A stretch of 64,000 bases of DNA from Betaproteobacteria bacterium (GTDB lineage Bacteria; Pseudomonadota; Gammaproteobacteria; Burkholderiales; SG8-39), in assembly GCA_016234705.1 (NCBI GenBank), contig JACRAS010000148.1, positions 1 through 64,000 on the forward strand, written 5' to 3'. The position numbers and the translations under genes were made by a program. Shown in pieces: positions 1-64,000 of the stretch. The notes below the pieces were generated by a model, which was given only the letters and a program-made list of their open reading frames with translations, was not told the DNA's origin and ran no database searches. Numbering within the stretch: position 1 is the stretch's first letter; the number at the start of each line of letters is the position of its first letter.

Positions 1-930
1 CGGCGTAGCGTGGATCTTGAACATGCTCAGGCGGAAATACAGATCCTCGCGGAATTTCCCCTGTGCCACCAGCTCTTGCGGATCGCGATTGGTCGCCGCC
101 ACGATCCGCGCATCGACGTGCCGCGCCTGCTCGCTGCCCACGGGGCGCACAATTTTGTCCTCGATCACGTGCAGCAGCTTGGCCTGCATGTGCAGCGGCA
201 ACTCCCCGATCTCGTCCAGGAAGAGCGTTCCCTGGTCGGCCTGAAGGAACAGGCCTTTGCGCGCACGGTCCGCGCCGGTAAATGCCCCTTTGGTATGGCC
301 GAAAAACTCGCTCTCGATCAGTTGTTCGGGAATCGCGCCGCAATTTACCACGACGAATGGTCTGTCGCGGCGCCGGCTTTGTTCGTGAATCGCGCGCGCG
401 ATTACGCCTTTCCCCGTTCCACTTTCGCCGGTAATAAGCACCGTGCTGTCGGTCGCCGTGATCCGGCTCACCATCCGCTCCAGCTCGAGCATCGGCGCAG
501 ATTCCCAGCGATAGAGACCTTCCGAACCGACCTTCACGGCTTTGCGCAGCGCCTGATTTTCCTCGCGCAAACCTCGCACCGCCGCGATTCGGGCAAGCCG
601 GTGCAGCACCTCCTCGTTGCGCACCGGCTTGACCATGTAGTCGGACGCGCCCGCTCGAAGCGCCTCCACGGCGGTCTCCATCGAACCATAGGCGGTCACC
701 ATGATGAATGCGGTATCGATGCCGGTGGCAAGAGCCTCGCGCACCAGGTCGATGCCGTTGCCGTCCGGCAGCTTGATGTCGCACAATACGACATCCACGT
801 CGCCGCGCGCGAGCTTGACGGCCGCCTCCCTGACGCTCGCCGCCAGATCCACCGAGTAACCGGCTTTCGCTACGATCGAGCCGAGAATCTCGCGCAGCGC
901 CAGTTCATCGTCGAGCACCAGTACGTGCAT
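1..930 (-). CDS. NtrC-family sigma-54-dependent response regulator (3' part beyond the window)
   Basis: Reading leftwards from an ATG at 930 (a second in-frame ATG lies at 939) the frame stays open to base 1, so about 310 residues are present and the C-terminal part, including the expected Fis-type helix-turn-helix, is cut off. Residues 1-115 are a receiver domain starting MHVLVLDDE, with phospho-acceptor Asp in [11 protein letters not shown] and the conserved Lys in DYMVKPV. A sigma-54-interacting AAA+ domain follows with Walker A GESGTGKG (near residue 165), the sigma-54 contact loop GAFTGA (near 213) and [10 protein letters not shown]. Such proteins activate RpoN promoters when phosphorylated. 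The gene starts 7 bases after the kinase stop, so the two form a two-component pair. The window also contains several -24/-12 promoter matches that could be its targets; that link is inference. Confidence 0.95.
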
Positions 931-945
931 CGAGGACATCGCGGC

Positions 946-2478
946 TTACGCCCGCGTTGCCGGACGCGGCAGGTAGACCGACACCCGCGTGCCGTGGCCC
1001 GGTGTCGAGTCAAGCTCAATCCGCCCGCCTTCGGCCTCAATGAGCGACTTGCACATGAACAGGCCGATCCCGCTGCCGTGTCCGGGCGGTTTGGTTGTAA
1101 ACGCCTCATCGAACGCCCGCGCCATTGTCGGCGCATCCATCCCGCAGCCGTTGTCCGCCACCACCAGCACGACCTCCCCGCTACTCGATCTCGTTGCGAC
1201 GCCAATCGACGGTTCGCGGCCGACGATATCGCGGCTCGCGTCGGCGGCGTTGATGAGAAGGTTCATCAGGACTTGAGTCAGATGGTCGGCAACGGCATTG
1301 ATCGCCGGCATCCCCGAATCGAGGTCGAGGTTGAACTCGATGTTGCCGAAACGTCTGTCGTAGCGGATGAAGCCGCACGTTCGGCGCAGCAGCGCGTTGA
1401 GATCGAGAAGTTGCGGCTCGGGCGAATAAGGCGTGGTCATTTCCGCGAGTTGGCGGGTGATCTGGCTGATCCGGCGTGTTTGCTCCAAAATGAGTTCCGG
1501 CCGGCAGCGTTCCGCGGTACACATGTTTGAAATTCGCTGGTCCTGGATCGCTTCGGCAACCCCGCTGATCGCGGCGATCGGGTTATTCACCTCGTGCGCA
1601 ATCGTCGCGGCCAGGGAGCCGATGGCCGCCATCTTTTCCTGGTGAAAGCGCTGCTGGCGCGCAATCTCCAGTTGCCTTTCACGCTCCCGCAGTTCCGATT
1701 GCATGTTGTTGACGGACTCCATCAACGCTCCGAGCTCATCGTGGCGCGTGATTTCAATAGGCATGCCGCGATAGCCCGTGACCACCTCCGTCGCGCGCGC
1801 CTGCAGCTTGCGGATGTCCCGTACCATGAGCGAAAAGAACCATATTACGACGCCCCCGAAGATCAAGGCCCCAGCCAGCCCCATGACCACCGAGGTCAGC
1901 GTGATCGAGTCATAAACGGAGCGAAAATCCTCGGTCAGCGCTTGCTGCCGATTGCGCACTTCGCTGGTCACGTCGTCGAGTCGTGTCACCAGTTCGTGGA
2001 GATGCTCGCGCAGTTCGACCAGCCTTTTGTTCCCCCATTCGGCTCTGATCATGGCGCTGCTATGGTCAAGCCGGACAACCCATTGCCGCATCAGGGGATA
2101 GCGTTCACTGAGTCCCTGCAAACCGGCTTGAACCGCCCCGATGTCAAGCGCGATGGTGTCCGCAGTCGCGCGCGAATTAGGCGTGGAATAAGCTTCATTC
2201 ACATTGAGAATCGCATACGCCATGGCGGAGTTCAAGCGTCCCAGAGCTTCCTCGACCTGGTACATGTTTCGCTGCTGTTCGACCGTTGCGCGCAGCGTGG
2301 CGCGCTGCTGCGCGAGCGTGACGCCGATCACTACGACGTACAATATGACGACGATGAATGCAATGATACCCTTGGTACGCAGGGATACACGCGCGCCGTC
2401 GATGTTCAACGCGCTTTTCCCGCTGCCTTTCAGCTCGTAGGTCAACTGCCCAGTCAGACTCAAATCACCCCCTTGCAT
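946..2478 (-). CDS. Membrane sensor histidine kinase (NtrB-like transmitter)
   Basis: About 510 residues from ATG 2478, which has GGAG just upstream; a TTG further up at 2511 would add 11 residues. There are two membrane segments (about residues 38-57 and 193-216) enclosing a helical periplasmic domain of about 135 residues, then a HAMP linker, a HisKA dimerisation domain with TIAHEVNNPI (His near 293) and an HATPase domain with the N box LINAADAS and the G boxes DNGCGMD and GSGIGLFM. It would autophosphorylate and pass phosphate to the NtrC-type regulator encoded 7 bases downstream. No CxxCH or PAS is seen, so the signal is unknown. The thioredoxin lipoprotein gene lies 144 bases upstream in the same direction and may share its transcript. 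Confidence 0.95.
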   Translation of the reverse strand: MQGGDLSLTGQLTYELKGSGKSALNIDGARVSLRTKGIIAFIVVILYVVVIGVTLAQQRATLRATVEQQRNMYQVEEALGRLNSAMAYAILNVNEAYSTPNSRATADTIALDIGAVQAGLQGLSERYPLMRQWVVRLDHSSAMIRAEWGNKRLVELREHLHELVTRLDDVTSEVRNRQQALTEDFRSVYDSITLTSVVMGLAGALIFGGVVIWFFSLMVRDIRKLQARATEVVTGYRGMPIEITRHDELGALMESVNNMQSELRERERQLEIARQQRFHQEKMAAIGSLAATIAHEVNNPIAAISGVAEAIQDQRISNMCTAERCRPELILEQTRRISQITRQLAEMTTPYSPEPQLLDLNALLRRTCGFIRYDRRFGNIEFNLDLDSGMPAINAVADHLTQVLMNLLINAADASRDIVGREPSIGVATRSSSGEVVLVVADNGCGMDAPTMARAFDEAFTTKPPGHGSGIGLFMCKSLIEAEGGRIELDSTPGHGTRVSVYLPRPATRA

Positions 2479-2622
2479 CTGCTCCGGCGGCCGGCGCCGG
2501 ACTCTCGACAACGCGATTAGTGTGACACGCCCCCCTGAAGATTCCTTTGATCCAGATCAGGAACCCCGCACTCCTGCGTCGTTTTGCCCGATACCCCGTC
2601 GCATTAAGCTTGAACCGCGCCG

Positions 2623-3162
2623 TCATTGCGTGGGCGCAAGCCGCAGGTTAAGCGCACGTTCCAGCAGCCGATCGCCCTCGGCGCCGTTCCAGTCGCGCGC
2701 ACCCACAACGCGCGCCGCGATTGCGCCTTCAGCGGTAACCAGCACCGTTTCCGGCAGCGACTTCACTCGCAGCAAGGACTGAAACTGCTTCTTGTCCGCA
2801 TCAGCGTAGATGCGAAACGTGAGCCTGTGGGTGCGCACGAACTCGGCCGCGAGGTTCCGATCATCATCTACGGTGACGCCGATCACCCGTACACCGTGGG
2901 CGGCAAGCCGGTGCGACAGACGCTCAAGGCTCGGCATCTCATCGCGGCAGGGCACGCACCACGTCGCCCAGAAATTGATTACGAGCGGCGTGCCGAGCAA
3001 CGCGTCAGTGGAGGTCGGCGCTTCACCAATCAGGCCGGTCAGCACCACTGCCGGCAGTTGCGCGCCAATGCCTGGCTGAACGCCTCCGACGTCTTCGCCG
3101 CAAGCGGCCAGCAAGAGCAAACCTGCGAGTAATCCGGTGCGCCAGCGGGGCGGCCAAGCCAC
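2623..3162 (-). CDS. TlpA-family thioredoxin-like lipoprotein
   Basis: 179 residues from a GTG start with a GGGAGGA ribosome site 6 bases upstream. The N-terminus is a lipoprotein signal (LLLLAAC), so the mature protein should be anchored at the outer face of the inner membrane or at the outer membrane. The catalytic motif FWATWCVPCRDEMPSLERL places it in the TlpA/ResA group of periplasmic thiol-disulfide proteins, and IGVTVDDD and the cis-Pro region (LPETVLV) fit the fold. TlpA/ResA proteins reduce disulfides in apocytochromes or in cytochrome oxidase assembly factors; in a region so rich in CxxCH proteins, apocytochrome reduction is a reasonable guess. It lies upstream of the kinase-regulator pair in the same orientation. 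Confidence 0.9.
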   Translation of the reverse strand: MAWPPRWRTGLLAGLLLLAACGEDVGGVQPGIGAQLPAVVLTGLIGEAPTSTDALLGTPLVINFWATWCVPCRDEMPSLERLSHRLAAHGVRVIGVTVDDDRNLAAEFVRTHRLTFRIYADADKKQFQSLLRVKSLPETVLVTAEGAIAARVVGARDWNGAEGDRLLERALNLRLAPTQ

Positions 3163-3644
3163 GAGCAGTCCTCCCCTATTTCCCCTGAAGGGGGCGCTTG
3201 CTCGCCACCGCGCCCCACGCCTGCCAGAGCGCGCAGCCGATTACCGTGTCACAGGGGTATTCAGCGGCAATTTCCGGCGAACTGTACTCACGAACTGTAC
3301 TCATATACCAAAATCGATCGTCGTGAGCCGCTCTTCCGCATCTCTTGGATCAGGTCGCCGCGTACGCATTGGATCAATTGGTCCGAAACCTTGCGCGCAT
3401 CCTCAATCATCCTTTACAGCGGATTCTCTGCAGCTATCGCGTTCACCGTCAGTAACATCATCAGCATGCTGGCGCCAGCCAATCACTCATGTAATCCAGC
3501 AGTTATTCATATACAACGTTGCTCAAGCAAGTATACGGCACATTTTCCCAATTCGTGGGCCTACTGTCGATTTATTTTCTCAAGGCTGAGAAAAATCATT
3601 GTAGATTGTCATAAATGAGAACCTGCGGATCAAGACACTGCTAG
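3163..3644. other. Intergenic stretch with hairpins
   Basis: No convincing gene. It is less GC-rich than its surroundings from about 3280 on. It contains a 12-bp perfect palindrome around GCTGGCGCCAGC (3468-3479) and an inverted repeat TTTTCTCA / TGAGAAAA (3575-3582 and 3587-3594) that could end minus-strand transcripts coming from the GGDEF gene. A long open frame at 3137-3589 on the plus strand has no coding character. Confidence 0.5.
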
Positions 3645-3788
3645 ATGAACGTATCCCGACCCGAAATCATCGATCGCGATCCCTACTGCGCCCGGTTCCT
3701 CGCCTACCTGGAACCGATCGAGCCGCGCGCCGAACTACTCGCCGAGCGAAACGGCATGTTCAAGCAGTTTCTCTACCGCGGTCGCTGA
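3645..3788 (+). CDS. Possible small ORF or gene remnant of 47 residues
   Basis: ATG at 3645 opens a 47-residue frame (beginning MNVSRPEIID, ending FKQFLYRGR) with codon use like a real gene (many GCC, CGC, CTC, GAA codons). It overlaps the end of the opposite-strand GGDEF gene by 16 bases and has no clear ribosome site. I do not recognise the protein. It may be the intact start of a gene that has lost its remainder, or a chance frame. Confidence 0.3.
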   Translation: MNVSRPEIIDRDPYCARFLAYLEPIEPRAELLAERNGMFKQFLYRGR

Positions 3789-5479
3789 CTCGCCGCAACA
3801 AGCTGCTCGTCGTAAAAACGCAAGCATGCGCGACCCTGTTGTTTTGCCGAATACATTGCGGCGTCCGCGTTGCGCAGCAGAGTTTCCGCCTCGCTTCCAT
3901 CATCGGGACAAAGGCTCGCGCCGATGCTGGCGGTGACCCGGACTTCGCGCCCGGCGACCATGAACGGCCTGCTCATTGCCTCGATGATCTTGACCGCGAC
4001 GCGCTGCGCGTCCGTTCGCGCGGCGGGCGACGGCAGCAGCACGGTGAACTCATCGCCACCGAGACGAGCCACCGTGTCGGATTCACGCACCGAACCCCGC
4101 AGGCGCGCAGCCACGTGCTTGAGCAATTCGTCGCCTGCTTCGTGGCCAAGGGTATCGTTGATCTCCTTGAAGCGGTCCAGATCGAGGAACATCACCGCCA
4201 CCGAGGTGCGCGGGTGGCGGCGCGCCGCCACCACCTGCTGGTTTAACCGGTCAATGAACAGCCGGCGGTTGGGCAGGCCGGTCAGAACGTCGTGGTACGC
4301 CTGAAACAGCACCAGCTCCTCGCTGCGCTTGCGTTCGCTAATGTCGCTGAAGATGCCGATGTAATTTTCGATCTCGCCCCCGCTGCTGCGCACGCTGGTA
4401 ATGCTCAGCCATTCCGGGTAGATCTCGCCGTCTTTGCGCCGGTTCCAGATCTCGCCCTGCCATTCCCCTTTATCGATCAATGCGCCCCACATCCGCTGGT
4501 AGAACTCTGGGGCCTGGCGTTCCGATTTGAGGATCGCCGGGCTGCGGCCAGTCACCTCGTCTGCGCTGTAGCCCGTGATCGCGCCAAAAGCGCGGTTTAC
4601 CATTTGGATGCGCCCCGCAGCGTCGGTGATGACTATTGCCTCGAACGAGTGGCTGAACACTTCCGCCGCGAGCCTCTCCTTCCCGATCAGATCCTTCGCG
4701 AGCGCCATAACCCGATTGACCGCGGTCGAGGCTTCTCTGATTTCGTCCCCCCCCTCGACCGGCAGGTGCTCCTCGAGCATCGCGCCCGCCTCGCCAATGT
4801 CGTTCAGCCTCGCCACCATCCTCGCGAGCGGGCGCGCGATAGAGCGCTCGACAAACAGGTACAGCGGGAACACCAACAGCACCATGCTCAACAGCACCGC
4901 CGCGCCGGCTTTTTTCTGAAAGTCAGCCACGGCGGCGTCGGCCTTTTCGAGCGAGATCTTCATCGTCACCACCCCCAGCACCTCCCCTTCCGGCACGCGA
5001 TGACAGGCAAGGCAGTCCTTGCCCAGATAGTTGCGCGAGGCGAGCGCCGGCAGCACCGCAAGCAGCACCCTGCCCCGATCCTCGCCGAACACGCGATATA
5101 CGGGACGGCCAGTTTTCAGGGCGGCAGACTCGTCGGGCACCGCGGCCACCTCGCTAACGTTCCCCGGACCAAATTGCCGGGTCACGCTATCCGCGCGGAT
5201 CACCCGCAGATCTTTGATGTGGTTCGATTTGCGTATCTGGTCGAGAAACACCGCGCGCTCGCCCCCTTTGCCGGTGATCATCATTGCCGTAAGCCCCGCG
5301 AGCGCCATCTGGTGGACGCTCAGCGCGAAATTCTCGGTCTGCTCGATGGCAGTCGCGCGCTGGGTGTATGAAGCCCACGCCGCCAGCAGCACGGTTGCCG
5401 CGATAGCCACCAACACGATCAAGCCCACGAAACGCTGCCAGATCCTGAACCTCGAGAGCCAAACGACAAGCGTGTCCAT
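3773..5479 (-). CDS. Membrane diguanylate cyclase with periplasmic heme c motif, HAMP, PAS and GGDEF
   Basis: 568 residues from ATG 5479, chosen because AGGGAG lies just upstream; a TTG at 5527 would add 16 residues. Order: membrane segment (about 15-37), periplasmic domain with one CLACH heme c motif near residue 156, second membrane segment (about 190-212), HAMP, PAS (about 265-380, with PAC-like SISERK end) and GGDEF. The active site reads RLGGDEF (near 471) and is preceded at the usual distance by an RESD product-inhibition site, so it should make c-di-GMP and be feedback inhibited. The periplasmic part resembles DUF3365/Tll0287-type heme sensors, suggesting redox or gas sensing. It lies downstream of the PhnD-like gene and may belong to the same transcript. 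Confidence 0.93.
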   Translation of the reverse strand: MDTLVVWLSRFRIWQRFVGLIVLVAIAATVLLAAWASYTQRATAIEQTENFALSVHQMALAGLTAMMITGKGGERAVFLDQIRKSNHIKDLRVIRADSVTRQFGPGNVSEVAAVPDESAALKTGRPVYRVFGEDRGRVLLAVLPALASRNYLGKDCLACHRVPEGEVLGVVTMKISLEKADAAVADFQKKAGAAVLLSMVLLVFPLYLFVERSIARPLARMVARLNDIGEAGAMLEEHLPVEGGDEIREASTAVNRVMALAKDLIGKERLAAEVFSHSFEAIVITDAAGRIQMVNRAFGAITGYSADEVTGRSPAILKSERQAPEFYQRMWGALIDKGEWQGEIWNRRKDGEIYPEWLSITSVRSSGGEIENYIGIFSDISERKRSEELVLFQAYHDVLTGLPNRRLFIDRLNQQVVAARRHPRTSVAVMFLDLDRFKEINDTLGHEAGDELLKHVAARLRGSVRESDTVARLGGDEFTVLLPSPAARTDAQRVAVKIIEAMSRPFMVAGREVRVTASIGASLCPDDGSEAETLLRNADAAMYSAKQQGRACLRFYDEQLVAASQRPR

Positions 5480-5582
5480 GTTTCTCCCTATATCGTCGGT
5501 CCTATCCTGTCCTGTATTGTCCGGCAATCCGAGCAGCCTGGTGAACCGGCGCGGCGCCGCAGCCGCGGGGAAATGTCACCTT

Positions 5583-5600
5583 CCGCGCCTTCGGGCGCGG
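5583..5600 (-). terminator. Stem-loop with TTCG loop and adjacent G11 run
   Basis: CCGCGCC-TTCG-GGCGCGG forms a 7-bp stem just after the PhnD-like gene. A run of 11 G (5599-5609 on the plus strand; C in the transcript) lies between stop codon and hairpin. There is no U tract, so it may be a weak or Rho-assisted terminator or an mRNA-stabilising hairpin. Confidence 0.45.
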
Positions 5601-5609
5601 GGGGGGGGG

Positions 5610-6503
5610 TCAGTCGTATCGAAACGCATATTTCCTGATGTCGATGCCCGCTTTGCCGACCGCGTCGAAAACGGGCTGGTAGTCCTCCACCATCGTCTCG
5701 GCAAAGCGCTTCGAGCCCAGTGCCGCCAGGACCTGCATACCCTGGGGGCGGTCGTGCAGATGCAGCAGGGCCGATTTCAGCTTCGCCTTCAGGGAAGCGT
5801 CCATGTCCTTTCTCACTCCAAGCCCGTTGGAAGGGAATTCCCCGGACCTGGCCAGAACAACAAGTTCCTTGTCTATCCGCGGCTCCTTGGCCCGGACCCA
5901 GTCATAGACCGTGTCCTTCGCCGCGCCGATGCTCGCTTTGCCTTGCAGCACCGCGTACACGCTGGCATCATGGCTGCCGGCAAAGTAGGATTCACCCAGA
6001 AAAGCGTCCGCGTCCTTGACGCCGTGAGCATGGAGGTAGGTGAGCGGGAAGAGGTAGCCGGCGGAGGTCGCTTTCTCGACGAAGGCGAAGCGCTTGCCGC
6101 GCATGGCGGCGACATTTCCGATCCCGCTGTCCTTGCGCACAAAAATGACTCCGGCATAGCCGGACCTCCCGTCGAGTTCCACCAGCCGCGCGATCGGCAC
6201 CATGCCCAGCTTCCGAATCGCCAACGCTCCGGTAAAGGAGCCGAAAAACGCACCATCGAGATGATGCTGCTCGAAATCCTCGGCTATGTTTCCGTGGCGC
6301 GTGAGTGACCTGAACCTGACCGTCCTGCCGACCTGGTCCGACAGATACCTGGAAAGCGGTTTGAATCGCTCCATCTGTTGGAAAATGTTGATTTCCGGCG
6401 TCAGACCGATGACGATCTCGTCGCGTTGCGCATGCGACGCGCTTGCAGCGCGGGCTGCGACGAGAACGAGAAAAATACTAAGCGCCCGGCAAAGTAACTT
6501 CAA
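5610..6503 (-). CDS. PhnD-like periplasmic phosphate/phosphonate-type substrate-binding protein
   Basis: 297 residues from a TTG start at 6503, preferred because GAGGAG sits 6 bases upstream and the signal peptide (KLLCRALSIFLVLVAARA) then begins at once. The mature part, starting near RDEIVIGLTPE, has the PhnD/PBP2 layout: IGLTPEINIFQQMERFKPL, HLDGAFFGSFTGAL, a hinge region with KRFAFVEKATSAGYLFP, and FPSNGLGVRKDMD. No ABC permease or ATPase gene is nearby. It lies between two genes for heme-containing c-di-GMP sensors on the same strand, so it more likely feeds a signal to them than a transporter. The ligand is unknown. Confidence 0.88.
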   Translation of the reverse strand: MKLLCRALSIFLVLVAARAASASHAQRDEIVIGLTPEINIFQQMERFKPLSRYLSDQVGRTVRFRSLTRHGNIAEDFEQHHLDGAFFGSFTGALAIRKLGMVPIARLVELDGRSGYAGVIFVRKDSGIGNVAAMRGKRFAFVEKATSAGYLFPLTYLHAHGVKDADAFLGESYFAGSHDASVYAVLQGKASIGAAKDTVYDWVRAKEPRIDKELVVLARSGEFPSNGLGVRKDMDASLKAKLKSALLHLHDRPQGMQVLAALGSKRFAETMVEDYQPVFDAVGKAGIDIRKYAFRYD

Positions 6504-6621
6504 CGCTGTCTCCTCGGAGCTATCACCGAATCTGGTGTGCAAAAATGAGTTGAAGAAGGCGGCGTGACCTGCGGGAATTCGAATGTCGAAGTCGATTTCA
6601 GCAACCCCAAAGAGGAAGGAG

Positions 6622-9162
6622 TCACGCTACCTTGCGTAACGACACGACAGCTCCGCCTCCTCGCGCGGTGTGCGCCTTACTGACCAGCGTGAACGCACAC
6701 TTGGTCTCAAGAATGTCCACCATCTCCGCGGGTTTCGCAATCAGAAATCCCTGGACGTAGCGGCAACCCAATTCCTGCAACATGGTCATTTGCTCTTGCG
6801 ATTCGACGCCCTCGGCGATCACCTCCATGTTCAGTATCTTCGCCAGTCCCATGATGGCTCTGACGATTTCGAGGTTTTCCTTGCTCGTGGCCGCCGTGCC
6901 GACAAAACTCTTGTCGATCTTGAGCATATCAACCGGGAAACGGTGCAGATAGCTCAGGGACGAGTAACCCGTGCCGAAGTCGTCGATATGTATGCCGACG
7001 CCTAGCCCTCTCAGTTCCTGCAGCAGCGACTCGGTGACGTCGCCATCGCCCAGAATGACGCTTTCGGTGATCTCCAGCCCCAGGCTTTGCGGCGCTACGC
7101 CCGTTTCGCGGAGAACCTCCTTGACCTGCTCGATCAGCAGCGGCGTAAGCTGCCGGCTGGAGATATTGACGTTCATGGTCAGCGCGGGGCCCGAGCCGTT
7201 GCCAGCCGTGTAATGACTGAGCTTTTCGCACGCCTCGCGCAGCACCCATTCCCCGATGCGGCCGATTAGCCCGCATTCCTCCGCCATCGGAATGAACTCC
7301 TGCGGAGGAATCAGACCGCGGTCCGGATGCTGCCAGCGAAGCAAAGCCTCAAAGCCGGTAATCGCGTTCTTGTGCAGGTCGAAAATTGCCTGGTAATACA
7401 CCCGCAGTTCTCCGCGCTCCAGCGCGCCGCGCAGGTCGGTTTCCAGGCGCAACTGCTCGAGCGTACGGGTACGCATGAAGCAATCGAACACTTCGTAGCG
7501 CGCCTTGCCGTTCGCCTTGGCCTGGTATAGCGCGAGATCGGCGTCGCGCAGCAACTGGTCGGGCCCATCGTGTTGCGCCGAGGCGAGCGCGATGCCGATG
7601 CTTGCGCTGGCGAAAAATTCCTGCTGGTCGATGCGAAAAGGCAGCCGCATCCCTTCCAGCACGCGATCAGCCACCAGCACGGCGTCGGAGACATCACCGA
7701 CTTGGCCCAGCAGAACGGCGAATTCGTCGCCGCCGAAGCGAGCGACTGTATCGCCTGGCCGAAGCGATTCGGCCAGGCGCGCGGCGAACGCGCGCAGGAG
7801 CTGGTCACCCACCGCGTGGCCGAAGCTGTCATTGACGAACTTGAACCGATCCAGGTCGAGGAACAGCACTGCGAACGAGTCGGCTTTGTGCCTCGGCGCG
7901 GCGCTGAACGCGTGCTCCAGCCGGTTGACGAAAAGGGCGCGATTCGGCAGATCGGTGAGCGCGTCGTGAAATGCGTCGTGCAACAACCGCTGTTCCGCCT
8001 GCTTGCGATCGGTGACGTCCGTCTGCGAGCCCGCCATTCGACTGGCCTTCCCCGCGGCGTCGCGGATCGCGATTCCCCGGGTCAGCACCCAGCGATAGGT
8101 CCCGTCCTTATGCCGTACGCGGTGCTCGGCCGAAAAATGCTCGGCTTCCCCGCTGAAATGCGCTGCCAGACGCCCCTTCAGCGTGGGGAGATCGTCGGCA
8201 TGAACCAGTCCGAACCAGTCCTCGGGCGCCGAGCCTAGCGCCCGGTCGGCGTATCCGAGCATCGATTTCCAGCGCGGCGAAAAGTAAATCCTGTCGGCGC
8301 CGAGATCCCAATCCCATAGCCCATCGTTTGCGCCACGCTCGGCCAAGGCGTAACGGTCCTCGCTCTCGCGCAGGGCCGTTTCGGCCCTGCGCCGCTCGGC
8401 CATCTCCTGCAACATGCTGTCCTGGTCACTTTTCAGGGACAAGCTCATCGAGTTGAACGCGCGCGCGAGTTCGCCGAATTCGGCCCTGTAGGAACGCGAT
8501 AAGGTGTAACCAAGCCTGCCACCGGCAACAACTTTTGTGGCGGCAACGATGTCATTCACCGGTCGTGTGATAGACCGCGTCAGGTGCACCGCAACGAACA
8601 CGCCGGCGAGGCAGGTGAGGAAAAACGTCACTGCGAGCAGAATCTTGCCTCGCCTCGCCTCGGTCCCGGCCGCGGCGCTCACCCGCGACAGGTTCGCGGC
8701 GGCCTCGGAAGACATGGTCTCGATGCTTGACAGCAGCGCGTTCCCGATCAGGGCGGCGTCATGCTTCAACTGGCCGGTGCGTACCCTGTCGGCGGAGGCC
8801 GTCATGTAAAAGCTCAGCCCATTCTGATAATCGAGAACGCCATGCCGGAGGTCTTCAAGGCGCGCGGTTATTGCGGGCGTGTGATGACAGCCGACGCATT
8901 TACCGGCGATGGTATCCAGATCGATCACAGCGTCAACGGTGGCGGTCAAATCCGCCTGATTCGCGGTGGCGAACGTGAACAGATTCGCTTGAACCTTGAG
9001 AACTTTCGCCAGGAACTGGCGCCGAAGGTCTTCGATCTGATGCAGCTTGACGACATGCCCGTAGAGGTCGGTGGCGCTGGCGAAAGTGAGCAGGGCAAAA
9101 ACGGATCCGCTCGTAAACAGCGCGAATAGCAGGGCCAGTGAAGTGATGATTCGCGTTTTCAT
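6622..9162 (-). CDS. Membrane GGDEF-EAL protein with periplasmic heme c motif, HAMP and PAS
   Basis: 846 residues from ATG 9162. Order: N-terminal membrane segment, periplasmic helical domain with one CVGCH motif (near residue 88), second membrane segment (about 172-193), HAMP, PAS (about 270-390), GGDEF (RFGGDEF near 475 with RPGD inhibition site) and EAL. The EAL domain keeps the catalytic signatures FEALLRW (near 602), MNVNIS, LGLEITES, IDDFGTGYSSL, LKIDKSF and EGVES, so both c-di-GMP synthesis and breakdown look possible. A strong sigma-54 promoter match lies about 140 bases upstream. Downstream on the same strand are the PhnD-like gene (118-base gap) and the second heme-containing cyclase. 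Confidence 0.95.
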   Translation of the reverse strand: MKTRIITSLALLFALFTSGSVFALLTFASATDLYGHVVKLHQIEDLRRQFLAKVLKVQANLFTFATANQADLTATVDAVIDLDTIAGKCVGCHHTPAITARLEDLRHGVLDYQNGLSFYMTASADRVRTGQLKHDAALIGNALLSSIETMSSEAAANLSRVSAAAGTEARRGKILLAVTFFLTCLAGVFVAVHLTRSITRPVNDIVAATKVVAGGRLGYTLSRSYRAEFGELARAFNSMSLSLKSDQDSMLQEMAERRRAETALRESEDRYALAERGANDGLWDWDLGADRIYFSPRWKSMLGYADRALGSAPEDWFGLVHADDLPTLKGRLAAHFSGEAEHFSAEHRVRHKDGTYRWVLTRGIAIRDAAGKASRMAGSQTDVTDRKQAEQRLLHDAFHDALTDLPNRALFVNRLEHAFSAAPRHKADSFAVLFLDLDRFKFVNDSFGHAVGDQLLRAFAARLAESLRPGDTVARFGGDEFAVLLGQVGDVSDAVLVADRVLEGMRLPFRIDQQEFFASASIGIALASAQHDGPDQLLRDADLALYQAKANGKARYEVFDCFMRTRTLEQLRLETDLRGALERGELRVYYQAIFDLHKNAITGFEALLRWQHPDRGLIPPQEFIPMAEECGLIGRIGEWVLREACEKLSHYTAGNGSGPALTMNVNISSRQLTPLLIEQVKEVLRETGVAPQSLGLEITESVILGDGDVTESLLQELRGLGVGIHIDDFGTGYSSLSYLHRFPVDMLKIDKSFVGTAATSKENLEIVRAIMGLAKILNMEVIAEGVESQEQMTMLQELGCRYVQGFLIAKPAEMVDILETKCAFTLVSKAHTARGGGAVVSLRKVA

Positions 9163-9299
9163 GGCATTTTATCAGGGCATGACCACCATTTACCAAGCAG
9201 CGCGACAACCGGCTCCGTATCGGCTAAGCCTTCATCGGGGGCGACAGAAGCTCGGCGCCGACACGGGGCACGGGCCGCACAGCATCGTATAAGCAATTA

Positions 9300-9315
9300 A
9301 GCAATCTATGTGCCA
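9300..9315 (-). promoter_or_regulatory. Sigma-54 (-24/-12) promoter
   Basis: Read on the minus strand the sequence is TGGCAC-ATAGA-TTGCT, an exact match to the RpoN consensus TGGCAC-N5-TTGCW. Transcription would start near 9289 and run into the GGDEF-EAL gene (start 9162). Confidence 0.75.
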
Positions 9316-9509
9316 TTCGCTGTCGGGCCTTTCCGTGCCGAGAAAAAAGCGCCTCAGGATCCAATACTCGCCCTCACGCACGCCGCACGCCGCGGCCTAT
9401 GGCGCAGCCACCAGCGTCGGACGCGAGAACCTCGAACGCCTCGCAGATCAAGCTCCGCTCGCGGCCCGGTCCATGCACGGCGCCAAGCCAGACCGTCAAG
9501 TCTCAATTG

Positions 9510-9525
9510 TGAGAACGGTTTCTCA
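9510..9525. promoter_or_regulatory. Inverted repeat, possible enhancer site
   Basis: TGAGAA-CGGT-TTCTCA is a perfect 6-4-6 dyad about 200 bases from both flanking sigma-54 matches, a usual enhancer distance. Function is inferred. Confidence 0.35.
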
Positions 9526-9722
9526 TTTGGGCGAATCCGTCCGGACTACGACTGCGCCGGGGCCGGCGCACGGGCGTGCCGGTGCCGCTCGCCGCAACGC
9601 CACGGGCTGCGCTGAACAGCACGCCCACCGGATAATCGCCGATCCGATCGGGCACTGGCGTGCGTTGGACGAAAGAACGCCGGCTGCGATCGCCAGCGCG
9701 CCGCGATCACCAATGACGTGCC

Positions 9723-9738
9723 TGGCATATTTCGTGCG
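9723..9738 (+). promoter_or_regulatory. Weaker sigma-54 promoter candidate for the hemerythrin gene
   Basis: TGGCAT-ATTTC-GTGCG keeps the invariant GG and GC at the right spacing, but the -12 box departs from TTGCW. Start of transcription would be near 9749, about 70 bases before the hemerythrin ATG. Confidence 0.4.
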
Positions 9739-9821
9739 TCAGTCGGTGTAACCCGCCTTCGCTGGCGCGACAAATTCGATTGATAATTGATGGACGCCAC
9801 TAACAACATGGAGCATGGAAC

Positions 9822-10307
9822 ATGAAATGGAACCAGGAGTTTTCCGTCGGCATACCGGAGATCGACGAACAGCATAAGACACTCGCGGACTGCGTTACAT
9901 CCATAGAGCAAGCCGTGATCGGACGGGAACGGTGGTTGGCCGTGCATTCCGCGCTCCAGCGCGCGGTCGATTTTGCGCGGATTCATTTTGCGGTCGAGGA
10001 AAGTTTGATGCGTATCCACGCATACCCTATGCTGGGAGAGCATATCGTTGAACACCGGCAGTTTTCGAAGAATTTGGAGAGGCTGCAAGAGAAAACTCTC
10101 ACCGCCGATGTGTCGCAGGAAATGATTTCCTTCATTCGGGGTTGGTTGGAAATACACGTGCCAACGTACGACATGCCGTACGCGGCGCACTTTTTTTCTA
10201 ACGCGAATGGCGTGAAGCAAGTTGTGGCCGCCAAGCTAGGGCGCCCGTGCTCAGATGGCGCGCCGCGAGTTTCTTCTGTTCTGGATGGTGTTCTGGCGCT
10301 GCAATAG
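9822..10307 (+). CDS. Bacteriohemerythrin
   Basis: 161 residues from ATG 9822. The hemerythrin di-iron ligand pattern is clear: WNQEFSVGIPEIDEQHKTL at the start, then RIHFAVEESLM (H-x3-E), GEHIVEHRQF (H-x3-H) and HVPTYDMPYA (H-x4-D). Hemerythrins bind O2 reversibly in the cytoplasm and serve in O2 storage, delivery or sensing. About 20 extra residues follow the core domain. It stands alone, divergent from the GGDEF-EAL gene, in a neighbourhood of redox sensors. Confidence 0.93.
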   Translation: MKWNQEFSVGIPEIDEQHKTLADCVTSIEQAVIGRERWLAVHSALQRAVDFARIHFAVEESLMRIHAYPMLGEHIVEHRQFSKNLERLQEKTLTADVSQEMISFIRGWLEIHVPTYDMPYAAHFFSNANGVKQVVAAKLGRPCSDGAPRVSSVLDGVLALQ

Positions 10308-10605
10308 CCAGTCCATGGCCGCGTACAGAGATCGTCCTCGTTCGCATCGGCCACGCCGAAGTCTTCGGCTAGCCTCGGGGTGTGTCACCACCGCCCGCTC
10401 GCCAGCTTGGTGTGTGACGACAGAATGCTTGAGACCACGATGACCAGCACCGGGGCGCGTTCGCGGCAGGGTTTGGAAGCGATCAGCGAGGCAAACCCCA
10501 AGCACTGCATCACCGCGGCAACGACCTGCGCGTGCCCGTGTGCGCGCAGCAGCGGTTTGTAACCGGCCATAATTCCGGCACGGTGCCACTGGCTAGCGGC
10601 CAGCC
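10308..10605. other. Intergenic stretch, possible gene remnant
   Basis: No recognisable gene. A minus-strand frame (10385-10639) holds a hydrophobic stretch near APVLVIVVSSILSS that looks protein-like, but it overlaps the end of the response regulator gene and I cannot place it in a family. Confidence 0.35.
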
Positions 10606-10980
10606 TTACCGTCGAAGCTGGTCCTCGACGACCCGACAAAGCTCATCCGCACTGATCGGCTTGGCGACGAAAGTATGTCCACCAATCTGACCAGTTGACC
10701 TTAGCTCCTCGTCCTTGGTCACCAAGGCCGTGAGAAAGACGAACTTGATCGCGCGCAACTCCGGGTCGTCTTGCAGTCGCATCCCAATTTCGGAGCCGAG
10801 CATGCCGGGCATCATCACGTCCAACAGGATCAGGTCCGGCCGGAATTCCCGGGCGGCTTCGACTGCCTTTCGTCCCAGGTTTTCGGTTCGGACCTCGTAA
10901 CGCCCCGTCTGTTCAAGGACGAGCTTGATCATCCGGGTGATCGCCGGCTCGTCATCCACTACCAGTATTCGCTTATTCAT
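10606..10980 (-). CDS. CheY-like single-domain response regulator
   Basis: 124 residues, only a receiver domain: acidic pair in ILVVDDEP, phospho-acceptor Asp in LILLDVMMPG, conserved Thr in FLTAL and Lys in FVAKPIS. No output domain, so it must act through protein contacts. The ATG overlaps the end of the preceding kinase gene by 8 bases (ATGAATAA), showing translational coupling and a functional pair. Confidence 0.95.
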   Translation of the reverse strand: MNKRILVVDDEPAITRMIKLVLEQTGRYEVRTENLGRKAVEAAREFRPDLILLDVMMPGMLGSEIGMRLQDDPELRAIKFVFLTALVTKDEELRSTGQIGGHTFVAKPISADELCRVVEDQLRR

Positions 10981-12760
10981 TGGTCAATTGCTTTCGATCT
11001 ACCCGAAACATCAAGAGCGCCGACGCACCCCCTTCGGGACGGTTGGTAATGTTAATGGAGCCTTCGTGCATGATAACAATGTTATGCGAAACAGCGAGGC
11101 CGAGCCCGTAGCCTTCGCCCATCGGCTTGGTAGTAAAAAACGGCTCAAACAGCTTTTTTTCGTGCTCGTCCGAAAATCCCGGTCCGTTGTCCCTGATGTC
11201 GACGCTAATCACCGGCTCCCCAATCCTAAACGCACTCCCCTCGGATCGCTCCAAATCACGCTCGCTCAGGCGTATCGAGCGCGCGACAACTTCGATGCTG
11301 CCGTCTCGTCCGATGGCCTGCGCCGCATTGGAAAAAAGGTTGACGAAAACCTGCAACAGGCGGTCCGGATCGGCAGATATCAAGGGCATCGGATCGTCGC
11401 AGTTTCTGACAATCTCTATGTTGCGACGCTCTATCTCGTGCGTTGTAAGGTGAATGGCATTATCGATCACTTGGTTAATGTTGGTCGGGCGCCGGGCAAA
11501 CGGTTTCTTTCTGGAAAAATCCAGCAGATCCCTGATGACGTTGTCGGCGCGAACAATTGCTCCCCGAATCTGATCGAGAACCTCCTGGCTGGTGTCCTGC
11601 GAAAACTGTTTGGAAAGGTAATCGATGCCAAGGCGGATGATCATCAACGGATTCTTTACTTCATGGGCGACGCTGGCGGCCAAGCGTCCGACAGACTCCA
11701 GACGAGCCGCGTCCGCAAGCGACTCATGTGCGTTGAGGAGTTCCCGCTCAGTCTCCAGCAGCCTGACCTGTTGCCGTTGCAGCGCATCCTCCGCCTGTCT
11801 GCGCGCGGTGATGTCCTCCTTGACGGCGATAAAGTTGACGATCTCGCCTCGGTCGTTTTTGAGGGCGGAAATAATCTCGTGTTCCCAGTAAAGCTCCCCA
11901 TTTCTCTTGCGGTTTTGCATGTCCCCGCGCCATTCGCGTCCGGACCGTATGGTACGCCACAGGTCCTCATAAACCTCCGGCGGCGTGAGGCCGGACTTGA
12001 TTACGGCGGGAGTCCTCCCGACCAAGTCTTCCCGGGTAAAACCGGTGACTTCGAGAAATTTCGGATTCACGTATTCGAAACGGCCGCTGGTGTCCGTTAT
12101 TACCGTTGCCGCCGGGCTCTGCTCGACCGCGTTGGAGAGCTTTTGCAGCCGCTCCTCCGTACGCTTGCGCGCGGTGATGTCGCGGATCGTGGCGGTGAAA
12201 AAGCGCCTGCCCCCTGCCCAGCCCTCACTTACCGACAATTCGATCGGAAAGACCTCACCGTCCACCCGCATGGCATCGAGCTGCCGCGTCGTGCCGATCA
12301 CGTGCTTCACGCCGGTCCGACGGTAGTTCTCCAGATAGCGGTCGTGGTGCTCGTGATGAGGGGATGGAACAATCATGTCTATGTTGCGGCCAATGGCGTC
12401 CTCATCCGAAACACCGAACGTGATCCGTGCCGCGCGGTTCTGCGCCTGAATGATACCGTGATCGTCGATCGTGATGATCGCGTCGGTTACCGTATCCAGG
12501 ACCGTCTGCGCCCTTGCCTGCGCGGTCATGAGGGCGACGCGAAGCGGCTTGACGATCAGCGGCCACATGATAATCGAGGCGAGCGCGGTGAGGATCGCCG
12601 CGTCGATCAGCGCCCCCGCCCAGCCCGGCATGTCGAATTGCAAGCCGTGGGCCGCCAGTTCGACGAGGAATATCGCGCCAAGCATCACCCCGAACTTGAC
12701 CAGCGGGCGCTCCAGCGCGCGCGCGATCAATGTGGAAATGTTGTGGCGATTGCAATTCAT
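10973..12760 (-). CDS. PAS-PAS membrane sensor histidine kinase
   Basis: 595 residues from ATG 12760. Two closely spaced membrane helices at the N-terminus (about residues 25-45 and 55-75) leave almost no periplasmic part, so sensing is probably by the two PAS domains (about 75-190 and 200-320; PAC ends such as IRDITARKR and KEDITARRQ). The HisKA box is SVAHEVKNPL (His near 362), and the HATPase domain has NLFSNAAQAI, DNGPGFSD and GYGLGLAVS. The partner is the CheY-like gene overlapping its end. The ribosome site is weak. Confidence 0.94.
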   Translation of the reverse strand: MNCNRHNISTLIARALERPLVKFGVMLGAIFLVELAAHGLQFDMPGWAGALIDAAILTALASIIMWPLIVKPLRVALMTAQARAQTVLDTVTDAIITIDDHGIIQAQNRAARITFGVSDEDAIGRNIDMIVPSPHHEHHDRYLENYRRTGVKHVIGTTRQLDAMRVDGEVFPIELSVSEGWAGGRRFFTATIRDITARKRTEERLQKLSNAVEQSPAATVITDTSGRFEYVNPKFLEVTGFTREDLVGRTPAVIKSGLTPPEVYEDLWRTIRSGREWRGDMQNRKRNGELYWEHEIISALKNDRGEIVNFIAVKEDITARRQAEDALQRQQVRLLETERELLNAHESLADAARLESVGRLAASVAHEVKNPLMIIRLGIDYLSKQFSQDTSQEVLDQIRGAIVRADNVIRDLLDFSRKKPFARRPTNINQVIDNAIHLTTHEIERRNIEIVRNCDDPMPLISADPDRLLQVFVNLFSNAAQAIGRDGSIEVVARSIRLSERDLERSEGSAFRIGEPVISVDIRDNGPGFSDEHEKKLFEPFFTTKPMGEGYGLGLAVSHNIVIMHEGSINITNRPEGGASALLMFRVDRKQLTNE

Positions 12761-13078
12761 GCTTGGACCCGCGTGTTGCCGATTATCCCGCCGTCGCGCT
12801 CATGCGCTGAATAAAAACAGGCGCTGAGCCGGCCGCGCGCCGGCGTCGCCGCGGTCACTCCGGCCACCGCCACATGCGCGCCTAGGACACGGCCCGGAAT
12901 TCGACCCGGCGCGCGCAGCAGTTTCGAAAAACCCGGACATCAGCCCCTCGCTTCCTCATCAATCTCAGCTAAGCAACCCTCGTGCCAGGATTCGAGCTGG
13001 CTGAGGCGTGAGGCGTGCGTAAACGTCCATTCGCCTAGCGCGTCGTGGCCGGGCGCGTGGTCCTGCGCTCAGCATCCC

Positions 13079-13171
13079 GTTCCCAAAGTGCAGCCTATGC
13101 CTTGCGCAGCTAAGGATCTTCGGGACTGCTCAGATGGACGAAGGTGCGCATGGCGCCGATCGCGACCGGCG
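13079..13171 (-). pseudogene. Relic of a TPR protein gene (copy of the 3' part of 20001-20594)
   Basis: The 93 bases align without gaps to 20051-20143 with roughly 85% identity, including an identical run across 13130-13155. Translated on the minus strand it reads AIGAMRTFVHLSSPEDP and is then interrupted by TAG codons where the intact gene has Tyr and a Gln/Lys stretch. It is a decayed fragment of a duplicated or moved copy, lying directly upstream of the sigma-54 promoter of the signalling operon. Confidence 0.75.
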
Positions 13172-13187
13172 CCCGTGGACCAGAAAC

Positions 13188-13203
13188 CGGCACGCATATT
13201 GCT
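13188..13203 (+). promoter_or_regulatory. Sigma-54 (-24/-12) promoter of the signalling operon
   Basis: CGGCAC-GCATA-TTGCT matches the RpoN consensus except for the first T. Transcription would start near 13214, 36 bases before the kinase GTG, and cover 13250-18731. Confidence 0.7.
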
Positions 13204-13249
13204 TATATGCGGGTGACTGCGGCATTGTAGGATTTGAAGGGAGAACAAG

Positions 13250-15112
13250 GTGCTAGCCGGGATCTACGGAACAGCGTCCAAGGGCGGCGAGCAGACGGGG
13301 CGCAGGATTCAGCCGGGGCGTTTCCGGCTGGTGCGCTATTTCACCATCGCGGGGCTGGGCGCGTTCGGCCTGGCGGCGCTGGTGATGGTCTGGCAGGAGC
13401 GCGAGCAGGTTCTGTTCTTTCGCCAGGTGCAGGACAACCAAAGGACGTTCGTCGGCAAGATGCAGGACGAATTCGCGCGCCGGCAGGGCGAGGTGTCGCG
13501 GCGCGACCTGCTCAGCGTGCACGAAAGTGGCAACATCAACCTGACGCGGCTATTCGCAAACGCCCTCTGGGAACGCGATTTTGCGCCGTTCGTGGCCAGG
13601 GCCCAGGCGATTTCCGCAGAACATTGCCAAGCCTTGCCCGAGGTGACGGACGTCAACGGCAGGGCGGCCCCATTGAAAGAGAAGATGGCCTGTTTCGCCA
13701 AGGTCGGCGCCAAGATCATGGCACTCGCCGGTTTCAATGCGCTGAACGCCAAGGTCTTCGACTCCATGAAGAAGAGCACGGTGTTCAAGATCAAAGTCTA
13801 CGATCTGCGCGGCATCACGGTGTATTCGTCGGATCACAAGCAGATCGGCGAGGACAAGAGCGGCAACGCCGGCTGGCGGAGCGCTACCGAGGGCAAGACC
13901 GCGAGTCTGATTTCGCACCGCACACAGTTCGGCGCCTTCGAGGGAGTGGTGAGCGATCGCGACCTCATCGAGAGTTATATACCTTTGATGGCGCCAGGCA
14001 CCGACACCGTCGTCGGCGTGTTTGAGGTCTACTCGGACGTGACCCCGTTCCTGGCGCGGATCAAGGGCACCTCCGACCAGATTCGCGCCGCGGCCGCCCG
14101 CAGCCAGGACCGCCTGGAGGAGATCGCCGCGCGCTACCAGCAGGAAACCGAATCGATGTCGAACACTGGCCTGTTGGTGTTGATCGGACTACTGGCGCTG
14201 CTGTTCGGCGCGCTGTTCATGATCGTGCGCCACGCCGAACGGCTGCTGCGCGCGCAGGAAGACGAGCGCGAGCACGGCCGGCAGCAGCTTGCCCAGTCCG
14301 AGAAAATGGCCTCGCTCGGCCAGATGGTGGCGGGCGTCACGCATCAGCTCAACACGCCGCTCGCGTTCTCGCACAGCAATGTCAGCCTGGTGCTGCAGCA
14401 GCTCGAGGGGATCGAGCAGCCGCTGCAGGTCGCCTCCCAGTTCGCAGAGTTCGTCCGCCGCACGCCGGGGGACCGGGTCGTGCTCAACCTCGCCCGTTCC
14501 CGCTCCCGGGTCGAATCCTGCGAGGCGCGGCCCGAGGACGTGGGTCAGATGTGCGAAATGCTGCGCGACGTGCTGCACGGCATCGACCAGATGTCGGAAC
14601 TCGTCACCCACATGCGCAATTTCACGCGCCTGGACCGCGCGCGTACTTCCGATTTCGATATCAACAAGGGCCTCGCCACGGTGGTCTACATTGCGCGCAG
14701 CGTGATTCCCGGGCGGGTGCGCGTGGTCGAGGCGTACGCCGACGTGCCGCCGATCCATTGCAATGGCTCGCAGCTGAATCAGGTGTTCCTCAATCTGATC
14801 ACCAATGCGGCGCAGTCAATCGAGGGTGCCGGCACCGTGACCATACGCAGCAGCGTCGAGCACGGCCGCGTACGGGTGGACGTGACCGATACCGGGAGCG
14901 GCATCGCGCCCGACGTACTGCCGCAGATCTTTGACAACTACTTCACCACCAAGAACGAATGCGAGGGGACCGGGCTCGGCCTCGCGATCGCGCGCGACAT
15001 CGTGCGCAACCATGGCGGCAACATCGAAGTCGACACCGGGGTCGGACAGGGCACCACGTTCACGGTCTGGCTGCCGATCACCGGAACGCAGGCGCTTCCA
15101 CTGGCGGCCTGA
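13250..15112 (+). CDS. Membrane sensor histidine kinase, first gene of a sigma-54-preceded operon
   Basis: 620 residues from GTG 13250, with GGAG 7-10 bases upstream. A membrane helix (about 26-47) and a second at about 303-325 enclose a large periplasmic domain (about 255 residues) ending in a double-Cache-like segment (LRGITVYSSD, GVFEVYSDVTPF). After a short coiled linker come the phospho-acceptor box GVTHQLNTPL (His near 364) and an HATPase domain with NLITNAAQSI, DTGSGIAPD and GTGLGLAIA. No CxxCH is present. Thirty bases downstream is the double-receiver protein, its likely phosphate acceptor. Confidence 0.94.
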   Translation: MLAGIYGTASKGGEQTGRRIQPGRFRLVRYFTIAGLGAFGLAALVMVWQEREQVLFFRQVQDNQRTFVGKMQDEFARRQGEVSRRDLLSVHESGNINLTRLFANALWERDFAPFVARAQAISAEHCQALPEVTDVNGRAAPLKEKMACFAKVGAKIMALAGFNALNAKVFDSMKKSTVFKIKVYDLRGITVYSSDHKQIGEDKSGNAGWRSATEGKTASLISHRTQFGAFEGVVSDRDLIESYIPLMAPGTDTVVGVFEVYSDVTPFLARIKGTSDQIRAAAARSQDRLEEIAARYQQETESMSNTGLLVLIGLLALLFGALFMIVRHAERLLRAQEDEREHGRQQLAQSEKMASLGQMVAGVTHQLNTPLAFSHSNVSLVLQQLEGIEQPLQVASQFAEFVRRTPGDRVVLNLARSRSRVESCEARPEDVGQMCEMLRDVLHGIDQMSELVTHMRNFTRLDRARTSDFDINKGLATVVYIARSVIPGRVRVVEAYADVPPIHCNGSQLNQVFLNLITNAAQSIEGAGTVTIRSSVEHGRVRVDVTDTGSGIAPDVLPQIFDNYFTTKNECEGTGLGLAIARDIVRNHGGNIEVDTGVGQGTTFTVWLPITGTQALPLAA

Positions 15113-15142
15113 GAGAATGCAACAAAAAAGGAAAGAAGCAAA

Positions 15143-16201
15143 ATGAACGGGAAGATCGGCAAGGTGCTTTGCGTAGACGACGAGCCGCATGTGCTGCGCG
15201 CGCTGCAGTGGCTGCTGCAAGGGGAATTCGAGGTTCACACCGCGGTCAGTGCGCAGGCGGGCCTGAAGCTGCTGAAGAGCCACGACTACGACGTAGTGGT
15301 CAGCGACCAGAGAATGCCAGAAGTGTCCGGCGTGGAATTCCTGCAGCAGGTGCGCCAGGTGGCGCCGCGCGCGATGCGGATCCTGCTCACCGGCTACGCC
15401 GATCTTGACTCCATGGTGCGCTCGGTAAACGAGAGCGAGGTATTCCGCTTCATCAGCAAGCCGTGGGACATCAAGGAATTTCCCAAATTGATCGCCGAAG
15501 CCGCGCAGATCGCGCGGGTCGATATTGCGTCCCCGGTGCCGCCCGAGCAGCAGGCGGCCGCCGCCGAAATTGCCCTCAGGCATCAGGTCACGACCGTGGC
15601 GCTGCACGCCACCGAGAGCATCCTCCTGGTCGACGACAATCCCGAGGTACACGCGGCGGTCAACCAGGCCTGCGGCGATTCCGTGCAGGTGCAGCACGCC
15701 TACAACCTTGCCGACGCGGTCCGGATGCTGAACCGCAAGCCGGCAGGTGTCATCGTCTCCGATGTCAAGGTCGGCAAACTGGACGCAACGCGCCTGGTGC
15801 GGCTGATGAAGGCCAAGCATCCCGAAACCGTGAGCGTGGTCTTCAGCGACCAGAACGATGCCAAGGTCGTGATGACGCTCATCAACGAGGGCCAAGTGTA
15901 CCGGTTCATTCCCAAGCCGTTCAAGCCCGGGTTCATCCGGATAGTGCTCAATGGGGCGCTCAAGCGCCATCGCGAGCTGCTCGACAACCCGGGGCTGCAG
16001 CGCCGCTTTGCGGTGGAACCGGTGGTGCGGGACGCCGCCGAGTCGCGGCTGCGCGATGTCCGCCAGGCGGCGGTCACTGCCGCACCTGCGTGGCCGCAAC
16101 CGGTCGCCGCGGCGCCGCCCGCCGCCGTTGTGCTCGCCGCGGCGAACGATGGACTCGGCTCTCGACTAAGTGTCGGCTGGCGCAGGCTGTTCGGCGGCTG
16201 A
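15143..16201 (+). CDS. Double-receiver response regulator
   Basis: 352 residues. The first receiver (1-125) has VLCVDDEP, phospho-acceptor Asp in VVVSDQRMPE, LTGYAD and FISKPWD, typical of RpfG-type receivers. The second (about 155-270) has ILLVDDNP, VIVSDVKVGK and FIPKPFK, so it keeps the Asp and Lys, though Ser replaces Thr (VVFSDQND). The last 80 residues are Ala/Pro-rich without a known output domain. It probably passes the signal to the degenerate EAL protein encoded next, which starts 21 bases later. Confidence 0.92.
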   Translation: MNGKIGKVLCVDDEPHVLRALQWLLQGEFEVHTAVSAQAGLKLLKSHDYDVVVSDQRMPEVSGVEFLQQVRQVAPRAMRILLTGYADLDSMVRSVNESEVFRFISKPWDIKEFPKLIAEAAQIARVDIASPVPPEQQAAAAEIALRHQVTTVALHATESILLVDDNPEVHAAVNQACGDSVQVQHAYNLADAVRMLNRKPAGVIVSDVKVGKLDATRLVRLMKAKHPETVSVVFSDQNDAKVVMTLINEGQVYRFIPKPFKPGFIRIVLNGALKRHRELLDNPGLQRRFAVEPVVRDAAESRLRDVRQAAVTAAPAWPQPVAAAPPAAVVLAAANDGLGSRLSVGWRRLFGG

Positions 16202-16221
16202 CCCGTCTGGACACGCGTTGC

Positions 16222-17499
16222 ATGTCCGAAAGCGAGCTGCGCGAGCTGTTCGAGCGGCAGGCGCTCCTGGTGCGCCGGCTCGAAGGCGAACTGGAACTAC
16301 TCACCGCGCGGATCAGGATCGTCGAGCACAACCTGCCGGTCATGCTTGCCTTCGTGGATGCCGGGGAACGCTACCGCTTCCACAACGAGGCCTACCGGCG
16401 CGGGTTCGGCTTGAGCGCCGAGCAGATCGACGGCCGGACCATGCGTGAAGTCCTGGGCGAGAGCGTCTACGCCGGGATCGCCGATCGCGTCCGCCAGGCG
16501 CTGTCGGGAACCTGCGTCAGCTACGAGCGCACTTTCGCCGGCACGCGGCAGATCCGCGTGCACCTGGTCCCGTGCTTCGATGAACTGCGCGCGGTAGTCG
16601 GGTTCTACTCCCTGCTGATCGATCTGCAGGCCGTCGCGGAGGCAGGAAGCACGCCCGCGAACACCGCGGAGCCGATCGCGCCGCTGGACCCCGCGGAGGA
16701 CGCCCCCGAGCTGCATAAGGGCGCCGTCGCCAAGGCGCAGGCCGCATGGCGGGCGGCGACCGAGCGCATCAAGTCCGCGATCCGCAACGACGAGTTCGTG
16801 CTGTACTACCAGGCGATCAAGGATCTGGCCACGGAAGTCCCGCCGTTTCACAGCATCTTCGTCCGCGAGGTCGAGGAGGAGCGGAACATGGTGTCGCCGG
16901 GCGCCTTCTTCGCGCTGGCGGAAGAATACGGGCTGATGTCGGAGCTGGACCGCTGGGTGGTGTGCGGCGTGTTGGGATGGATGTCCGCGCGCAAGCGCGA
17001 ACGCGCCGACTGGCGGCCCTCGCTATATTCCATCAACCTTTCCCGCGACACCATCGGCGACCCTTATTTTCCCGAGTTCGTCCAGGCGCAGGTGGCACAA
17101 TCGGACCTGCCGGCCGAGGCGCTGTGCTTCGAGTTCCAGGAATCGGACGTGGCCGCGCTCCCGGTGGACTCCGCCGAACTGGTCCGCAACCTGCAATCGC
17201 TCGGCTGCCGGACGATGCTCGGCGGCTTCGGGCGCGTCCGGGTGTCGGTGGAGATCCTCAAGGAGATGCGTTTCGATTTCCTCAAGATCGACGGCTCGGT
17301 GGTATTCAACATCCTGCGCAGCGAAGCAAGCGTCTCCAAGATGCGCAGCATCGTCCGCCTGGCGCACACGGTCGGCATTAATACCGTCGCCGAACTGGTC
17401 GAAAACCCCGAAACGGTCGTAAAGCTGCGCGAACTCGAGGTGGACTATGCGCAGGGCGCCGCAATTGCTCCGGTGCTGCCGCTGCACGCGATCAACTAG
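16222..17499 (+). CDS. PAS plus degenerate (probably inactive) EAL-domain protein
   Basis: 425 residues from ATG 16222. An N-terminal coiled segment and PAS domain (about 25-140, HNLPVMLAFVDAGERYRFHN) precede an EAL domain (about 175-425). The catalytic residues are lost: the EAL motif region reads HSIFVREVEE, the LEITES box is FEFQESD, DDFG is GGFG and EGVE is ELVE, while the LKIDGS lysine strand remains. Such domains usually bind c-di-GMP without cutting it or act as protein-interaction modules. As third gene of the operon it is a likely output for the double receiver. Confidence 0.88.
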   Translation: MSESELRELFERQALLVRRLEGELELLTARIRIVEHNLPVMLAFVDAGERYRFHNEAYRRGFGLSAEQIDGRTMREVLGESVYAGIADRVRQALSGTCVSYERTFAGTRQIRVHLVPCFDELRAVVGFYSLLIDLQAVAEAGSTPANTAEPIAPLDPAEDAPELHKGAVAKAQAAWRAATERIKSAIRNDEFVLYYQAIKDLATEVPPFHSIFVREVEEERNMVSPGAFFALAEEYGLMSELDRWVVCGVLGWMSARKRERADWRPSLYSINLSRDTIGDPYFPEFVQAQVAQSDLPAEALCFEFQESDVAALPVDSAELVRNLQSLGCRTMLGGFGRVRVSVEILKEMRFDFLKIDGSVVFNILRSEASVSKMRSIVRLAHTVGINTVAELVENPETVVKLRELEVDYAQGAAIAPVLPLHAIN

Positions 17500-17534
17500 G
17501 AAGCAACCCCCAAATCAGCGATAGGAACCAGGCC

Positions 17535-18731
17535 ATGCTTAACATTTCCCGAATCAAGGTCCGCAAGATCGGCCACCGCATCCTTGCGCTGGTCGGCGCC
17601 TGCGTCGCGATCGTGGTGGTCACGTTCGGTCAGATCTACGCCTTGCGGCAGGAGCAGACTACCCGCGCGCTGAGCGAGCGCGACATGCAGCGCCTGATGG
17701 AAAGCGTCATCCGCAGCATCGAAAGCATCATGTTGCCGGGCCAGGCGGCGCTGGTGCAGACCTTCGCCGAAAAGCTCAAGACGATTCCGGACGTGGTGGA
17801 TTTCCGCATCATGCGCACCGACGGCAACGAGGCCTTCCGCGACAACCGGACCCTGGACGGGGTCAATACCAGGCTCGGTGACGGAGTCTTCGCGCGGCAC
17901 GAACGCGAAGCAGTGGTGCCGGTGCTGCCCGCGGCGGACCCCAACCTGAGCGCGGCGATGGAATCCGCGCGGCACAACTTGGTTTCGTATCATGAGCCCC
18001 AGCCGGGAGAACCGCGGCGGCTGACGTTCATCTATGCGATCCCGAACCAGGTCGCCTGCCATGGCTGCCACGGCGCCGAGCGCCCCTTCCTCGGGGCGGT
18101 GAAGCTTACGACATCGATGGAGGCGGTTGACGCAATGATGGCCGCAACGCGCCGCGACACCTGGTTCGCCACGGGCGCGGCGCTGGTCCTGGCGCTGATC
18201 CTGGTGGGTGCGATGATCCGAAGATCCGTGGTCCGGCCGATCGAAGCGGTCACCGCGGCGATGCGGCGCGCCGCCGGGGGCAACCTGGACCAGGCGGTTC
18301 CGGTGCCGGGCGACGACGAAATCGGGCAGATGGCGCACAGCTTCAACATCATGATGGCGCGCCTCAACGATCTGTACCAGGGGCTCAGGCTGGAGCAGGA
18401 CAAGCTCAACACGGTGATCCAGAGCACCGGCGAGGGCGTGGTACTCACCGATGCCACGGGCCGAATCGTCCTGGTCAATGACGCGGCCGTGCATTTGCTG
18501 GGCAAGCGCCGCGAGAGGATCGTAACGGACGGATTCCAGAAGCTGCTGGACAACCCGGAGATCGTGGATACGCTGCTGCAGCGCCAGACCAGCGCGCTGC
18601 CCAGCCCGTTCAAGGTCAGCTACAAGGGCCGCGCCCTGCGGGTGATTGCCGCCACCATCCGTGGCAAGGAGGGAACGCCGATCGGGTCGGCCGCGCTGCT
18701 GCGCGACATCACGCCAGACCGGGAGCAATAG
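17535..18731 (+). CDS. Heme c sensor with HAMP and PAS domains but no output domain
   Basis: 398 residues from ATG 17535, 35 bases after the EAL gene. A membrane helix (about 15-37) and a second (about 213-235) enclose a periplasmic domain with a single CHGCH heme motif near residue 177. HAMP (about 236-290) and a PAS domain (about 295-398) follow, and the protein then ends in DITPDREQ where a kinase or GGDEF domain would be expected. It may be a dedicated sensor subunit working with the kinase of the same operon, or a truncated kinase. The periplasmic part resembles that of the cyclase at 3773-5479. Confidence 0.88.
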   Translation: MLNISRIKVRKIGHRILALVGACVAIVVVTFGQIYALRQEQTTRALSERDMQRLMESVIRSIESIMLPGQAALVQTFAEKLKTIPDVVDFRIMRTDGNEAFRDNRTLDGVNTRLGDGVFARHEREAVVPVLPAADPNLSAAMESARHNLVSYHEPQPGEPRRLTFIYAIPNQVACHGCHGAERPFLGAVKLTTSMEAVDAMMAATRRDTWFATGAALVLALILVGAMIRRSVVRPIEAVTAAMRRAAGGNLDQAVPVPGDDEIGQMAHSFNIMMARLNDLYQGLRLEQDKLNTVIQSTGEGVVLTDATGRIVLVNDAAVHLLGKRRERIVTDGFQKLLDNPEIVDTLLQRQTSALPSPFKVSYKGRALRVIAATIRGKEGTPIGSAALLRDITPDREQ

Positions 18732-19057
18732 GCGCTCTCGCCTGCTTCGCCACGTGCTCCGGCGTTCGACGGGTGTACTACGAAACGCCTTTGTTCAAGT
18801 GCAGGGGACACTCTATAATCCCGGATGCAGGGGGAACGGTACTTGCCTTGCTGTGGCGGTTGGAACGGATTGCGCAGCAATTTGCCGGCTAACCCGCAGC
18901 GGTCGCGGTCTTCGCCGGGTGAAGACCTGAGCGAAATTTAACATGAGGCAGATTTTGCGCCCTCTGGGACCGGTTCAAGCAATTGAATGCGGCGCGCCGG
19001 AGAGCCGTACAGACTTGGCGTTGCATTGATACTCCTTCCCATCAGGATTCGAAAGCC
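18732..19057. other. Intergenic stretch with sigma-70 promoter and hairpin
   Basis: Holds the promoter at 18791-18819 and, 90 bases later, a perfect 7-bp stem GGTCTTC / GAAGACC (18907-18913 and 18921-18927) with a 7-base loop and no U tract. This may be a structured leader of the CHASE gene or a small RNA. Confidence 0.4.
18791..18819 (+). promoter_or_regulatory. Sigma-70 type promoter
   Basis: A perfect TATAAT (18814-18819) lies 17 bases after TTGTTC (18791-18796). It would give a leader of about 230 bases before the CHASE gene. Confidence 0.55.
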
Positions 19058-19930
19058 ATGACACAGCAAGGTGCAGACCCTCCCGGCCCAAGGCAGCGCC
19101 GCATAAAGCTGCTTACAAGCTTCGTTTTCCTGGCGGTGGTGGCGCTCGGCGGAACTCTAAGCGTGAATGCCGACCGAACGAGGACCGCCCACCTGCAGGC
19201 CGAAGCCAGGGTGGCCGCGGCGCATTACGCGCAGCGCATCATCGTGCATATGGACCGCTCCCTATCGGCAACATACGTGCTTGCCGCGATGGTGCGGGTG
19301 ACAAAAGGCCGAGTCGTGAATTTCGACAGCGTGGCCGGCTCGACCCTGCGCTTCTATCCCGATGTCAGCAGCCTGCAGCTCGCGCCGAGGGGCATCGTTA
19401 CTTACATCGTGCCCATGGCGGGCAACGAAAAAGCCGTGGGGCATGACCTGCTGCGCGATGAACAGAGAAACAAGGAGGCCATCGCTGCCAAGAATACGGG
19501 AAAGCTCACCCTTGCCGGCCCGTTCGAGCTGATACAGGGCGGGGGCATCGCGGTAATCGGCCGGCTGCCGATTTTCATTCCCGACACCAGCGACCGCTTT
19601 TGGGGCTTTTCCACCGTGGTCATACGCGTCGCAGGCCTGCTGGAAGGAGCCCGCATCTCGGAGCTCTCCGACGAGGGATATCGATTCGAGTTGTGGCGCA
19701 TCCACCCCGACACTGGCGAGCGGCACGTTTTTGCCACCTCCACCGGCGGCGCGATGCTCACGCCAATCGTGTACTCGTTCCCCGTTCCCAACGGGAAATG
19801 GTACCTGAGTGTCGAGCCCAAGACCGGGTGGATTTCTTGGAGCTGGATCGCGTTTGAAGCGGCGAGCACCCTCGCGGCGGGCGCGCTGTTGGCGTGGATG
19901 GCCCGCATGGCGCTAGCAGGCAGTCAATAA
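19058..19930 (+). CDS. CHASE-domain membrane protein lacking an output domain
   Basis: 290 residues from ATG 19058. A membrane helix (about 18-40) is followed by an extracytoplasmic CHASE domain (about 45-260: VAAAHYAQRIIVHMDRSL, FYPDVSSLQLAPRGIV, GRLPIFIPD, FWGFSTVVIRV) and a C-terminal helix (about 265-285), after which only AGSQ remains. CHASE domains normally sit on kinases or cyclases; here none follows within 70 bases, so this is a truncated receptor or a sensing partner for another protein. Confidence 0.85.
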   Translation: MTQQGADPPGPRQRRIKLLTSFVFLAVVALGGTLSVNADRTRTAHLQAEARVAAAHYAQRIIVHMDRSLSATYVLAAMVRVTKGRVVNFDSVAGSTLRFYPDVSSLQLAPRGIVTYIVPMAGNEKAVGHDLLRDEQRNKEAIAAKNTGKLTLAGPFELIQGGGIAVIGRLPIFIPDTSDRFWGFSTVVIRVAGLLEGARISELSDEGYRFELWRIHPDTGERHVFATSTGGAMLTPIVYSFPVPNGKWYLSVEPKTGWISWSWIAFEAASTLAAGALLAWMARMALAGSQ

Positions 19931-20000
19931 TAATGTGATACATATGGAACAATGTTCAAGGTCAGACACCTTTATCCATCAATTTCACGTTTACTACCTA

Positions 20001-20594
20001 CTAGCGCGCCCGGCCCGCCGCCGCGCGCTCTTGTTCCCGCGCGGACTCCCATTCCCAAAGTGCCGCCTGCGCCTTGCGCTGGTAAGGGTCGTCCGGCTTG
20101 CTAAGGTGGACGAAGGTGCGCATGGCGCCGATCGCACCCGGCCGGTCGTGCAGTTCGTCGAGCGCGAGCGCCAGCCCATAATAAGCATTGACCTGCTGCT
20201 TGCGCAATGCGATGGCGCTGTCGAAGAAGTCGCGCGCGGCGCTGTAGCGTCGCAGCCCGATAAGCGCGAACCCCATGTTGACATGGGCTTCAGGCATTGC
20301 CGGATCGAGTTCGAGCACGCGATGGAAAGCAGTCATTGCGTGCTCGAATCGCTTGGCGTGCAGCATGACTACCCCTTGCTGGAAGCGCCGCTGAATTTCC
20401 TGCCGGGTTTGATCGGTCGCGAGTCCCGGCGCGCCCACGGGCGCACTGGCCGTTGAGAATCGCCAACCAAACAGGCCACCCTCGGACACGGCGGCGATCA
20501 CAAGGCCCCCGGCGGCAATGGCGATGACCGTCAGCGCCAGCGCGCGCCAGCGCACGTCGCGCGATCGCGATGCGCGCAGCGCCTGCCAGTTCAT
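20001..20594 (-). CDS. TPR-repeat membrane-anchored protein
   Basis: 197 residues from ATG 20594, which overlaps the TGA of the CcsA gene; a GTG at 20597 is the alternative. One membrane helix (about 18-40) is followed by at least three TPR units (RFQQGVVMLHAKRFEHAMTAF, AHVNMGFALIGLRRYSAARD, AYYGLALALDELHDRPGAI). TPR proteins such as CcmH/NrfG present apocytochromes to the heme ligation machinery, and its place right after ResB and CcsA suggests the same job. It is the last gene of the multiheme operon. Confidence 0.88.
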   Translation of the reverse strand: MNWQALRASRSRDVRWRALALTVIAIAAGGLVIAAVSEGGLFGWRFSTASAPVGAPGLATDQTRQEIQRRFQQGVVMLHAKRFEHAMTAFHRVLELDPAMPEAHVNMGFALIGLRRYSAARDFFDSAIALRKQQVNAYYGLALALDELHDRPGAIGAMRTFVHLSKPDDPYQRKAQAALWEWESAREQERAAAGRAR

Positions 20595-21406
20595 CACACC
20601 GCCCCCTTGTGCGGGGCCGTGGAGACAAACGGCACACCGAAGAAGGTCAGGAACGCCAACACGAACACCGCCATAATGAGCGCCGCGCTATGGTAGGGCT
20701 TGAGCTTGACCGTGACGCGCAGGTGAATGAAGAATGCCAGCAGCAGCCAGGTCGCAAACGCCCAGGTTTCCAGCGGGTCCCATGCCCAGTAGCGGCCCCA
20801 GGCATCCTGCGCCCAGATGGCGCCGGCAACCAGCATCAGCGACTCGAAGACAAACCCGACCATGATGAACCGAAACGCCAGGTTCTCCAGCCGGACACTG
20901 TCGGGAAGCTGGGCCAGGCGTGCGCCGACAATGCCGGCATGACGCAGCAGGATCAGGCCTGCGACACCGACGGCAATCAGCACCGTGCCCAGAAAAACCT
21001 TGCCGAACAGCATGTGAACGTAGAGCCAGACGGTGCGATAGGTGGGCGGAAAATGCCCCGCCGCGGAACTGGTCACGAGCAACCAAGCCATCATCACGAA
21101 AAGAATAGGCATGACCACCACCGCCGCCGGCCGCACCGCGGGCACGCGCCAATACGCCAGCGCATAGATCGTCAGCAGGCTCCACACATTGCTCGACAGG
21201 ATTTCGAACAGGGTGATGAACGGCCCGTGACCGAGCCGCTCCCAGCGCAACCCTAGCGAGACGGCGTGCGCGGCCAGCCCGATCATTATCACCGCAAGGA
21301 TGATCCGCTCGGGACGCTTCGCCAGCACCGTAGCGCCGATCGCCGTCGAGCCCGCCAGCGTGTAGAACATCAATGCCAGCCACAGCAGTTGCAGTTCAGC
21401 CGTCAT
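20594..21406 (-). CDS. ccsA: CcsA/ResC-type cytochrome c synthase subunit
   Basis: 270 residues, about eight membrane helices. The heme-handling WWD signature is WGRYWAWDPLETWAF, with conserved His residues nearby, as in CcsA/ResC of system II cytochrome c biogenesis. With ResB it moves heme across the inner membrane and attaches it to CxxCH motifs. The ATG overlaps the ResB stop by 4 bases. Placement at the end of an operon with 28 heme motifs suggests a dedicated maturation supply. Confidence 0.93.
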   Translation of the reverse strand: MTAELQLLWLALMFYTLAGSTAIGATVLAKRPERIILAVIMIGLAAHAVSLGLRWERLGHGPFITLFEILSSNVWSLLTIYALAYWRVPAVRPAAVVVMPILFVMMAWLLVTSSAAGHFPPTYRTVWLYVHMLFGKVFLGTVLIAVGVAGLILLRHAGIVGARLAQLPDSVRLENLAFRFIMVGFVFESLMLVAGAIWAQDAWGRYWAWDPLETWAFATWLLLAFFIHLRVTVKLKPYHSAALIMAVFVLAFLTFFGVPFVSTAPHKGAV

Positions 21407-22431
21407 GCGTCACCGTCCCACGGCTGCGCCGCGCATTTCTGCCAGAAGTGCCAGCCCAGGCTTGCCACCGCGAGCACGCAGGCGGCAAACAGCCACGGCA
21501 GGGTCCAGTCGTAGAAAACGGTGTAGCCCATCCAGGTGCTCAAGCGCTCGTACACCAGCACGCCCTGCGGCAAGGTGAGACTTGCGCCGGGCGCGAGTTC
21601 GTGCCGTGCCTCGCCGATGCGAACCACGAGTGTGTGTTTCTCAGGCAAGCGGAACTGCGAGACCTGCTCCGGATCGAGCAGAACTTCGTCGAACTGCAGC
21701 ATGGTCCATAGCGGCGTACGTGTGCCGGGCACTGTCCATTCCAACGCCTGGCGGTATTCGTGGATAGGGTAGGAAGGCAGATTGATGGTGCCGCGCCGCG
21801 CCGCGCTGCCATCGGCGGGATGCCACACAAACACCGGCGCGAAACCCTTGTTGAAACTGGTGTAGAAGCGGTAACCCTGGCGCACCAGCGGCTCCTGATC
21901 GCCGATCACCGCGCGCTGCACACCGCCGCTGTCGTCCAGCCAGCTTACGGTGTTGCGTGTTTCGGCCCTGCGCATGCCTTTTTCGTAGCGGATGGTGAAG
22001 CCCTCGTTGACGAACTGCGCGCGCTCGAGCTGCGAACGGTGCCACGGCCCGCTTTCGCTCTGGGTGAGTTGGCCGTGGAAGACTTCGCCTTCGGCCAGTT
22101 CGAGCTGGCCCTTCAGGTAGGTGAGCCGTCCCGCGGCCGCCAGCAGCACCAGCGCCAGCAGCGCCAGATGAAACGTGAGCAACGCGGTCTGCCGCCGGAA
22201 CACGGGGTTGGTCAACACTGCCGCGCTCAGATTGAGGGCGCCCAAGAACAGCGGCACCGCCACAAGCCAAGCCGTGCCGCCTGCCGCGGGGTCGTTGGCA
22301 AGCACGCCTACACCGAGCAGGACCAGTACCGCCAAGGTCAGTTTGAGCGAAGCGAGGCGCATGAGCCATGCGGCCGCGATCCAAGCGCCCGGCGCCTCGG
22401 CAGTACTCAAGTTACCCTCGCTCAGCCCCAC
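21403..22431 (-). CDS. resB: ResB-like cytochrome c biogenesis protein
   Basis: 342 residues from GTG 22431, with AGAGGA 6-7 bases upstream. Three N-terminal membrane helices (about 24-44, 54-74, 83-103), a large periplasmic domain and a final helix near 310-330 match a short ResB/Ccs1. The periplasmic part shows GDQEPLVRQGYRFYTSF and WTMLQFDEVLL. ResB is the partner of CcsA in system II heme attachment. It begins 31 bases after the 11-heme cytochrome gene and overlaps ccsA. Confidence 0.88.
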   Translation of the reverse strand: MGLSEGNLSTAEAPGAWIAAAWLMRLASLKLTLAVLVLLGVGVLANDPAAGGTAWLVAVPLFLGALNLSAAVLTNPVFRRQTALLTFHLALLALVLLAAAGRLTYLKGQLELAEGEVFHGQLTQSESGPWHRSQLERAQFVNEGFTIRYEKGMRRAETRNTVSWLDDSGGVQRAVIGDQEPLVRQGYRFYTSFNKGFAPVFVWHPADGSAARRGTINLPSYPIHEYRQALEWTVPGTRTPLWTMLQFDEVLLDPEQVSQFRLPEKHTLVVRIGEARHELAPGASLTLPQGVLVYERLSTWMGYTVFYDWTLPWLFAACVLAVASLGWHFWQKCAAQPWDGDA

Positions 22432-22462
22432 GGAAAATCCTCTGAGCTCCTGTTGCCGCTCG

Positions 22463-25045
22463 TCATGGCAGGCCGGTACAGTTTTCGTTGCTGTCGCGCA
22501 TCCAGTTTTTGCCGCTCGCGCCGTTACCCGGCGCGCCCTTGGAACCGCAGTCGGCTTCCTTCCACAGGCCGCTGGGCGCGAAATTGCGGATCTTCAGCAC
22601 CGCGTTCATGTAGTACGGCTCCCTATTGTAGGTGGCAGTGGTATTGTTGCGAACTTGCGTTCCCGCGGCCAGTCCGCCCTCGGGCCCGACGTCGTTCAGA
22701 TTCACCAGCAATGCCTTGTTCTTCCAGCCATGCGGCACGGCGACGTGACACCAATTGCAGCGCATGCGCCCGATCTTATTGGCGTGATACGAGTGCAGGT
22801 CACTGCGGCCGCGGTCACCGGGGTCGTTGAAAAAACCCGTTCGCTGGCCGGAATCGGTAGCGTAGGTGGCGTAGTTATGGCACTTGAAGCACACGCCGGC
22901 CGTGTTCGAGACCAACTCGCTGCTAAGGGTGCTCTTGTACCATAGGCCTTTTAGCAGAAAGTTGTTGTTCGATCCATGCGGTCCCCAGGGATTGCCGTTC
23001 TCGCCGCCATCGGGGATCACCGAGGTGCTCGAGGTGACGTTCGAACCGTGGCAGTCGCTGCAGTACATCGTCTGCGCGCCGACCGCGTTTCTCCAGGGCA
23101 GCAGCCAGTTGTTCGCCGAGAGCCCGCCGCGCACCGCCGGCGTGCGCCCGGTGATGTCCATCACCGGGTGCCATGACCGGTGGTTGTTGGTCGAATACGC
23201 CGCGGCGGCGCCGGAGTCGGCCGTCGTCACTTCCCCTTGATGGGCAAAGGGCGCCTGAAATTCCTTCGCCTGGTTGGTGTACTGCGTGAGATTGTTAGTG
23301 CTGGAGGGCGTGCCGCCCGGATAGCCGAGGATCGGCCGGTTGCCTGCCGGATAGGTATTGTTGTCGCTATAGCCATAGTCCGAGTGGCACTTGAGGCAGA
23401 TCTGGTACTCGCGGGTCACATAGGTGGCCGTCACGCTGGTATCTGCGTTGGTGCCCGGATCGCCGCGCTTGACCAGATAACTGGTCGGCAGGCTGCCAAA
23501 CGAGGCGCTGCCGTAGATCGGCTCGACACCCCAGGCGCCGCGCAGGACACCGGACGCGATATTGGTGTGCGTGTAGCCGGCGGCGTCGGTATGTGCATGG
23601 GTGCCCGCGGCGTCTGGCGCGCCGGACAGGGTTCCGGCCGGGTTGCCTACCAGCGATCGGAATTTAACTACCCGGTGCGGATTATGGCAGTCGGTGCACT
23701 CGGCGTGGCGGTTACTGAGGTTGCCCACGCCGAGCTTGGAACGGGACTCGAGCGAGTCCGCCCCGCAGCGGTTCGCCGCGGTGGCGCAGTCGATGAATCC
23801 GTCACTGAAATTGCCGCCGATGTCGTGCACTTCGCTCCCGGCCGGCTGATCGCTCGAAGTGATCGGCATGCGCCGCAGCAGCAGGAAATCGCCCCTGATA
23901 TTGGGCACCGTCGTGCTCGGCGTGATGACGCTGGATGCAGTATCGGTATGACACTGGTAGCAGGTCTGCTCGAGCGCGGAATTGCCGCCGGACTTCGGGT
24001 TCGTTCCACTGTCGGTACCCTCGCGCAACAACCGGCGCGAACCCGGCACGGTATGCGTATCGTGGCAGTTCAGGCAGGCCGCCTTCCATACCGGCAGGTT
24101 CGCCGGAAAATCGCGCTGCGCCGCGGGCGTCGCCAGGTAGGTGGGCGTCGCCACCAGGGGGTTGGCATGCGCCGAATAGGCCCAGGTGCCGCTGCCCTGG
24201 TTCTTGTCGTGGCAGGACAGGCAGATGATGTCGTTCACCACGTCGTGCGTGTTGCTGGGGACCGCCTGCTGGAAGCGATTCAGGCGCAGGAATTTGTGGT
24301 TGCCACGGGTGGTGTCGGTTTCGCGCAGATGCGGATCGTGGCAGGTGCCGCATTGCACCTGGCCCACGCCACCGGCGCCGGTGCCCTCAAGCGGCAACGA
24401 CGGACGGTAACCCGAGACGCGCACGCCGATCACGCTGCCGCTACCCGCCGGCCACTTCTGGTTGGCATCCACCGCGCGCAACTCGCCGTCGCGCGTGGCC
24501 AGCGTGCTGGTGAAATTCACCGAAATCGGATGGTCGTTGGTAAGATCCACGCCAAGATTGCGCGTGAATCCGGTCGACGCACCGGTACCTCCGGGCATCA
24601 CGCCGCCAGTACCGGTACCAGTCATCGGAATGGATACCGTGCCCGGCGTGCTCGATCCTTGCCCCCCCAGCACATTGACGTTGCCGATCGCCAGCGTGCC
24701 GTCGTGGCACGACAGGCACAACTTGGAACTGCCGCCCGGCTGATCGAGCGAGCCCTGGATCGCATTGGCGTCAAGCGAGGAAGACGTGTATACGGAATAC
24801 GTTGCATTCGAAAGGGCACGGTTCCATAGCGGAGTCACTCCGGAGGTCGCGGCGTGCGGCGTATGGCAAAACACGCACACCTGCGTCTCCGAAACCGCCT
24901 TCACCGTGCCGGCTCCGCCCGCCGACAGATTGTGCTTGGTGTTGCGCACATCGGGGACCAGCGCGGCGCAGGCCGCGCCCGCCGCCACGACAGCGACCAC
25001 TGCCCATGCCGTAATCAGTACGCCACGGATGTTAGCCACCATCAC
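22463..25045 (-). CDS. Large multiheme cytochrome c with 11 CxxCH motifs
   Basis: 860 residues with an N-terminal signal helix (about 8-28). Eleven heme motifs are seen in order: CVFCH, CLSCH, CGTCH, CLSCH, CLNCH, CYQCH, CTDCH, CLKCH, CSDCH, CFKCH and CNWCH. The first part (KHNLS, CVFCHTPHA, PLWNR, CLSCHDGT, NDHPISV, CGTCHDPH) is the doubled-CXXCH pattern and is homologous to the tetraheme protein at 33831-34655. Size and heme number fit an outer-surface or periplasm-spanning electron carrier. Ser/Thr/Gly-rich spacers are typical of exported surface cytochromes. The start ATGATG overlaps the NHL lipoprotein gene by 14 bases. Confidence 0.95.
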   Translation of the reverse strand: MMVANIRGVLITAWAVVAVVAAGAACAALVPDVRNTKHNLSAGGAGTVKAVSETQVCVFCHTPHAATSGVTPLWNRALSNATYSVYTSSSLDANAIQGSLDQPGGSSKLCLSCHDGTLAIGNVNVLGGQGSSTPGTVSIPMTGTGTGGVMPGGTGASTGFTRNLGVDLTNDHPISVNFTSTLATRDGELRAVDANQKWPAGSGSVIGVRVSGYRPSLPLEGTGAGGVGQVQCGTCHDPHLRETDTTRGNHKFLRLNRFQQAVPSNTHDVVNDIICLSCHDKNQGSGTWAYSAHANPLVATPTYLATPAAQRDFPANLPVWKAACLNCHDTHTVPGSRRLLREGTDSGTNPKSGGNSALEQTCYQCHTDTASSVITPSTTVPNIRGDFLLLRRMPITSSDQPAGSEVHDIGGNFSDGFIDCATAANRCGADSLESRSKLGVGNLSNRHAECTDCHNPHRVVKFRSLVGNPAGTLSGAPDAAGTHAHTDAAGYTHTNIASGVLRGAWGVEPIYGSASFGSLPTSYLVKRGDPGTNADTSVTATYVTREYQICLKCHSDYGYSDNNTYPAGNRPILGYPGGTPSSTNNLTQYTNQAKEFQAPFAHQGEVTTADSGAAAAYSTNNHRSWHPVMDITGRTPAVRGGLSANNWLLPWRNAVGAQTMYCSDCHGSNVTSSTSVIPDGGENGNPWGPHGSNNNFLLKGLWYKSTLSSELVSNTAGVCFKCHNYATYATDSGQRTGFFNDPGDRGRSDLHSYHANKIGRMRCNWCHVAVPHGWKNKALLVNLNDVGPEGGLAAGTQVRNNTTATYNREPYYMNAVLKIRNFAPSGLWKEADCGSKGAPGNGASGKNWMRDSNENCTGLP

Positions 25046-26114
25046 CGCCCGTCTCCAGATACTGGAATACCACTACGCGCCCGTTGAACATGTCGCCGAC
25101 AAATACCCGGTTACGACTGTCGATCCAGGCGCCGGCCGGCAGATAGAACCTGCCGGTCTCCTGTCCAAGCCCGCCGATCGCCATCAGAAAATCGCCGTCC
25201 CGATTGAATACGAGCAGGTGGTCGTGATAGGACTCGACCACATAAATGTTGCCGTCGCTGTCCACCGTGATGCCCTTGGGCCGCACCAGGTTACCGACAA
25301 ACAGCCCGCGCCTGCCGAAACTCGAGCGCCAGCGATCGCCGCCGTCGGCGAACACCTGAATGCGGCTGTTCATGGTATCCGCGACATACAGCTCACCGCG
25401 CGCGAACGCGAGGAAAGTCGGAAAGTTGAACTCGCCCGCACCTTCACCCTGGCGGCCGATCACCTGCAGCAGTTGCCCATCATCGTCGAAAACCTTGATG
25501 TCATGCGCGTAAGTATCGGCGACGAAAATGCGCTTGCGCGCCGCATCGTAGGCCAAGCCGGTGGGCCGCTTGAGTACACCGCGTCCGATCGCGCGTCCGG
25601 GGTTCCCGCTTGCATCGAGACGGGCGACAATGCCAAGCTGGGCGTCGGCAACCAGTATCTGGCCGGCTGGGCCGGCCGCAATGCCGATCGGGGCAATAAA
25701 ATTGGCGAGCCCATCTGCCTTGTCCCACAGCAGCAGTTCGCCCGCAACCGGGTCGAACACGAACACCGCCTGGCGGCTTGCATCCGTAACCAGAATTCGT
25801 CCCGTCGCGTCAACCGTCCCGGACTGCGGTCGCTGCAGCACCGTTGACGGTTGCTCGCCGACGACGAGCGCGGCAAGCCGGCGCAGCAATCCGCCGACGC
25901 CGTCCGCCGCGGCCGGCGCCGGCCTGAAAGTCACCTCGCCGAGGAGCTGCCCGGCATACATGAAACGCGGTACCTCCGGCGCCGCCGGCCACATCAGACG
26001 GCGGCCTTCGGGCGCATCTTCCATGCCGAAATGCAGCACGCGCGGAGCGGGCGCGGCGCAGGCGCCCAGCAGCACGCACAACGCCAGAAAAAGAGCGGTC
26101 GACAGCTTTACCAT
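25032..26114 (-). CDS. NHL-repeat beta-propeller lipoprotein
   Basis: 360 residues from ATG 26114, chosen because the lipoprotein signal (MVKLSTALFLALCVLLGAC) then starts at once; a longer frame upstream is not coding. The body has repeated NHL/six-bladed propeller strands (GRILVTDASRQAVFVFD, KRIFVADTYAHDIKVFD, GELYVADTMNSRIQVF, GNIYVVESYHDHLLVFN, NRVFVGDMFNGRVVVF). NHL propellers are often found beside exported multiheme cytochromes and probably act as assembly or docking proteins. It overlaps its neighbours on both sides. A paralog is at 34908-36038. Confidence 0.9.
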   Translation of the reverse strand: MVKLSTALFLALCVLLGACAAPAPRVLHFGMEDAPEGRRLMWPAAPEVPRFMYAGQLLGEVTFRPAPAAADGVGGLLRRLAALVVGEQPSTVLQRPQSGTVDATGRILVTDASRQAVFVFDPVAGELLLWDKADGLANFIAPIGIAAGPAGQILVADAQLGIVARLDASGNPGRAIGRGVLKRPTGLAYDAARKRIFVADTYAHDIKVFDDDGQLLQVIGRQGEGAGEFNFPTFLAFARGELYVADTMNSRIQVFADGGDRWRSSFGRRGLFVGNLVRPKGITVDSDGNIYVVESYHDHLLVFNRDGDFLMAIGGLGQETGRFYLPAGAWIDSRNRVFVGDMFNGRVVVFQYLETGGDGG

Positions 26115-26494
26115 CGGCCTGGCCCTAATGACTGATTGCCGCCATGGACGCGACTTTCCAGGCCATGGCGTCCCGAGTGGCACAGATCGCAGCGCTCCGT
26201 GCCCCACGCGATCTGGCCGTTGTGGCACAAACCGCAGAACTTGCCGTTGACGATATCCACCATGAGCACGTCGTTGGCGCCCGCCCGCATCTTGAAGCCC
26301 AGTTCATCGTGGCATACTTTACAGCGAAAGCGGATGCGGTGAAACCAGTGCGAAAAGATCACCGGACGCATGCCCTCTTTATCCGAGCGCTTGTTGAGCA
26401 CCACGTCGCCATACTCGGCTCGCGCCGGCGCCACATCCAGCACCGCACCGAGAGCCATCAGCATCGACAAGCACATGAGCATGCCCTTGCGCAT
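26108..26494 (-). CDS. Triheme c7-type cytochrome (family A')
   Basis: 128 residues with a signal peptide ending near PARA. Three motifs (CKVCH, CGLCH, CDLCH) with outlying His residues in SHWFHRIRF give the compact cytochrome c7 fold; mature start EYGDVV. It is a close paralog of the protein at 29914-30333 (same EYGDVV start, HWFHR, CxxCH spacing). A soluble periplasmic electron shuttle is the likely role. Its stop codon overlaps the NHL lipoprotein gene by 7 bases. Confidence 0.92.
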   Translation of the reverse strand: MRKGMLMCLSMLMALGAVLDVAPARAEYGDVVLNKRSDKEGMRPVIFSHWFHRIRFRCKVCHDELGFKMRAGANDVLMVDIVNGKFCGLCHNGQIAWGTERCDLCHSGRHGLESRVHGGNQSLGPGRW

Positions 26495-26496
26495 GG

Positions 26497-27081
26497 CTAG
26501 GAACCCCGCACGGCTGCGGCAGGCAGCGGCTTGTCACGCGCTGTGTTGTGGCAGCGCCCGCACTGGGTCAAGGGAAACGCAACCGCGCCATGGCAGACCC
26601 CGCACTGCTCGCCTTGCAGGATGAGCTGCATACTGAATTTGTTGGCGCCCGCCTTCGACTTGAACAATTGCTCGTGGCAGTTGCTGCAATCGAGCCACAC
26701 GGTGTGCTGCCGGTGCGGGAAACGGACGATGGGCGTGCCGCCGCGGAGGTTAAGCAGAATGTCCGTGTCGAGAACGCGTATCTTGGTTTCCGGGAGGATG
26801 TTGGTGCGTGGATTGATGCGACCCTGTTCCAGCGCCGTTGGCCAATGCACCAGGTTTCCCGAGGGGTCTGCCGGCAAGCGTGACAGCGCTTCACCCGGTT
26901 GCTGCAACAACCGCAGTGCCGGACTCTTGGGATCGTGGATGCCGTCTTTTGCCAGCGGCACCCAGCGCCGCACCGGTTCGGCTGCGATGGGCGTCCGCGC
27001 AAACAGGATCATTGTCGCCAGCAACAGCCATATGCAGTACCTCGACCGTCGCATACTCCGCCCGCTGCGCATCCGCGCCAC
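26497..27081 (-). CDS. Triheme c7-type cytochrome (family B')
   Basis: 194 residues from GTG 27081; an internal ATG near 27054 (MRRSRYCIW) would give a cleaner signal peptide and is an alternative. After the signal comes a region with KDGIHDPKSPALRLLQQP and then FPHRQHTVWLDCSNCH, CGVCH and CGRCH, three heme motifs. It is a paralog of the C-terminal half of the protein at 28900-29901 (DGIHDP, SNCH, CGVCHGKVAFP) but lacks the N-terminal class I cytochrome domain of that protein. It begins next to the stop of the helical protein gene. Confidence 0.9.
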   Translation of the reverse strand: MARMRSGRSMRRSRYCIWLLLATMILFARTPIAAEPVRRWVPLAKDGIHDPKSPALRLLQQPGEALSRLPADPSGNLVHWPTALEQGRINPRTNILPETKIRVLDTDILLNLRGGTPIVRFPHRQHTVWLDCSNCHEQLFKSKAGANKFSMQLILQGEQCGVCHGAVAFPLTQCGRCHNTARDKPLPAAAVRGS

Positions 27082-27957
27082 CTAGCCCGGAATGAACACG
27101 CCGGCGCCGCGGATGGCGCGTATCAGCTCGCGCGTCGACTCCTCCAGCAGCCTTACCCCGGCGGCGTGGTCGGCGCCGGCGGCCGCGGCATCGGCCTGAT
27201 TACGCAACTGCAATGCTTTGGCCAGCACGGATTGCTGCTCGGTGGTGCGCGTTTTGCCGTTCAACAGCACCTTGATCAGCATCTGGTGGGTGTCGTTGCG
27301 GTCGACCTCGTAGCGGTATTCCTCTTCCCTCGTCGCAAAGTGCAGCGAGCGCACCAGCGTATCACCGCCGCGCAGCGAACTCACCGCGGCCTTGGCGAGG
27401 AGATAAGCACGGTCCAGCGCCGCGCGCCCGGCATCGAGTTTGCCCTCGCCCGCCAACCGCCGGGCGTCGCCGATCAGATTGTCGACGTCGCGGCTGGTTT
27501 CCGCCACGCCGGCAGTACCCGGTTTTTCCCCGGCGACGCGGCGAAAAGCGGCGTGCAGGGAATTGACGCTATCCAGGCGCGCTTCAAAGTCGCTGCGTGC
27601 CTTGGGCTCGGCGACTTCCCCGGGCGCCGCGGAGCGCACCGCCTCGAACATCTGCACACTTGCTTCCGGCAGCAACGCCGAGGCGCGCGCGTACTGGGCC
27701 GCCCGAAACGCGGCGCGCGCCTGGCGATAGATCTCGCGCGCTTTCTCGTGCTTTTGCCGGGCGCTTGTGTCGCCGCTCGCCTCGATCTGGCGCGCCGCCG
27801 ATGATTTTTCCAGCAGGGTTTCCACCGCTGCCAGCCGCTGTTCCAGCCGGACCCGATCCACGGCTGCATCGGCGGCTGCCGGCTGCGTGGAAACCTCCGT
27901 GGAAGCCGCTGCCGCACTCAAGACGAGCACCACCATACAGACTCGAATCGCCCTCAT
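27082..27957 (-). CDS. Helical periplasmic protein of unknown function (family H')
   Basis: 291 residues from ATG 27957, where a signal peptide (MRAIRVCMVVLVLSAAAAS) begins. The rest is Ala/Arg/Glu-rich and predicted almost fully helical, with heptad-like stretches (RLEQRLAAVETLLEKS, KHEKAREIYRQARAAF). No CxxCH and no family I recognise. It is a paralog of the next upstream protein (27980-28903): both share EYxxELERNR/EYRYEVDRN-like segments and an ALxxGxxxLxxAI C-terminus. Always flanked by c7 cytochromes here, it could be a scaffold or docking partner for them. Confidence 0.8.
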   Translation of the reverse strand: MRAIRVCMVVLVLSAAAASTEVSTQPAAADAAVDRVRLEQRLAAVETLLEKSSAARQIEASGDTSARQKHEKAREIYRQARAAFRAAQYARASALLPEASVQMFEAVRSAAPGEVAEPKARSDFEARLDSVNSLHAAFRRVAGEKPGTAGVAETSRDVDNLIGDARRLAGEGKLDAGRAALDRAYLLAKAAVSSLRGGDTLVRSLHFATREEEYRYEVDRNDTHQMLIKVLLNGKTRTTEQQSVLAKALQLRNQADAAAAGADHAAGVRLLEESTRELIRAIRGAGVFIPG

Positions 27958-27979
27958 GATCACCCCGTCACCACGGAAA

Positions 27980-28903
27980 TCATTGCGGTCTTGGATCCTG
28001 CGGCACGCGCAGCCCGGCCGCCGCCAGCGCGCTCTGCAACTGGGCCGTTCCACTGCGCAGCGCCGTCAGCGCCGAGTGATAATCCTTCGCGGCCGCGTGC
28101 CGTTGCGCCTGCTCGCGCAGTCCGCGGTTGGCATCCACGAATTGCCGGGCCTCGCGCACCGCTTCGCCGCCGGGCTTGAACCCGTCCAACGCAATCGGGA
28201 TGAGGTCGGCGTAGCTGCGGTTGCGTTCCAGCTCGTTGGCGTACTCTTCGGCCAGGGTCTCGAAACGCTGGACATACTCGATAGTCTTCGAGCCCAGCAC
28301 CCGGCCGAGGCCCATCATCAATGTTCGTTCCGCCTCGGCCAGCGACTTGTTGGCCTGCACGACCTGCTCCGATTCCGCGTGACCCTTGGCGCGGTCGACG
28401 AGCTGCGCCACTTTAACCAGCAAGGCATCGTTTGCGGCCGCCTCCGGCGGCTGCGGCCTCGCGCGCTGCAAGTGCCGCTGATAGGAAATACGCAGCGACT
28501 CGACCGAATCCAGCATTTGCGCGTAGCGCACCCGGTGCTCGACATTGCGCGCAAGCGGGTCCGGCACGAGCTGGCGCGCCTTGCCGATCAACCAGGTCGC
28601 TTGGTTGAGGTGTTTGTCCGCACCGGCGATATCATTATTCTTGATCGAGAGCACTGCATTACGGAAGTTCTCCTGCGCGCTGGCCAGAAATTTCCTGGCT
28701 TCGGCATTGTTGCCGGCCTCGATGCGCCTGATTGCCGGAGAATCGGATAGCACGCGCTTCAGAAAGGCTGCCTTCTGCTCGACGAGCTGGCGCGACGCGT
28801 TTACCGTCGGGCTTGGCACCTTGGTTTCGCCCTGGGCGGCGTACGCCGCGACGCAAGTGCCGGACGTTACCGCCAGCACGATCCACTGTAGCAGGCGCGT
28901 CAT
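27980..28903 (-). CDS. Helical periplasmic protein of unknown function (family H)
   Basis: 307 residues from ATG 28903, which overlaps the stop of the tetraheme gene by 4 bases (ATGA). A signal peptide ends near AAYAA. The mature protein is helical (LVEQKAAFLKRVL, EARKFLASAQENFRNAVLS, YQRHLQRA) with a TPR-like feel but no clear repeat. Paralog of the protein at 27082-27957; the shared core is around EEYANELERNRSYADLIPI. Function unknown. Confidence 0.8.
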   Translation of the reverse strand: MTRLLQWIVLAVTSGTCVAAYAAQGETKVPSPTVNASRQLVEQKAAFLKRVLSDSPAIRRIEAGNNAEARKFLASAQENFRNAVLSIKNNDIAGADKHLNQATWLIGKARQLVPDPLARNVEHRVRYAQMLDSVESLRISYQRHLQRARPQPPEAAANDALLVKVAQLVDRAKGHAESEQVVQANKSLAEAERTLMMGLGRVLGSKTIEYVQRFETLAEEYANELERNRSYADLIPIALDGFKPGGEAVREARQFVDANRGLREQAQRHAAAKDYHSALTALRSGTAQLQSALAAAGLRVPQDPRPQ

Positions 28904-29901
28904 GGTTTGCCTCCTCCCGCGGACTGGGCTTCGGCGATCCGCGCCTCGGCGCTTTTCTGCCGCGCGTGGCACAGCCGGCATTCCGAGATCGGAAACGCGA
29001 CCTTGCCGTGACACACGCCGCATTTCTGGCCGAGCATGATGGCGGCCATGCTGATCTGGTTGGACCCCTTCTGCGGCGTGAATATCGCCGGATGACAGTT
29101 CGAGCAATCCAGCCACTCCGTGTGCTGCTTGTGCGGAAACACAACGTCGTGCATCGAACCCTTGACTTCGCGCACGATGTTCAAGTCCATGACCGTGGCC
29201 TGGGCTTTGGGGTCGCGGACATCCCACCGCGGCTGGATTCGCTTACTGCCGAGAGCCGCACCCCAGTTCACGTAGTTGCCGAGGTTGCTGCGCGGCAGCG
29301 ACTGGAACGAGCGCAACGGCGCCTGCAACAGCGCGGTGCCCGGGCTCGCCGGATCGTGGATGCCGTCCTCGCTTGGCGGGCGGTTGCGCCCCGACGGCGC
29401 CGCCATCAGGCGATTAAAGGCGTTGGGGTCGCCGGCCTCCTGCGGCGCCGGCGCTACTGGCGCGCTCGCAACGGCGGTGCCACTTGCCTGCAGTGTTTGC
29501 GCGACCGGCTGGATTGGCGCGGCTGGCACCGCGGCCACGCCGGGTTGCGGCGGCGCGCTGTCGCCGCGCGCTTGCGCCAGCATGAAATCGACCGCCGCGC
29601 GCAGATCCGCGTCGGGGAGCGAAGCGTTGCCACCCTTGGGCGGCATAGCGCCTTTGCCTTTGATGGCGTTGGTGTATACCGGTCCGGTTCCCGCGCCGAG
29701 CCGCGCCGCCCAAGCCGCGACGTCACCAAGCTTGGGCGCCCCCGCCAGGCCGAGCGTGTGACAGGCGGCGCAAGCTGCCTGATACACCAACTTGCCCTTG
29801 GCGAGGTCCGCCGCTTTGGCATTCGGCGATTGCTGCGCGTGCGTCAAGCCGACCAACAACGCCGCGCACGCCAGCCCAACAGTAAAAAATCGAAGCTTCA
29901 T
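28900..29901 (-). CDS. Tetraheme cytochrome: class I cytochrome domain fused to a triheme c7 domain (family B)
   Basis: 333 residues with signal peptide (ends near LTHAQ). Residues about 30-110 form a class I (c5-like) cytochrome with CAACH and a distal Met in GKGAMPPKGGNASLPDADL. A Pro/Ala linker (about 115-160) leads to a c7 domain with CSNCH, CGVCH and CRLCH. The N-terminal domain resembles the single-domain cytochromes at 36224-36532 and 37884-38186, so it probably arose by fusion. It could link monoheme carriers to the multiheme chain. Confidence 0.92.
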   Translation of the reverse strand: MKLRFFTVGLACAALLVGLTHAQQSPNAKAADLAKGKLVYQAACAACHTLGLAGAPKLGDVAAWAARLGAGTGPVYTNAIKGKGAMPPKGGNASLPDADLRAAVDFMLAQARGDSAPPQPGVAAVPAAPIQPVAQTLQASGTAVASAPVAPAPQEAGDPNAFNRLMAAPSGRNRPPSEDGIHDPASPGTALLQAPLRSFQSLPRSNLGNYVNWGAALGSKRIQPRWDVRDPKAQATVMDLNIVREVKGSMHDVVFPHKQHTEWLDCSNCHPAIFTPQKGSNQISMAAIMLGQKCGVCHGKVAFPISECRLCHARQKSAEARIAEAQSAGGGKP

Positions 29902-29913
29902 CCCGGGTCGTCC

Positions 29914-30333
29914 CTATTTCTTGCCGCCGGCCGCCGGCGCCGGCGCGCCCAACAGATTGATGGTGCTCTCGTGCAACTGCGTCGGCGTGCCGGGCTTGGC
30001 GGAATGGCACAGATCGCAGTTCTCCACCGACCAGGCCACCGAACCATTATGGCAGGCGCCGCAGTATTGACCGTCAATGATTTTCAGCATGTTGATCTCG
30101 TTGCCCCCGGCCTTGAACTTTATGCCGAGGTCGGTGTGACACGCCTTGCAGCGAAAGCGCACGCGGTGGAACCAATGCGGGAACACCACCGGGCGCATGC
30201 CGGCGCCGTCGGAATAATTGTTCATGACCACGTCGCCATACTCGGCGCGTGCCGAGTGCACGCCGCCGGACAGCACCATGACAGCCGCGGCCAGCGCCGC
30301 GCACGCGGCCACCCCTTTCCAGCCGCGGCTCAC
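29914..30333 (-). CDS. Triheme c7-type cytochrome (family A)
   Basis: 139 residues from GTG 30333 with GGGAGGGG upstream. Signal peptide ends near HSARA; mature start EYGDVVMN. Heme motifs CKACH, CGACH and CDLCH with His ligands in FPHWFHRVRF. Paralog of 26108-26494, with a slightly longer Ala/Pro/Gly tail. Likely periplasmic carrier near the beta-barrel protein, whose gene ends 34 bases upstream. Confidence 0.92.
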   Translation of the reverse strand: MSRGWKGVAACAALAAAVMVLSGGVHSARAEYGDVVMNNYSDGAGMRPVVFPHWFHRVRFRCKACHTDLGIKFKAGGNEINMLKIIDGQYCGACHNGSVAWSVENCDLCHSAKPGTPTQLHESTINLLGAPAPAAGGKK

Positions 30334-30367
30334 CGCACCCCTCCCTTCGCCCGAAGTTTCTCTACCA

Positions 30368-32695
30368 CTAGTAACCTCCGAATTCCCGCATCATGCGGAA
30401 AAAAATCATGGCATCGCGCCGCCCCTCGACCTGGGCAAAGCGCATCGACAAGCCCAGCGCGACGCGCCCGATGTTGTAGTCCAGGCGCTGTTCGAACGAT
30501 TGGTTCACCCGCTCGCGTGGGGCGTCGATGTCCCCCTGCAAGCGCGACTTGAACCGCGACTCGTTGGCGCTGTAGAGGGCGCTATAGCGCAGCCGCGGCA
30601 CGTCGAACGCGCGCTGTTGAAAATAACTCAGATTGCCGCTGGTATTGAAAGTCATCCCGGTGCGCGGCGTATTGGGCGTGGCCTGGCGCACGCCTTGCAC
30701 CGTCAGGTTGGCCGCGACCGAGGCGTTGCGGCTGAACTGGACTTGGCCGCTCGCCTGGAAATTGAGCAGTTGGAAGTGGTTTTGGTTTTGGCCGCTGCTG
30801 ATCGAGTCGGCGCCGATCAGGCTCACGTAAGCGCTGGTCGCCGCGCCCCGCGACAAGCGCCACGAGGCGCTCGCATTGTGGCCGAGCGACTGCGAACCCG
30901 CGGTAACGCTGTCAAAACTGGCGCCGACGCTCTGCCCGAGACCGAAGTTGGCTTGCGAGTTCTCGCCCAAGTTCAAGCTGCGATTGAGGTTATGCCCGAA
31001 CTGGCCGCCCAGGTTTTGGCGCATGCCTTCGACAAGGCCGGTTTGGTTGGAGACGTTTGCACCGGTGTTCCAGGTGTAATTGGCCCCGAAAATCCCGACT
31101 GGATCGCCAATGCGGGTTGCGTAGGCGGTCTGTGTGGTCACAAGCCTGCTGGCCGCATCTGTAAGCAACTGCGTGACAGAGACGCTGGCGGCGAGGCTGG
31201 TTTGGCGGCTGAGCGCGTAAGTCGCGGCCAGGTTTGCGCCCAAGGTAAGAGACTGCGTTTGTGTTGCGCTATTTGCGATCGCGGAGCGGAACATGCGTGC
31301 GCCGCCGGTCACATAAAGGGGCGAGTCCTCCTCCGGGCGCCAGGTCGCGAAGGTGTTGGCCTGCGCAAAATTTGAACGATTTTCCGTGGGCACTCCGGCC
31401 GAGAGCAGACGAAAATCGCTGCTGCTCAGGCTGGCAAGGCTCTCGACCGACAACTCCGGCTCCGGACGGTAGCTATGTCGCCCATTGATCTGGCTGAACG
31501 CAGTACGCTCGCCGGTGTCGCTGCGCGTATTGCCGGTGTGGCTGCCCGACAGGTTGAACGACTGCGGGCCGGCGTCTCGGTTCATGCTCGCCGCCAGGGC
31601 ATTCACGGTATCCCGGCCGAAGGACTGCGACTCCAGCGTGCTGCGGTTGAAGCTCGCGCTGTAATTATCCCCGCCTTCGAGCGGACGATAGCTCTGGCGC
31701 ATGCCGAATCGCGTGCTGGTAATGTCGCCGCTGGTCAATTCACCGCTCGCTCGGCTGTCGCTCACGTCGAAGTAAGCGTTGAACGGAAACCGGCTTACCG
31801 GGAACAGCGTCGCCTCAGCATTGCCGGTCACCGCGTTCGATCGGGTACTGTGTGCCTGCTCGGCGGACAGGCCCGCGCCAGCGCTTTGCCGCTCCTGGCT
31901 GACGAGCAATCCCAGGCCGCCGCTCACCTGCGCGAACCATGGCTGCCAGATGTAACTGGCGCCTTTGATGTTGGCGCTTTCAATCCGCTGCAGTCGCCGC
32001 GGATTATTCCCCGAGTTGTTCATGCGAATGTCGGTCGCCATGGATCCGCCCCAGCGCACCGGTGGCAGGCCCCATCCGAACCAAGGCGGCGATACCCCGA
32101 CGATCGCGCCACTCGCCGCATCGGCGGCCGCGCCACTCGCCGCATCGGCGGCCGCGCCACTCGCCGCATCGGCGGCCGCGGACGGCTGCGGTTGTTGCGC
32201 ATCGACGCCTGCGTCTGTTGCCGTTCCCGCGCCTATGGCCTGCGCGAGCAGCAAACCGCCCACTCGCGGCCGCGGGCCCCGTTCGAACCGGCCAGGGGAT
32301 TCGGCCGAGATCGCGTCATGCGCCGTATCCTGAGAGCGAGACGGCGGGGTATTTCTGGGATTGGCGCGAACATCTTTCGTTGTTCGCACGGCGATGCCTT
32401 GCGCCAGCAGCAAACCGCCCCACCGCCGCGCTGGCAGGTCCCGTTCGAACCCGCCGCCGGGGGATGCGATAGAGACCGCGTCGTTTGCTGCATTCGGCGT
32501 GCCGGAAGACGACCGCGGTGTCTTGGGATCGGTCGCAACGTCAGTCCTCATTCTCGCGTGACCGCCCGGCGCGGGCAGCATAGCCAACTGCCCCGCCGCA
32601 GGCTGTGCGCCCGCGCTGTTGGCATGCGCGATCACGCCCGCGCACCAAGTGGCAAGTACTGTCGCGCGCCAACCGTGTTTCTCCGGGCTCCACAC
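30368..32695 (-). CDS. Predicted outer-membrane beta-barrel protein with repetitive N-terminal plug region
   Basis: 775 residues from GTG 32695. A signal peptide (about 1-30) is followed by a low-complexity region (about 45-225) built from 53-residue repeats around RxGGLLLAQxI and three AAADAASG octapeptides. From about 240 to the end the sequence alternates polar and hydrophobic residues in many amphipathic strands with aromatic girdles (SFNLSGSHTGNT, YVSLIGADS, SYFQQRAFDVPRLRYSALYSAN), and ends in REFGGY, fitting a barrel of 20 or more strands. No heme motif and no MtrB-type N-terminal CxxC. In an operon of multiheme cytochromes the obvious model is the porin of a porin-cytochrome conduit. 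Confidence 0.82.
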   Translation of the reverse strand: MWSPEKHGWRATVLATWCAGVIAHANSAGAQPAAGQLAMLPAPGGHARMRTDVATDPKTPRSSSGTPNAANDAVSIASPGGGFERDLPARRWGGLLLAQGIAVRTTKDVRANPRNTPPSRSQDTAHDAISAESPGRFERGPRPRVGGLLLAQAIGAGTATDAGVDAQQPQPSAAADAASGAAADAASGAAADAASGAIVGVSPPWFGWGLPPVRWGGSMATDIRMNNSGNNPRRLQRIESANIKGASYIWQPWFAQVSGGLGLLVSQERQSAGAGLSAEQAHSTRSNAVTGNAEATLFPVSRFPFNAYFDVSDSRASGELTSGDITSTRFGMRQSYRPLEGGDNYSASFNRSTLESQSFGRDTVNALAASMNRDAGPQSFNLSGSHTGNTRSDTGERTAFSQINGRHSYRPEPELSVESLASLSSSDFRLLSAGVPTENRSNFAQANTFATWRPEEDSPLYVTGGARMFRSAIANSATQTQSLTLGANLAATYALSRQTSLAASVSVTQLLTDAASRLVTTQTAYATRIGDPVGIFGANYTWNTGANVSNQTGLVEGMRQNLGGQFGHNLNRSLNLGENSQANFGLGQSVGASFDSVTAGSQSLGHNASASWRLSRGAATSAYVSLIGADSISSGQNQNHFQLLNFQASGQVQFSRNASVAANLTVQGVRQATPNTPRTGMTFNTSGNLSYFQQRAFDVPRLRYSALYSANESRFKSRLQGDIDAPRERVNQSFEQRLDYNIGRVALGLSMRFAQVEGRRDAMIFFRMMREFGGY
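32106..32177. repeat. Three perfect 24-bp tandem repeats inside the barrel gene
   Basis: Unit from GCGCCACTCGCC to ATCGGCGGCC, repeated three times without change; each encodes eight residues of an Ala/Ser/Asp segment. Perfect identity suggests recent or unstable expansion. Confidence 0.9.
32241..32558. repeat. Imperfect 159-bp repeats encoding the N-terminal region of the barrel protein
   Basis: TGCGCGAGCAGCAAACCGCC at 32241 recurs with one change at 32400; the protein units RxGGLLLAQxI...T..D...SPG.FERG are 53 residues apart, with a more diverged third unit next to the signal peptide. Confidence 0.7.
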
Positions 32696-32734
32696 ATCAC
32701 TCTTCTCTTCTCGTCAGTCGAGTCACGTCACCGC

Positions 32735-33763
32735 TCAATGCGCCGCTCCGGCGCCAGCCGCGCCGCTATCGCCGGCGGCAGCGCGAACGCGGTCGGCGCC
32801 GATCCTGATTTCGGCGCCGGCCCGCAACCGGGCGCGCAACTCGCGCCACTGCGTTTCCCCCTGCTCGCGCTCCCACAGCTCGGCGACGTTGCGCCGCACC
32901 TCCTGCAAGGTCCGCAACTGCGCGGGTCGACGCTCGGCAACGCGGAAAACCGCCACGCCCTCCAGCAATCTTAGCGGTTCCGAGATCGCGCCGGGCGCCA
33001 GCTTGTCGATTTCGGTCTCGACGCCCTGGGGTAAGGTGCCGCGATGACGGTATCCCATGTCGCCCCCGTCGCGCGCCGAGTCATCACCCGAATGCCGCCG
33101 CGCGAGCTCGGCAAAGTCCGCGCCATTCGCGAGTTGCCCGATAATGTCTTGTGCCTTCTGCTGCGCCTGCTCCCGCACCGAGGACGGCGAGGACGGGTCG
33201 ATCTTAAGCAGAATCATCGACAGCCGCAACTGCTCCGGTTGAATGAACAGCTCGGGATGGGATTCGTAGTAGGCGCGCAGCCCGGCCTCGGTGGACGGCG
33301 GCGCGACGCGGGTCGCCGCTTCCAACTGCGCAAGCACGCTTTGCTCTTCCAGAGCGCGCGTGAACTCCGGCAATACCCGCGCACGGTCCGCCTGCCATTG
33401 CGGATGGTCGCGATAGCGTTGTTCGTGGGCCGCAAGCTTCGCGCGCACCTGTTCCTCGTCCGCACGAATGCCGCGGCGCTGCGCTTCTTTTAACAACAAC
33501 ACCCGGTCGACCAGGTTATCGGTAACCTCGCTTCGTAGCGCGGCGAGCTGGTCTTCCGGCGGCTGGCGGTGATAATACTTCTGCCGGACCGCGGCCTGCA
33601 GCGCCGCCTCGAACTGCTGCGTGCTGATCGCCGCGCCATCGACCACTACCAGAACCGCGTCCGGCGAGCCGTCGGTGTCCGTGCCGGCGGCGGCCCAGCA
33701 AGCCGGTGCAAAAAGCCACAGCGCAGCGACGAGACCGGCTAACCCTCGCATCATTCTGGTCAC
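32735..33763 (-). CDS. Periplasmic parvulin-type peptidyl-prolyl isomerase (PpiC/SurA-like)
   Basis: 342 residues from GTG 33763 (ATGATG nine bases later is the alternative). Signal peptide to about residue 25. An N-terminal SurA-like helical chaperone part (VDGAAISTQQFEAAL, VTDNLVDRVLLLKEAQRRG) precedes a parvulin domain (about 185-285) with LRLSMILLKI, FAELARRHSGDDSARDGGD and GYRHRGTLP. It would help fold exported proteins; its place between a cytochrome gene and the barrel gene suggests it serves the barrel or the cytochromes. Confidence 0.9.
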   Translation of the reverse strand: MTRMMRGLAGLVAALWLFAPACWAAAGTDTDGSPDAVLVVVDGAAISTQQFEAALQAAVRQKYYHRQPPEDQLAALRSEVTDNLVDRVLLLKEAQRRGIRADEEQVRAKLAAHEQRYRDHPQWQADRARVLPEFTRALEEQSVLAQLEAATRVAPPSTEAGLRAYYESHPELFIQPEQLRLSMILLKIDPSSPSSVREQAQQKAQDIIGQLANGADFAELARRHSGDDSARDGGDMGYRHRGTLPQGVETEIDKLAPGAISEPLRLLEGVAVFRVAERRPAQLRTLQEVRRNVAELWEREQGETQWRELRARLRAGAEIRIGADRVRAAAGDSGAAGAGAAH

Positions 33764-33786
33764 GGCTGAGGACCTCTCAATAAAGA

Positions 33787-33813
33787 ACGGGTCAGCCCTA
33801 CCGCCTGACCCGT
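33787..33813 (-). terminator. Intercistronic hairpin after the first cytochrome gene
   Basis: ACGGGTCAG and CTGACCCGT form a perfect 9-bp stem with a 9-base loop, followed on the minus strand by TTCTTTATT. This is a partial intrinsic terminator or 3'-end stabiliser between the tetraheme gene and the rest of the operon. Confidence 0.65.
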
Positions 33814-33830
33814 GGTTGGCGAAAGCGGGA

Positions 33831-34655
33831 CTACTTAACGTGGCAGGAGAGGCACAGGGCGCTGCCGGTATTGGCAACCCGCAGGAACGTCGTATTAGAG
33901 CTGTGCGGATCGTGGCAACTGCCGCATTCGACCGAGGGGCTCACGCCGGCGCTGAAGGTGCGCCGGTAAAGAATCATGTCCGCTTTTTCGCGCGTGCCGG
34001 CGACCGCGGTGTCAACCCAAAACTGGACCAGACCATTGATCGTCGCACGGCTGACCGCTTTGAAGTCCGGGTCTTTGCAGGTGCCCGCCGCTTCGGTGAT
34101 CCCGCCGCCGCAATACTCGACGCCGATCGGATGATCGTTGCGCAGATCGGCGCTGAGATTGGTGATGCCAGCGGGCATCTGGCCGGTTGCGCCTACATAC
34201 GTCGTCCAGGTGTACCCCGCCGGTCTGGCACCTCCCGCACTGAAACCGCCAGACCCTGGCGCGTTGATCATGTTGTCCATCGCCTGGGTGCCGTCGTGGC
34301 ATGACAGACAGGCTTGCGAGACCGAGCCGACCGTCAGGACCTGACCATCGAGAGTGCCCGACTCACCACCCGTCGCACCGTAGAGCGTGTAAGTGGTCGA
34401 GGGCAGATTCTTGTTCCACAAGGGAGCGGTTCCGACCTGACTGCCGTGGGGGGTGTGGCAGAACACGCACACTTCATCGGTTCCCGCAGTAAGGTGGGCG
34501 GTTGTGGCCGTGGCCCCGGCGTTGCCCGTGCCTAGGTTATGCTTGGTGCCACTGATCTGCGCCAGCGCCGTGTCGGCTGCCATCGTTGTAAACATGACGA
34601 TACTCGCCGCGGCAATCCAGCCGCCTAGTGAATCCAGCTTACTCAGACGTTCCAT
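33831..34655 (-). CDS. Tetraheme cytochrome c with doubled CXXCH pattern, first gene of the multiheme operon
   Basis: 274 residues from ATG 34655 with AAGGAG 7 bases upstream. A signal peptide ends near TALAQ. Four heme motifs (CVFCH, CLSCH, CGSCH, CLSCH) and the landmarks KHNLG, CVFCHTPHG, PLWNKNL, CLSCHDGT, NDHPIGV and CGSCHDPH show homology to the first four-heme segment of the 860-residue cytochrome at 22463-25045. It ends in SCHVK. The strong ribosome site, the nearby sigma-54 promoter and the hairpin after it suggest it is the most abundant product of the operon. Confidence 0.94.
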   Translation of the reverse strand: MERLSKLDSLGGWIAAASIVMFTTMAADTALAQISGTKHNLGTGNAGATATTAHLTAGTDEVCVFCHTPHGSQVGTAPLWNKNLPSTTYTLYGATGGESGTLDGQVLTVGSVSQACLSCHDGTQAMDNMINAPGSGGFSAGGARPAGYTWTTYVGATGQMPAGITNLSADLRNDHPIGVEYCGGGITEAAGTCKDPDFKAVSRATINGLVQFWVDTAVAGTREKADMILYRRTFSAGVSPSVECGSCHDPHSSNTTFLRVANTGSALCLSCHVK

Positions 34656-34729
34656 GATTCGCTCCTTTCTGTTAATACCCTGTCAATGTCGTCTTGTCCG
34701 AACCCGAAAACGGTTCTCAGCGGATCATA

Positions 34730-34745
34730 TGCATCTTTCGTGCCA
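34730..34745 (-). promoter_or_regulatory. Sigma-54 (-24/-12) promoter of the multiheme operon
   Basis: On the minus strand TGGCACG-AAAG-ATGCA, one base away from TGGCACG-N4-TTGCW. Transcription would start near 34719 and give a leader of about 64 bases. No other good promoter is seen before 20001. Confidence 0.7.
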
Positions 34746-34907
34746 ACAACACCGGAGATCGAAAAGGACAGCAAAGAGCGTTTCGGCAGCGCTTTTAGCT
34801 CCGCACTAGCGCGCGGAAAAGAAATTCCTATGAAATTTCCTGCAAGTTTCCCGAATCAGGGAAATTCGATTCTCGAAAGCGGGAAAGAATCAGGACGAGG
34901 CAACGCC

Positions 34908-36038
34908 TCAACGGGATGCAGGCTTGGCGCCAGGCCGCTGGCCAAGATAGCCGGCGTCGGCTTTCAGGTTGAAGGGACGAAAGATGTCGACCTTTCTGAA
35001 CCACTGATCGACCATATAAACCCGGCCGTCCTCGTCGACATAGATGCCCGCCGGCAGCATGTAGCGGGCCGGCCCGTCCTGTTCCGAGCGGCCGCCGACG
35101 AACATCAGCATTTCGCCCTCCGGATCGAAGATTTGAAAGTTGCCGAAAGCGGTGTCCGTCACATAAATATTGCCCGCCGGATCGGCGGCGATCTCCTTGG
35201 GCCGCGAGAACTGCCCGATCTGCCGGCCGATTTTGCCGAAGCTCTTCAGAAATTTGCCGTCGCGGTCGAAAATCTGCACGCGGAAATTGCCCGAGTCGAC
35301 GATATAAAGCCGCCCGTCCTTGCCTACCACCAGGTCGCGCGGAAAATTGAAGTCGCCGGGATCCTTGCCGCGCTTGCCGAAGTCGAACAGGGGCTCGCCG
35401 CTCGACGCGTCAACCACGCGCACGCGGTGCTGTTGCGAGGCGACGCCACCGATGTCGATCAGGTAGACGCGGTCGCCCTTGGGATCCACGGTGACATTCG
35501 CCAGGCGGTCGAACCACTTGGGGTCTCCTATCCGGCGCAGGAACTTGCCGTCCTTGTCGTAGATGAGGATTGCCTTGGCGCTGCTATCGGCCACATAGAG
35601 ATTGCCTTGGCGATCCACGTCGATGCCGAGCGGCTTCGACAGTTTGCCCGGGTCGTCGGCGCCGATTTTATAGTGGCGCCCGCTGGGCACGTCGAATACC
35701 CGGATCACCGCCTCCACCGAGTCGGAAACGAAAATACGCCCCTGGAAAACCGCGATCGCGTTCGGCTTGTTGAGCCCTTCGCCCTTGACTCCCTCCCCCG
35801 TAAGGAGGCTGCGCAGCTTGGAATCCGAGGTCTCCAGCGCAATATCGCCACTGCCGTAGATCGTGCGCTCATATACAAACCGCGGCTCCTCGGGCGGCTC
35901 CGGGAACACCAGCGGCCCGGTATCCACGGTCGGTTTCGCCGGCGGCAGCGGCGCGCACGCAGCGAGCAACACCGCGATGGCGCCAGCCAGCGCCATCAGG
36001 ATGGGCTTGCCGATGCTGCCTAAATGCGTGCTACTCAT
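34908..36038 (-). CDS. NHL-repeat beta-propeller lipoprotein
   Basis: 376 residues from ATG 36038 with GGAGAA upstream. Lipoprotein signal with lipobox LLAAC. Propeller strands repeat as GRIFVSDSVEAVIRVFD, GNLYVADSSAKAILIYD, GRLYIVDSGNFRVQIFD, GNIYVTDTAFGNFQIFD and GRVYMVDQWFRKVDIF. Paralog of the lipoprotein at 25032-26114. It ends 252 bases before the multiheme operon promoter region and is transcribed in the same direction, so it is probably a separate unit of the same system. Confidence 0.9.
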   Translation of the reverse strand: MSSTHLGSIGKPILMALAGAIAVLLAACAPLPPAKPTVDTGPLVFPEPPEEPRFVYERTIYGSGDIALETSDSKLRSLLTGEGVKGEGLNKPNAIAVFQGRIFVSDSVEAVIRVFDVPSGRHYKIGADDPGKLSKPLGIDVDRQGNLYVADSSAKAILIYDKDGKFLRRIGDPKWFDRLANVTVDPKGDRVYLIDIGGVASQQHRVRVVDASSGEPLFDFGKRGKDPGDFNFPRDLVVGKDGRLYIVDSGNFRVQIFDRDGKFLKSFGKIGRQIGQFSRPKEIAADPAGNIYVTDTAFGNFQIFDPEGEMLMFVGGRSEQDGPARYMLPAGIYVDEDGRVYMVDQWFRKVDIFRPFNLKADAGYLGQRPGAKPASR

Positions 36039-36169
36039 GCGTGTTCTCCGCGGTGATAACTCGCCTGTCATGGGGGAACCGGATTGCCCGGATCAGCCGG
36101 ATCACCTCCGGGGCGCGCCCGCCGTTGTCTAATGGTCGCACATATCGTACCCATTGTGCATCACGCCGT

Positions 36170-36187
36170 CGTTTCGCCACCGAAACG
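36170..36187. repeat. Inverted repeat CGTTTCG-N4-CGAAACG
   Basis: A perfect 7-bp dyad in the gap between the 102-aa cytochrome gene and the NHL lipoprotein gene; operator or weak terminator. Confidence 0.4.
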
Positions 36188-36223
36188 CCGGACGCCGGCG
36201 GAAAAGTCATTCCAGACCTGCCG

Positions 36224-36532
36224 CTACCTCACCTGACTCAATATGTGATCCGCCGCGGCCTTGGCTTGCGCATCCGACAGCGAGGCGTTACCGCCCTTGG
36301 GCGGCATCGCTCCCCTGCCCTTGAGTACCGTCGTCAGCATCGCGTCCCGGCCCAGGGCGAGCCGCTGGATCCATGCCGCCTTGTCGCCTGTCTTGGGAGC
36401 CCCAGCCACCCCGTTCGCGTGGCACAGTGCGCAGGTCTGGGCGTAAATCACTCTGCCGTCCATGGCAGTCGCGCTGGCGGGCGCCAGTAAGGCACTCGCC
36501 GCAGCCAAAACCGCCACCGCCTCTGTTTTCAT
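36224..36532 (-). CDS. Monoheme class I (c5-like) cytochrome
   Basis: 102 residues from ATG 36532 with GAGG 8 bases upstream. Signal peptide (to about ASATA), heme motif CALCH and distal Met in GRGAMPPKGGNASLSDAQAK, a motif shared with the cytochromes at 28900-29901 and 37884-38186. Soluble periplasmic electron carrier. A consensus sigma-54 promoter lies 113 bases upstream. Confidence 0.93.
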   Translation of the reverse strand: MKTEAVAVLAAASALLAPASATAMDGRVIYAQTCALCHANGVAGAPKTGDKAAWIQRLALGRDAMLTTVLKGRGAMPPKGGNASLSDAQAKAAADHILSQVR

Positions 36533-36882
36533 TTGTCCACCTCTTGAGCCAGTGCCTGAACTCCAGCGCATTTTGCGCCGCTGGTTTGTTTGGATCCGGA
36601 TCGACAAAGCCGAGTCCGCGCAGAACGGGCCGTAGTTTGCTCAAAGCAAACGGCGTGCCACTCAGACCAGCCTGCGGACAAAGCGCCACCGGGTCGGCCG
36701 TTCGTATCATCGAACGCTGGTTCGCTTGTTTCGTGTCGGACGTGCGTAAGCGTGGCGGTGCGTGTCCGAAGAAGTTGAGCGGCGCCAACTCCGATCGTGG
36801 GTTCCCCTTTTTCAGCGGATTGCACGCCGGTCGGCGGTCCGCACTCACGCGGCACCGCCTGTGCGGTGTCACACCGCAAACG
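36533..36882. other. Intergenic region with sigma-54 promoter and dyads
   Basis: No gene. Besides the promoter at 36645-36660 it contains CGTTCG-TATCAT-CGAACG near 36700 and a wider inverted pair TCGGAC / GTCCGA around 36737-36770, which lie upstream of the promoter where an activator would bind. Confidence 0.5.
36645..36660 (-). promoter_or_regulatory. Consensus sigma-54 (-24/-12) promoter
   Basis: Minus strand TGGCACG-CCGT-TTGCT, a perfect match to TGGCACG-N4-TTGCW. Drives the 102-aa cytochrome gene, with transcription starting near 36634. Confidence 0.8.
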
Positions 36883-37611
36883 TCACTTGTCGGTCCGCGG
36901 CTGCTCGAAGCCGTAGTCACCGTGGAGTCCGCGGTAGGCGCTGTGGCCCGGTGCCATCGGTCCGAAGAGATAGAAGATCGGCGGCGCAGCGCTCAGCGTC
37001 TGTCCGATCCCCAGTCCGTATCTTACTTTCAGCGTGCGCACGAAGCCGAGGACGTCCTGAAGCTCGCCGCGCGAGAATTTGTCATCCCAGTTCGGCATCT
37101 CTCCCTTGCCGCGCAGCAGGCTGCGCATGAGCTCGGCATCGCCCTTCTCGAGCGTCTCGCCCAGTGCGAAGGAGGGCGAGTGCACATAGGCGGAGATGCC
37201 GTTGAAGCCATGGCAGCCGGCGCAGAACTTCTCATAGAGTGGTTGTCCCGCCGGCGAAGCCTGGGAACGTTCGCGGGAAGGTCTCTGGCCGGGGGCAACG
37301 CCGGATTCGGGCGCGCCCGGGGAATTCAGCATCGCGAGATTGCGTTGTGCCCTGGGGTTGCCCTGTGCCGCCGCCCGTTGGAACCACATCCGGGCACGCG
37401 TTCGGTCCATGCGCACGCCTTCACCATGGAACAACATGAACCCGACCACGTTCTGACTTTCCGCGTCGCCCGCCTCGGCGCGCGCCAGGAACTTTCGATA
37501 AGTCGTTTCAGGCGCGCCGTTGCCGGCCTCCCCCCAGTCTCCCCTGAGCACGCCGCAGGCGGATAACTGCGCCGCAAGCAAGACGCTCAGGGCGAGGCGA
37601 ACAAACCGCAT
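36883..37611 (-). CDS. Lipoprotein with Sel1 repeat and monoheme cytochrome c domain
   Basis: 242 residues from ATG 37611 (ATG 37629 is also in frame). Lipobox LSAC. A Sel1/TPR-like segment (ESQNVVGFMLFHGEGV, RARMWFQRAAAQGNPRAQRNLAML) is followed by a cytochrome c domain with CAGCH and a possible distal Met in GKGEMPNWDD. The last 45 residues are Gly/Pro/Tyr-rich. A membrane-anchored monoheme carrier is likely; the Sel1 part may bind a partner. Confidence 0.88.
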   Translation of the reverse strand: MRFVRLALSVLLAAQLSACGVLRGDWGEAGNGAPETTYRKFLARAEAGDAESQNVVGFMLFHGEGVRMDRTRARMWFQRAAAQGNPRAQRNLAMLNSPGAPESGVAPGQRPSRERSQASPAGQPLYEKFCAGCHGFNGISAYVHSPSFALGETLEKGDAELMRSLLRGKGEMPNWDDKFSRGELQDVLGFVRTLKVRYGLGIGQTLSAAPPIFYLFGPMAPGHSAYRGLHGDYGFEQPRTDK

Positions 37612-37674
37612 GATGCCTGTGTGTAACATGCCTGATTCGAAATCAATCCGCCCACTGCATGCGTATTCAGCCGG

Positions 37675-37693
37675 TACAATATTGTTTATTGTA
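37675..37693. promoter_or_regulatory. Perfect palindrome TACAATA-N5-TATTGTA
   Basis: An AT-rich 7-5-7 dyad 64 bases upstream of the Sel1-cytochrome start in a GC-rich region; a transcription factor operator is likely, identity unknown. Confidence 0.45.
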
Positions 37694-37836
37694 TCCAACC
37701 GCGCTACTGCCCGGTTAATTCGGTGATGATGCAACTAGCCGGTTGTTCTGGGAAACTACGGACATGATATCGGCGCTACTGGATTCTGCGGGTATCCGGC
37801 ATGGGTTTAACAGGACGAAGGTTTATGCCCTGGCCG

Positions 37837-37863
37837 AAAAAAAAGCGCCGAAGCGCGTTTTTT
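37837..37863 (-). terminator. Intrinsic terminator with UUCG tetraloop
   Basis: On the minus strand the transcript folds GCGC-UUCG-GCGC followed by eight U, extended by the A run on the other side. It closes the 100-aa cytochrome gene. Confidence 0.85.
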
Positions 37864-37883
37864 CCGGAACCCGAACGAGCCGG

Positions 37884-38186
37884 CTATTTGCTGGCACCGA
37901 TCATGTACTGAACGCTGGCCTTGATGTCGGCGTCAGACAGGGCGGCATTGCCGGCCTTGGCGGGCATGGCGCCTTTGCCCTTGGCCACGGACTGGATCAT
38001 CGCGGCTTCGCCGCTTTTGATGCGGGGAGCCCAGGCACCCTTGTCGCCCATCTTGGGCGCGCCGGCTACACCTTGACCGTGGCAGACTTTGCAGGTGGAT
38101 TCGTAAATGGCCTTGCCGTCGGCGGCGAAGGTTTGGCCGGCCATCAGAGCAGTTGCGGCGGAAAGGGCGAGCACGACAGATTTCAT
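37884..38186 (-). CDS. Monoheme class I (c5-like) cytochrome
   Basis: 100 residues with AAGGAG upstream of ATG 38186. Signal peptide ends near TFAAD; heme motif CKVCH; distal Met in GKGAMPAKAGNAALSDADIK. Same family as the cytochrome at 36224-36532. It has its own sigma-70 type promoter and a strong terminator, so it is a monocistronic, probably well-expressed periplasmic carrier. Confidence 0.93.
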   Translation of the reverse strand: MKSVVLALSAATALMAGQTFAADGKAIYESTCKVCHGQGVAGAPKMGDKGAWAPRIKSGEAAMIQSVAKGKGAMPAKAGNAALSDADIKASVQYMIGASK

Positions 38187-38229
38187 TGAATTCTCCTTGA
38201 GTTTGGATTAACGGTAAAAAACCGGCGGT

Positions 38230-38258
38230 ATTCTAAGCGAGCGGCGATATGCCGTCCA
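38230..38258 (-). promoter_or_regulatory. Sigma-70 type promoter of the 100-aa cytochrome
   Basis: Minus strand TGGACG (38258-38253), 17-base spacer, TAGAAT (38235-38230), about 45 bases before the ATG. Confidence 0.55.
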
Positions 38259-38399
38259 GAGCGATTCCATTCCACCCGCGCTCGCCGTCATTGCGCGCCC
38301 CGTGCAGAAGCGGTATATTGCCCGCATCGGGAATAAGCAGACTCCCGGTCAGACGGTGTCCCGTCCAAGTTCTGCGGTTTTCATTGCGCGAGGATACTC

Positions 38400-38915
38400 A
38401 TGGACACCGTTATCTCCAGCGTTACAATTTCACAGCTCCTTCAGCATTCGAACTCCAAGTGGGTCACGCGCGAGCGCCCCAAGATCGATCGCATCGCCTG
38501 TCCCTGGCTGATTCGGCGTTTCATCGACCCGCGCGCGCAATTTCTTTACGTGCCTTCGGCCGAGGTGCGCGCGGTTGCAAAGGCCGAGCAGGCGATTCCC
38601 TATGACGTGCCGGAGGTGCAGTTCTCCCACCGCGGCGAACTGTGCAGCTTCGATGCTTTTCTCGCGGACTTCGGACTCGACGATCCCGCACTCGCCGATC
38701 TGGCGCTGATCGTGCGTGGCGCCGACACCGGCAAGCTCGAGCTGACGCCGCAGTCGCCTGGCCTGCTCGCCGTCTCGCTCGGGCTTTCGCTCAACTATCC
38801 CGACGACCATGCCATGCTCGAACACGGGATGGTCGTCTACGATGCCCTCTACGCCTGGATCCGCACTACGCGCGCGGAGATCCACAATGCCGCGCCGATC
38901 AGGAAGCAATCATGA
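38400..38915 (+). CDS. chrB: ChrB C-terminal domain protein (chromate resistance)
   Basis: 171 residues from ATG 38400. Matches the C-terminal ChrB domain: WVTRERPKIDRIACPWLIRRFIDP at the start, SFDAFLADFGL, and LSLGLSLNYPDDHAMLEHG near the end. The N-terminal regulator part of full-length ChrB is absent, so its role as chromate-responsive regulator is uncertain. Its stop overlaps chrA by 4 bases, so the two are translationally coupled. Confidence 0.9.
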   Translation: MDTVISSVTISQLLQHSNSKWVTRERPKIDRIACPWLIRRFIDPRAQFLYVPSAEVRAVAKAEQAIPYDVPEVQFSHRGELCSFDAFLADFGLDDPALADLALIVRGADTGKLELTPQSPGLLAVSLGLSLNYPDDHAMLEHGMVVYDALYAWIRTTRAEIHNAAPIRKQS

Positions 38916-40258
38916 CCCAGGACACGCAGCAAGCACCCGCGCCTGTAAGCCTAGTCGAAGCGTTCTGGTACTGGCTCAAGCTAGGCTTCATCAGTTTCGG
39001 CGGCCCCACAGGGCAGATCGCGATGATGCACCAGGACCTGGTGGAAAGACGGCGCTGGATCTCGGAGAAGCGCTTCCTGCATGCGCTCAACTACTGCATG
39101 CTGCTGCCCGGGCCGGAGGCCACCCAGCTCGCCACCTATATCGGCTGGATGATGCATCGGACCTGGGGCGGCGTCATCGCCGGCGTGCTGTTCGTGCTGC
39201 CCTCCATGTTCATCCTGATGGCGCTCACCTGGATCTATCTCGTGTTCGGCAAGGTGCCGCTGGTGGCGGGCATCCTTTATGGCATCAAGCCCGCGGTCAC
39301 CGCCATCGTGGTATTCGCCGCTTACCGCATCGGTTCGCGCGCGCTGAAGAACGGTGTGCTGTGGGCGATCAGCGCCGCGGCCTTCACCGCCATTTTCGCG
39401 TTCAAGGTCCCGTTCCCCTACATCGTGCTGGCAGCCGGCATCATCGGCGCCATCGGCGGGCGCGTGGCGCCGGCCAAATTCGCCACCGGCGGCGGGCATG
39501 GCGCAGCCGGCAAGAGCTATGGCGTGGCGATCATCGACGACGACACGCCCACGCCCGCGCACGCGCGCTTCGCCTGGCCGCGCTTCATCGGCTTCACCGT
39601 CGCGGGCCTCGCCCTCTGGGCGGGCATGATGGCCTGGCTCTACGCGCTGCGCGGCTGGGATGGAACCCTGACGCAGATCGGCTGGTTTTTCACCAAGGCG
39701 GCGCTGCTGACTTTCGGCGGCGCCTACGCCGTGCTGCCCTACGTGTACCAGGGAGGCGTCGAAACCTATGGCTGGCTCACGCCGACGCAGATGATAGACG
39801 GCCTTGCGCTGGGCGAGACCACGCCCGGACCGCTGATCATGATCGTGACCTATGTCGGTTTCGTCGGCGGCTGGACCAAGCAGCTGTTCGGTGCGGATGC
39901 AAGTTCGCAAGTCTGGGCCGGCATGGCGGGCGGCGCCATTGCCCCCTTCTTCACCTTCCTCCCGTCCTATCTCTTCATCCTCATCGGCGGGCCGCTGGTC
40001 GAGGCAACGCACGGCGACCTCAAGTTCACCGCCCCGCTCACCGGCATCACCGCGGCGGTGGTCGGCGTGATCCTCAACCTCGCCGCGTTCTTCGCCTGGC
40101 ATGTGCTGTGGCCGGCCGGCCTCGGCGGCAGCTTCGAGTGGTTTTCCGCGCTCGCGGGCCTTGCCGCGTTCATCGCCTTGTTCAGGTACAAAGCCGGCAT
40201 CATCCCGGTGATCCTGGCTTGCGGCGCGGCGGGATTGGCTTACACTTTGTTGCTTTGA
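38912..40258 (+). CDS. chrA: ChrA chromate transporter
   Basis: 448 residues, ten or more membrane helices, a two-domain CHR protein. Each half carries the signature: LKLGFISFGGPTGQIAMMH with LLPGPEATQLATYIG in the first and FTKAALLTFGGAYAVLPYV with GLALGETTPGPLIM in the second. ChrA expels chromate from the cytoplasm. The start ATG overlaps the chrB stop. A convergent terminator follows. Confidence 0.95.
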   Translation: MTQDTQQAPAPVSLVEAFWYWLKLGFISFGGPTGQIAMMHQDLVERRRWISEKRFLHALNYCMLLPGPEATQLATYIGWMMHRTWGGVIAGVLFVLPSMFILMALTWIYLVFGKVPLVAGILYGIKPAVTAIVVFAAYRIGSRALKNGVLWAISAAAFTAIFAFKVPFPYIVLAAGIIGAIGGRVAPAKFATGGGHGAAGKSYGVAIIDDDTPTPAHARFAWPRFIGFTVAGLALWAGMMAWLYALRGWDGTLTQIGWFFTKAALLTFGGAYAVLPYVYQGGVETYGWLTPTQMIDGLALGETTPGPLIMIVTYVGFVGGWTKQLFGADASSQVWAGMAGGAIAPFFTFLPSYLFILIGGPLVEATHGDLKFTAPLTGITAAVVGVILNLAAFFAWHVLWPAGLGGSFEWFSALAGLAAFIALFRYKAGIIPVILACGAAGLAYTLLL

Positions 40259-40280
40259 CCGTACACAGGTTACAACCAAT

Positions 40281-40312
40281 GACGGAGGGGGCGCCGCAGC
40301 GCCCCCTCCGTC
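40281..40312. terminator. Strong hairpin between convergent chrA and formate dehydrogenase operons
   Basis: A perfect 14-bp GC-rich stem (GACGGAGGGGGCGC and its complement) with a CGCA loop and no U tract, suited to stop or protect both transcripts. Confidence 0.7.
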
Positions 40313-40327
40313 GATTGCGCGGTCGGA

Positions 40328-40606
40328 CTATTTCTTGGTCCCTGCCGCCGCCGGCTTGGCGCCCTTGGCCGCAGGCGCCGGCTTGGCGCTCTTGCGCTGG
40401 GCTTTCTTGTAGCGATCGGCCACCCGGTCTTGCGATTTCGCCAGCAACTCTGCCTCTTTCTTGGCGGCGTCGGCGGCCTTGGTCTTCGCCTCTTCGGCCT
40501 TGGCCTTGGCGGCGTCGTCCATCACCGGCGCGGGGATCTTGGCGTTAGCGATCCCGGCCCCCAGAGCCATCACCAAGGCAGCAGCAAGCAGTTTTCCGGT
40601 TTTCAT
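40328..40606 (-). CDS. Small exported Ala/Lys-rich protein, last gene of the formate dehydrogenase operon
   Basis: 92 residues from ATG 40606, 10 bases after the gamma-subunit gene, with TGAGGAG-like ribosome site. Signal peptide (to about IANAK), then an Ala/Lys/Glu helix (DAAKAKAEEAKTKAADAAKK) and a basic Lys/Pro/Ala tail. No known family. Its conserved place in the operon, not its sequence, ties it to formate dehydrogenase. Confidence 0.7.
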   Translation of the reverse strand: MKTGKLLAAALVMALGAGIANAKIPAPVMDDAAKAKAEEAKTKAADAAKKEAELLAKSQDRVADRYKKAQRKSAKPAPAAKGAKPAAAGTKK

Positions 40607-40616
40607 TTCAGGCTCC

Positions 40617-41684
40617 TCAGGGTTGTGTCTGCGGCGCGGTCGTTGCGGCAGGCGCGGACGTACCCGACGGCAGCGCTCTTCTGCCGGACTTGACTTCGTC
40701 GTACCAGTATTGCGCGTGTTCGCGCGCCCAGGTCTCGTCCACATAGCCGTTGCGCATTCCCTCGTAGGCCCCGGCCATTCCCACGGTACCGAGATAAATA
40801 TGCGTAAACGACCAGATGATGAACCAGAGCGCGGCGATGACATGCACGATGTTGGCGAGCATCATTAGCGAGCGCGATTGATCGAAGTTGGGGAAGTCGA
40901 GCACCAGGCCGCTGGCGCTCGACACCACGCCCAAGCCGATTACTCCGCCCCAGAACCACGCTTTCTCCCCGGCGTTGAAGCGGCCGGCGGGCACGACTTC
41001 ACCGCTAAGCACGCCACCGGCTTTGGCGAGCCAGGTGAAATCGTAGGCACGCGGAAGATTGTCGCGGATAAACGTCAGCGCGAATACCACGATACTGAAC
41101 ATGAAAACCGGCCCGGTAAAGTTGTGCAGGAATTTCCCCAGCTCCGCCAGCCAGCTGAACAGCGTGTGACCGATCAAGGGCAGAATCACGTGCTTGCCGA
41201 ACAGCATGACCAGGCCGCTGACGGCGAGAATGCAAAAGCTGATCGCCACGGTCCAGTGGGCGATGCGCTCGAAGCTGGAAAAACGCTCTATCATCTTGCC
41301 GCTGGGCGTGCCGTGCAAGCCGATCGGCCCGCGCACCTTGTAGAACACGCCGATGGTGATCAATGCCAGCACCACCAGCCAGCCCCCATAAAATGTGATC
41401 GGGCCGTTGCGCAGCTTGCGCCAGGTCTCGCCCTCGGTCTGGATCAGAACACCGGTCTCGCGGCCCTTGACCGAGGTGTACTCCTCCTTGCCCGAGCGCA
41501 CTTCGCGCCACACCGGCGCGTTGTTGCCCGGCTGCACCTGCTGGCGTTGCGCCTGACTTTCTTCCACGCGGCTATCCTGCGCCCTGCTTTCCTGCGCCTG
41601 CGCGTGGGCCGTCCCGCTGAACGCGGGCAGCGACAACATCAACCCGAGGAGAAAATACCGCAGTCCTGCAACAGTGGTTCGCAT
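40617..41684 (-). CDS. fdhC: Formate dehydrogenase gamma subunit (membrane cytochrome b)
   Basis: 355 residues. Signal-like N-terminus, a Gln/Arg-rich region, then four membrane helices of the FdnI/FdoI type (FERIAHWTVAISFCILAVSG with heme-ligand His, KFLHNFTGPVFMFSIVVF, MMLANIVHVIAALWFIIWSF with THIYLGTVG). It carries electrons from the iron-sulfur subunit to the quinone pool. The N-terminal extension and helix around 105-125 make it longer than E. coli FdnI (217 residues). Confidence 0.92.
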   Translation of the reverse strand: MRTTVAGLRYFLLGLMLSLPAFSGTAHAQAQESRAQDSRVEESQAQRQQVQPGNNAPVWREVRSGKEEYTSVKGRETGVLIQTEGETWRKLRNGPITFYGGWLVVLALITIGVFYKVRGPIGLHGTPSGKMIERFSSFERIAHWTVAISFCILAVSGLVMLFGKHVILPLIGHTLFSWLAELGKFLHNFTGPVFMFSIVVFALTFIRDNLPRAYDFTWLAKAGGVLSGEVVPAGRFNAGEKAWFWGGVIGLGVVSSASGLVLDFPNFDQSRSLMMLANIVHVIAALWFIIWSFTHIYLGTVGMAGAYEGMRNGYVDETWAREHAQYWYDEVKSGRRALPSGTSAPAATTAPQTQP

Positions 41685-41693
41685 GACTCCTCC

Positions 41694-41948
41694 TTATTCG
41701 GCGCGCGTGTATTCGTTCTGGTTCTGGTTGCGCGACCTGAGGGCGGCCTCCCAACTGGCCTTGTCGCCCTTGGTCCACTTGGACGTGGTGTAAAGGCTGG
41801 CGCCGGGTTCGTTCTCCCAGGGCCTGGTATCGGGCTTGCCCTGGTACTTGCCCTGCTGGTATGCGATCACCTGCTCTTTCTCGCCGCAGCCGGCCAGGCC
41901 GGCCGTAACGACAAGAGCGGCAACTGCGAGCTTGCGTGCGCTGATCAT
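41694..41948 (-). CDS. Small lipoprotein of the formate dehydrogenase operon
   Basis: 84 residues with lipobox LAGC. Mature part has YQQGKYQGKPDTRPWENE and TKWTKGDKASWEAALRSR-like segments. Overlaps the beta-subunit gene end by 4 bases. Function unknown; probably a structural partner of the membrane formate dehydrogenase. Confidence 0.75.
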   Translation of the reverse strand: MISARKLAVAALVVTAGLAGCGEKEQVIAYQQGKYQGKPDTRPWENEPGASLYTTSKWTKGDKASWEAALRSRNQNQNEYTRAE

Positions 41949-42571
41949 GATTTCGCTCCTTTCGGCGCCTGCTGCTGCGGATTATCGGGTTTGCCGTAGG
42001 CGGTGCCCCAGCCCCACACCTCCGCGCCCTTGCCGCGCTTCGTCGCGCGCGTGCGGAAAATGTCGGCTACGACATCGCCGTCGCCGGCGAGGAGCGCCTT
42101 GGTCGCGCACATCTCAGCGCAGGCGGGGAGTTTGCCTTGCGCCAGGCGGTTCGAGCCGTATTTGGCGAACTCTTCCTTGGAGTTGTCCTTCTCCGGGCCG
42201 CCGGCGCAGAACGTGCACTTGTCCATCTTGCCGCGCATGCCAAAGGCGCCCGCTTGCGGAAACTGCGGCGCGCCGAACGGGCAGGCATAGAAGCAGTAAC
42301 CGCAGCCGATGCACATGTCCTTGTCGTGCAGCACCACGCCTTCCTCGGTCTTGTAGAAGCAGTCCACCGGGCACACCGCCATGCACGGCGCATCCGAGCA
42401 ATGCATGCAGGCGACCGAGATCGATTTCTCCCCCGGCACGCCGTCGTTGATGGTGACCACGCGGCGCCGGTTCACGCCCCAGGGCACCTCGTTTTCCTGC
42501 TTGCAGGCCGTCACGCAACCGTTGCACTCGATGCAGCGCTCGGCGTCACAAAGGAATTTCATTCTGGCCAT
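41945..42571 (-). CDS. fdhB: Formate dehydrogenase beta subunit (four [4Fe-4S] clusters)
   Basis: 208 residues, AGGAG upstream. Cysteine groups CIECNGCVTACKQEN, CMHCSDAPCMAVCP, CIGCGYCFYACPFG and CTFC with CAEMC fit four [4Fe-4S] clusters of the FdnH/HybA ferredoxin family, though it lacks the C-terminal membrane helix of FdnH. Passes electrons from the catalytic subunit to the gamma subunit. Confidence 0.94.
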   Translation of the reverse strand: MARMKFLCDAERCIECNGCVTACKQENEVPWGVNRRRVVTINDGVPGEKSISVACMHCSDAPCMAVCPVDCFYKTEEGVVLHDKDMCIGCGYCFYACPFGAPQFPQAGAFGMRGKMDKCTFCAGGPEKDNSKEEFAKYGSNRLAQGKLPACAEMCATKALLAGDGDVVADIFRTRATKRGKGAEVWGWGTAYGKPDNPQQQAPKGAKS

Positions 42572-42649
42572 ATATTTCTCCTCTTAATCTGATTTGGGGG
42601 ATTTACGCCCCGAAGGTCTCGATCCCCCTTGAGGGGAAAGTCCCCTTGG

Positions 42650-42678
42650 GGGACAAGGGGGCCGTGCCCCCTTGTCCC
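42650..42678 (-). other. Long intercistronic hairpin between fdhA and fdhB
   Basis: A perfect 12-bp stem (GGGACAAGGGGG / CCCCCTTGTCCC) with 5-base loop, followed towards fdhB by two further C/G-run pairs (around 42623-42650). It may set the ratio of the two products or be a REP-like element. Confidence 0.6.
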
Positions 42679-42693
42679 TGTCGGTGTCTCCTC

Positions 42694-45645
42694 TTATCCT
42701 TGAAATTTCTCGATCTGGCACAGAGTGGTCTTGGTTTCCTGCATCATGGTCACCGAGTCATAGCCGTAGGTGGTGGCGGTATTGACCGCCTCGCCGCGCA
42801 CGATCGGCGCCGCCCCCTCCGGATACTGGTCGAGCATGTCCTTGCCCTGCCACCAGCCGGAAAAGTGAAACGGGACGAACGCCGTATCCGGCCCGACGCG
42901 TTCCGTCACCATGGCCTTGACCTTGAGCCTGGCGCCGCTCGGGGTTTTCACCCAGACCAGCTCGTTGTTGCGAATGCCGCGGTCGTTCGCCGCCTTCGGA
43001 TTGATCTCGACGAAGTTCTCCTGCTGCAACTCGGCCAGCCAGGGATTAGAGCGCGTCTCCTCGCCGCCGCCCTCGTATTCGACCAGACGGCCGCTGGTGA
43101 GGATGATGGGGAATTGCTTGGAGATATCCTTGTTCTTCTGCTGCACCGATTTGTACAGCGTCGGCAGGCGCCAGAAGGCTTTCTTGTCATCGTGCGTCGG
43201 ATACTTGTCCACCAGGTCCGGGCGCGGGCTGTACAGCGGCTCGCGATGCTGCGGCACGCCGTCGGGGAAGTTCCACACCACTGCGCGCGCCTTGGCGTTG
43301 CCGAAAGGATGGCAGCCGTGGTTTTTCATGGCCACGCGGATGATGCCGCCGGAGAGATCGGTCTTCCAGTTCTTGCCCTCCGCCGCCGCCTTCTCCGCCT
43401 CGCTGAGTTCGTCCCACCAGCCCAGTTTCTTCAGTAGCACGTGGTCGAATTCCGGATAACCGGTGGTGAGATCAGCGCCCTTGGAATGGGAGCCGTCCTC
43501 GGCGAGCAGGTTGACGCCGTCCTTCTCCACGCCGAAGTTGGCGCGGAAATTCCCGCCGCCCTCCATCACGTGCTTGGATGTGTCATACAGATTGGGCGAG
43601 CCCGGATGTTTCATTTCCGGCGTGCCGTAGCATGGCCACGGCAGGCCGAAGTACTCGCCGTCGCAGGGGCCGCCCTTGGCGCGCAGCGTCTTCACGTCGA
43701 AGGTGTGCATGTTCTTCATGTGCAGCTTCAGGCGCTCGGGACTCTGGCCGGTATAGCCGATGGTCCAGGTGCCGCGGTTGATCTCGCGCAGGATGTCCTC
43801 GACCACGGGTTCGTCCTTGGCCACCGCGATGTTCTGCTTGCCGTCCTTCTTGCCCACCAGTTGGTCGGCAAAGCCGAGTTTCTTGGCAAACAAATACATG
43901 ATGGTGTGATCGGGCTTGGATTCGAACAGCGGCTCGATGACTTTCTCGCGCCACTGGAGCGAACGGTTCGACGCGGTGACGCTGCCCACGGTTTCGAACT
44001 GCGTTGCCGCCGGCAGCAAGTACACCGCGCGTTTCGGGTTAGTCGCTACGCCGTCCACCTTCATGTTGGCCATGGCCGCCGTGGCCGAGGGATAAGGATC
44101 GATCACCACCAAGAGGTCGAGCAGTTGCATCGCCTTGACCATTTCCAGGCCGCGCGACTGGCTGTTGGGCGCGTGGCCCCAGTAGAACATCCCGCGGATG
44201 TTCGGATCCTGGTCGATCAGTTCGTTCTTTTCCATCACGCCATCGATCCAGCGCGATACGGTCATGCCGGGTTTGGTCATCATCGCTTCGCTGGCGAACT
44301 GCTTTTTCAGCCAGGCAAGATCGACGTTCCAGACCTTGGCCCAGTGCGCCCAGGCGCCGGGAATGATGCCGTAGTAGCCGGGCAGCGAGTCGGGGTTGGG
44401 ACCGACGTCGGTCGCGCCCTGCACGTTATCGTGGCCGCGGTAGATGTTGGTGCCGCCGCCCGAGGTGCCGACGTTGCCGAGCGCGAGTTGCAGGATGCAG
44501 GAGGCCCGCACCATGGCGTTGCCGATGGTGTGCTGCGTCTGGCCCATGCACCAGACCACCGTGCTGGGGCGGTTCTTGGCCAAGGTCTCGGCAACCTTCA
44601 ACACCTCCGCCTCGGGCACTCCGCAGGCTTCCTGCACCTTGTCCGGGGTCCATTTCGCCATCACGTCCGCACGCACCTTGTCCATGCCATAGACGCGGTC
44701 CTTGATGTACTGCTTGTCTTCCCAACCGTTGTTGAAGACGTGATAGAGCACGCCGAACAGGAACGGGATGTCGGTGCCCGAGCGGATGCGCACGTACTGG
44801 TCGGCCTTGGCCGCGGTGCGGGTGAAGCGCGGATCGACCACGATCATCCTGGCGCCGCTTTCTTTCGCGTGCAGCGAGTGCAGCATCGACACCGGGTGCG
44901 CCTCGGCCGCGTTCGAGCCGATGAACATCATCGCCTTGGTGTTCTGCATGTCGTTGTAAGAGTTGGTCATGGCGCCATAGCCCCAGGTGTTGGCTACGCC
45001 CGCGACCGTGGTCGAGTGGCAGATGCGCGCCTGGTGGTCGCAGTTGTTGCTGCCCCACAGCGACACCCACTTGCGCATCAGATAGGCCTGCTCGTTGTTG
45101 TGCTTGGAGGAGCCGACGAAATACAGCGCGTCGGGGCCGGACTCCTTCCTTAGTTCCAGCATCCTGCCGCTGATCTCGCCCAAGGCCTGATCCCAGGAGA
45201 TGCGCTTGTACTTGCCGTTCTCCAGTTTCATCGGATACTTCAGCCGGTGCGAGTTATCGGTCATGCCGTGCTCGCGCACCGATGCGCCCTTGGCGCAATG
45301 CGCGCCCAGGTTGAGCGGCGAATCGAATACCGGCTCCTGCCGCACCCACACGCCGTTTTGCACCACGGCGTCGATGGCGCAACCGACGGAGCAGTGGGTG
45401 CAGACGGTGCGCTTGACTTCGGTCCTGCCGCCGGCGGACTTGTCGTCGGCAGCCTCGGCGCGGCCGATCATATTGAAGGGCAATCGCCCGGCCAGGGTGG
45501 CCAATGAGGCGCTCGCGCCCACCGCCACGCCGGAGCGCTTGAGGAAGGAGCGGCGGTCTATGGTCTTGGCCAGCATGCCGGCCAAGCCTCGTGACAGACG
45601 GCTTTGCGCAGCGGGCGCGGTTGCGGATTTCCGGGTGAGTAACAT
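42694..45645 (-). CDS. fdhA: Formate dehydrogenase alpha (catalytic) subunit, cysteine form
   Basis: 983 residues from ATG 45645 (AAAGGGGG just upstream). Twin-arginine signal with RRSFLKRSG, then the [4Fe-4S] group CTHCSVGC and molybdopterin oxidoreductase domain. The metal ligand is Cys, in QARICHSTTVAGV (near 206), where E. coli FdnG/FdoG has selenocysteine; the codon is TGC. Conserved NPKRAVYLLPA and C-terminal dinucleotide-binding domain (SGRLVEYEGGG, VWVKTPSGARL). Oxidises formate to CO2 on the periplasmic side with Mo or W bis-MGD. Confidence 0.95.
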   Translation of the reverse strand: MLLTRKSATAPAAQSRLSRGLAGMLAKTIDRRSFLKRSGVAVGASASLATLAGRLPFNMIGRAEAADDKSAGGRTEVKRTVCTHCSVGCAIDAVVQNGVWVRQEPVFDSPLNLGAHCAKGASVREHGMTDNSHRLKYPMKLENGKYKRISWDQALGEISGRMLELRKESGPDALYFVGSSKHNNEQAYLMRKWVSLWGSNNCDHQARICHSTTVAGVANTWGYGAMTNSYNDMQNTKAMMFIGSNAAEAHPVSMLHSLHAKESGARMIVVDPRFTRTAAKADQYVRIRSGTDIPFLFGVLYHVFNNGWEDKQYIKDRVYGMDKVRADVMAKWTPDKVQEACGVPEAEVLKVAETLAKNRPSTVVWCMGQTQHTIGNAMVRASCILQLALGNVGTSGGGTNIYRGHDNVQGATDVGPNPDSLPGYYGIIPGAWAHWAKVWNVDLAWLKKQFASEAMMTKPGMTVSRWIDGVMEKNELIDQDPNIRGMFYWGHAPNSQSRGLEMVKAMQLLDLLVVIDPYPSATAAMANMKVDGVATNPKRAVYLLPAATQFETVGSVTASNRSLQWREKVIEPLFESKPDHTIMYLFAKKLGFADQLVGKKDGKQNIAVAKDEPVVEDILREINRGTWTIGYTGQSPERLKLHMKNMHTFDVKTLRAKGGPCDGEYFGLPWPCYGTPEMKHPGSPNLYDTSKHVMEGGGNFRANFGVEKDGVNLLAEDGSHSKGADLTTGYPEFDHVLLKKLGWWDELSEAEKAAAEGKNWKTDLSGGIIRVAMKNHGCHPFGNAKARAVVWNFPDGVPQHREPLYSPRPDLVDKYPTHDDKKAFWRLPTLYKSVQQKNKDISKQFPIILTSGRLVEYEGGGEETRSNPWLAELQQENFVEINPKAANDRGIRNNELVWVKTPSGARLKVKAMVTERVGPDTAFVPFHFSGWWQGKDMLDQYPEGAAPIVRGEAVNTATTYGYDSVTMMQETKTTLCQIEKFQG

Positions 45646-45655
45646 GGCGCCCCCT

Positions 45656-45856
45656 TTAGACTTTGGTGGTTCGGTAGTAATTGCGGATGTGCGCGGAGGC
45701 CTGGTAGCCCCTGGTTTTTTTCTTGTCATCCGGGGTCGCGGCCGGCTGCGCCTGCGGCACGGTGTTCGCGACTATGGCGGCAGCGCTTGCCGCGCCGCCT
45801 GCGCCGAGCGCAAGCAGGAAATTTCTGCGGCTCAGTTTGGTCTTGCCCTGGCTCAT
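45656..45856 (-). CDS. Small twin-arginine protein preceding fdhA
   Basis: 66 residues from ATG 45856 with GAGGAG upstream. Tat signal LSRRNFLLALGAGGAASAAA, then DDKKKTRGYQASAHIRNYYRTTKV. Matches the small Tat proteins found next to formate dehydrogenase alpha genes in proteobacteria. Probably helps export or assembly of the enzyme. Confidence 0.85.
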   Translation of the reverse strand: MSQGKTKLSRRNFLLALGAGGAASAAAIVANTVPQAQPAATPDDKKKTRGYQASAHIRNYYRTTKV

Positions 45857-45889
45857 GTTCGTCTCCTCGCAAATGACCGGCACCGACGG

Positions 45890-46522
45890 TCAAATCATTT
45901 CGAAAGAACCCACCTCCACATCCAGAAATGCCTTGGTGAAACCGGCCACGTGTTTGTAAAATTTTGTATTGGGCGAAGCCATCACCGCAGCACAAAATTT
46001 CGCATACCAAGGACTAACATACTCCATAAAGAACTTCATTTGTTCTTGCACTGCAACATCGCTCGATCCGGCGGCGATCAGGTGGCGCATGACCTCGCAC
46101 AAGCCGGACAAATGGTCTTCATACTCGGCCGCGGACTGGTTCTTCGCCAGCCCCATTTCGGTCAAGGTGCCGCGCAGCCGTACCAGCACCCGTTCCTGCA
46201 TCGATTCAGCAAGATAGTGCGAGGCGTACGGAGTGATTTCGGCCTTACCCGTGCCGACGAACACATGATCGTATTCCTCCCGCGCCGCCTCCGCATCCAT
46301 CGCCGCCGCGGCTGCGCCCAACGCCCTCCAGGCCGCGGCCAGCGGAGCGGTTTCGGCTTCGCCGGCGATTTCACCGGCGCCGGCAACGGCGACGGCGGCG
46401 AGCAACGCGGCGTCCGGTCCGGCGTAGAACAGGCGCGCGATCAGCGCATAGACATCGGCGCGCGCACTATCCTCCTCGACCACCGGCTGCGTAATCTTCA
46501 GCGGGATGGTTTGGCCGTTCAT
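45890..46522 (-). CDS. TorD-family chaperone for formate dehydrogenase
   Basis: 210 residues from ATG 46522, overlapping the ferredoxin gene stop by 4 bases. All-helical TorD/DmsD/NarJ fold with ARLFYAGPD near the start, EEYDHVFVGTGKAEITPYASHYL in the middle and EYVSPWYAKFCAAVMAS near the end. These chaperones bind the Tat signal of the molybdoenzyme until the cofactor is inserted. Confidence 0.9.
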   Translation of the reverse strand: MNGQTIPLKITQPVVEEDSARADVYALIARLFYAGPDAALLAAVAVAGAGEIAGEAETAPLAAAWRALGAAAAAMDAEAAREEYDHVFVGTGKAEITPYASHYLAESMQERVLVRLRGTLTEMGLAKNQSAAEYEDHLSGLCEVMRHLIAAGSSDVAVQEQMKFFMEYVSPWYAKFCAAVMASPNTKFYKHVAGFTKAFLDVEVGSFEMI

Positions 46523-48627
46523 GATCGGATGCCGAAGATGTCCTGCTCGTCCTTGTTTTCCATCATGTCGATCACGCGGCAATCGGCGCACATCTGCAAG
46601 CGCTTCAAGCCGCCGCCGGAAAACATGGAGTGCGTGCCGAGCTTGCCCATCATGTTGTCTATCAGTTGCTTGTTGCCGAAAGGCTGGCCGCAGCGCACAC
46701 AATTGAAGGGCACCGCCTGGTGCAGCACCTGTTCCGCCTTGGACCGTGGGCTAAGCAGCAGCCGCGGCGCGAGGGTGACCGCCTTCTCCGGGCAGGTGCT
46801 GACGCACAGGCCGCATTGCACACAATTGCGCTCGATGAATTTGAGCATGGGCTGCTCGCGTCCATCGACCAGGGCCGAGGCCGGACAGGCCCCGACGCAG
46901 GCCATGCACAGCGTGCAGGTGCCGCGGTTGACCTTTATCCGGCCCCAGGGCGCGCCCTGCTCGAGCGCGATTTCCTCCTGCGGCGCAGGCGCAAACTTGG
47001 CCAGATGCTCGACGGCGAATTCCAGGGTGCCGCGCTTATCCGCGCTCAGGTTGAAACTTGCCGGATCGGCGACCGTCCGGGCCGGCGCGAGCGCCCAGAC
47101 CTCGCGCTCCAGCACGGCCACGTCTTCGGTGGCGAGCAGCTTGAGATGCGTGCCGGCATAACCCAGCGCGCTGACGATGGTCTGGGCATGGCGCATTTGC
47201 CGTTCCACCGCCGGGCCGTATTCATCCGCCTCCTGCGCGCTCGCAAGCAGTACGATCTGGCTGGCGCCATAAGCGAGCGCGCCGAGCAGCGTGTCCATGC
47301 CGAGCGCGGCGACACTATGAACCTCCAGTGGAATCACCCGCGCCGGCAGGCCGCCGCTTGTCCCCGGCCGCGCGCGCCGGCCGAGCTTTGCCATCAGATC
47401 GCGGCTAGCCCCCTCATTGTGGAACAGGATGCACGCATCGTTTCCACCCGCGCTGCGATAGCTGCCGAGCAAGGTCTTGAGCTGCCGGCCCAAATCGGAC
47501 ACGCGCGGATAGACATGGGTCATCGCGCCCGAAGGACAGACAGTGGCGCAGCCGCCGCAGCCCATGCACAAATGCGGCTCCACCTTCACCCCGTCGCCGT
47601 CAGCCGAAATCGCCCCGGTCGAGCAGGTATCGATGCAATTGTTGCAGCCTGCTTTCGCTGAGCGGCTGTGCGCGCAGATCCTGGCGTTGTAGGCGAAGAA
47701 CTTCGGTTTCTCGAACTCGCCCACCAATTGCGCCAACTGCCCCGCGGCGAGGGCCTGCGCCAGCGGATCTCGCCCCGGGGCGAGATAGCCTTGCGGCGGC
47801 TGTTTCAATTTGATCGAGGGCTCGGCGCCGAGGTCCAACACCAGGTCGAAACGTTCGCTGCGCGCGCGCGCTACGCGTTCGAAATCGATAGCACCAATAT
47901 CGCCGCAGGCTTTGACGCAGGCGCGATGCGACTTGCACTTGGCCATATCGATCTGGTAGCCGAAGTCTATGGCCCGTTCCGGGCAGGCGCGAATGCAGGC
48001 GTTGCAGCGCGTGCAGACTTCCAGGTCGATTGCGTTGGCCTGCTCCCAGGCGACCTCGAACGCGCCGAGATAACCGCTGACCGACTCGAGCTTGCCTGAC
48101 CAGACGGGGTAGCTGCGCACCGCCGGAAGTTCCGCACCCGAACCCTCGGCACCCGAGCCATTGCTCACGAGCACACTTACTTCGAGCTGGTCCTTGAGCC
48201 GTTCAGCCCACTGCAGCGCGACTTCCGCCGGACCGGCAATAAGCAACTGCCCATCCGAGCGGTAGCCGGTGCTAGCCACCGGTTCGGGCTCGGGCAGATC
48301 AGCCAAGGCAAGCAGCGCGGCGATCTTGGGCGTGGCTTGCCTGGATTCCTTCGACCAGCCGCCGGTCTCGCGGATATTGACGAATTTGAGTTCGTGTTTC
48401 GCGCCGGCCTTCTCGGCGAGTTCGGCGAACAGCGGCGCTTCCTGGGTGCAGGCCCCCAGGCACTCGCCGCTTTGCAGGGCTTCGTGGAAAGCGCCGATTT
48501 CGCGCCGGCATAGTTCGGTATGGATGGTAATGGGCGCGTCCAGTTTCAATGCGCTGGCCAAGGCCTTGCCATCGAGGGCCATGGTGCGATTGCAATCGCA
48601 CAACTTGATCGCTTTATCCGCCGTCAT
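46519..48627 (-). CDS. Large multi-cluster ferredoxin-like protein
   Basis: 702 residues with many cysteine motifs: CTRCNACIRACPE, CNNCIDTCS, CMGCGGCATVCPS, CTLCMACVGACPA and CVQCGLCVSTCPE, plus N-terminal CDCNRT and C-terminal CVRCGQP / CADCRV pairs. Cytoplasmic (no signal). Central part (LPARVIPLEVHSVAALGMDTL) resembles an HdrA/MvhD-like delta domain. This protein recurs in betaproteobacterial formate dehydrogenase clusters with DUF3305/3306; likely electron supply for enzyme maturation or link to cytosolic carriers. Exact role unknown. Confidence 0.85.
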   Translation of the reverse strand: MTADKAIKLCDCNRTMALDGKALASALKLDAPITIHTELCRREIGAFHEALQSGECLGACTQEAPLFAELAEKAGAKHELKFVNIRETGGWSKESRQATPKIAALLALADLPEPEPVASTGYRSDGQLLIAGPAEVALQWAERLKDQLEVSVLVSNGSGAEGSGAELPAVRSYPVWSGKLESVSGYLGAFEVAWEQANAIDLEVCTRCNACIRACPERAIDFGYQIDMAKCKSHRACVKACGDIGAIDFERVARARSERFDLVLDLGAEPSIKLKQPPQGYLAPGRDPLAQALAAGQLAQLVGEFEKPKFFAYNARICAHSRSAKAGCNNCIDTCSTGAISADGDGVKVEPHLCMGCGGCATVCPSGAMTHVYPRVSDLGRQLKTLLGSYRSAGGNDACILFHNEGASRDLMAKLGRRARPGTSGGLPARVIPLEVHSVAALGMDTLLGALAYGASQIVLLASAQEADEYGPAVERQMRHAQTIVSALGYAGTHLKLLATEDVAVLEREVWALAPARTVADPASFNLSADKRGTLEFAVEHLAKFAPAPQEEIALEQGAPWGRIKVNRGTCTLCMACVGACPASALVDGREQPMLKFIERNCVQCGLCVSTCPEKAVTLAPRLLLSPRSKAEQVLHQAVPFNCVRCGQPFGNKQLIDNMMGKLGTHSMFSGGGLKRLQMCADCRVIDMMENKDEQDIFGIRS

Positions 48628-49123
48628 CGTTCTTGGCCGGTGGCGATTGCGGCAGCGTGGTCGTGTCGGCTGCCGCCACAGGCGCAGCAGGCGCGGCTCT
48701 CCCGGCCGCGGTCAATGCCGCGTCGCCCGCGCTCTCGCTTGCCTGCTTTTCTTCCTCGAACAGGAATAGGTCCTTAGCCTGATTCAGTTGGCGCAACATC
48801 GCCTCGGGAATGGGATCGGGTTTGGAGTAGTCGTCGATATAGGTATCCAGGCCGTCCATGGCGTTGAAGTGCGGGTCGCTGAACAGTTTTTTCAAAGCCG
48901 TGCGGCGCAGCTTCTCATCCACCCGCGGGTCGAAGAATTCCCGGTACTCGGAGCTGATGCCCTCCGCTGTTCCCGCTGCCGGCGGCTCCGTCGTCGGAGC
49001 AAGCGGCGCGGCAGGCGCTGCGGCAGGCAACTCGGCCGCCTGTGAAGCGCCGGCGGGCGCATCCTGTTTCGCCTCCAGCTTGCGCCTGGACCAGCGCGAG
49101 AGGAAGGGTTCCTTGTCGTCCAC
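48614..49123 (-). CDS. DUF3306 protein
   Basis: 169 residues from GTG 49123. N-terminal FLSRWSRRKLEAK and the central block FFDPRVDEKLRRTALKKLFSDPHFNAMDGL define DUF3306. An Ala/Pro-rich stretch separates the two. Overlaps the ferredoxin gene by 14 bases. Family function is not established; it travels with formate dehydrogenase genes. Confidence 0.88.
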   Translation of the reverse strand: MDDKEPFLSRWSRRKLEAKQDAPAGASQAAELPAAAPAAPLAPTTEPPAAGTAEGISSEYREFFDPRVDEKLRRTALKKLFSDPHFNAMDGLDTYIDDYSKPDPIPEAMLRQLNQAKDLFLFEEEKQASESAGDAALTAAGRAAPAAPVAAADTTTLPQSPPAKNDDGG

Positions 49124-49135
49124 GGCCCTATTCCC

Positions 49136-49600
49136 CTATCCTCTTTTGGCGCCCTTGAACGAGGGCGGGCGGCTGCGCCGCTTCGGTTCGGGCTTGTAGT
49201 TGTTGTTGACGAATTCACCCAGCCAGTCGCACAGGTCGCGCGGCAGGGGCACGCTGTCCACTTGTTCGCTCGCGTCCATGAAGCGCGCCGCTTCGCCATA
49301 ACTGACGGTGACGAACTTCGGCAGGGCCATGTCCTCCTCCATGCGCCAGGCGATGAATACGCAGGGCTGCGCCGCCGACAGGTTGAGGTAGTAGTTCTCG
49401 GCTTCGTCGCGATAGAGCTTCAGCGCGAAGCCGCCGTGCAACCACTGCGCGCGCGCACTGTCCTGCAACAACACGCGCGGTATCGCCGCGTCGCCGGGAT
49501 CCGGAATAACGCCGATGGCCTCCCAGGTTTGCGCTTGCCAGCGATTGGCCAGCGCGCGCCGCTCCATGATTACCGCGATGGCAAAAACCGGATGGTTCAT
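49136..49600 (-). CDS. DUF3305 protein, first gene of the formate dehydrogenase operon
   Basis: 154 residues from ATG 49600; a TTG nine bases upstream is the alternative. [22 protein letters not shown] and [17 protein letters not shown] mark DUF3305. No ribosome site is visible and a TATAGT -10 like box lies at 49609-49614, so the transcript may be nearly leaderless. Divergent from moaA. Confidence 0.87.
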
Positions 49601-49671
49601 ACGGGACAACTATACTAGCGAAGCGCTCGCTCTGCTATGATGTCCAATCGGATTCGCACCGAGAAAGCCAC

Positions 49672-50766
49672 ATGACAGAAAGGGTTATCGCACTGGTCGA
49701 CGCGGGGCGGCGCAAGCCTTTGCCGCCAGTGACCGGTTCGGCCGCAGGCATGGCGCAGGACCGGCTCGGCCGGCCTCTGCGGGATTTGCGCATTTCGGTC
49801 ACCGATCGCTGTAATTTCCGCTGTACTTACTGCATGCCCAGGGAAGTGTTCGGGGAGGACTACCGTTTCCTGCCGCATGACCAGCTCCTGTCCTTCGAGG
49901 AAATCGCGCGCCTGGCAAAGATTTTCGTAGATCAAGGCATCGAGAAAATCCGGCTCACCGGCGGCGAACCGCTGCTGCGCAGGAACCTCGAGCGCCTGAT
50001 CGAAATGCTCGCCGCCATTACCCTGCCCAACCGCGAAGGCATCGAACTCACGCTTACCACCAATGGCTCGTTACTGGCGAAAAAAGCTCGCGCGCTGAAG
50101 GACGCGGGTCTCGCGCGCGTGACCGTGAGCCTGGATGCGCTGGACGATCCAACCTTCATGGCCATGAACGATGCCGACTTCCCGGTGGCCAAGGTGCTCG
50201 CGGGCATCGACGCAGCCGACGCGGCCGGCCTCGCGCCGGTGAAAATCAACATGGTGGTGAAACGCGGCGTGAACGAGCATTCGATCCTGCCGATGGCGCG
50301 CCGGTTCAAGGGCTCGGGCCACGTCCTGCGTTTCATCGAGTTCATGGACGTGGGCACGACCAACGGCTGGCGCATGGACGACGTGATTCCATCGCGCGAA
50401 GTCATCCGCATGATAGCCGCGCACCTGCCGCTCGAGCCGATCGATCCCAATTACCCGGGCGAAGTCGCCAAGCGCTGGCGCTACCGCGATGGCGCGGGCG
50501 AGATTGGCGTCATCTCCTCGGTGACCCAGGCGTTCTGCCGCTCCTGCACCCGCGCCCGCATCTCCACCGAGGGCATGCTCTATACCTGCCTGTTCGCCAC
50601 TTCGGGCTACGACTTTCGCGCCTTGCTGCGCGGGGGCAAATCGGACGCGGAAATCCGCGCGGCCATCGCCGCCGTGTGGGGCGCGCGCGATGATCGCTAC
50701 TCCGAGATCCGCACCGCGGAAACGGCGAAAGAGCGCAAGATCGAAATGTCCTACATCGGCGGCTGA
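49672..50766 (+). CDS. moaA: GTP 3',8-cyclase MoaA
   Basis: 364 residues. Radical SAM cluster [14 protein letters not shown] motifs [12 protein letters not shown] and [11 protein letters not shown], second [4Fe-4S] set [10 protein letters not shown]...C, and the double-Gly C-terminus SYIGG needed for activity. Opens GTP in the first step of molybdenum cofactor synthesis. An N-terminal extension of about 35 residues precedes [13 protein letters not shown]. Heads the cofactor genes facing away from the formate dehydrogenase operon. Confidence 0.96.
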
Positions 50767-50809
50767 CGATGCCGGTGCACGCAAGCTTCCGCCGCATGAC
50801 GACTTTGCC

Positions 50810-51682
50810 ATGAAGCCGCACTATCGTCCTGAAATCACCCGCTCCAGCCGCCCGCTCACTTTCGACATCGAGGCAATCAACGAACGCGGCGAGATGGTGC
50901 CCACCGCCATCGCCGGTGAAAACCCGCTTACGCTCTACGTCGACAAGCGCGAGATCGTCACCCTGATGACCCTCGGCCAGGCGCCGGAGGCGCTGGCCAT
51001 CGGCTACCTGCGCAACCAGCGGCTGGTGCAATCGATCGAAGAAATCGCCGCGGTGCAGGTGGATTGGGAGACCGACTCGGTGGTGGTGAGCACGCGCAAG
51101 GCCGCGGGCGCGCAGACGCGCGCGCGCGCGCAGGGGATAAAGGAGAAAATGCAAAAGCGCACCGTCACCACCGGCTGCGGCCAGGGCACGGTGTTCGGCG
51201 ACCTGATGCAGGAAATCGACCAGGTGAAGCTGCGCGATGACGTTCGGCTCGCCGAGGAAACGCTCTACGCGCTGATGGGCGAGGTGCGCCGGCATGAAAC
51301 CATCTACAAGACCGCGGGCGCGGTGCACGGCTGCGCGCTGGCGACGAACGAGAACGGCGCGAGTCGCATCTTGAGCTTCATCGAAGACGTGGGGCGGCAC
51401 AACGCCGTGGACACGATTGCCGGGCAGATGTGGCTGGAGAACATGGACGGCTCGGACAAGATTTTCTATACCACCGGGCGGCTCACCTCCGAAATGGTGA
51501 TCAAGGCAGCGCAAATGTCCATCCCCTTCCTCGTGTCGCGCTCCGGCCTGACGCAGATGGGCCACGCGATCGCCCAAAAGATAGGTATCACCATGCTCGG
51601 CCGCGCTACCGGCAAGCACTACCTGCTGTTCACGGGCAAGCAGCGTTTCGTGAAATCCGTCAGCCCGACGGCGCTCGCATGA
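50810..51682 (+). CDS. fdhD: FdhD-type sulfurtransferase for formate dehydrogenase
   Basis: 290 residues from ATG 50810. FdhD family landmarks: ENPLTLYVDKREIVTLMTLG, TTGCGQGT, GAVHGCALA, EDVGRHNAVDTIAG, FYTTGRLTSEMV and SRSGLTQMG. FdhD moves sulfur from IscS to the bis-MGD cofactor. The catalytic loop has only the first Cys of the CxxC found in the E. coli protein (CGQG). Its stop overlaps the next gene's ATG. Confidence 0.93.
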   Translation: MKPHYRPEITRSSRPLTFDIEAINERGEMVPTAIAGENPLTLYVDKREIVTLMTLGQAPEALAIGYLRNQRLVQSIEEIAAVQVDWETDSVVVSTRKAAGAQTRARAQGIKEKMQKRTVTTGCGQGTVFGDLMQEIDQVKLRDDVRLAEETLYALMGEVRRHETIYKTAGAVHGCALATNENGASRILSFIEDVGRHNAVDTIAGQMWLENMDGSDKIFYTTGRLTSEMVIKAAQMSIPFLVSRSGLTQMGHAIAQKIGITMLGRATGKHYLLFTGKQRFVKSVSPTALA

Positions 51683-53730
51683 ACGCCGATCGCATCAAGG
51701 ACAGCGTCACCGGACTTATTCTCGCCGGCGGCCAGGGCCGGCGCATGGGCAATGTCGACAAGGGGCTGGAACTTTTCCGCGGCAAGCGCCTGGTCGACCA
51801 CGTCTACGAACGCCTCGCGCCGCAGGTCGGCGGCATTATTATCAATGCCAATCAGAACCACGACGCCTACAAGACTTTCGGCGTGCGCGTGGTCGGCGAC
51901 GCTATCGGCAATTTTGCCGGCCCGCTCGCCGGGCTGCACGCCGGACTGTCGGTGTCGCGCCGCCCCTACCTCGTTTCGGTGCCCTGCGATTCGCCCTTCC
52001 TGCCCGAGGATCTGGTCGAGCGCCTGCTGGCGCGGCTGAATGAATCCGGCGCCGAGCTCGCTGTGGCCAAAACCTGCGACCAGCCGCACCCGGTGTTCTG
52101 CCTCGCGCGCCGCGGCGTGCTCGAGCACCTCAGCAATTTCCTCAAGGGCGGCGGGCGTAAGATCGACGCCTGGTACGCGAGCTTGGCCGTGGCCGAAGTG
52201 AACTTCGACGACCAGGCCGAGGCGTTCAGCAACATCAATACGCGCGAGGAACTGACGAAGCTGGAGGAGGAAACGACCGAGGCGGGAACGACTGTCGAAA
52301 CCGGCACGCCCGCCGCACCCGCCACCGCTGCGGCGGCTGCCGCGGCAGTCGAGCGCCTCTCGCCACCATCCGGCGACTCGCCCGCTCGCGTCATCTCCGG
52401 CGATGCGCTCGCCCGCGCCGTCTCAGGCGACGCGCTCGCGCGCACCGATTTACGCGACGCGCTCGCGCGCGTCGTGAGCTGCATCGACGATTACGATCCG
52501 AACGCGCTCAGAGTGGACAAAGCGCGCGAGGTCATCCGCTCCTTCCTTGCGCCGGTCGCGACGAATGAAAGAGTTGCGGTGCGAGCGGCGCTCGGGCGCG
52601 TGCTCGGAGAAGACATCATCTCCACGCTCGACGTGCCCGCGCACGACAACTCCGCCATGGATGGCTATGCCTTGCGCCATGCCGATCTGAAAACCGTGGG
52701 AGAGACCGAACTACGCCTCGCCGGCAGCGCCTTCGCCGGACGAGCGTTCGCGGGCAAGCTGGGCAGGCGCGAATGCGTGCGCATCATGACCGGGGCGGTG
52801 ATGCCGCAGGGCGCCGACACCGTGGTGATCCAGGAAATCGTCCAGACCGCCGGCGACAAGGTACGCGTCCCCGCCGGGCAGACGCGCGGCCAGAATCGCC
52901 GCCTCACGGGCGAGGACCTGGCCGCGGGCAAAGCCGTGCTCAAGGCCGGGCAAGCGGTCGGTCCGGCCGAGCTGGGATTGATCGCCTCGCTCGGCCTCGC
53001 CGAAGTGACGCTGCGCCGGCGCCTGCGCGTGGCTTTTTTCTCGACCGGCGACGAATTGGCCTCGGTCGGCTCGGTGCTGAAGCCGGGCGAGGTGTACGAC
53101 AGCAACCGCTACACGCTCTACGGCATGCTGTCGCGCCTGGGCTGCGACCTCATCGACATGGGCGTGGTGCGCGACGACCAGGCGAACCTTGAACGCGCGC
53201 TCAAGGCCGCGGCCGCCGATGCCGACGCGATCATCACCTCGGGCGGCGTGTCCGTGGGCGAGGCCGATTTCATCCGCGAGTTGCTCGGCAAACTGGGTGA
53301 AGTCGTGTTCTGGAAAATTGCCATGAAACCGGGCCGGCCCATGGCCTTCGGCAAGATCGCTCATGCGGGAAACGAGGCGCATTTTTTCGGCCTGCCGGGC
53401 AATCCGGTCGCGGTGATGGTGACTTTCTACCAGTTCGTGCGCGAGGCGCTGCTCGCCCTGTCCGGCCGCACCGACGACTGCACGCTGCCGCTGTTGCAGG
53501 CACCCTGCACCTCCAGCATCAAGAAAAGCCCGGGGCGCACCGAGTTCCAGCGCGGCCTGCTCGCGCGCGACGAACGCGGGGAGTGGAGCGTCTGCCCGAC
53601 CGGCGCGCAGGGCTCGGGCGTGCTGCGCTCGATGGCGCAGGCCAACTGTTTCATCGTGCTCGAGCATGAGCGCGGCTCGGTCAAGCCGGGCGAGCTGGTG
53701 CAGGTGCAGTTGTTCGACGGGCTGGTGTAG
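51679..53730 (+). CDS. MobA-MoeA fusion protein for molybdenum cofactor synthesis
   Basis: 683 residues from ATG 51679. Residues 1-200 are MobA (LILAGGQGRRMG, NVDKGLELFRGK, SVPCDSPFLPEDLV), which attaches GMP. A 75-residue Ala/Thr-rich linker contains four 9-residue repeats (ALARAVSGD type). Residues about 275-683 are MoeA (DVPAHDNSAMDGYALR, MTGAVMPQGADTVV, TSGGVSVGEADFI, KPGRPMAFGK, GLPGNPVAVMV), which inserts molybdate. The two steps are normally separate proteins; fusion may channel the intermediate. Overlaps fdhD by 4 bases. Confidence 0.94.
   Translation: MNADRIKDSVTGLILAGGQGRRMGNVDKGLELFRGKRLVDHVYERLAPQVGGIIINANQNHDAYKTFGVRVVGDAIGNFAGPLAGLHAGLSVSRRPYLVSVPCDSPFLPEDLVERLLARLNESGAELAVAKTCDQPHPVFCLARRGVLEHLSNFLKGGGRKIDAWYASLAVAEVNFDDQAEAFSNINTREELTKLEEETTEAGTTVETGTPAAPATAAAAAAAVERLSPPSGDSPARVISGDALARAVSGDALARTDLRDALARVVSCIDDYDPNALRVDKAREVIRSFLAPVATNERVAVRAALGRVLGEDIISTLDVPAHDNSAMDGYALRHADLKTVGETELRLAGSAFAGRAFAGKLGRRECVRIMTGAVMPQGADTVVIQEIVQTAGDKVRVPAGQTRGQNRRLTGEDLAAGKAVLKAGQAVGPAELGLIASLGLAEVTLRRRLRVAFFSTGDELASVGSVLKPGEVYDSNRYTLYGMLSRLGCDLIDMGVVRDDQANLERALKAAAADADAIITSGGVSVGEADFIRELLGKLGEVVFWKIAMKPGRPMAFGKIAHAGNEAHFFGLPGNPVAVMVTFYQFVREALLALSGRTDDCTLPLLQAPCTSSIKKSPGRTEFQRGLLARDERGEWSVCPTGAQGSGVLRSMAQANCFIVLEHERGSVKPGELVQVQLFDGLV
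52378..52485. repeat. Four 27-bp imperfect repeats in the MobA-MoeA linker
   Basis: Encode SPARVISGD, ALARAVSGD, ALARTDLRD and ALARVVSCI. Confidence 0.8.
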
Positions 53731-53779
53731 GCGCTGCGCCGGGCGGACCTACAGTTTTGCCAACTAAGATCAGTCAACT

Positions 53780-53816
53780 AATCTTGTTATATGTCCAGTT
53801 GATATATAACAAGATT
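53780..53816. repeat. Perfect 13-bp AT-rich inverted repeat after the AAA ATPase gene
   Basis: AATCTTGTTATAT and its complement, separated by 11 bases, one base beyond the ATPase stop. Two CAACTAA copies precede it (53761 and 53775). AT-rich in a GC-rich genome; terminator, operator or element end. Confidence 0.7.
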
Positions 53817-53817
53817 T

Positions 53818-55044
53818 TCAGAGGTTTTTCAACAATCCCTCGGTCTGCTGGCGACTGATGAAACCACCGAGCAGAGGCACAGCAAATGAATAGCGTCCGT
53901 GCCGGTTCTTGTACACAAGCCCGCTTTCGGCCAACTTGGCGAGCATCTGATTGACATGGCTTGCGCTGAACGGCTTGGTAAGCGCTTTTTTCGAGTCCTC
54001 GACGATTTCCAGCACGCTGAACTCATCGTCGCAGTTGGGAAGCACCGCCACTACCGAGAGCAATTCGCGCTGCCGATCGGTCACACGGCTCCAGCGCCCG
54101 GCGAAGAAATCCGAGTCGAGTTTCCTTAGCGTCTGCGCGACCGTCACCCTGGGCTTCGCATCGCCCGCCGCCTTCTGCTGAAGATAACTATCAAACATTT
54201 CCCGGCAAAGGAACTGGATGAAGTAGGGGTAGCCGCCGGAGTGATCAATGATGCCCTTCACCGCCTGATCGGAGAAATGAACGGGACAATTCTGCCGCTC
54301 GATCGGCTTGAGGATCGCATCTCGGCTTTCCTTGTCAATCAGCCGGTCTAGGGTCATCACATGGAACATGCGCTCGGAGAACGTGCGCGCTTCCACCAGC
54401 TTCGGAAACAAGGTTGGCAGTCCGGTCAGTACCAACAGAAACGGCAACTCTTTCTTCTGAATCGACTGGAACACGTCCAGCAACAGCGACAGCGGATATT
54501 GATGCCCGGCAGCCTGATCGGAAAGATTCTGCGCTTCGTCGTAGGCAAGCACTACGCCGCGGCATCTCGTATGGCTCAAGCACGACCACACGAACTCCAG
54601 CACCGCTTTGAGTTTGTCCGACGCTAGTCCGGGCGTTTCGTCGTGGACGCGCTTAAGCAGATCGAAATCCAGGTGCAGGGCCTTGCGCTCCACCGAGGAG
54701 GTGAATCCGATCCGGCGCTTCTGGGACTCGCCCACCTTGATCCCCGATACCAGCGGCGCCAGGTCGGCGAGGATGCGCACCGCGACGATCTCCTCGCTCA
54801 CGCTGACCGACTCGGAAAGATCGGTGCCCGCCCACAGCCAGCCCTTCTGGATGGCGATGGGCTTGAAGGTTTCGAGCAGCACGGTCTTGCCCACTCCGCG
54901 CAGCCCGGTCAATACGAGGTTGGCGAGGATGGGTTGCTGTTCGAGGTGTCGCGCAAAATCCTGCCGCTCCGCCTCGCGGCCGGCAAGATAGGGCGGCGGG
55001 TGCCCCGCGCCTGGACGAAACGGGTTCTGGAACAGCGTGACCAT
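53818..55044 (-). CDS. AAA ATPase with C-terminal winged helix (Orc1/Cdc6-like fold)
   Basis: 408 residues. Starts with FQNPFRPGAGHPPPYLAGRE, Walker A GLRGVGKT (near 48), Walker B VVLAYDEAQ, sensor region LLVLTGLPTLFPK, and a C-terminal DNA-binding-like part (VNQMLAKLAESGLVYKNRHGRYSFA). This is the AAA_16/ATP-binding family found singly in many genomes, often on mobile or accessory DNA. Function unknown. AT-rich repeats flank it on both sides, suggesting acquisition and self-regulation. Confidence 0.88.
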   Translation of the reverse strand: MVTLFQNPFRPGAGHPPPYLAGREAERQDFARHLEQQPILANLVLTGLRGVGKTVLLETFKPIAIQKGWLWAGTDLSESVSVSEEIVAVRILADLAPLVSGIKVGESQKRRIGFTSSVERKALHLDFDLLKRVHDETPGLASDKLKAVLEFVWSCLSHTRCRGVVLAYDEAQNLSDQAAGHQYPLSLLLDVFQSIQKKELPFLLVLTGLPTLFPKLVEARTFSERMFHVMTLDRLIDKESRDAILKPIERQNCPVHFSDQAVKGIIDHSGGYPYFIQFLCREMFDSYLQQKAAGDAKPRVTVAQTLRKLDSDFFAGRWSRVTDRQRELLSVVAVLPNCDDEFSVLEIVEDSKKALTKPFSASHVNQMLAKLAESGLVYKNRHGRYSFAVPLLGGFISRQQTEGLLKNL

Positions 55045-55063
55045 GATATTGAGCCTTGGTTAG

Positions 55064-55118
55064 TCGATTGGCTAAGTTTATATCAATGACTAAATTTATG
55101 TCAATGGCTAAATATGAC
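55064..55118. repeat. Three 18-19-bp direct repeats upstream of the AAA ATPase gene
   Basis: Units TCGATTGGCTAAGTTTATA, TCAATGACTAAATTTATG and TCAATGGCTAAATATGAC, 20-74 bases before the start codon; operator or iteron-like array. Confidence 0.75.
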
Positions 55119-55270
55119 TTGATTTGCCGACCGCGATTATTTGCCGCTGGCGTCAAGCCGAGGCGGCAACCAAGCTCGCGGCGCTCAAGAAGGAATTTCC
55201 CCAACTTTATCGCAGCAAGTGAAGAGGCTTGCGCCTGGACCGTCTTCTGCTCGCCGGGCGCGGGCTTGTC

Positions 55271-55486
55271 CTAACGCTCCGGAAAAACCGAGAGGTCGGT
55301 GATGAGCGGGAGCTTCGCCGCGCGCGCGGCCTTGACCAGTGCCGCGTCCAGCGTCGCCAGCGGCAGCTTGCGGCGGCGGGCGAGTTCGAAGTAAACGGCG
55401 TCGTAGGGGGTGAGGGTGCGGCCGGCCGCAAGTTCGTTCAGTTCGGCGACCGACGGCATTTCATGGTCGATTCGCAGCGGCTTCAA
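55271..55486 (-). pseudogene. Truncated PIN-domain (VapC-type) toxin
   Basis: Only the C-terminal half remains: LTPYDAVYFELARRRKLPLA and LDAALVKAARAAKLP match the last third of VapC toxins, but the first ~80 residues with the catalytic Asp (LDASV-type start) are missing. The antitoxin gene is joined directly to this fragment with 4 bases overlap, so an internal deletion removed the toxin start. Only a TTG could start it. Not expected to be an active RNase. Confidence 0.8.
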
Positions 55487-55731
55487 TACTTGTGGCCTTC
55501 ATCTATCAACTGCCTGATCGTAACCGTACCGCACAGCGTGATTCCTTTGCGCAGCCGCTTCACCTCGGCGAGCCATTCTTCGCCGGTTTTCGCGGGCCGC
55601 GCGGGCGCGACGGGCGCGAGCACCGCCACCGATCGGCCATGACGGGTAATCGTCACAGTCTCACCCTTCTCGACCTGGTCGAGGAGTTGCGACAACTGGG
55701 TCTTGGCCTGGAATGCACCGACGGTCTTCAT
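55483..55731 (-). CDS. Phd/YefM-type antitoxin
   Basis: 82 residues from ATG 55731 with GAGG upstream. VGAFQAKTQLSQLLDQVEKG and VTITRHGRSVAVLAP are the Phd DNA-binding fold; the C-terminal toxin-wrapping part ends GTVTIRQLIDEGHKY. Intact, while its toxin is truncated, leaving an orphan autorepressor. Confidence 0.9.
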   Translation of the reverse strand: MKTVGAFQAKTQLSQLLDQVEKGETVTITRHGRSVAVLAPVAPARPAKTGEEWLAEVKRLRKGITLCGTVTIRQLIDEGHKY

Positions 55732-55942
55732 ACGGGCCTCGTCTGAACTGGTCAACCAGTTTGAAGTATAGCGCGAACCACGGTGCCACCGGCCGCGTGT
55801 CGCAAAGGGAAATCCTCGTCGTGGTACTTGTGGAACCAATTGGCGCCCCCTCGCCCGATGAGCCGACGCGCACCTGTCCGATGGCGACTGCTTGTCGGTA
55901 CTTGCAACTACGGCCCGCCATTCAGGACCGCGGCCGACGGAC

Positions 55943-55971
55943 TTGATCTATCCGCCATTGGCGTATATACT
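55943..55971 (+). promoter_or_regulatory. Sigma-70 promoter of the toxin-antitoxin pair
   Basis: TTGATC, 17-base spacer, TATACT; predicted start of transcription coincides with the toxin ATG at 55978, giving a leaderless message. Confidence 0.6.
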
Positions 55972-55977
55972 TTTCCC

Positions 55978-56287
55978 ATGGAATTCATCGAGACGCAGAC
56001 CTTTACGCTTGCTCACGGGGCTGCTCGCGGACGACGAATACCGTGAAATGCAGTACGAGCTGCTGCAGAATCCGGCGCGTGGCGACATCATCAAGGGCGG
56101 TGGCGGAATTCGTAAGTTGCGCTTTGCCGTCCAAGGAAGGGGCAAGAGTGGTGGCGTGCGCGTTATCTGCTATTGGATCAAGGACAAGCACCTTATCTAC
56201 ATGCTGTTGATTTACTCGAAATCCAAGAAGGACGATTTGACGGACAAGAAAACCGCCATCCTGCGGGAACTGGTGAAGGAGTTATAA
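55978..56287 (+). pseudogene. RelE/HigB-type toxin gene with a frameshift near codon 10
   Basis: ATG 55978 reads MEFIETQTFT, then the frame must shift to continue as RLLTGLLADDEYREMQYELL and on to YSKSKKDDLTDKKTAILREL. A 2-base loss in a GC repeat near 56007 explains it; unshifted, translation stops after 22 residues. Downstream the protein has the usual type II toxin core (RGDIIKGGGGIRKLRFAV, VRVICYWI). Either a dead gene or an assembly error. Confidence 0.8.
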
Positions 56288-56289
56288 CT

Positions 56290-56580
56290 ATGGACAAAGC
56301 ACTTTTTGACGATCTTGTGGGAAGTCTCAAGGAGGCAAAGGCCATCGCCTCCGGAAAGGCGAAAGCATCGCGCCGCTTTGAAGTGTCGGCCCCCGACGTC
56401 AAGCGCGTGCGTGAGAAGATCGGACTTTCCCAAAGCGAATTTGCGCGCCTGATGCGCGTCAGCATCAAGACGCTGCAAAATTGGGAGCAGCATCGGCGCA
56501 GCCCTACGGGTCCGGCGGCGGCGTTATTGAAGATTGTCTCGACCGCGCCCGATTTGGCGCTGCGATCGCTGCACACCTGA
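56290..56580 (+). CDS. HigA-type helix-turn-helix antitoxin
   Basis: 96 residues from ATG 56290, two bases after the toxin stop. Cro/C1-type HTH in VREKIGLSQSEFARLMRVS with IKTLQNWEQHRRSPTGPA. Represses the pair's promoter and neutralises the toxin. Intact. Confidence 0.92.
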   Translation: MDKALFDDLVGSLKEAKAIASGKAKASRRFEVSAPDVKRVREKIGLSQSEFARLMRVSIKTLQNWEQHRRSPTGPAAALLKIVSTAPDLALRSLHT

Positions 56581-57012
56581 TTGGCCGCAGGCCCAATAGG
56601 GACGGGCGTCTCCGAAGTGTCCGCCTATGTGCGTAAGCGCGTGACGCGTTCCGTGCCCGCGCTTGCACGCACATGCGGTCCGTTGAAATCCGCGTCGGCG
56701 GGTTGACGGCGCGCTCGTCACCGCGCGCGCTCAAGCGCAACGAGCCGCGACCGCCGTCCGCGATCTGCGGCAATCGATCCAATTATCGCGGCTTCGCCGG
56801 AACAGCCGTTTTGCTTCCGCCGAAGATCGCGAGTTTGACGTAACGCCAGTGGCAGGCGACCTCGGCGAAACTGATCTGCACACGACTCGGCGAGGTAAGC
56901 CCCGGCTCTGCCAGGGGACTCACCAAGGTTTGACCCATACGGCGACGCACGTCGTTCGGCGCGTACCATTTCCTCCTTTTCCAAAGTGGAGCGAGGGGGG
57001 ATTTGCTAGTGG
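56581..57012. other. Intergenic stretch without recognised gene
   Basis: 432 bases. Minus-strand frames through 56718-56984 and 56783-57232 give no known family. Nothing else seen. Confidence 0.5.
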
Positions 57013-58134
57013 TTAATGATCGCTGATATCCAGCATTTTCAGCGCGCGCACGGTCGCAGTGGTTCGGGTTTCCACGCCCAGTTTCTGGTAAACGTGCTCC
57101 AGATGCTTCTGTACCGTGCGGCCGCTTAGCTGAAGTATCGCGCCGACCTCCGCGTTGGTCTTGCCTTTCGCGACCCACGCCAGCACCTCCGATTCCCTGG
57201 GCGTCAGCCCGCTTTCCGCGAGCGAGCTCCACGGGGAGTCGCCGCGCTTTTCGTTGAGCAGCAGCAGATGCTCGTCGCGAAAGTGGTCGGGGACCAGCTG
57301 AACGGCGAGCTGTCTGCCGTTCTTATCCACGATGAGCGGATCGCGCGGCGAGCGCGCGAGCGTTTCCTGCGCAACCCGCGACAACTGGCGCCGGTACCAG
57401 TCGGCGAAACAGTCGGGCAACCGGTTTTCCTCGGCCGGGAACGGTGTTCGGCAATACTGCGCGATCCAGGTTCTTGCCTGTTCCGTCCAGCGCTTCACGC
57501 GCCCGTTTCCCGCCAGGACAATGACACTGCTGGTCGGGCCTTCCAGCAACTCGACGAGTTCGTCCATGTCACGGCAAATGCGGTTGAGCGACGCGGTATT
57601 GCGGAATGCCTGGACCAGATGCGGGTAGAGCGTGCTCAGCAGGGCGCATTCGCGGTCGGAGAAATCGCGCCGGCTGCGCGTCAGCAGGACCGCGGTGACG
57701 ACGGCCGGACCGGCTGCGAAAAAGATGCCCATCTGGAATCTTGCACCGAGCTGCCGGGCGAATTCGTCGCTCTGGCCGTAACGCTGGAACTGCGTCTTCG
57801 TCATGACCCGCGAAGTCTTATGGGCGCATTCGTCGCCCGTCTGAAGGTAGTACCGGTAAAGCGGATGCGTTCCGAAGTCCCGCTCCAGGCCGCTGAGTGC
57901 GCCGTTCACCGCGCCGTCCACGGTTCCATCCTGATCCTTGACCACCGACGGCTGCATCGAGAGGCGGGCCGCCTGGCGCTCGATATCGAAATTCCCGTAA
58001 ATGATGCGATCGGCGGGAATGATCCTGAGCAGCGAGCCCATCGTGCGGTCGGCGAAGTCCTCCAGCCCGCGCTGATCGTAGAGATCACGCACGAAGTCGA
58101 GCACTTCCGCGAAATCCTGCTCCCTAAATCCCAT
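57013..58134 (-). CDS. LuxR-family transcriptional regulator
   Basis: 373 residues from ATG 58134. The first 300 residues are a sensor region without a clear named domain, perhaps GAF/PAS-like (VVTAVLLTRSRRDFSDREC, SSVIVLAGNGRVKRW). The C-terminal LuxR helix-turn-helix is LTPRESEVLAWVAKGKTNAE, then GRTVQKHLEHVYQKLGVETR. Likely regulates neighbouring genes of the same strand (methyltransferase, DUF1059); target unknown. Confidence 0.88.
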   Translation of the reverse strand: MGFREQDFAEVLDFVRDLYDQRGLEDFADRTMGSLLRIIPADRIIYGNFDIERQAARLSMQPSVVKDQDGTVDGAVNGALSGLERDFGTHPLYRYYLQTGDECAHKTSRVMTKTQFQRYGQSDEFARQLGARFQMGIFFAAGPAVVTAVLLTRSRRDFSDRECALLSTLYPHLVQAFRNTASLNRICRDMDELVELLEGPTSSVIVLAGNGRVKRWTEQARTWIAQYCRTPFPAEENRLPDCFADWYRRQLSRVAQETLARSPRDPLIVDKNGRQLAVQLVPDHFRDEHLLLLNEKRGDSPWSSLAESGLTPRESEVLAWVAKGKTNAEVGAILQLSGRTVQKHLEHVYQKLGVETRTTATVRALKMLDISDH

Positions 58135-58250
58135 GATCCGCTGCCCCCCGAAAACGGCGGGCTGCCGCCTGCGCAGCGCTACCGTCCAGCCAGCATAGCG
58201 CGAACCGAACGAAGGAGCTATCCCCGGCGCTTCCCGACCGCGCGCTCCCG

Positions 58251-58445
58251 CTATGCGGGGGGCGCACCATCCTTGAGTATGCTCTTGAGCTGCTGGCGCA
58301 GCTCCGGGGTATCTTGGTGGCGGTGTACCGCCACCGCGTGCTGCACCGCGGCCTCGAGCAGTTCCTGCTCGCTGTCGGCCGACAAAGCCACTGTGCACTT
58401 CATCTCGCTCGGGTAGGCGCGGCAATCGCTGTATTTGCGGGGCAT
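58251..58445 (-). CDS. DUF1059 small protein
   Basis: 64 residues from ATG 58445 with AGGAG upstream. YSDCRAYPSEMKCTVALSAD and LLEAAVQHAVAVHRHQDTPE are the family hallmarks. Function not established. Lies between the methyltransferase and LuxR genes in one orientation. Confidence 0.88.
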   Translation of the reverse strand: MPRKYSDCRAYPSEMKCTVALSADSEQELLEAAVQHAVAVHRHQDTPELRQQLKSILKDGAPPA

Positions 58446-58476
58446 GGTGGTTCTCCTTTCGTGGATGCGGCCAGTC

Positions 58477-59532
58477 TCAGGGCCTGGCCTCGTAGATGAG
58501 GTTGAACGGAGTTTCCGTTGCGCGGCGGAAACGCTTGAAGCCGCCTTGGGTGACGACCTCACGTATCCGCGCTTCGCCCGCCTGCGCGCCGAGGCACATG
58601 CCGACCTCCTGCGCGCGCGACGCCGGGGTGCAGATGAAGGTCGAGGCGGAGTAAAACACTCGGCCAACGGGATTGAGGTTCTGCTCGAGGCGATCCTGGG
58701 CGTACGGCTCGACGATCATCCAGGTGCCGTCGGGGCGCAGGCTTTTCAGTACATGCGCCGTGGCGCCTATCGGGTCTCCCATGTCGTGCAGGCAGTCGAA
58801 GACGGTGACGAAGTCGTAATCGGCGCCCGGATACGCTTTCGCGCTGGCCACTTCGAACCGGGTGCGGTCCGCGACACCGGCCCGTTCGGCCGCTTCGCGC
58901 GCATGGCGGATCGACGGTTCGTGATAGTCGAAGCCGAAGAACGTCGACTTGGGGTACGCCTGCGCCATAATGATGGTCGAGGCGCCGTGACCGCAGCCCA
59001 CGTCGGCGACGCGCCCGCCTGCTTTGAGCTTTTTCTCCGCGCTCTCGAGCGCCGGGATCCAGCTGCCGACGAGATTCGCAGCGTAGCCCGGGCGGAAAAA
59101 GCGCTCGGTGCCGTGAAAGAGCGCGGCGTCATGCTCGTGCCAGCCGAGGCCCTTGCCCGTTTTGAACGCGTCGATGATTTTGGGTATGGCTTTGAACTGC
59201 GCGACCGCGATCTGGAAAGCGCCCGGTATGAAGACCAGGCTCCCGTCCACCGCGAGCGCGAACGCCTGTTCCTCGGTCATGCTGAACCGGTCCGTGGCCG
59301 GGTCGAATTGCACATAACCGCTCGCGGCCTGCGACGAAAGCCACTCGCGCATGTAGCGCGCGTCGGTGCCCGTCTTCCCGGCCAAGGCGTCCGCGGTGAG
59401 CGGCCCCTCCGCCAGCGCTTTGTACAAACCGAGCTGGTCGCCCACGACGATGGTCGCCGCGTGCATCACCGCACCCAGGTCGTTGACAAAGTTGCCCATG
59501 AAGGCATTGAGTTTGGTTTCGTCTATCGCCAT
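58477..59532 (-). CDS. SAM-dependent methyltransferase (Rv2258c-like)
   Basis: 351 residues from ATG 59532 with AAGGAG upstream. Winged-helix N-terminus (HAATIVVGDQLGLYKAL, YMREWLSSQAASGYV), SAM-binding VADVGCGHGAS, acidic loop FFGFDYHEPSI and DFVTVFDCLHDMGDP. Substrate unknown. Heads the three-gene group ending with the LuxR regulator. Confidence 0.9.
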   Translation of the reverse strand: MAIDETKLNAFMGNFVNDLGAVMHAATIVVGDQLGLYKALAEGPLTADALAGKTGTDARYMREWLSSQAASGYVQFDPATDRFSMTEEQAFALAVDGSLVFIPGAFQIAVAQFKAIPKIIDAFKTGKGLGWHEHDAALFHGTERFFRPGYAANLVGSWIPALESAEKKLKAGGRVADVGCGHGASTIIMAQAYPKSTFFGFDYHEPSIRHAREAAERAGVADRTRFEVASAKAYPGADYDFVTVFDCLHDMGDPIGATAHVLKSLRPDGTWMIVEPYAQDRLEQNLNPVGRVFYSASTFICTPASRAQEVGMCLGAQAGEARIREVVTQGGFKRFRRATETPFNLIYEARP

Positions 59533-59594
59533 GCTCCTTCCTTTCAGCGCAAGGGGAATGGCGTTTATCTTGCGTTCGGCGCGCCACGTTGCCA

Positions 59595-59612
59595 ATACGC
59601 ATATCGGCGTAT
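59595..59612. promoter_or_regulatory. Inverted repeat ATACGC-N6-GCGTAT
   Basis: Perfect 6-6-6 dyad 63 bases upstream of the methyltransferase start; likely operator. Confidence 0.4.
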
Positions 59613-59714
59613 GTTGCAGGTTTAAATGAATCACCTCCCGTTGGAGTAACACCGGAGATTGTGAATACACGACTAGGCTAGCACAATTCAAAATACCGAC
59701 AGAATGAACAAATC

Positions 59715-60197
59715 ATGATCACGCTCGCACGCATCGTTTCCGGCGGACAAACCGGCGTGGATCGCGGCGCGCTTGACGCTGCCCTCGCCGCTGGCTTTCC
59801 CTGCGGCGGTTGGTGCCCTGAAGGCCGCATGGCGGACGACGGCGCAATTCCTCCGCACTATCCGCTGACTGAACTGCCCGGCGCCGGATACCAGCAGCGA
59901 ACGAAACAAAACGTGATGGACTCGGACGGGACGTTGGTGATTCACTTCGGCATATTGAGCGGCGGCACGGAAAGGACAGTTCGCTATTGCGAACAGTTGC
60001 GAAAACCCGTGCTGGTTGTGGACTGCGACACAATGGCGCCGGAGGAAATTGCAGTCAAGGCAAGTGAGTTCGTCAGGGCCAACGAAATCGCTACCCTGAA
60101 CGTCGCCGGCCCACGCGAGAGCACCCATGACGGCGCCGCGGAGTGCTCGCGGCAGGTGGTGACGCGGCTGATTGCGCTGGCGATTCACACGACCTGA
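59715..60197 (+). CDS. Putative molybdenum carrier protein
   Basis: 160 residues from ATG 59715. Rossmann-like fold of the MoCo-carrier family: ARIVSGGQTGVDRGALDAAL with GGWCPEGRMADDG, TLVIHFGILSGGTERT and KPVLVVDCD. Members bind molybdenum cofactor or a nucleotide. Relevant to the Mo enzyme locus 6 kb away, though not linked to it. Confidence 0.85.
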   Translation: MITLARIVSGGQTGVDRGALDAALAAGFPCGGWCPEGRMADDGAIPPHYPLTELPGAGYQQRTKQNVMDSDGTLVIHFGILSGGTERTVRYCEQLRKPVLVVDCDTMAPEEIAVKASEFVRANEIATLNVAGPRESTHDGAAECSRQVVTRLIALAIHTT

Positions 60198-60256
60198 TCG
60201 CCCTGCAATCCGCGCCCCTAATGGTTTTACAGCCGTTTTGCCTGCTGAAAGCCAGG

Positions 60257-61516
60257 CTAAGACTTGCGTTCTTCCGCGAGCCGCATCACGTTGTCCGCGG
60301 CCGGCTTCTCGTCGATCTCGGCCGCTTCGATGCGCTGGAACTGCTGCGTGATCTTGCCGCCGGTGACCTGGATTTTCTCGACGTCCTCGTTGGCCTGGCG
60401 GATATGGTCGGCGAGTTTTTTCATGCGCTCGTCGAAGCGGCCGAACTCGAGCGCGAGGCGCGCGAGCGACTCCTTGATCACGTGGATCTGCTTGCGCGTC
60501 TCCACGTCCTTCAGCACGGCGCGCGCGGTGTTCAGCACCGCCATCAGCGTGGTCGGCGAAACAATCCACACACGCCTGGCGTTGGCGTATTCCACCACCT
60601 CGGCATGATAGGCGTGGATCTCGGCGAACACGGCCTCGGCCGGCACGAACATCACCGCGCCGTCGGAGGTCTCGTTGGCGATGATGTATTTGGACGCGAT
60701 CGCGTCGACGTGGCGCTTGATGTCGGAGCGGAACGCCTTTTGCGCCAGGCTGCGGTCCGCCTCGTTCACGCCGGCCTCGAACATGCGGTGATAGTTCTCC
60801 AGCGGGAACTTCGAATCGACCGTCACCAGTCCGGTGGGCTCCGGCAGCTTCAGCACGCAATCGGCGCGCGTGCCGTTCGACAGCGTGTACTGCATCTCGA
60901 ACGCGCCCGGCGGCATGACGTTGCGCACCAGCGCTTCGAGCTGCACTTCGCCGAAAGCGCCGCGCGATTTCTTGTCGCCCAGCAGTTCCTGCAGGCTGAT
61001 CACGCTGCCGGTGAGGCTGTCGATTTTCTTCTGCGCCTCGTCGATGGTGGCGAGGCGCTGCATCACGTTGACGAAAGTCTCGTTGGTCTTCTTGAAGCCC
61101 TCGTCCAGGCGCTCGCTCACCTTGCCCGATATCTGTTCCAGGCGCTGGTCGATCTTGGCGTTCAATTGCTCGGTGGTCGCGGCCAACTGCTTGATCATGG
61201 CTTCCCGGCTCTGCCCCAGGTTCTCGGACAAACCGAGCTTGAGCGCATATAGCGTGTCGCGGGTCTGCTTGAGTTCCTCGGCCAGAGTGCCGCGCAGGCG
61301 CTCGGAGGACTCGCTGAAGTTCGTACCCAGGCGGTCGCCCTGCTGCGTCAGGCCGCCATGCAGGTCGGTAAGCATGGCGCGGTGCTTTTCTTCCAGGCCC
61401 TGCGCCATGCCTGTGGGCAACTCCTCCAGCTTGCGGCTCACGGCGGCCATGCGCCAGGCGAGCCAGAGCGCGAGCAGGAGCAGTAGAACGCAGAGAGCGA
61501 TGAGCAGTTCCGGCAT
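60257..61516 (-). CDS. rmuC: RmuC-family DNA recombination protein
   Basis: 419 residues. N-terminal membrane helix (LLIALCVLLLLLALWLAW), long coiled coil (about 25-160) and the nuclease-like RmuC domain with DSKFPLENYHRM, VMFVPAEAVFAEIHAY and VWIVSPTTLMAVLNTARAVL. Limits inversions at short repeats in E. coli. Lies 45 bases beyond the permease gene end, same strand. Confidence 0.95.
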   Translation of the reverse strand: MPELLIALCVLLLLLALWLAWRMAAVSRKLEELPTGMAQGLEEKHRAMLTDLHGGLTQQGDRLGTNFSESSERLRGTLAEELKQTRDTLYALKLGLSENLGQSREAMIKQLAATTEQLNAKIDQRLEQISGKVSERLDEGFKKTNETFVNVMQRLATIDEAQKKIDSLTGSVISLQELLGDKKSRGAFGEVQLEALVRNVMPPGAFEMQYTLSNGTRADCVLKLPEPTGLVTVDSKFPLENYHRMFEAGVNEADRSLAQKAFRSDIKRHVDAIASKYIIANETSDGAVMFVPAEAVFAEIHAYHAEVVEYANARRVWIVSPTTLMAVLNTARAVLKDVETRKQIHVIKESLARLALEFGRFDERMKKLADHIRQANEDVEKIQVTGGKITQQFQRIEAAEIDEKPAADNVMRLAEERKS

Positions 61517-61561
61517 GGGCCAAAGTATAGCCGAAGCGGCTGACGTCCAAGCGCGCGCGAA

Positions 61562-64000
61562 TCAGGCTTCGCGCAACGCCAGCATCGGCGGATGATTCAG
61601 CGCGGCGCGAGCGCCCAGCCAGGCGTTGAGCGCGACGCAGGCGAGTCCCGCGAGCGGCCCGGCAAGCCAGATCGCCGCGTTGAACTGCCACGGGAACTGG
61701 AACACGCGCTCGGCGAGCACGTAGCCGATCGCGGTGGCGCCGGCCGCGGCGAGCACCCCCGCCACCAGCCCCAGGGCGAGAAACTCGGCATGTTGCGCCC
61801 CCGCCACCTGGGCGCGGCTGGCCCCCAGCGCCCGCATCAGCGCCGCCTCCTGCAGCCGCTCGTCCTGGGTCGAGAGCAACGCCGCATACAGCACCAGCAC
61901 GCCCGCAAACAGCGCGAACAAGAACACGAACTGCACTGCGCGGATCACCTGATCGAGCACGCCGTTGACCTGGCGCATAAGCACGCTGACATCGATCACG
62001 GTGAGGTTCGGAAACGCCTGCGTCAGGCGGGTGGTGAATAGCGCGTCCGCGGCCGGCAGGCGGAAGGTGCTCATGTAGCTCAGCGGAAAACTCGCCAGCG
62101 CGCCGGGCGTGGTCACGAAAAAGAAATTCGGCCGCATCGAGTCCCAGTCGAGCTTGCGCAGGCTCGTCACCGGCACGGTGATGCTCGCGCCGCCGCCTGA
62201 GAAACTCAAGCTGTCGCCGAGATTGATCCCCAGGCGCTCGGCAATCCAGACCTCGACCGAGACCGAGCCCAGCGCGAAATCGTCGGGCGTAAACCAGTGC
62301 CCGCCGCTAATCTGGTTTCCCGGCGGAATGGCCCGCATGAAGCTCAGGTTGAATTCGCGGTCGATCTGCCGTCTGGCGCGCTCGTCGGCGTAATCGGCCG
62401 CTCCCACCGCACGTCCGTTGATCGCGGTCAGCCGCGCCCTCACCATGGGAAAGGTCGAAGGCGCTTCGACTCGGTTTTGCGCCAGGAATTGCGCGAGCGG
62501 CTCGACCTGCTCCGGCTGAATATTGACGACGAAGCGGTTGGGCGCATCCTGCGGCAGCTTGGTGCGCCAGGACTCCAGCAGGTCGCCGCGGATGAAGGTC
62601 AGCAGCAGCAGCACCGTCAGGCCCAGCGCCAGCGCGACGACCTGCACCGCGTTGGCGCGGCTGCGCCGGCGCAGGTTCGCGAAGCCGTAGCGCCAGGATA
62701 CGCTGCCCGCGCGGCCCATGGCGGCGAACAGGCGCAAGGCGATGAGGCTCGCCAGCCAGAACAACAGAAACGCCGCGGTAAAGCCGCCGAACACGGTGGC
62801 ACCGAGTTTGAATTCGCCGGCCTGCCACACCAGCAACGCCGCCAGCGCGAGGAGCCCTAGCGCATAGCCGGCGAGCGCGCTTTGCCTGGGCGCGCCGACC
62901 TCGCGGCGGATGACGCGTATCGCCGGCACGTTCTTCAACTGCAGCAGCGGCGGCAGCGCGAAGCCGAGCAGCAGCAGCAGTCCCGCGGCAAAGCCCTGCA
63001 GCACCGGATAGAAGCCGGGCTGCGGCAGGGACGAAGCGACGAAGTCGGTCAGCCACAGCGCGATCACGGCCTGACCGGCGAAGCCCAGCACGCAGCCGAT
63101 AGCGCACGCCGCCAGGCCGAGCAGCACGAATTCCCCGCTGAACAAGGCAAACAGCCGGCCCTGCTGCGCGCCGAAGCAGCGCATCACGGCATAGCCGTCC
63201 AGATGGCGCTGGGTGTAGCGGCGCGTGGACAGCGCGATGGCGACGGCGGCGAGGATTACCGCGAGCATGGCCGAGAGGCCGAGAAATTGCTGCGCGCGGT
63301 CCAGCCCCGCGCGCACTTCGGGGCGGGCGTTGCCCAGGCTTTCGATGCGCTGCCCCGGGCCCAGCTTGAGCTTGGCCCAGTTCTCGTAGGCTTCGGTGGC
63401 GGCGCGCGCGCCGGCGACATAGATCTGATAGCTGGCGCGGCTTCCCGTCTGGATCAACCCGGTGGCGGCGAGATCGTCCATGCGCATCAGCAGGCGCGGC
63501 GCGATGTTGAAAAAGCTCACGCCGCGATCGGGCTCCAGGGTCAGCACCGCGTCCACGGTGAAGCGTGCGTTGCCCAGTTCGATTCTCTGGCCCGCCTCGA
63601 CGCCTAGCGCCGCGCTCAGGCGTTCGTCCAGCCACACCGAGCCCGGCGGCGGAATCGCGTCGGTTTCGGCATCCTCGGCATTCAAACGCTGCGCGATGCG
63701 CAGCTTGCCGCGCAAAGGATAGCCCGCGCTCACCGCCTTGACCCCCGCGAGCTGGGTTGCATCGCCCGCGCGCGCCATGCTGACGAAGCTCACGCCGTCG
63801 GCGCGGGCGAGGCCGAGCTTCCCGATTTCCTCGCGCAAGTCCGTAGCAAAGGGATGATCGGACACCAAGAGCACGTCCGCGCCCAGCATCTGGTTCGCCT
63901 CGCGCGTCAGCGCCTGCCACACGCGGTCGGCAAAGAAACCGACGCTGGTGACGCTGGCCACGGCGATGACCAGAGCCAGCGCCAGCACGCGCAGTTCGCC
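61562..64000 (-). CDS. FtsX-type ABC transporter permease (YbbP-like), N-terminus beyond the window
   Basis: At least 812 residues; the frame is open through base 64000, reading GELRVLALALVIAVAS at the edge, so the true start lies outside. Two FtsX/MacB repeats with membrane helices near the N-terminus, centre (AAVAIALSTRRYTQRHLDGYA) and C-terminus (FLFALFAGVLVLYAALLSTQ, EAALMRALGASRAQV), and extracytoplasmic domains between. YbbP works with ATPase YbbA in lipid or lipoprotein-related export; the ATPase gene is presumably further right. Confidence 0.93.
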   Translation of the reverse strand, partial: GELRVLALALVIAVASVTSVGFFADRVWQALTREANQMLGADVLLVSDHPFATDLREEIGKLGLARADGVSFVSMARAGDATQLAGVKAVSAGYPLRGKLRIAQRLNAEDAETDAIPPPGSVWLDERLSAALGVEAGQRIELGNARFTVDAVLTLEPDRGVSFFNIAPRLLMRMDDLAATGLIQTGSRASYQIYVAGARAATEAYENWAKLKLGPGQRIESLGNARPEVRAGLDRAQQFLGLSAMLAVILAAVAIALSTRRYTQRHLDGYAVMRCFGAQQGRLFALFSGEFVLLGLAACAIGCVLGFAGQAVIALWLTDFVASSLPQPGFYPVLQGFAAGLLLLLGFALPPLLQLKNVPAIRVIRREVGAPRQSALAGYALGLLALAALLVWQAGEFKLGATVFGGFTAAFLLFWLASLIALRLFAAMGRAGSVSWRYGFANLRRRSRANAVQVVALALGLTVLLLLTFIRGDLLESWRTKLPQDAPNRFVVNIQPEQVEPLAQFLAQNRVEAPSTFPMVRARLTAINGRAVGAADYADERARRQIDREFNLSFMRAIPPGNQISGGHWFTPDDFALGSVSVEVWIAERLGINLGDSLSFSGGGASITVPVTSLRKLDWDSMRPNFFFVTTPGALASFPLSYMSTFRLPAADALFTTRLTQAFPNLTVIDVSVLMRQVNGVLDQVIRAVQFVFLFALFAGVLVLYAALLSTQDERLQEAALMRALGASRAQVAGAQHAEFLALGLVAGVLAAAGATAIGYVLAERVFQFPWQFNAAIWLAGPLAGLACVALNAWLGARAALNHPPMLALREA

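Follow-up and report, generated by a model that had tools for sequence, protein, structure and literature searches.

Results

A probable Uet-type operon of fourteen genes

The fourteen-gene operon on the minus strand of the window (the whole stretch of 64,000 nucleotides that was analysed) is most probably a uet-type extracellular electron transfer operon. It was matched through the published description to the Uet (undecaheme electron transfer) cluster uetABCDEFGHIJ of Ca. Tenderia electrophaga (PMC10734462). Judged by its sequence, UetA is a member of the OmcE nanowire family, the fold comparison having been made on the UetJ model. Residues 37-280 of UetJ are a module of the same family, as indicated by sequence and model overlay. 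The ResB-CcsA-TPR genes behind UetJ usually go with the Uet cluster.

The ORFs at 20001-34655 are the same fourteen minus-strand genes that were claimed in the original prediction. The intergenic distances are -14 to +76 bases with the preferred starts; the earlier figure of at most 67 bases presumably came from other start choices. The heme counts given before (4, 3, 4, 3, 3 and 11) are identical to the CxxCH counts found here, and the parvulin, NHL, ResB, CcsA and TPR assignments were matched by Pfam and NCBIfam. Promoter and terminator scans were no better than shuffles (3 vs 2.4, sd 1.6, and 14 vs 14.0, sd 4.6). The features are as follows.

34908-36071, minus strand: second NHL lipoprotein, 252 bases upstream of uetA (PF01436 E 1.5e-26)
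33831-34655, minus strand: UetA-like tetraheme cytochrome of the OmcE nanowire family, 4 CxxCH (PDB 7tfs_A E 3.2e-27; 9yuq_N E 7.6e-26)
32735-33754, minus strand: UetB-like secreted parvulin/SurA-type PPIase, start at ATG 33754 (PF00639 E 1.7e-17 for the extended ORF 32735-33877)
30368-32695, minus strand: UetC-like predicted outer-membrane beta-barrel of 775 residues (all-beta meander model; Foldseek/VIA; homologues adjoin UetB)
29914-30333, minus strand: UetD-like triheme c7 cytochrome, 3 CxxCH (TIGR04257 nanowire_3heme E 2.2e-18)
28900-29901, minus strand: UetE-like fusion of monoheme cytochrome c and triheme c7 domains, 4 CxxCH (PF13442 E 7.4e-14; TIGR04257 E 2.3e-18)
27980-28903, minus strand: helical secreted protein F1 at the UetF position, ATG at 28903 (homologues in the same place)
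27082-27957, minus strand: helical secreted protein F2, a distant F1 paralogue (blastp 27%, E 3e-5)
26497-27081, minus strand: UetG-like triheme c7 cytochrome, 3 CxxCH, paralogue of the UetE C-terminal part (TIGR04257 E 2.2e-17)
26108-26494, minus strand: second small triheme c7 cytochrome, 3 CxxCH, UetD paralogue (TIGR04257 E 1.2e-18)
25032-26114, minus strand: NHL beta-propeller lipoprotein of UetH/I type, taken to start at 26114 (PF01436 E 1.6e-29 for the extended ORF 25032-26228)
22463-25045, minus strand: UetJ-like undecaheme cytochrome, 11 CxxCH (relatives of almost full length at most of the 80 loci)
24206-24937, minus strand: OmcE-like tetraheme module of UetJ, residues 37-280 (VIA Z 10.6 vs 7tfs)
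21403-22431, minus strand: ResB, system II heme ligase subunit (PF05140 E 9.4e-10)
20594-21406, minus strand: CcsA/CcsB-type heme handling protein (PF01578 E 4.9e-23)
20001-20597, minus strand: TPR protein, final operon gene (PF07719 E 2.8e-12)

Four operon proteins exceed the TIGR04257 cut-off, which was reached in none of 14 control genomes. UetG is 46% identical to UetE over 154 columns, and the second small triheme protein is 54% identical to UetD. In the 28900-29901 protein, the first heme belongs to a monoheme cytochrome domain fused to the triheme one, which had been overlooked before. F1 and F2 have no Pfam match at E <= 0.1 (TPR included) and no NCBIfam match at E <= 0.01; the homologues of F1 occupy the same position in relatives. 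The NHL lipoprotein within the operon carries a lipobox-like LGAC, and the second NHL gene also adjoins uetA in four relatives (L014, L016, L019, L020).

Comparison with the published Uet cluster

The tetraheme, PPIase, barrel, triheme, NHL and undecaheme parts are shared with Uet, and the order is the same as far as the published letters and tags tell. A Uet cluster with the same parts is described in passages of PMC10734462 and PMC12575090 and was later reported in Gallionella and Leptothrix. The idea of an undescribed conduit is therefore rejected. Four trihemes and two F proteins are found here, whereas the published passages give three trihemes and one TPR gene. The NHL proteins of Uet are UetH and UetI; here one NHL gene lies in the operon and one upstream. 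ResB, CcsA and TPR genes follow UetJ here, and the published Uet passages make no mention of them. F1 and F2 lack a Pfam TPR match, whereas Tel_16525 of Tenderia is called a TPR gene in PMC5371394. The same source reports, in the relevant passages, high expression of the Tenderia trihemes on the cathode, a triheme rise at 310 mV that was not significant, and an undecaheme gene that was not differentially expressed between two potentials.

Of 398 Pseudomonadota genomes sampled, 24 have UetJ. Cluster counts refer to the closest relatives (80 of 404 kept), among which there is no Tenderia record. A UetJ ORF with 11 CxxCH was found in 78 of these 80 nearest loci, L047 and L048 having 9, and all eight marker families were found in 35 of the 44 loci whose flanks were long enough on either side. 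This retention indicates that the operon is more than chance, and the search in other genomes that had been proposed earlier gave a shared gene order in relatives. Most of the cluster is absent from L047, L064, L073 and L094, and four marker families each are absent from L034 and L059. Named carriers include Sphaerotilus mobilis DSM 10617 (L045), Dechloromonas hankyongensis XY25 and Ramlibacter albus GTP1. Sphaerotilus mobilis has the synonym Leptothrix mobilis, for which passages of PMC13386937 are cited for the Uet reading.

ResB-CcsA-TPR genes

ResB and CcsA both score above their Pfam cut-offs (PF05140, 38.3 bits against 24.6; PF01578, 82.3 bits against 29.9), which agrees with the claim that the operon has its own system II heme ligase. 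CcsA reached 131.3 bits with TIGR03144, under the cut-off of 187.6. The pair resembles system II (Ccs) in its ResB and CcsA-type composition; unlike usual system II, it lies inside a cytochrome operon, and the assembly also has the system I genes CcmABCEF. The operon ResB is the sole ResB match in the assembly.

Such a ligase had been called unusual for this kind of operon, and the counts say otherwise. Among the 80 nearest loci, UetJ has ResB nearby in 67 of the 74 that could be tested for it and CcsA in 56 of the 68, and a TPR gene was downstream of UetJ in 51 of 63; L028 is scored without all three in these counts, though its locus listing has them. OmcE-like loci (22 of 47 places examined, from the taxonomic order to which a genome labelled Desulfuromonas belongs) had NHL genes nearby in all 22 and ResB-CcsA in 4. 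These four loci have an 8-heme protein and a 9- or 23-heme protein in place of UetJ, and a search for a UetC homologue gave none. The locus L149 encodes the tetraheme cytochrome of PDB 9yuq (16 chains; identical in 218/218 residues) together with two NHL genes, CcsA and ResB.

UetA, UetJ and the OmcE nanowire family

UetA and residues 37-280 of UetJ keep the four CxxCH of OmcE type and four further His. In the UetA alignment of 33 sequences (32 of 48 UetA-like ORFs and that of the window, the other 16 being cut at locus ends or having fewer than four CxxCH), the 4 CxxCH and the 4 additional His are all invariant. The four non-CxxCH His are common to UetA, the UetJ N-terminal module and OmcE-like proteins in 80 to 83 of 83 rows, which were picked for four CxxCH in reach and not for the distal His. 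This alignment took 29 of 57 UetJ-alignment rows, and trimming may explain the missing first His in three UetJ rows. UetA and UetJ-N form groups separate from the OmcE-like proteins in this comparison. The UetJ N-terminal module is 34% identical to UetA over 275 columns. The homology of these two cytochromes to OmcE had escaped notice in the original prediction.

The UetJ model was overlaid on 7tfs (202 long) with a VIA Z of 10.6 and 3.3 A over 188 residues, and on the undecaheme S-layer cytochrome 6qvm with a Z of 2.7, in a VIA run that aligned only three chains; Foldseek with the same model gave nothing at E <= 0.001. The UetJ alignment contains 56 of 85 rows and that of the window. The invariance of its CxxCH is partly by choice, because an ORF needed 11 or more CxxCH to be admitted. 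One candidate for it (L059:296-3400) is a 24-heme protein and not UetJ.

The predicted UetC barrel and the MtrCAB comparison

The 775-residue protein, earlier called barrel-like, was folded, and the model appears to bear this out. It is an all-beta meander that is confident only at about 377-690 and poor beyond the middle (mean pLDDT 50.0; 460 of 775 residues below 50). The best Foldseek and VIA matches are outer-membrane barrels, with low top TM-scores. Foldseek ranks MtrB (6r2q_B) second (E 5.7e-6); by VIA Z MtrB scores level with TonB-dependent receptors, LptD and others. Neither Pfam (E <= 0.1) nor NCBIfam (E <= 0.01) gave a family for UetC. The sequence has no CxxC, as predicted. UetA, UetB and UetC adjoin one another at the locus, and of the 52 loci that could be tested, 48 have a barrel homologue close to UetJ.

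The operon resembles MtrCAB, MtoAB and PCC in that a barrel and multiheme cytochromes share one operon. Unlike MtrCAB, it lacks a decaheme of MtrA type, a match to the MtrB family and a CxxC in the barrel; no operon protein reached the MtrA (TIGR03508) cut-off. MtrCAB membership is rejected on the missing MtrB and MtrA family matches, and the earlier claim of a conduit that is not of MtrCAB type is upheld. The genome carries an MtrCAB-type set elsewhere, on contig C228 (MtrB E 1.4e-159, and the only TIGR03508 match above cut-off), so that Uet is not its only conduit. RuBisCO is also present in the genome.

Discussion

An electron conduit with a transmembrane barrel, as first proposed, is suggested by the barrel model as the best reading. 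UetA would be located outside the cell and would polymerise, or at least dock, via OmcE-type His-heme contacts, thereby forming or extending an extracellular heme wire. UetC and one cytochrome may span the outer membrane, and the triheme proteins may ferry electrons across the periplasm. UetB and the NHL lipoproteins would assist the assembly or anchoring of the outer parts, and ResB and CcsA, with the TPR protein, would help to mature the many c-type hemes. By analogy with Tenderia, electrons are more likely to be taken up, from a cathode or from Fe(II) minerals, than to be given off in reduction.

Within Uet, we give nearly even chances to the operon being mainly an OmcE-type nanowire machine, with UetA as filament subunit, UetJ as terminal or base, and UetC as an export or anchor pore and not an MtrB-like sheath. 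The conserved additional His are consistent with this, and passages of PMC9473688 describe an OmcE heme that takes its His from the neighbouring subunit. The gene content around the 9yuq cytochrome points the same way. However, polymerisation is not proven by homology, and only shared domains suggest UetJ as the base. Profile comparison showed no resemblance between UetC and the ~750-aa protein encoded next to OmcE-like genes at five loci (hhalign probability 0.2%), and what cytochrome filaments do physiologically is a matter of dispute (PMC11077965, in the passages concerned). The operon could instead encode a closed, MtrCAB-like porin-cytochrome conduit, a reading that we consider a real but lesser possibility. 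UetC would then sheathe one multiheme cytochrome, and UetA and UetJ would be non-polymeric surface reductases or oxidases. The barrel adjoins cytochromes, MtrB ranks high in Foldseek, and Uet is viewed as a porin-MHC complex in passages of PMC10734462; the tied MtrB Z, the lack of an operon protein at the MtrA cut-off and the location of the MtrA and MtrB of this genome outside the operon argue against it.

Four of the six cytochromes have c7 triheme domains, a type known from the periplasm, and the operon might accordingly be read as a respiratory system that is soluble and periplasmic, with no step at the outer membrane. This is very improbable. The barrel is usually present, OmcE, the relative of UetA, makes extracellular filaments (PMC9473688, in part), and no operon protein matches any catalytic reductase family. 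A soluble periplasmic reductase is rejected on the barrel and the missing catalytic match. 

Returning to the nanowire machine, we tentatively propose, at less than even odds, that Uet is a proteobacterial OmcE-type nanowire system. UetA would be the extracellular wire, UetJ the terminal subunit by which it is joined to the cell, and a System II ligase dedicated to these hemes would mature them while System I is also present. The first UetJ module as an ancient UetA paralogue is part of this proposal and shares its tentative standing.

The supposed new conduit is thus moved into a named system, Uet, which is common in Pseudomonadota and is linked by homology to OmcE nanowires. The OmcE family link, the usual ResB-CcsA-TPR genes and the 9yuq locus with ResB-CcsA and two NHL genes are new relative to the published Uet passages. 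The ResB-CcsA pair offers a way to test if a bacterium retains an additional heme ligase for the sake of a single electron-transfer system, and the named carrier strains make this question and the nanowire question testable beyond Geobacter. If the nanowire reading is true, beta-, gamma- and alphaproteobacteria would possess cytochrome nanowires that have a fixed base and their own heme-attachment machinery.

Gene content of the operon

Fourteen minus-strand genes with CxxCH counts of 4, 3, 4, 3, 3, and 11 were reproduced in the window (G+C 63%), as the original prediction had described. With the starts chosen in this analysis, the intergenic gaps range from -14 to +76 bases.

20001-34655, minus strand: the fourteen-gene operon
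34908-36071: NHL lipoprotein gene, the next gene upstream of uetA, with a 252-base spacer

The parvulin, NHL, ResB, CcsA, and TPR proteins of the operon were assigned by Pfam and NCBIfam, and four operon proteins exceeded the cut-off of TIGR04257 (nanowire_3heme). Within the operon, D is similar to the second small triheme protein (G2) at 54% and G to the C-terminal part of E at 46%, and the helical proteins F1 and F2 show a weak likeness (27%, E 3e-5). Because of these three likenesses, the operon middle (26108-30333) reads as a mirror-image pair of three-gene sets, D-E-F1 / F2-G-G2.

Three monoheme cytochrome c genes, one with a Sel1 repeat, lie on the minus strand at 36224-38186; the two without the repeat share 56% and 43% identity with the monoheme domain of UetE. 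A formate dehydrogenase set is located upstream of the region (40617-48627, minus strand); it comprises a 702-aa iron-sulfur protein together with a gamma, an FDH3 beta, and an alpha subunit, the last of which scores under the TIGR01591 cut-off. Outside the operon, at 3290-3523 of contig C225 of the same genome, one more triheme c7 cytochrome exceeds the TIGR04257 cut-off.

Match to the published Uet cluster

The conduit had originally been regarded as undescribed. However, its parts and implied order match the published undecaheme electron transfer (Uet) cluster, as far as the excerpts of three papers describe it (PMC10734462, PMC12575090, and PMC5371394). The excerpt of PMC10734462 lists undecaheme UetJ, extracellular tetraheme UetA, triheme UetDEG, peptidylprolyl isomerase UetB, NHL proteins UetHI, and barrel UetC, and reports Uet parts in six Gallionella, four of the six with UetC. 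That of PMC12575090 describes uetABCDEFGHIJ as conserved in Tenderiales. In Tenderia, the undecaheme protein is Tel_16545 and the trihemes are Tel_16515, 16520, and 16530, around the TPR gene Tel_16525; the excerpt of PMC5371394 places these trihemes among the most highly expressed cathode genes and reports that neither they nor the undecaheme protein changed significantly with potential. The window operon contains the kinds of parts so described, in the order implied by the published gene letters and tags. It is thus a known kind of system in a new carrier. Relative to the open-licence papers among the matches listed, two points are added here, neither claimed as unpublished: UetA and UetJ are kin of OmcE, and the System II pair appears to be a dedicated one.

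Distribution and conserved gene order

When an alignment of five UetJ sequences was run against the GTDB contig collection, 566 pattern matches came up, 404 of them encoding a relative at the tool's threshold; the analysis continued with the best 80 of these 404. By their titles, these 80 belong to beta-, gamma-, and alphaproteobacteria, Magnetococcales, and one contig filed as Desulfuromonas. The latter is only 3.1 kb long and may be a binning error. Gene order in other genomes, a check proposed with the original prediction, was conserved: among the best 80 of 404, profile hits to all eight marker families occurred together in 35 of the 44 loci flanked on both sides. Among loci of this set with enough flank, the families were present near UetJ as follows: NHL (67/72), c7 cytochromes (60/65), F protein (53/59), barrel (48/52), PPIase (46/51), ResB (67/74), CcsA (56/68), and TPR (51/63). 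Four loci (L047, L064, L073, and L094) carry UetJ without most of the cluster, and L034 and L059 each miss four marker families. Locus L045 is Sphaerotilus mobilis DSM 10617, formerly Leptothrix mobilis, which ties the cluster to named carriers; the excerpt of PMC13386937 uses the abbreviated genus name 'L.'.

A profile search at E <= 1e-100 placed UetJ in 24 of the 398 Pseudomonadota genomes sampled, own genome included. Among 100 genomes of the own group, 7, again counting the own genome, gave a UetC match; carriage is therefore patchy.

Model of the probable UetC barrel

The UetC model (mean pLDDT 50.0, built with seven sequences) is an all-beta meander, confident at about residues 377-690 only. 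In the PDB it is matched best by outer-membrane barrels, including BtuB-type, MtrB (6r2q_B), PapC, LptD, and TonB-dependent receptors, with Z of 13.0-15.6 among the matches listed and low TM-scores by query length (0.14-0.34 among the 50 listed). The model and its matches support the predicted barrel without telling which kind. CxxC is absent from 56 of the 58 UetC homologues listed.

OmcE kinship of UetA and UetJ

UetA matches 7tfs_A (E 3.2e-27), from the PDB entry 'Cryo-EM of the OmcE nanowires from Geobacter sulfurreducens', and 9yuq_N (E 7.6e-26); UetJ residues 9-240 match 7tfs_A at E 6.9e-27. Modelling of the 11-heme protein, likewise proposed earlier, gave a UetJ structure (pLDDT 71.8, pTM 0.77) whose residues 37-280 overlay 7tfs with Z 10.6 and 3.3 A over 188 of 202 residues. 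Aligned with each other, UetA and UetJ of the window agree at 34% across 275 columns (E 6.6e-32), and UetJ is the sole strong relative of UetA within the genome.

Four CxxCH motifs and four further histidines (39, 70, 175, and 251) are invariant in 33 UetA sequences. These were aligned jointly with 29 N-terminal modules of UetJ and 21 OmcE-like proteins, the rows being selected for CxxCH motifs and not for the further histidines. The CxxCH columns, by which the rows had been picked, are kept in 82 or all of the 83 rows; three of the further histidines are kept in 83/83 and the first in 80/83. The tree, rooted at midpoint only, separates the three groups (UetJ modules 100/100, OmcE-like 97/89, and UetA more weakly, 89/58). 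In OmcE, according to the excerpt of PMC9473688, one heme is coordinated by a histidine of the adjacent subunit. With its ligands fully conserved, UetA could plausibly form OmcE-type contacts, though this conservation is not proof.

Heme ligase and OmcE-type loci

The assembly (96.34% complete) carries CcmA, B, C, E, and F, and another CcsA-like gene lies on its contig C59. Since its only ResB match is in the operon despite these Ccm genes, and since ResB-CcsA is frequent after UetJ, the pair is suggested to be a ligase retained to serve the Uet cytochromes.

In the order to which the genome of the contig filed as Desulfuromonas belongs, which we take to be Desulfuromonadales, the UetA profile has matches at E <= 1e-20 in 24 of the 38 genomes, spread over 47 places, and the neighbours of 22 of these were examined. 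An NHL-type match occurs at all 22, though some of these matches are weak and fall in proteins of about 1000 aa. CcsA occurs at four (L134, L144, L149, and L152), each with a ResB-like neighbour, two of which were confirmed by Pfam (E 6.2e-106 and 3.2e-107). In L149, the encoded tetraheme cytochrome and 9yuq_N agree in 218/218 residues. At seven of the 22 loci (L136, L138, L140, L141, L142, L148, and L150), the OmcE-like gene has as neighbours one gene of NHL type and another for a giant cytochrome carrying 47 to 61 CxxCH motifs.

Proposed electron path and its direction

Gene content, conservation, and homologies, as read from sequence, are the demonstrated part of the Uet reading. In the proposed path, UetA would lie outside the cell as a polymer or docked chain, UetC would provide the passage through the outer membrane, the triheme proteins would serve as a periplasmic relay, and UetJ would act as the link.

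As to the direction of flow, the case for electron uptake is tempered by an MtrCAB-type set in the same genome (contig C228, L166:7110-16630), with an MtrB/PioB barrel, a DmsE-family decaheme, and two OmcA/MtrC decahemes; such sets are known from metal reducers. RuBisCO is present in the genome (assembly contamination 6.45%). Its presence and the growth of Tenderia on a cathode tentatively favour electron uptake by the Uet system of this bacterium.
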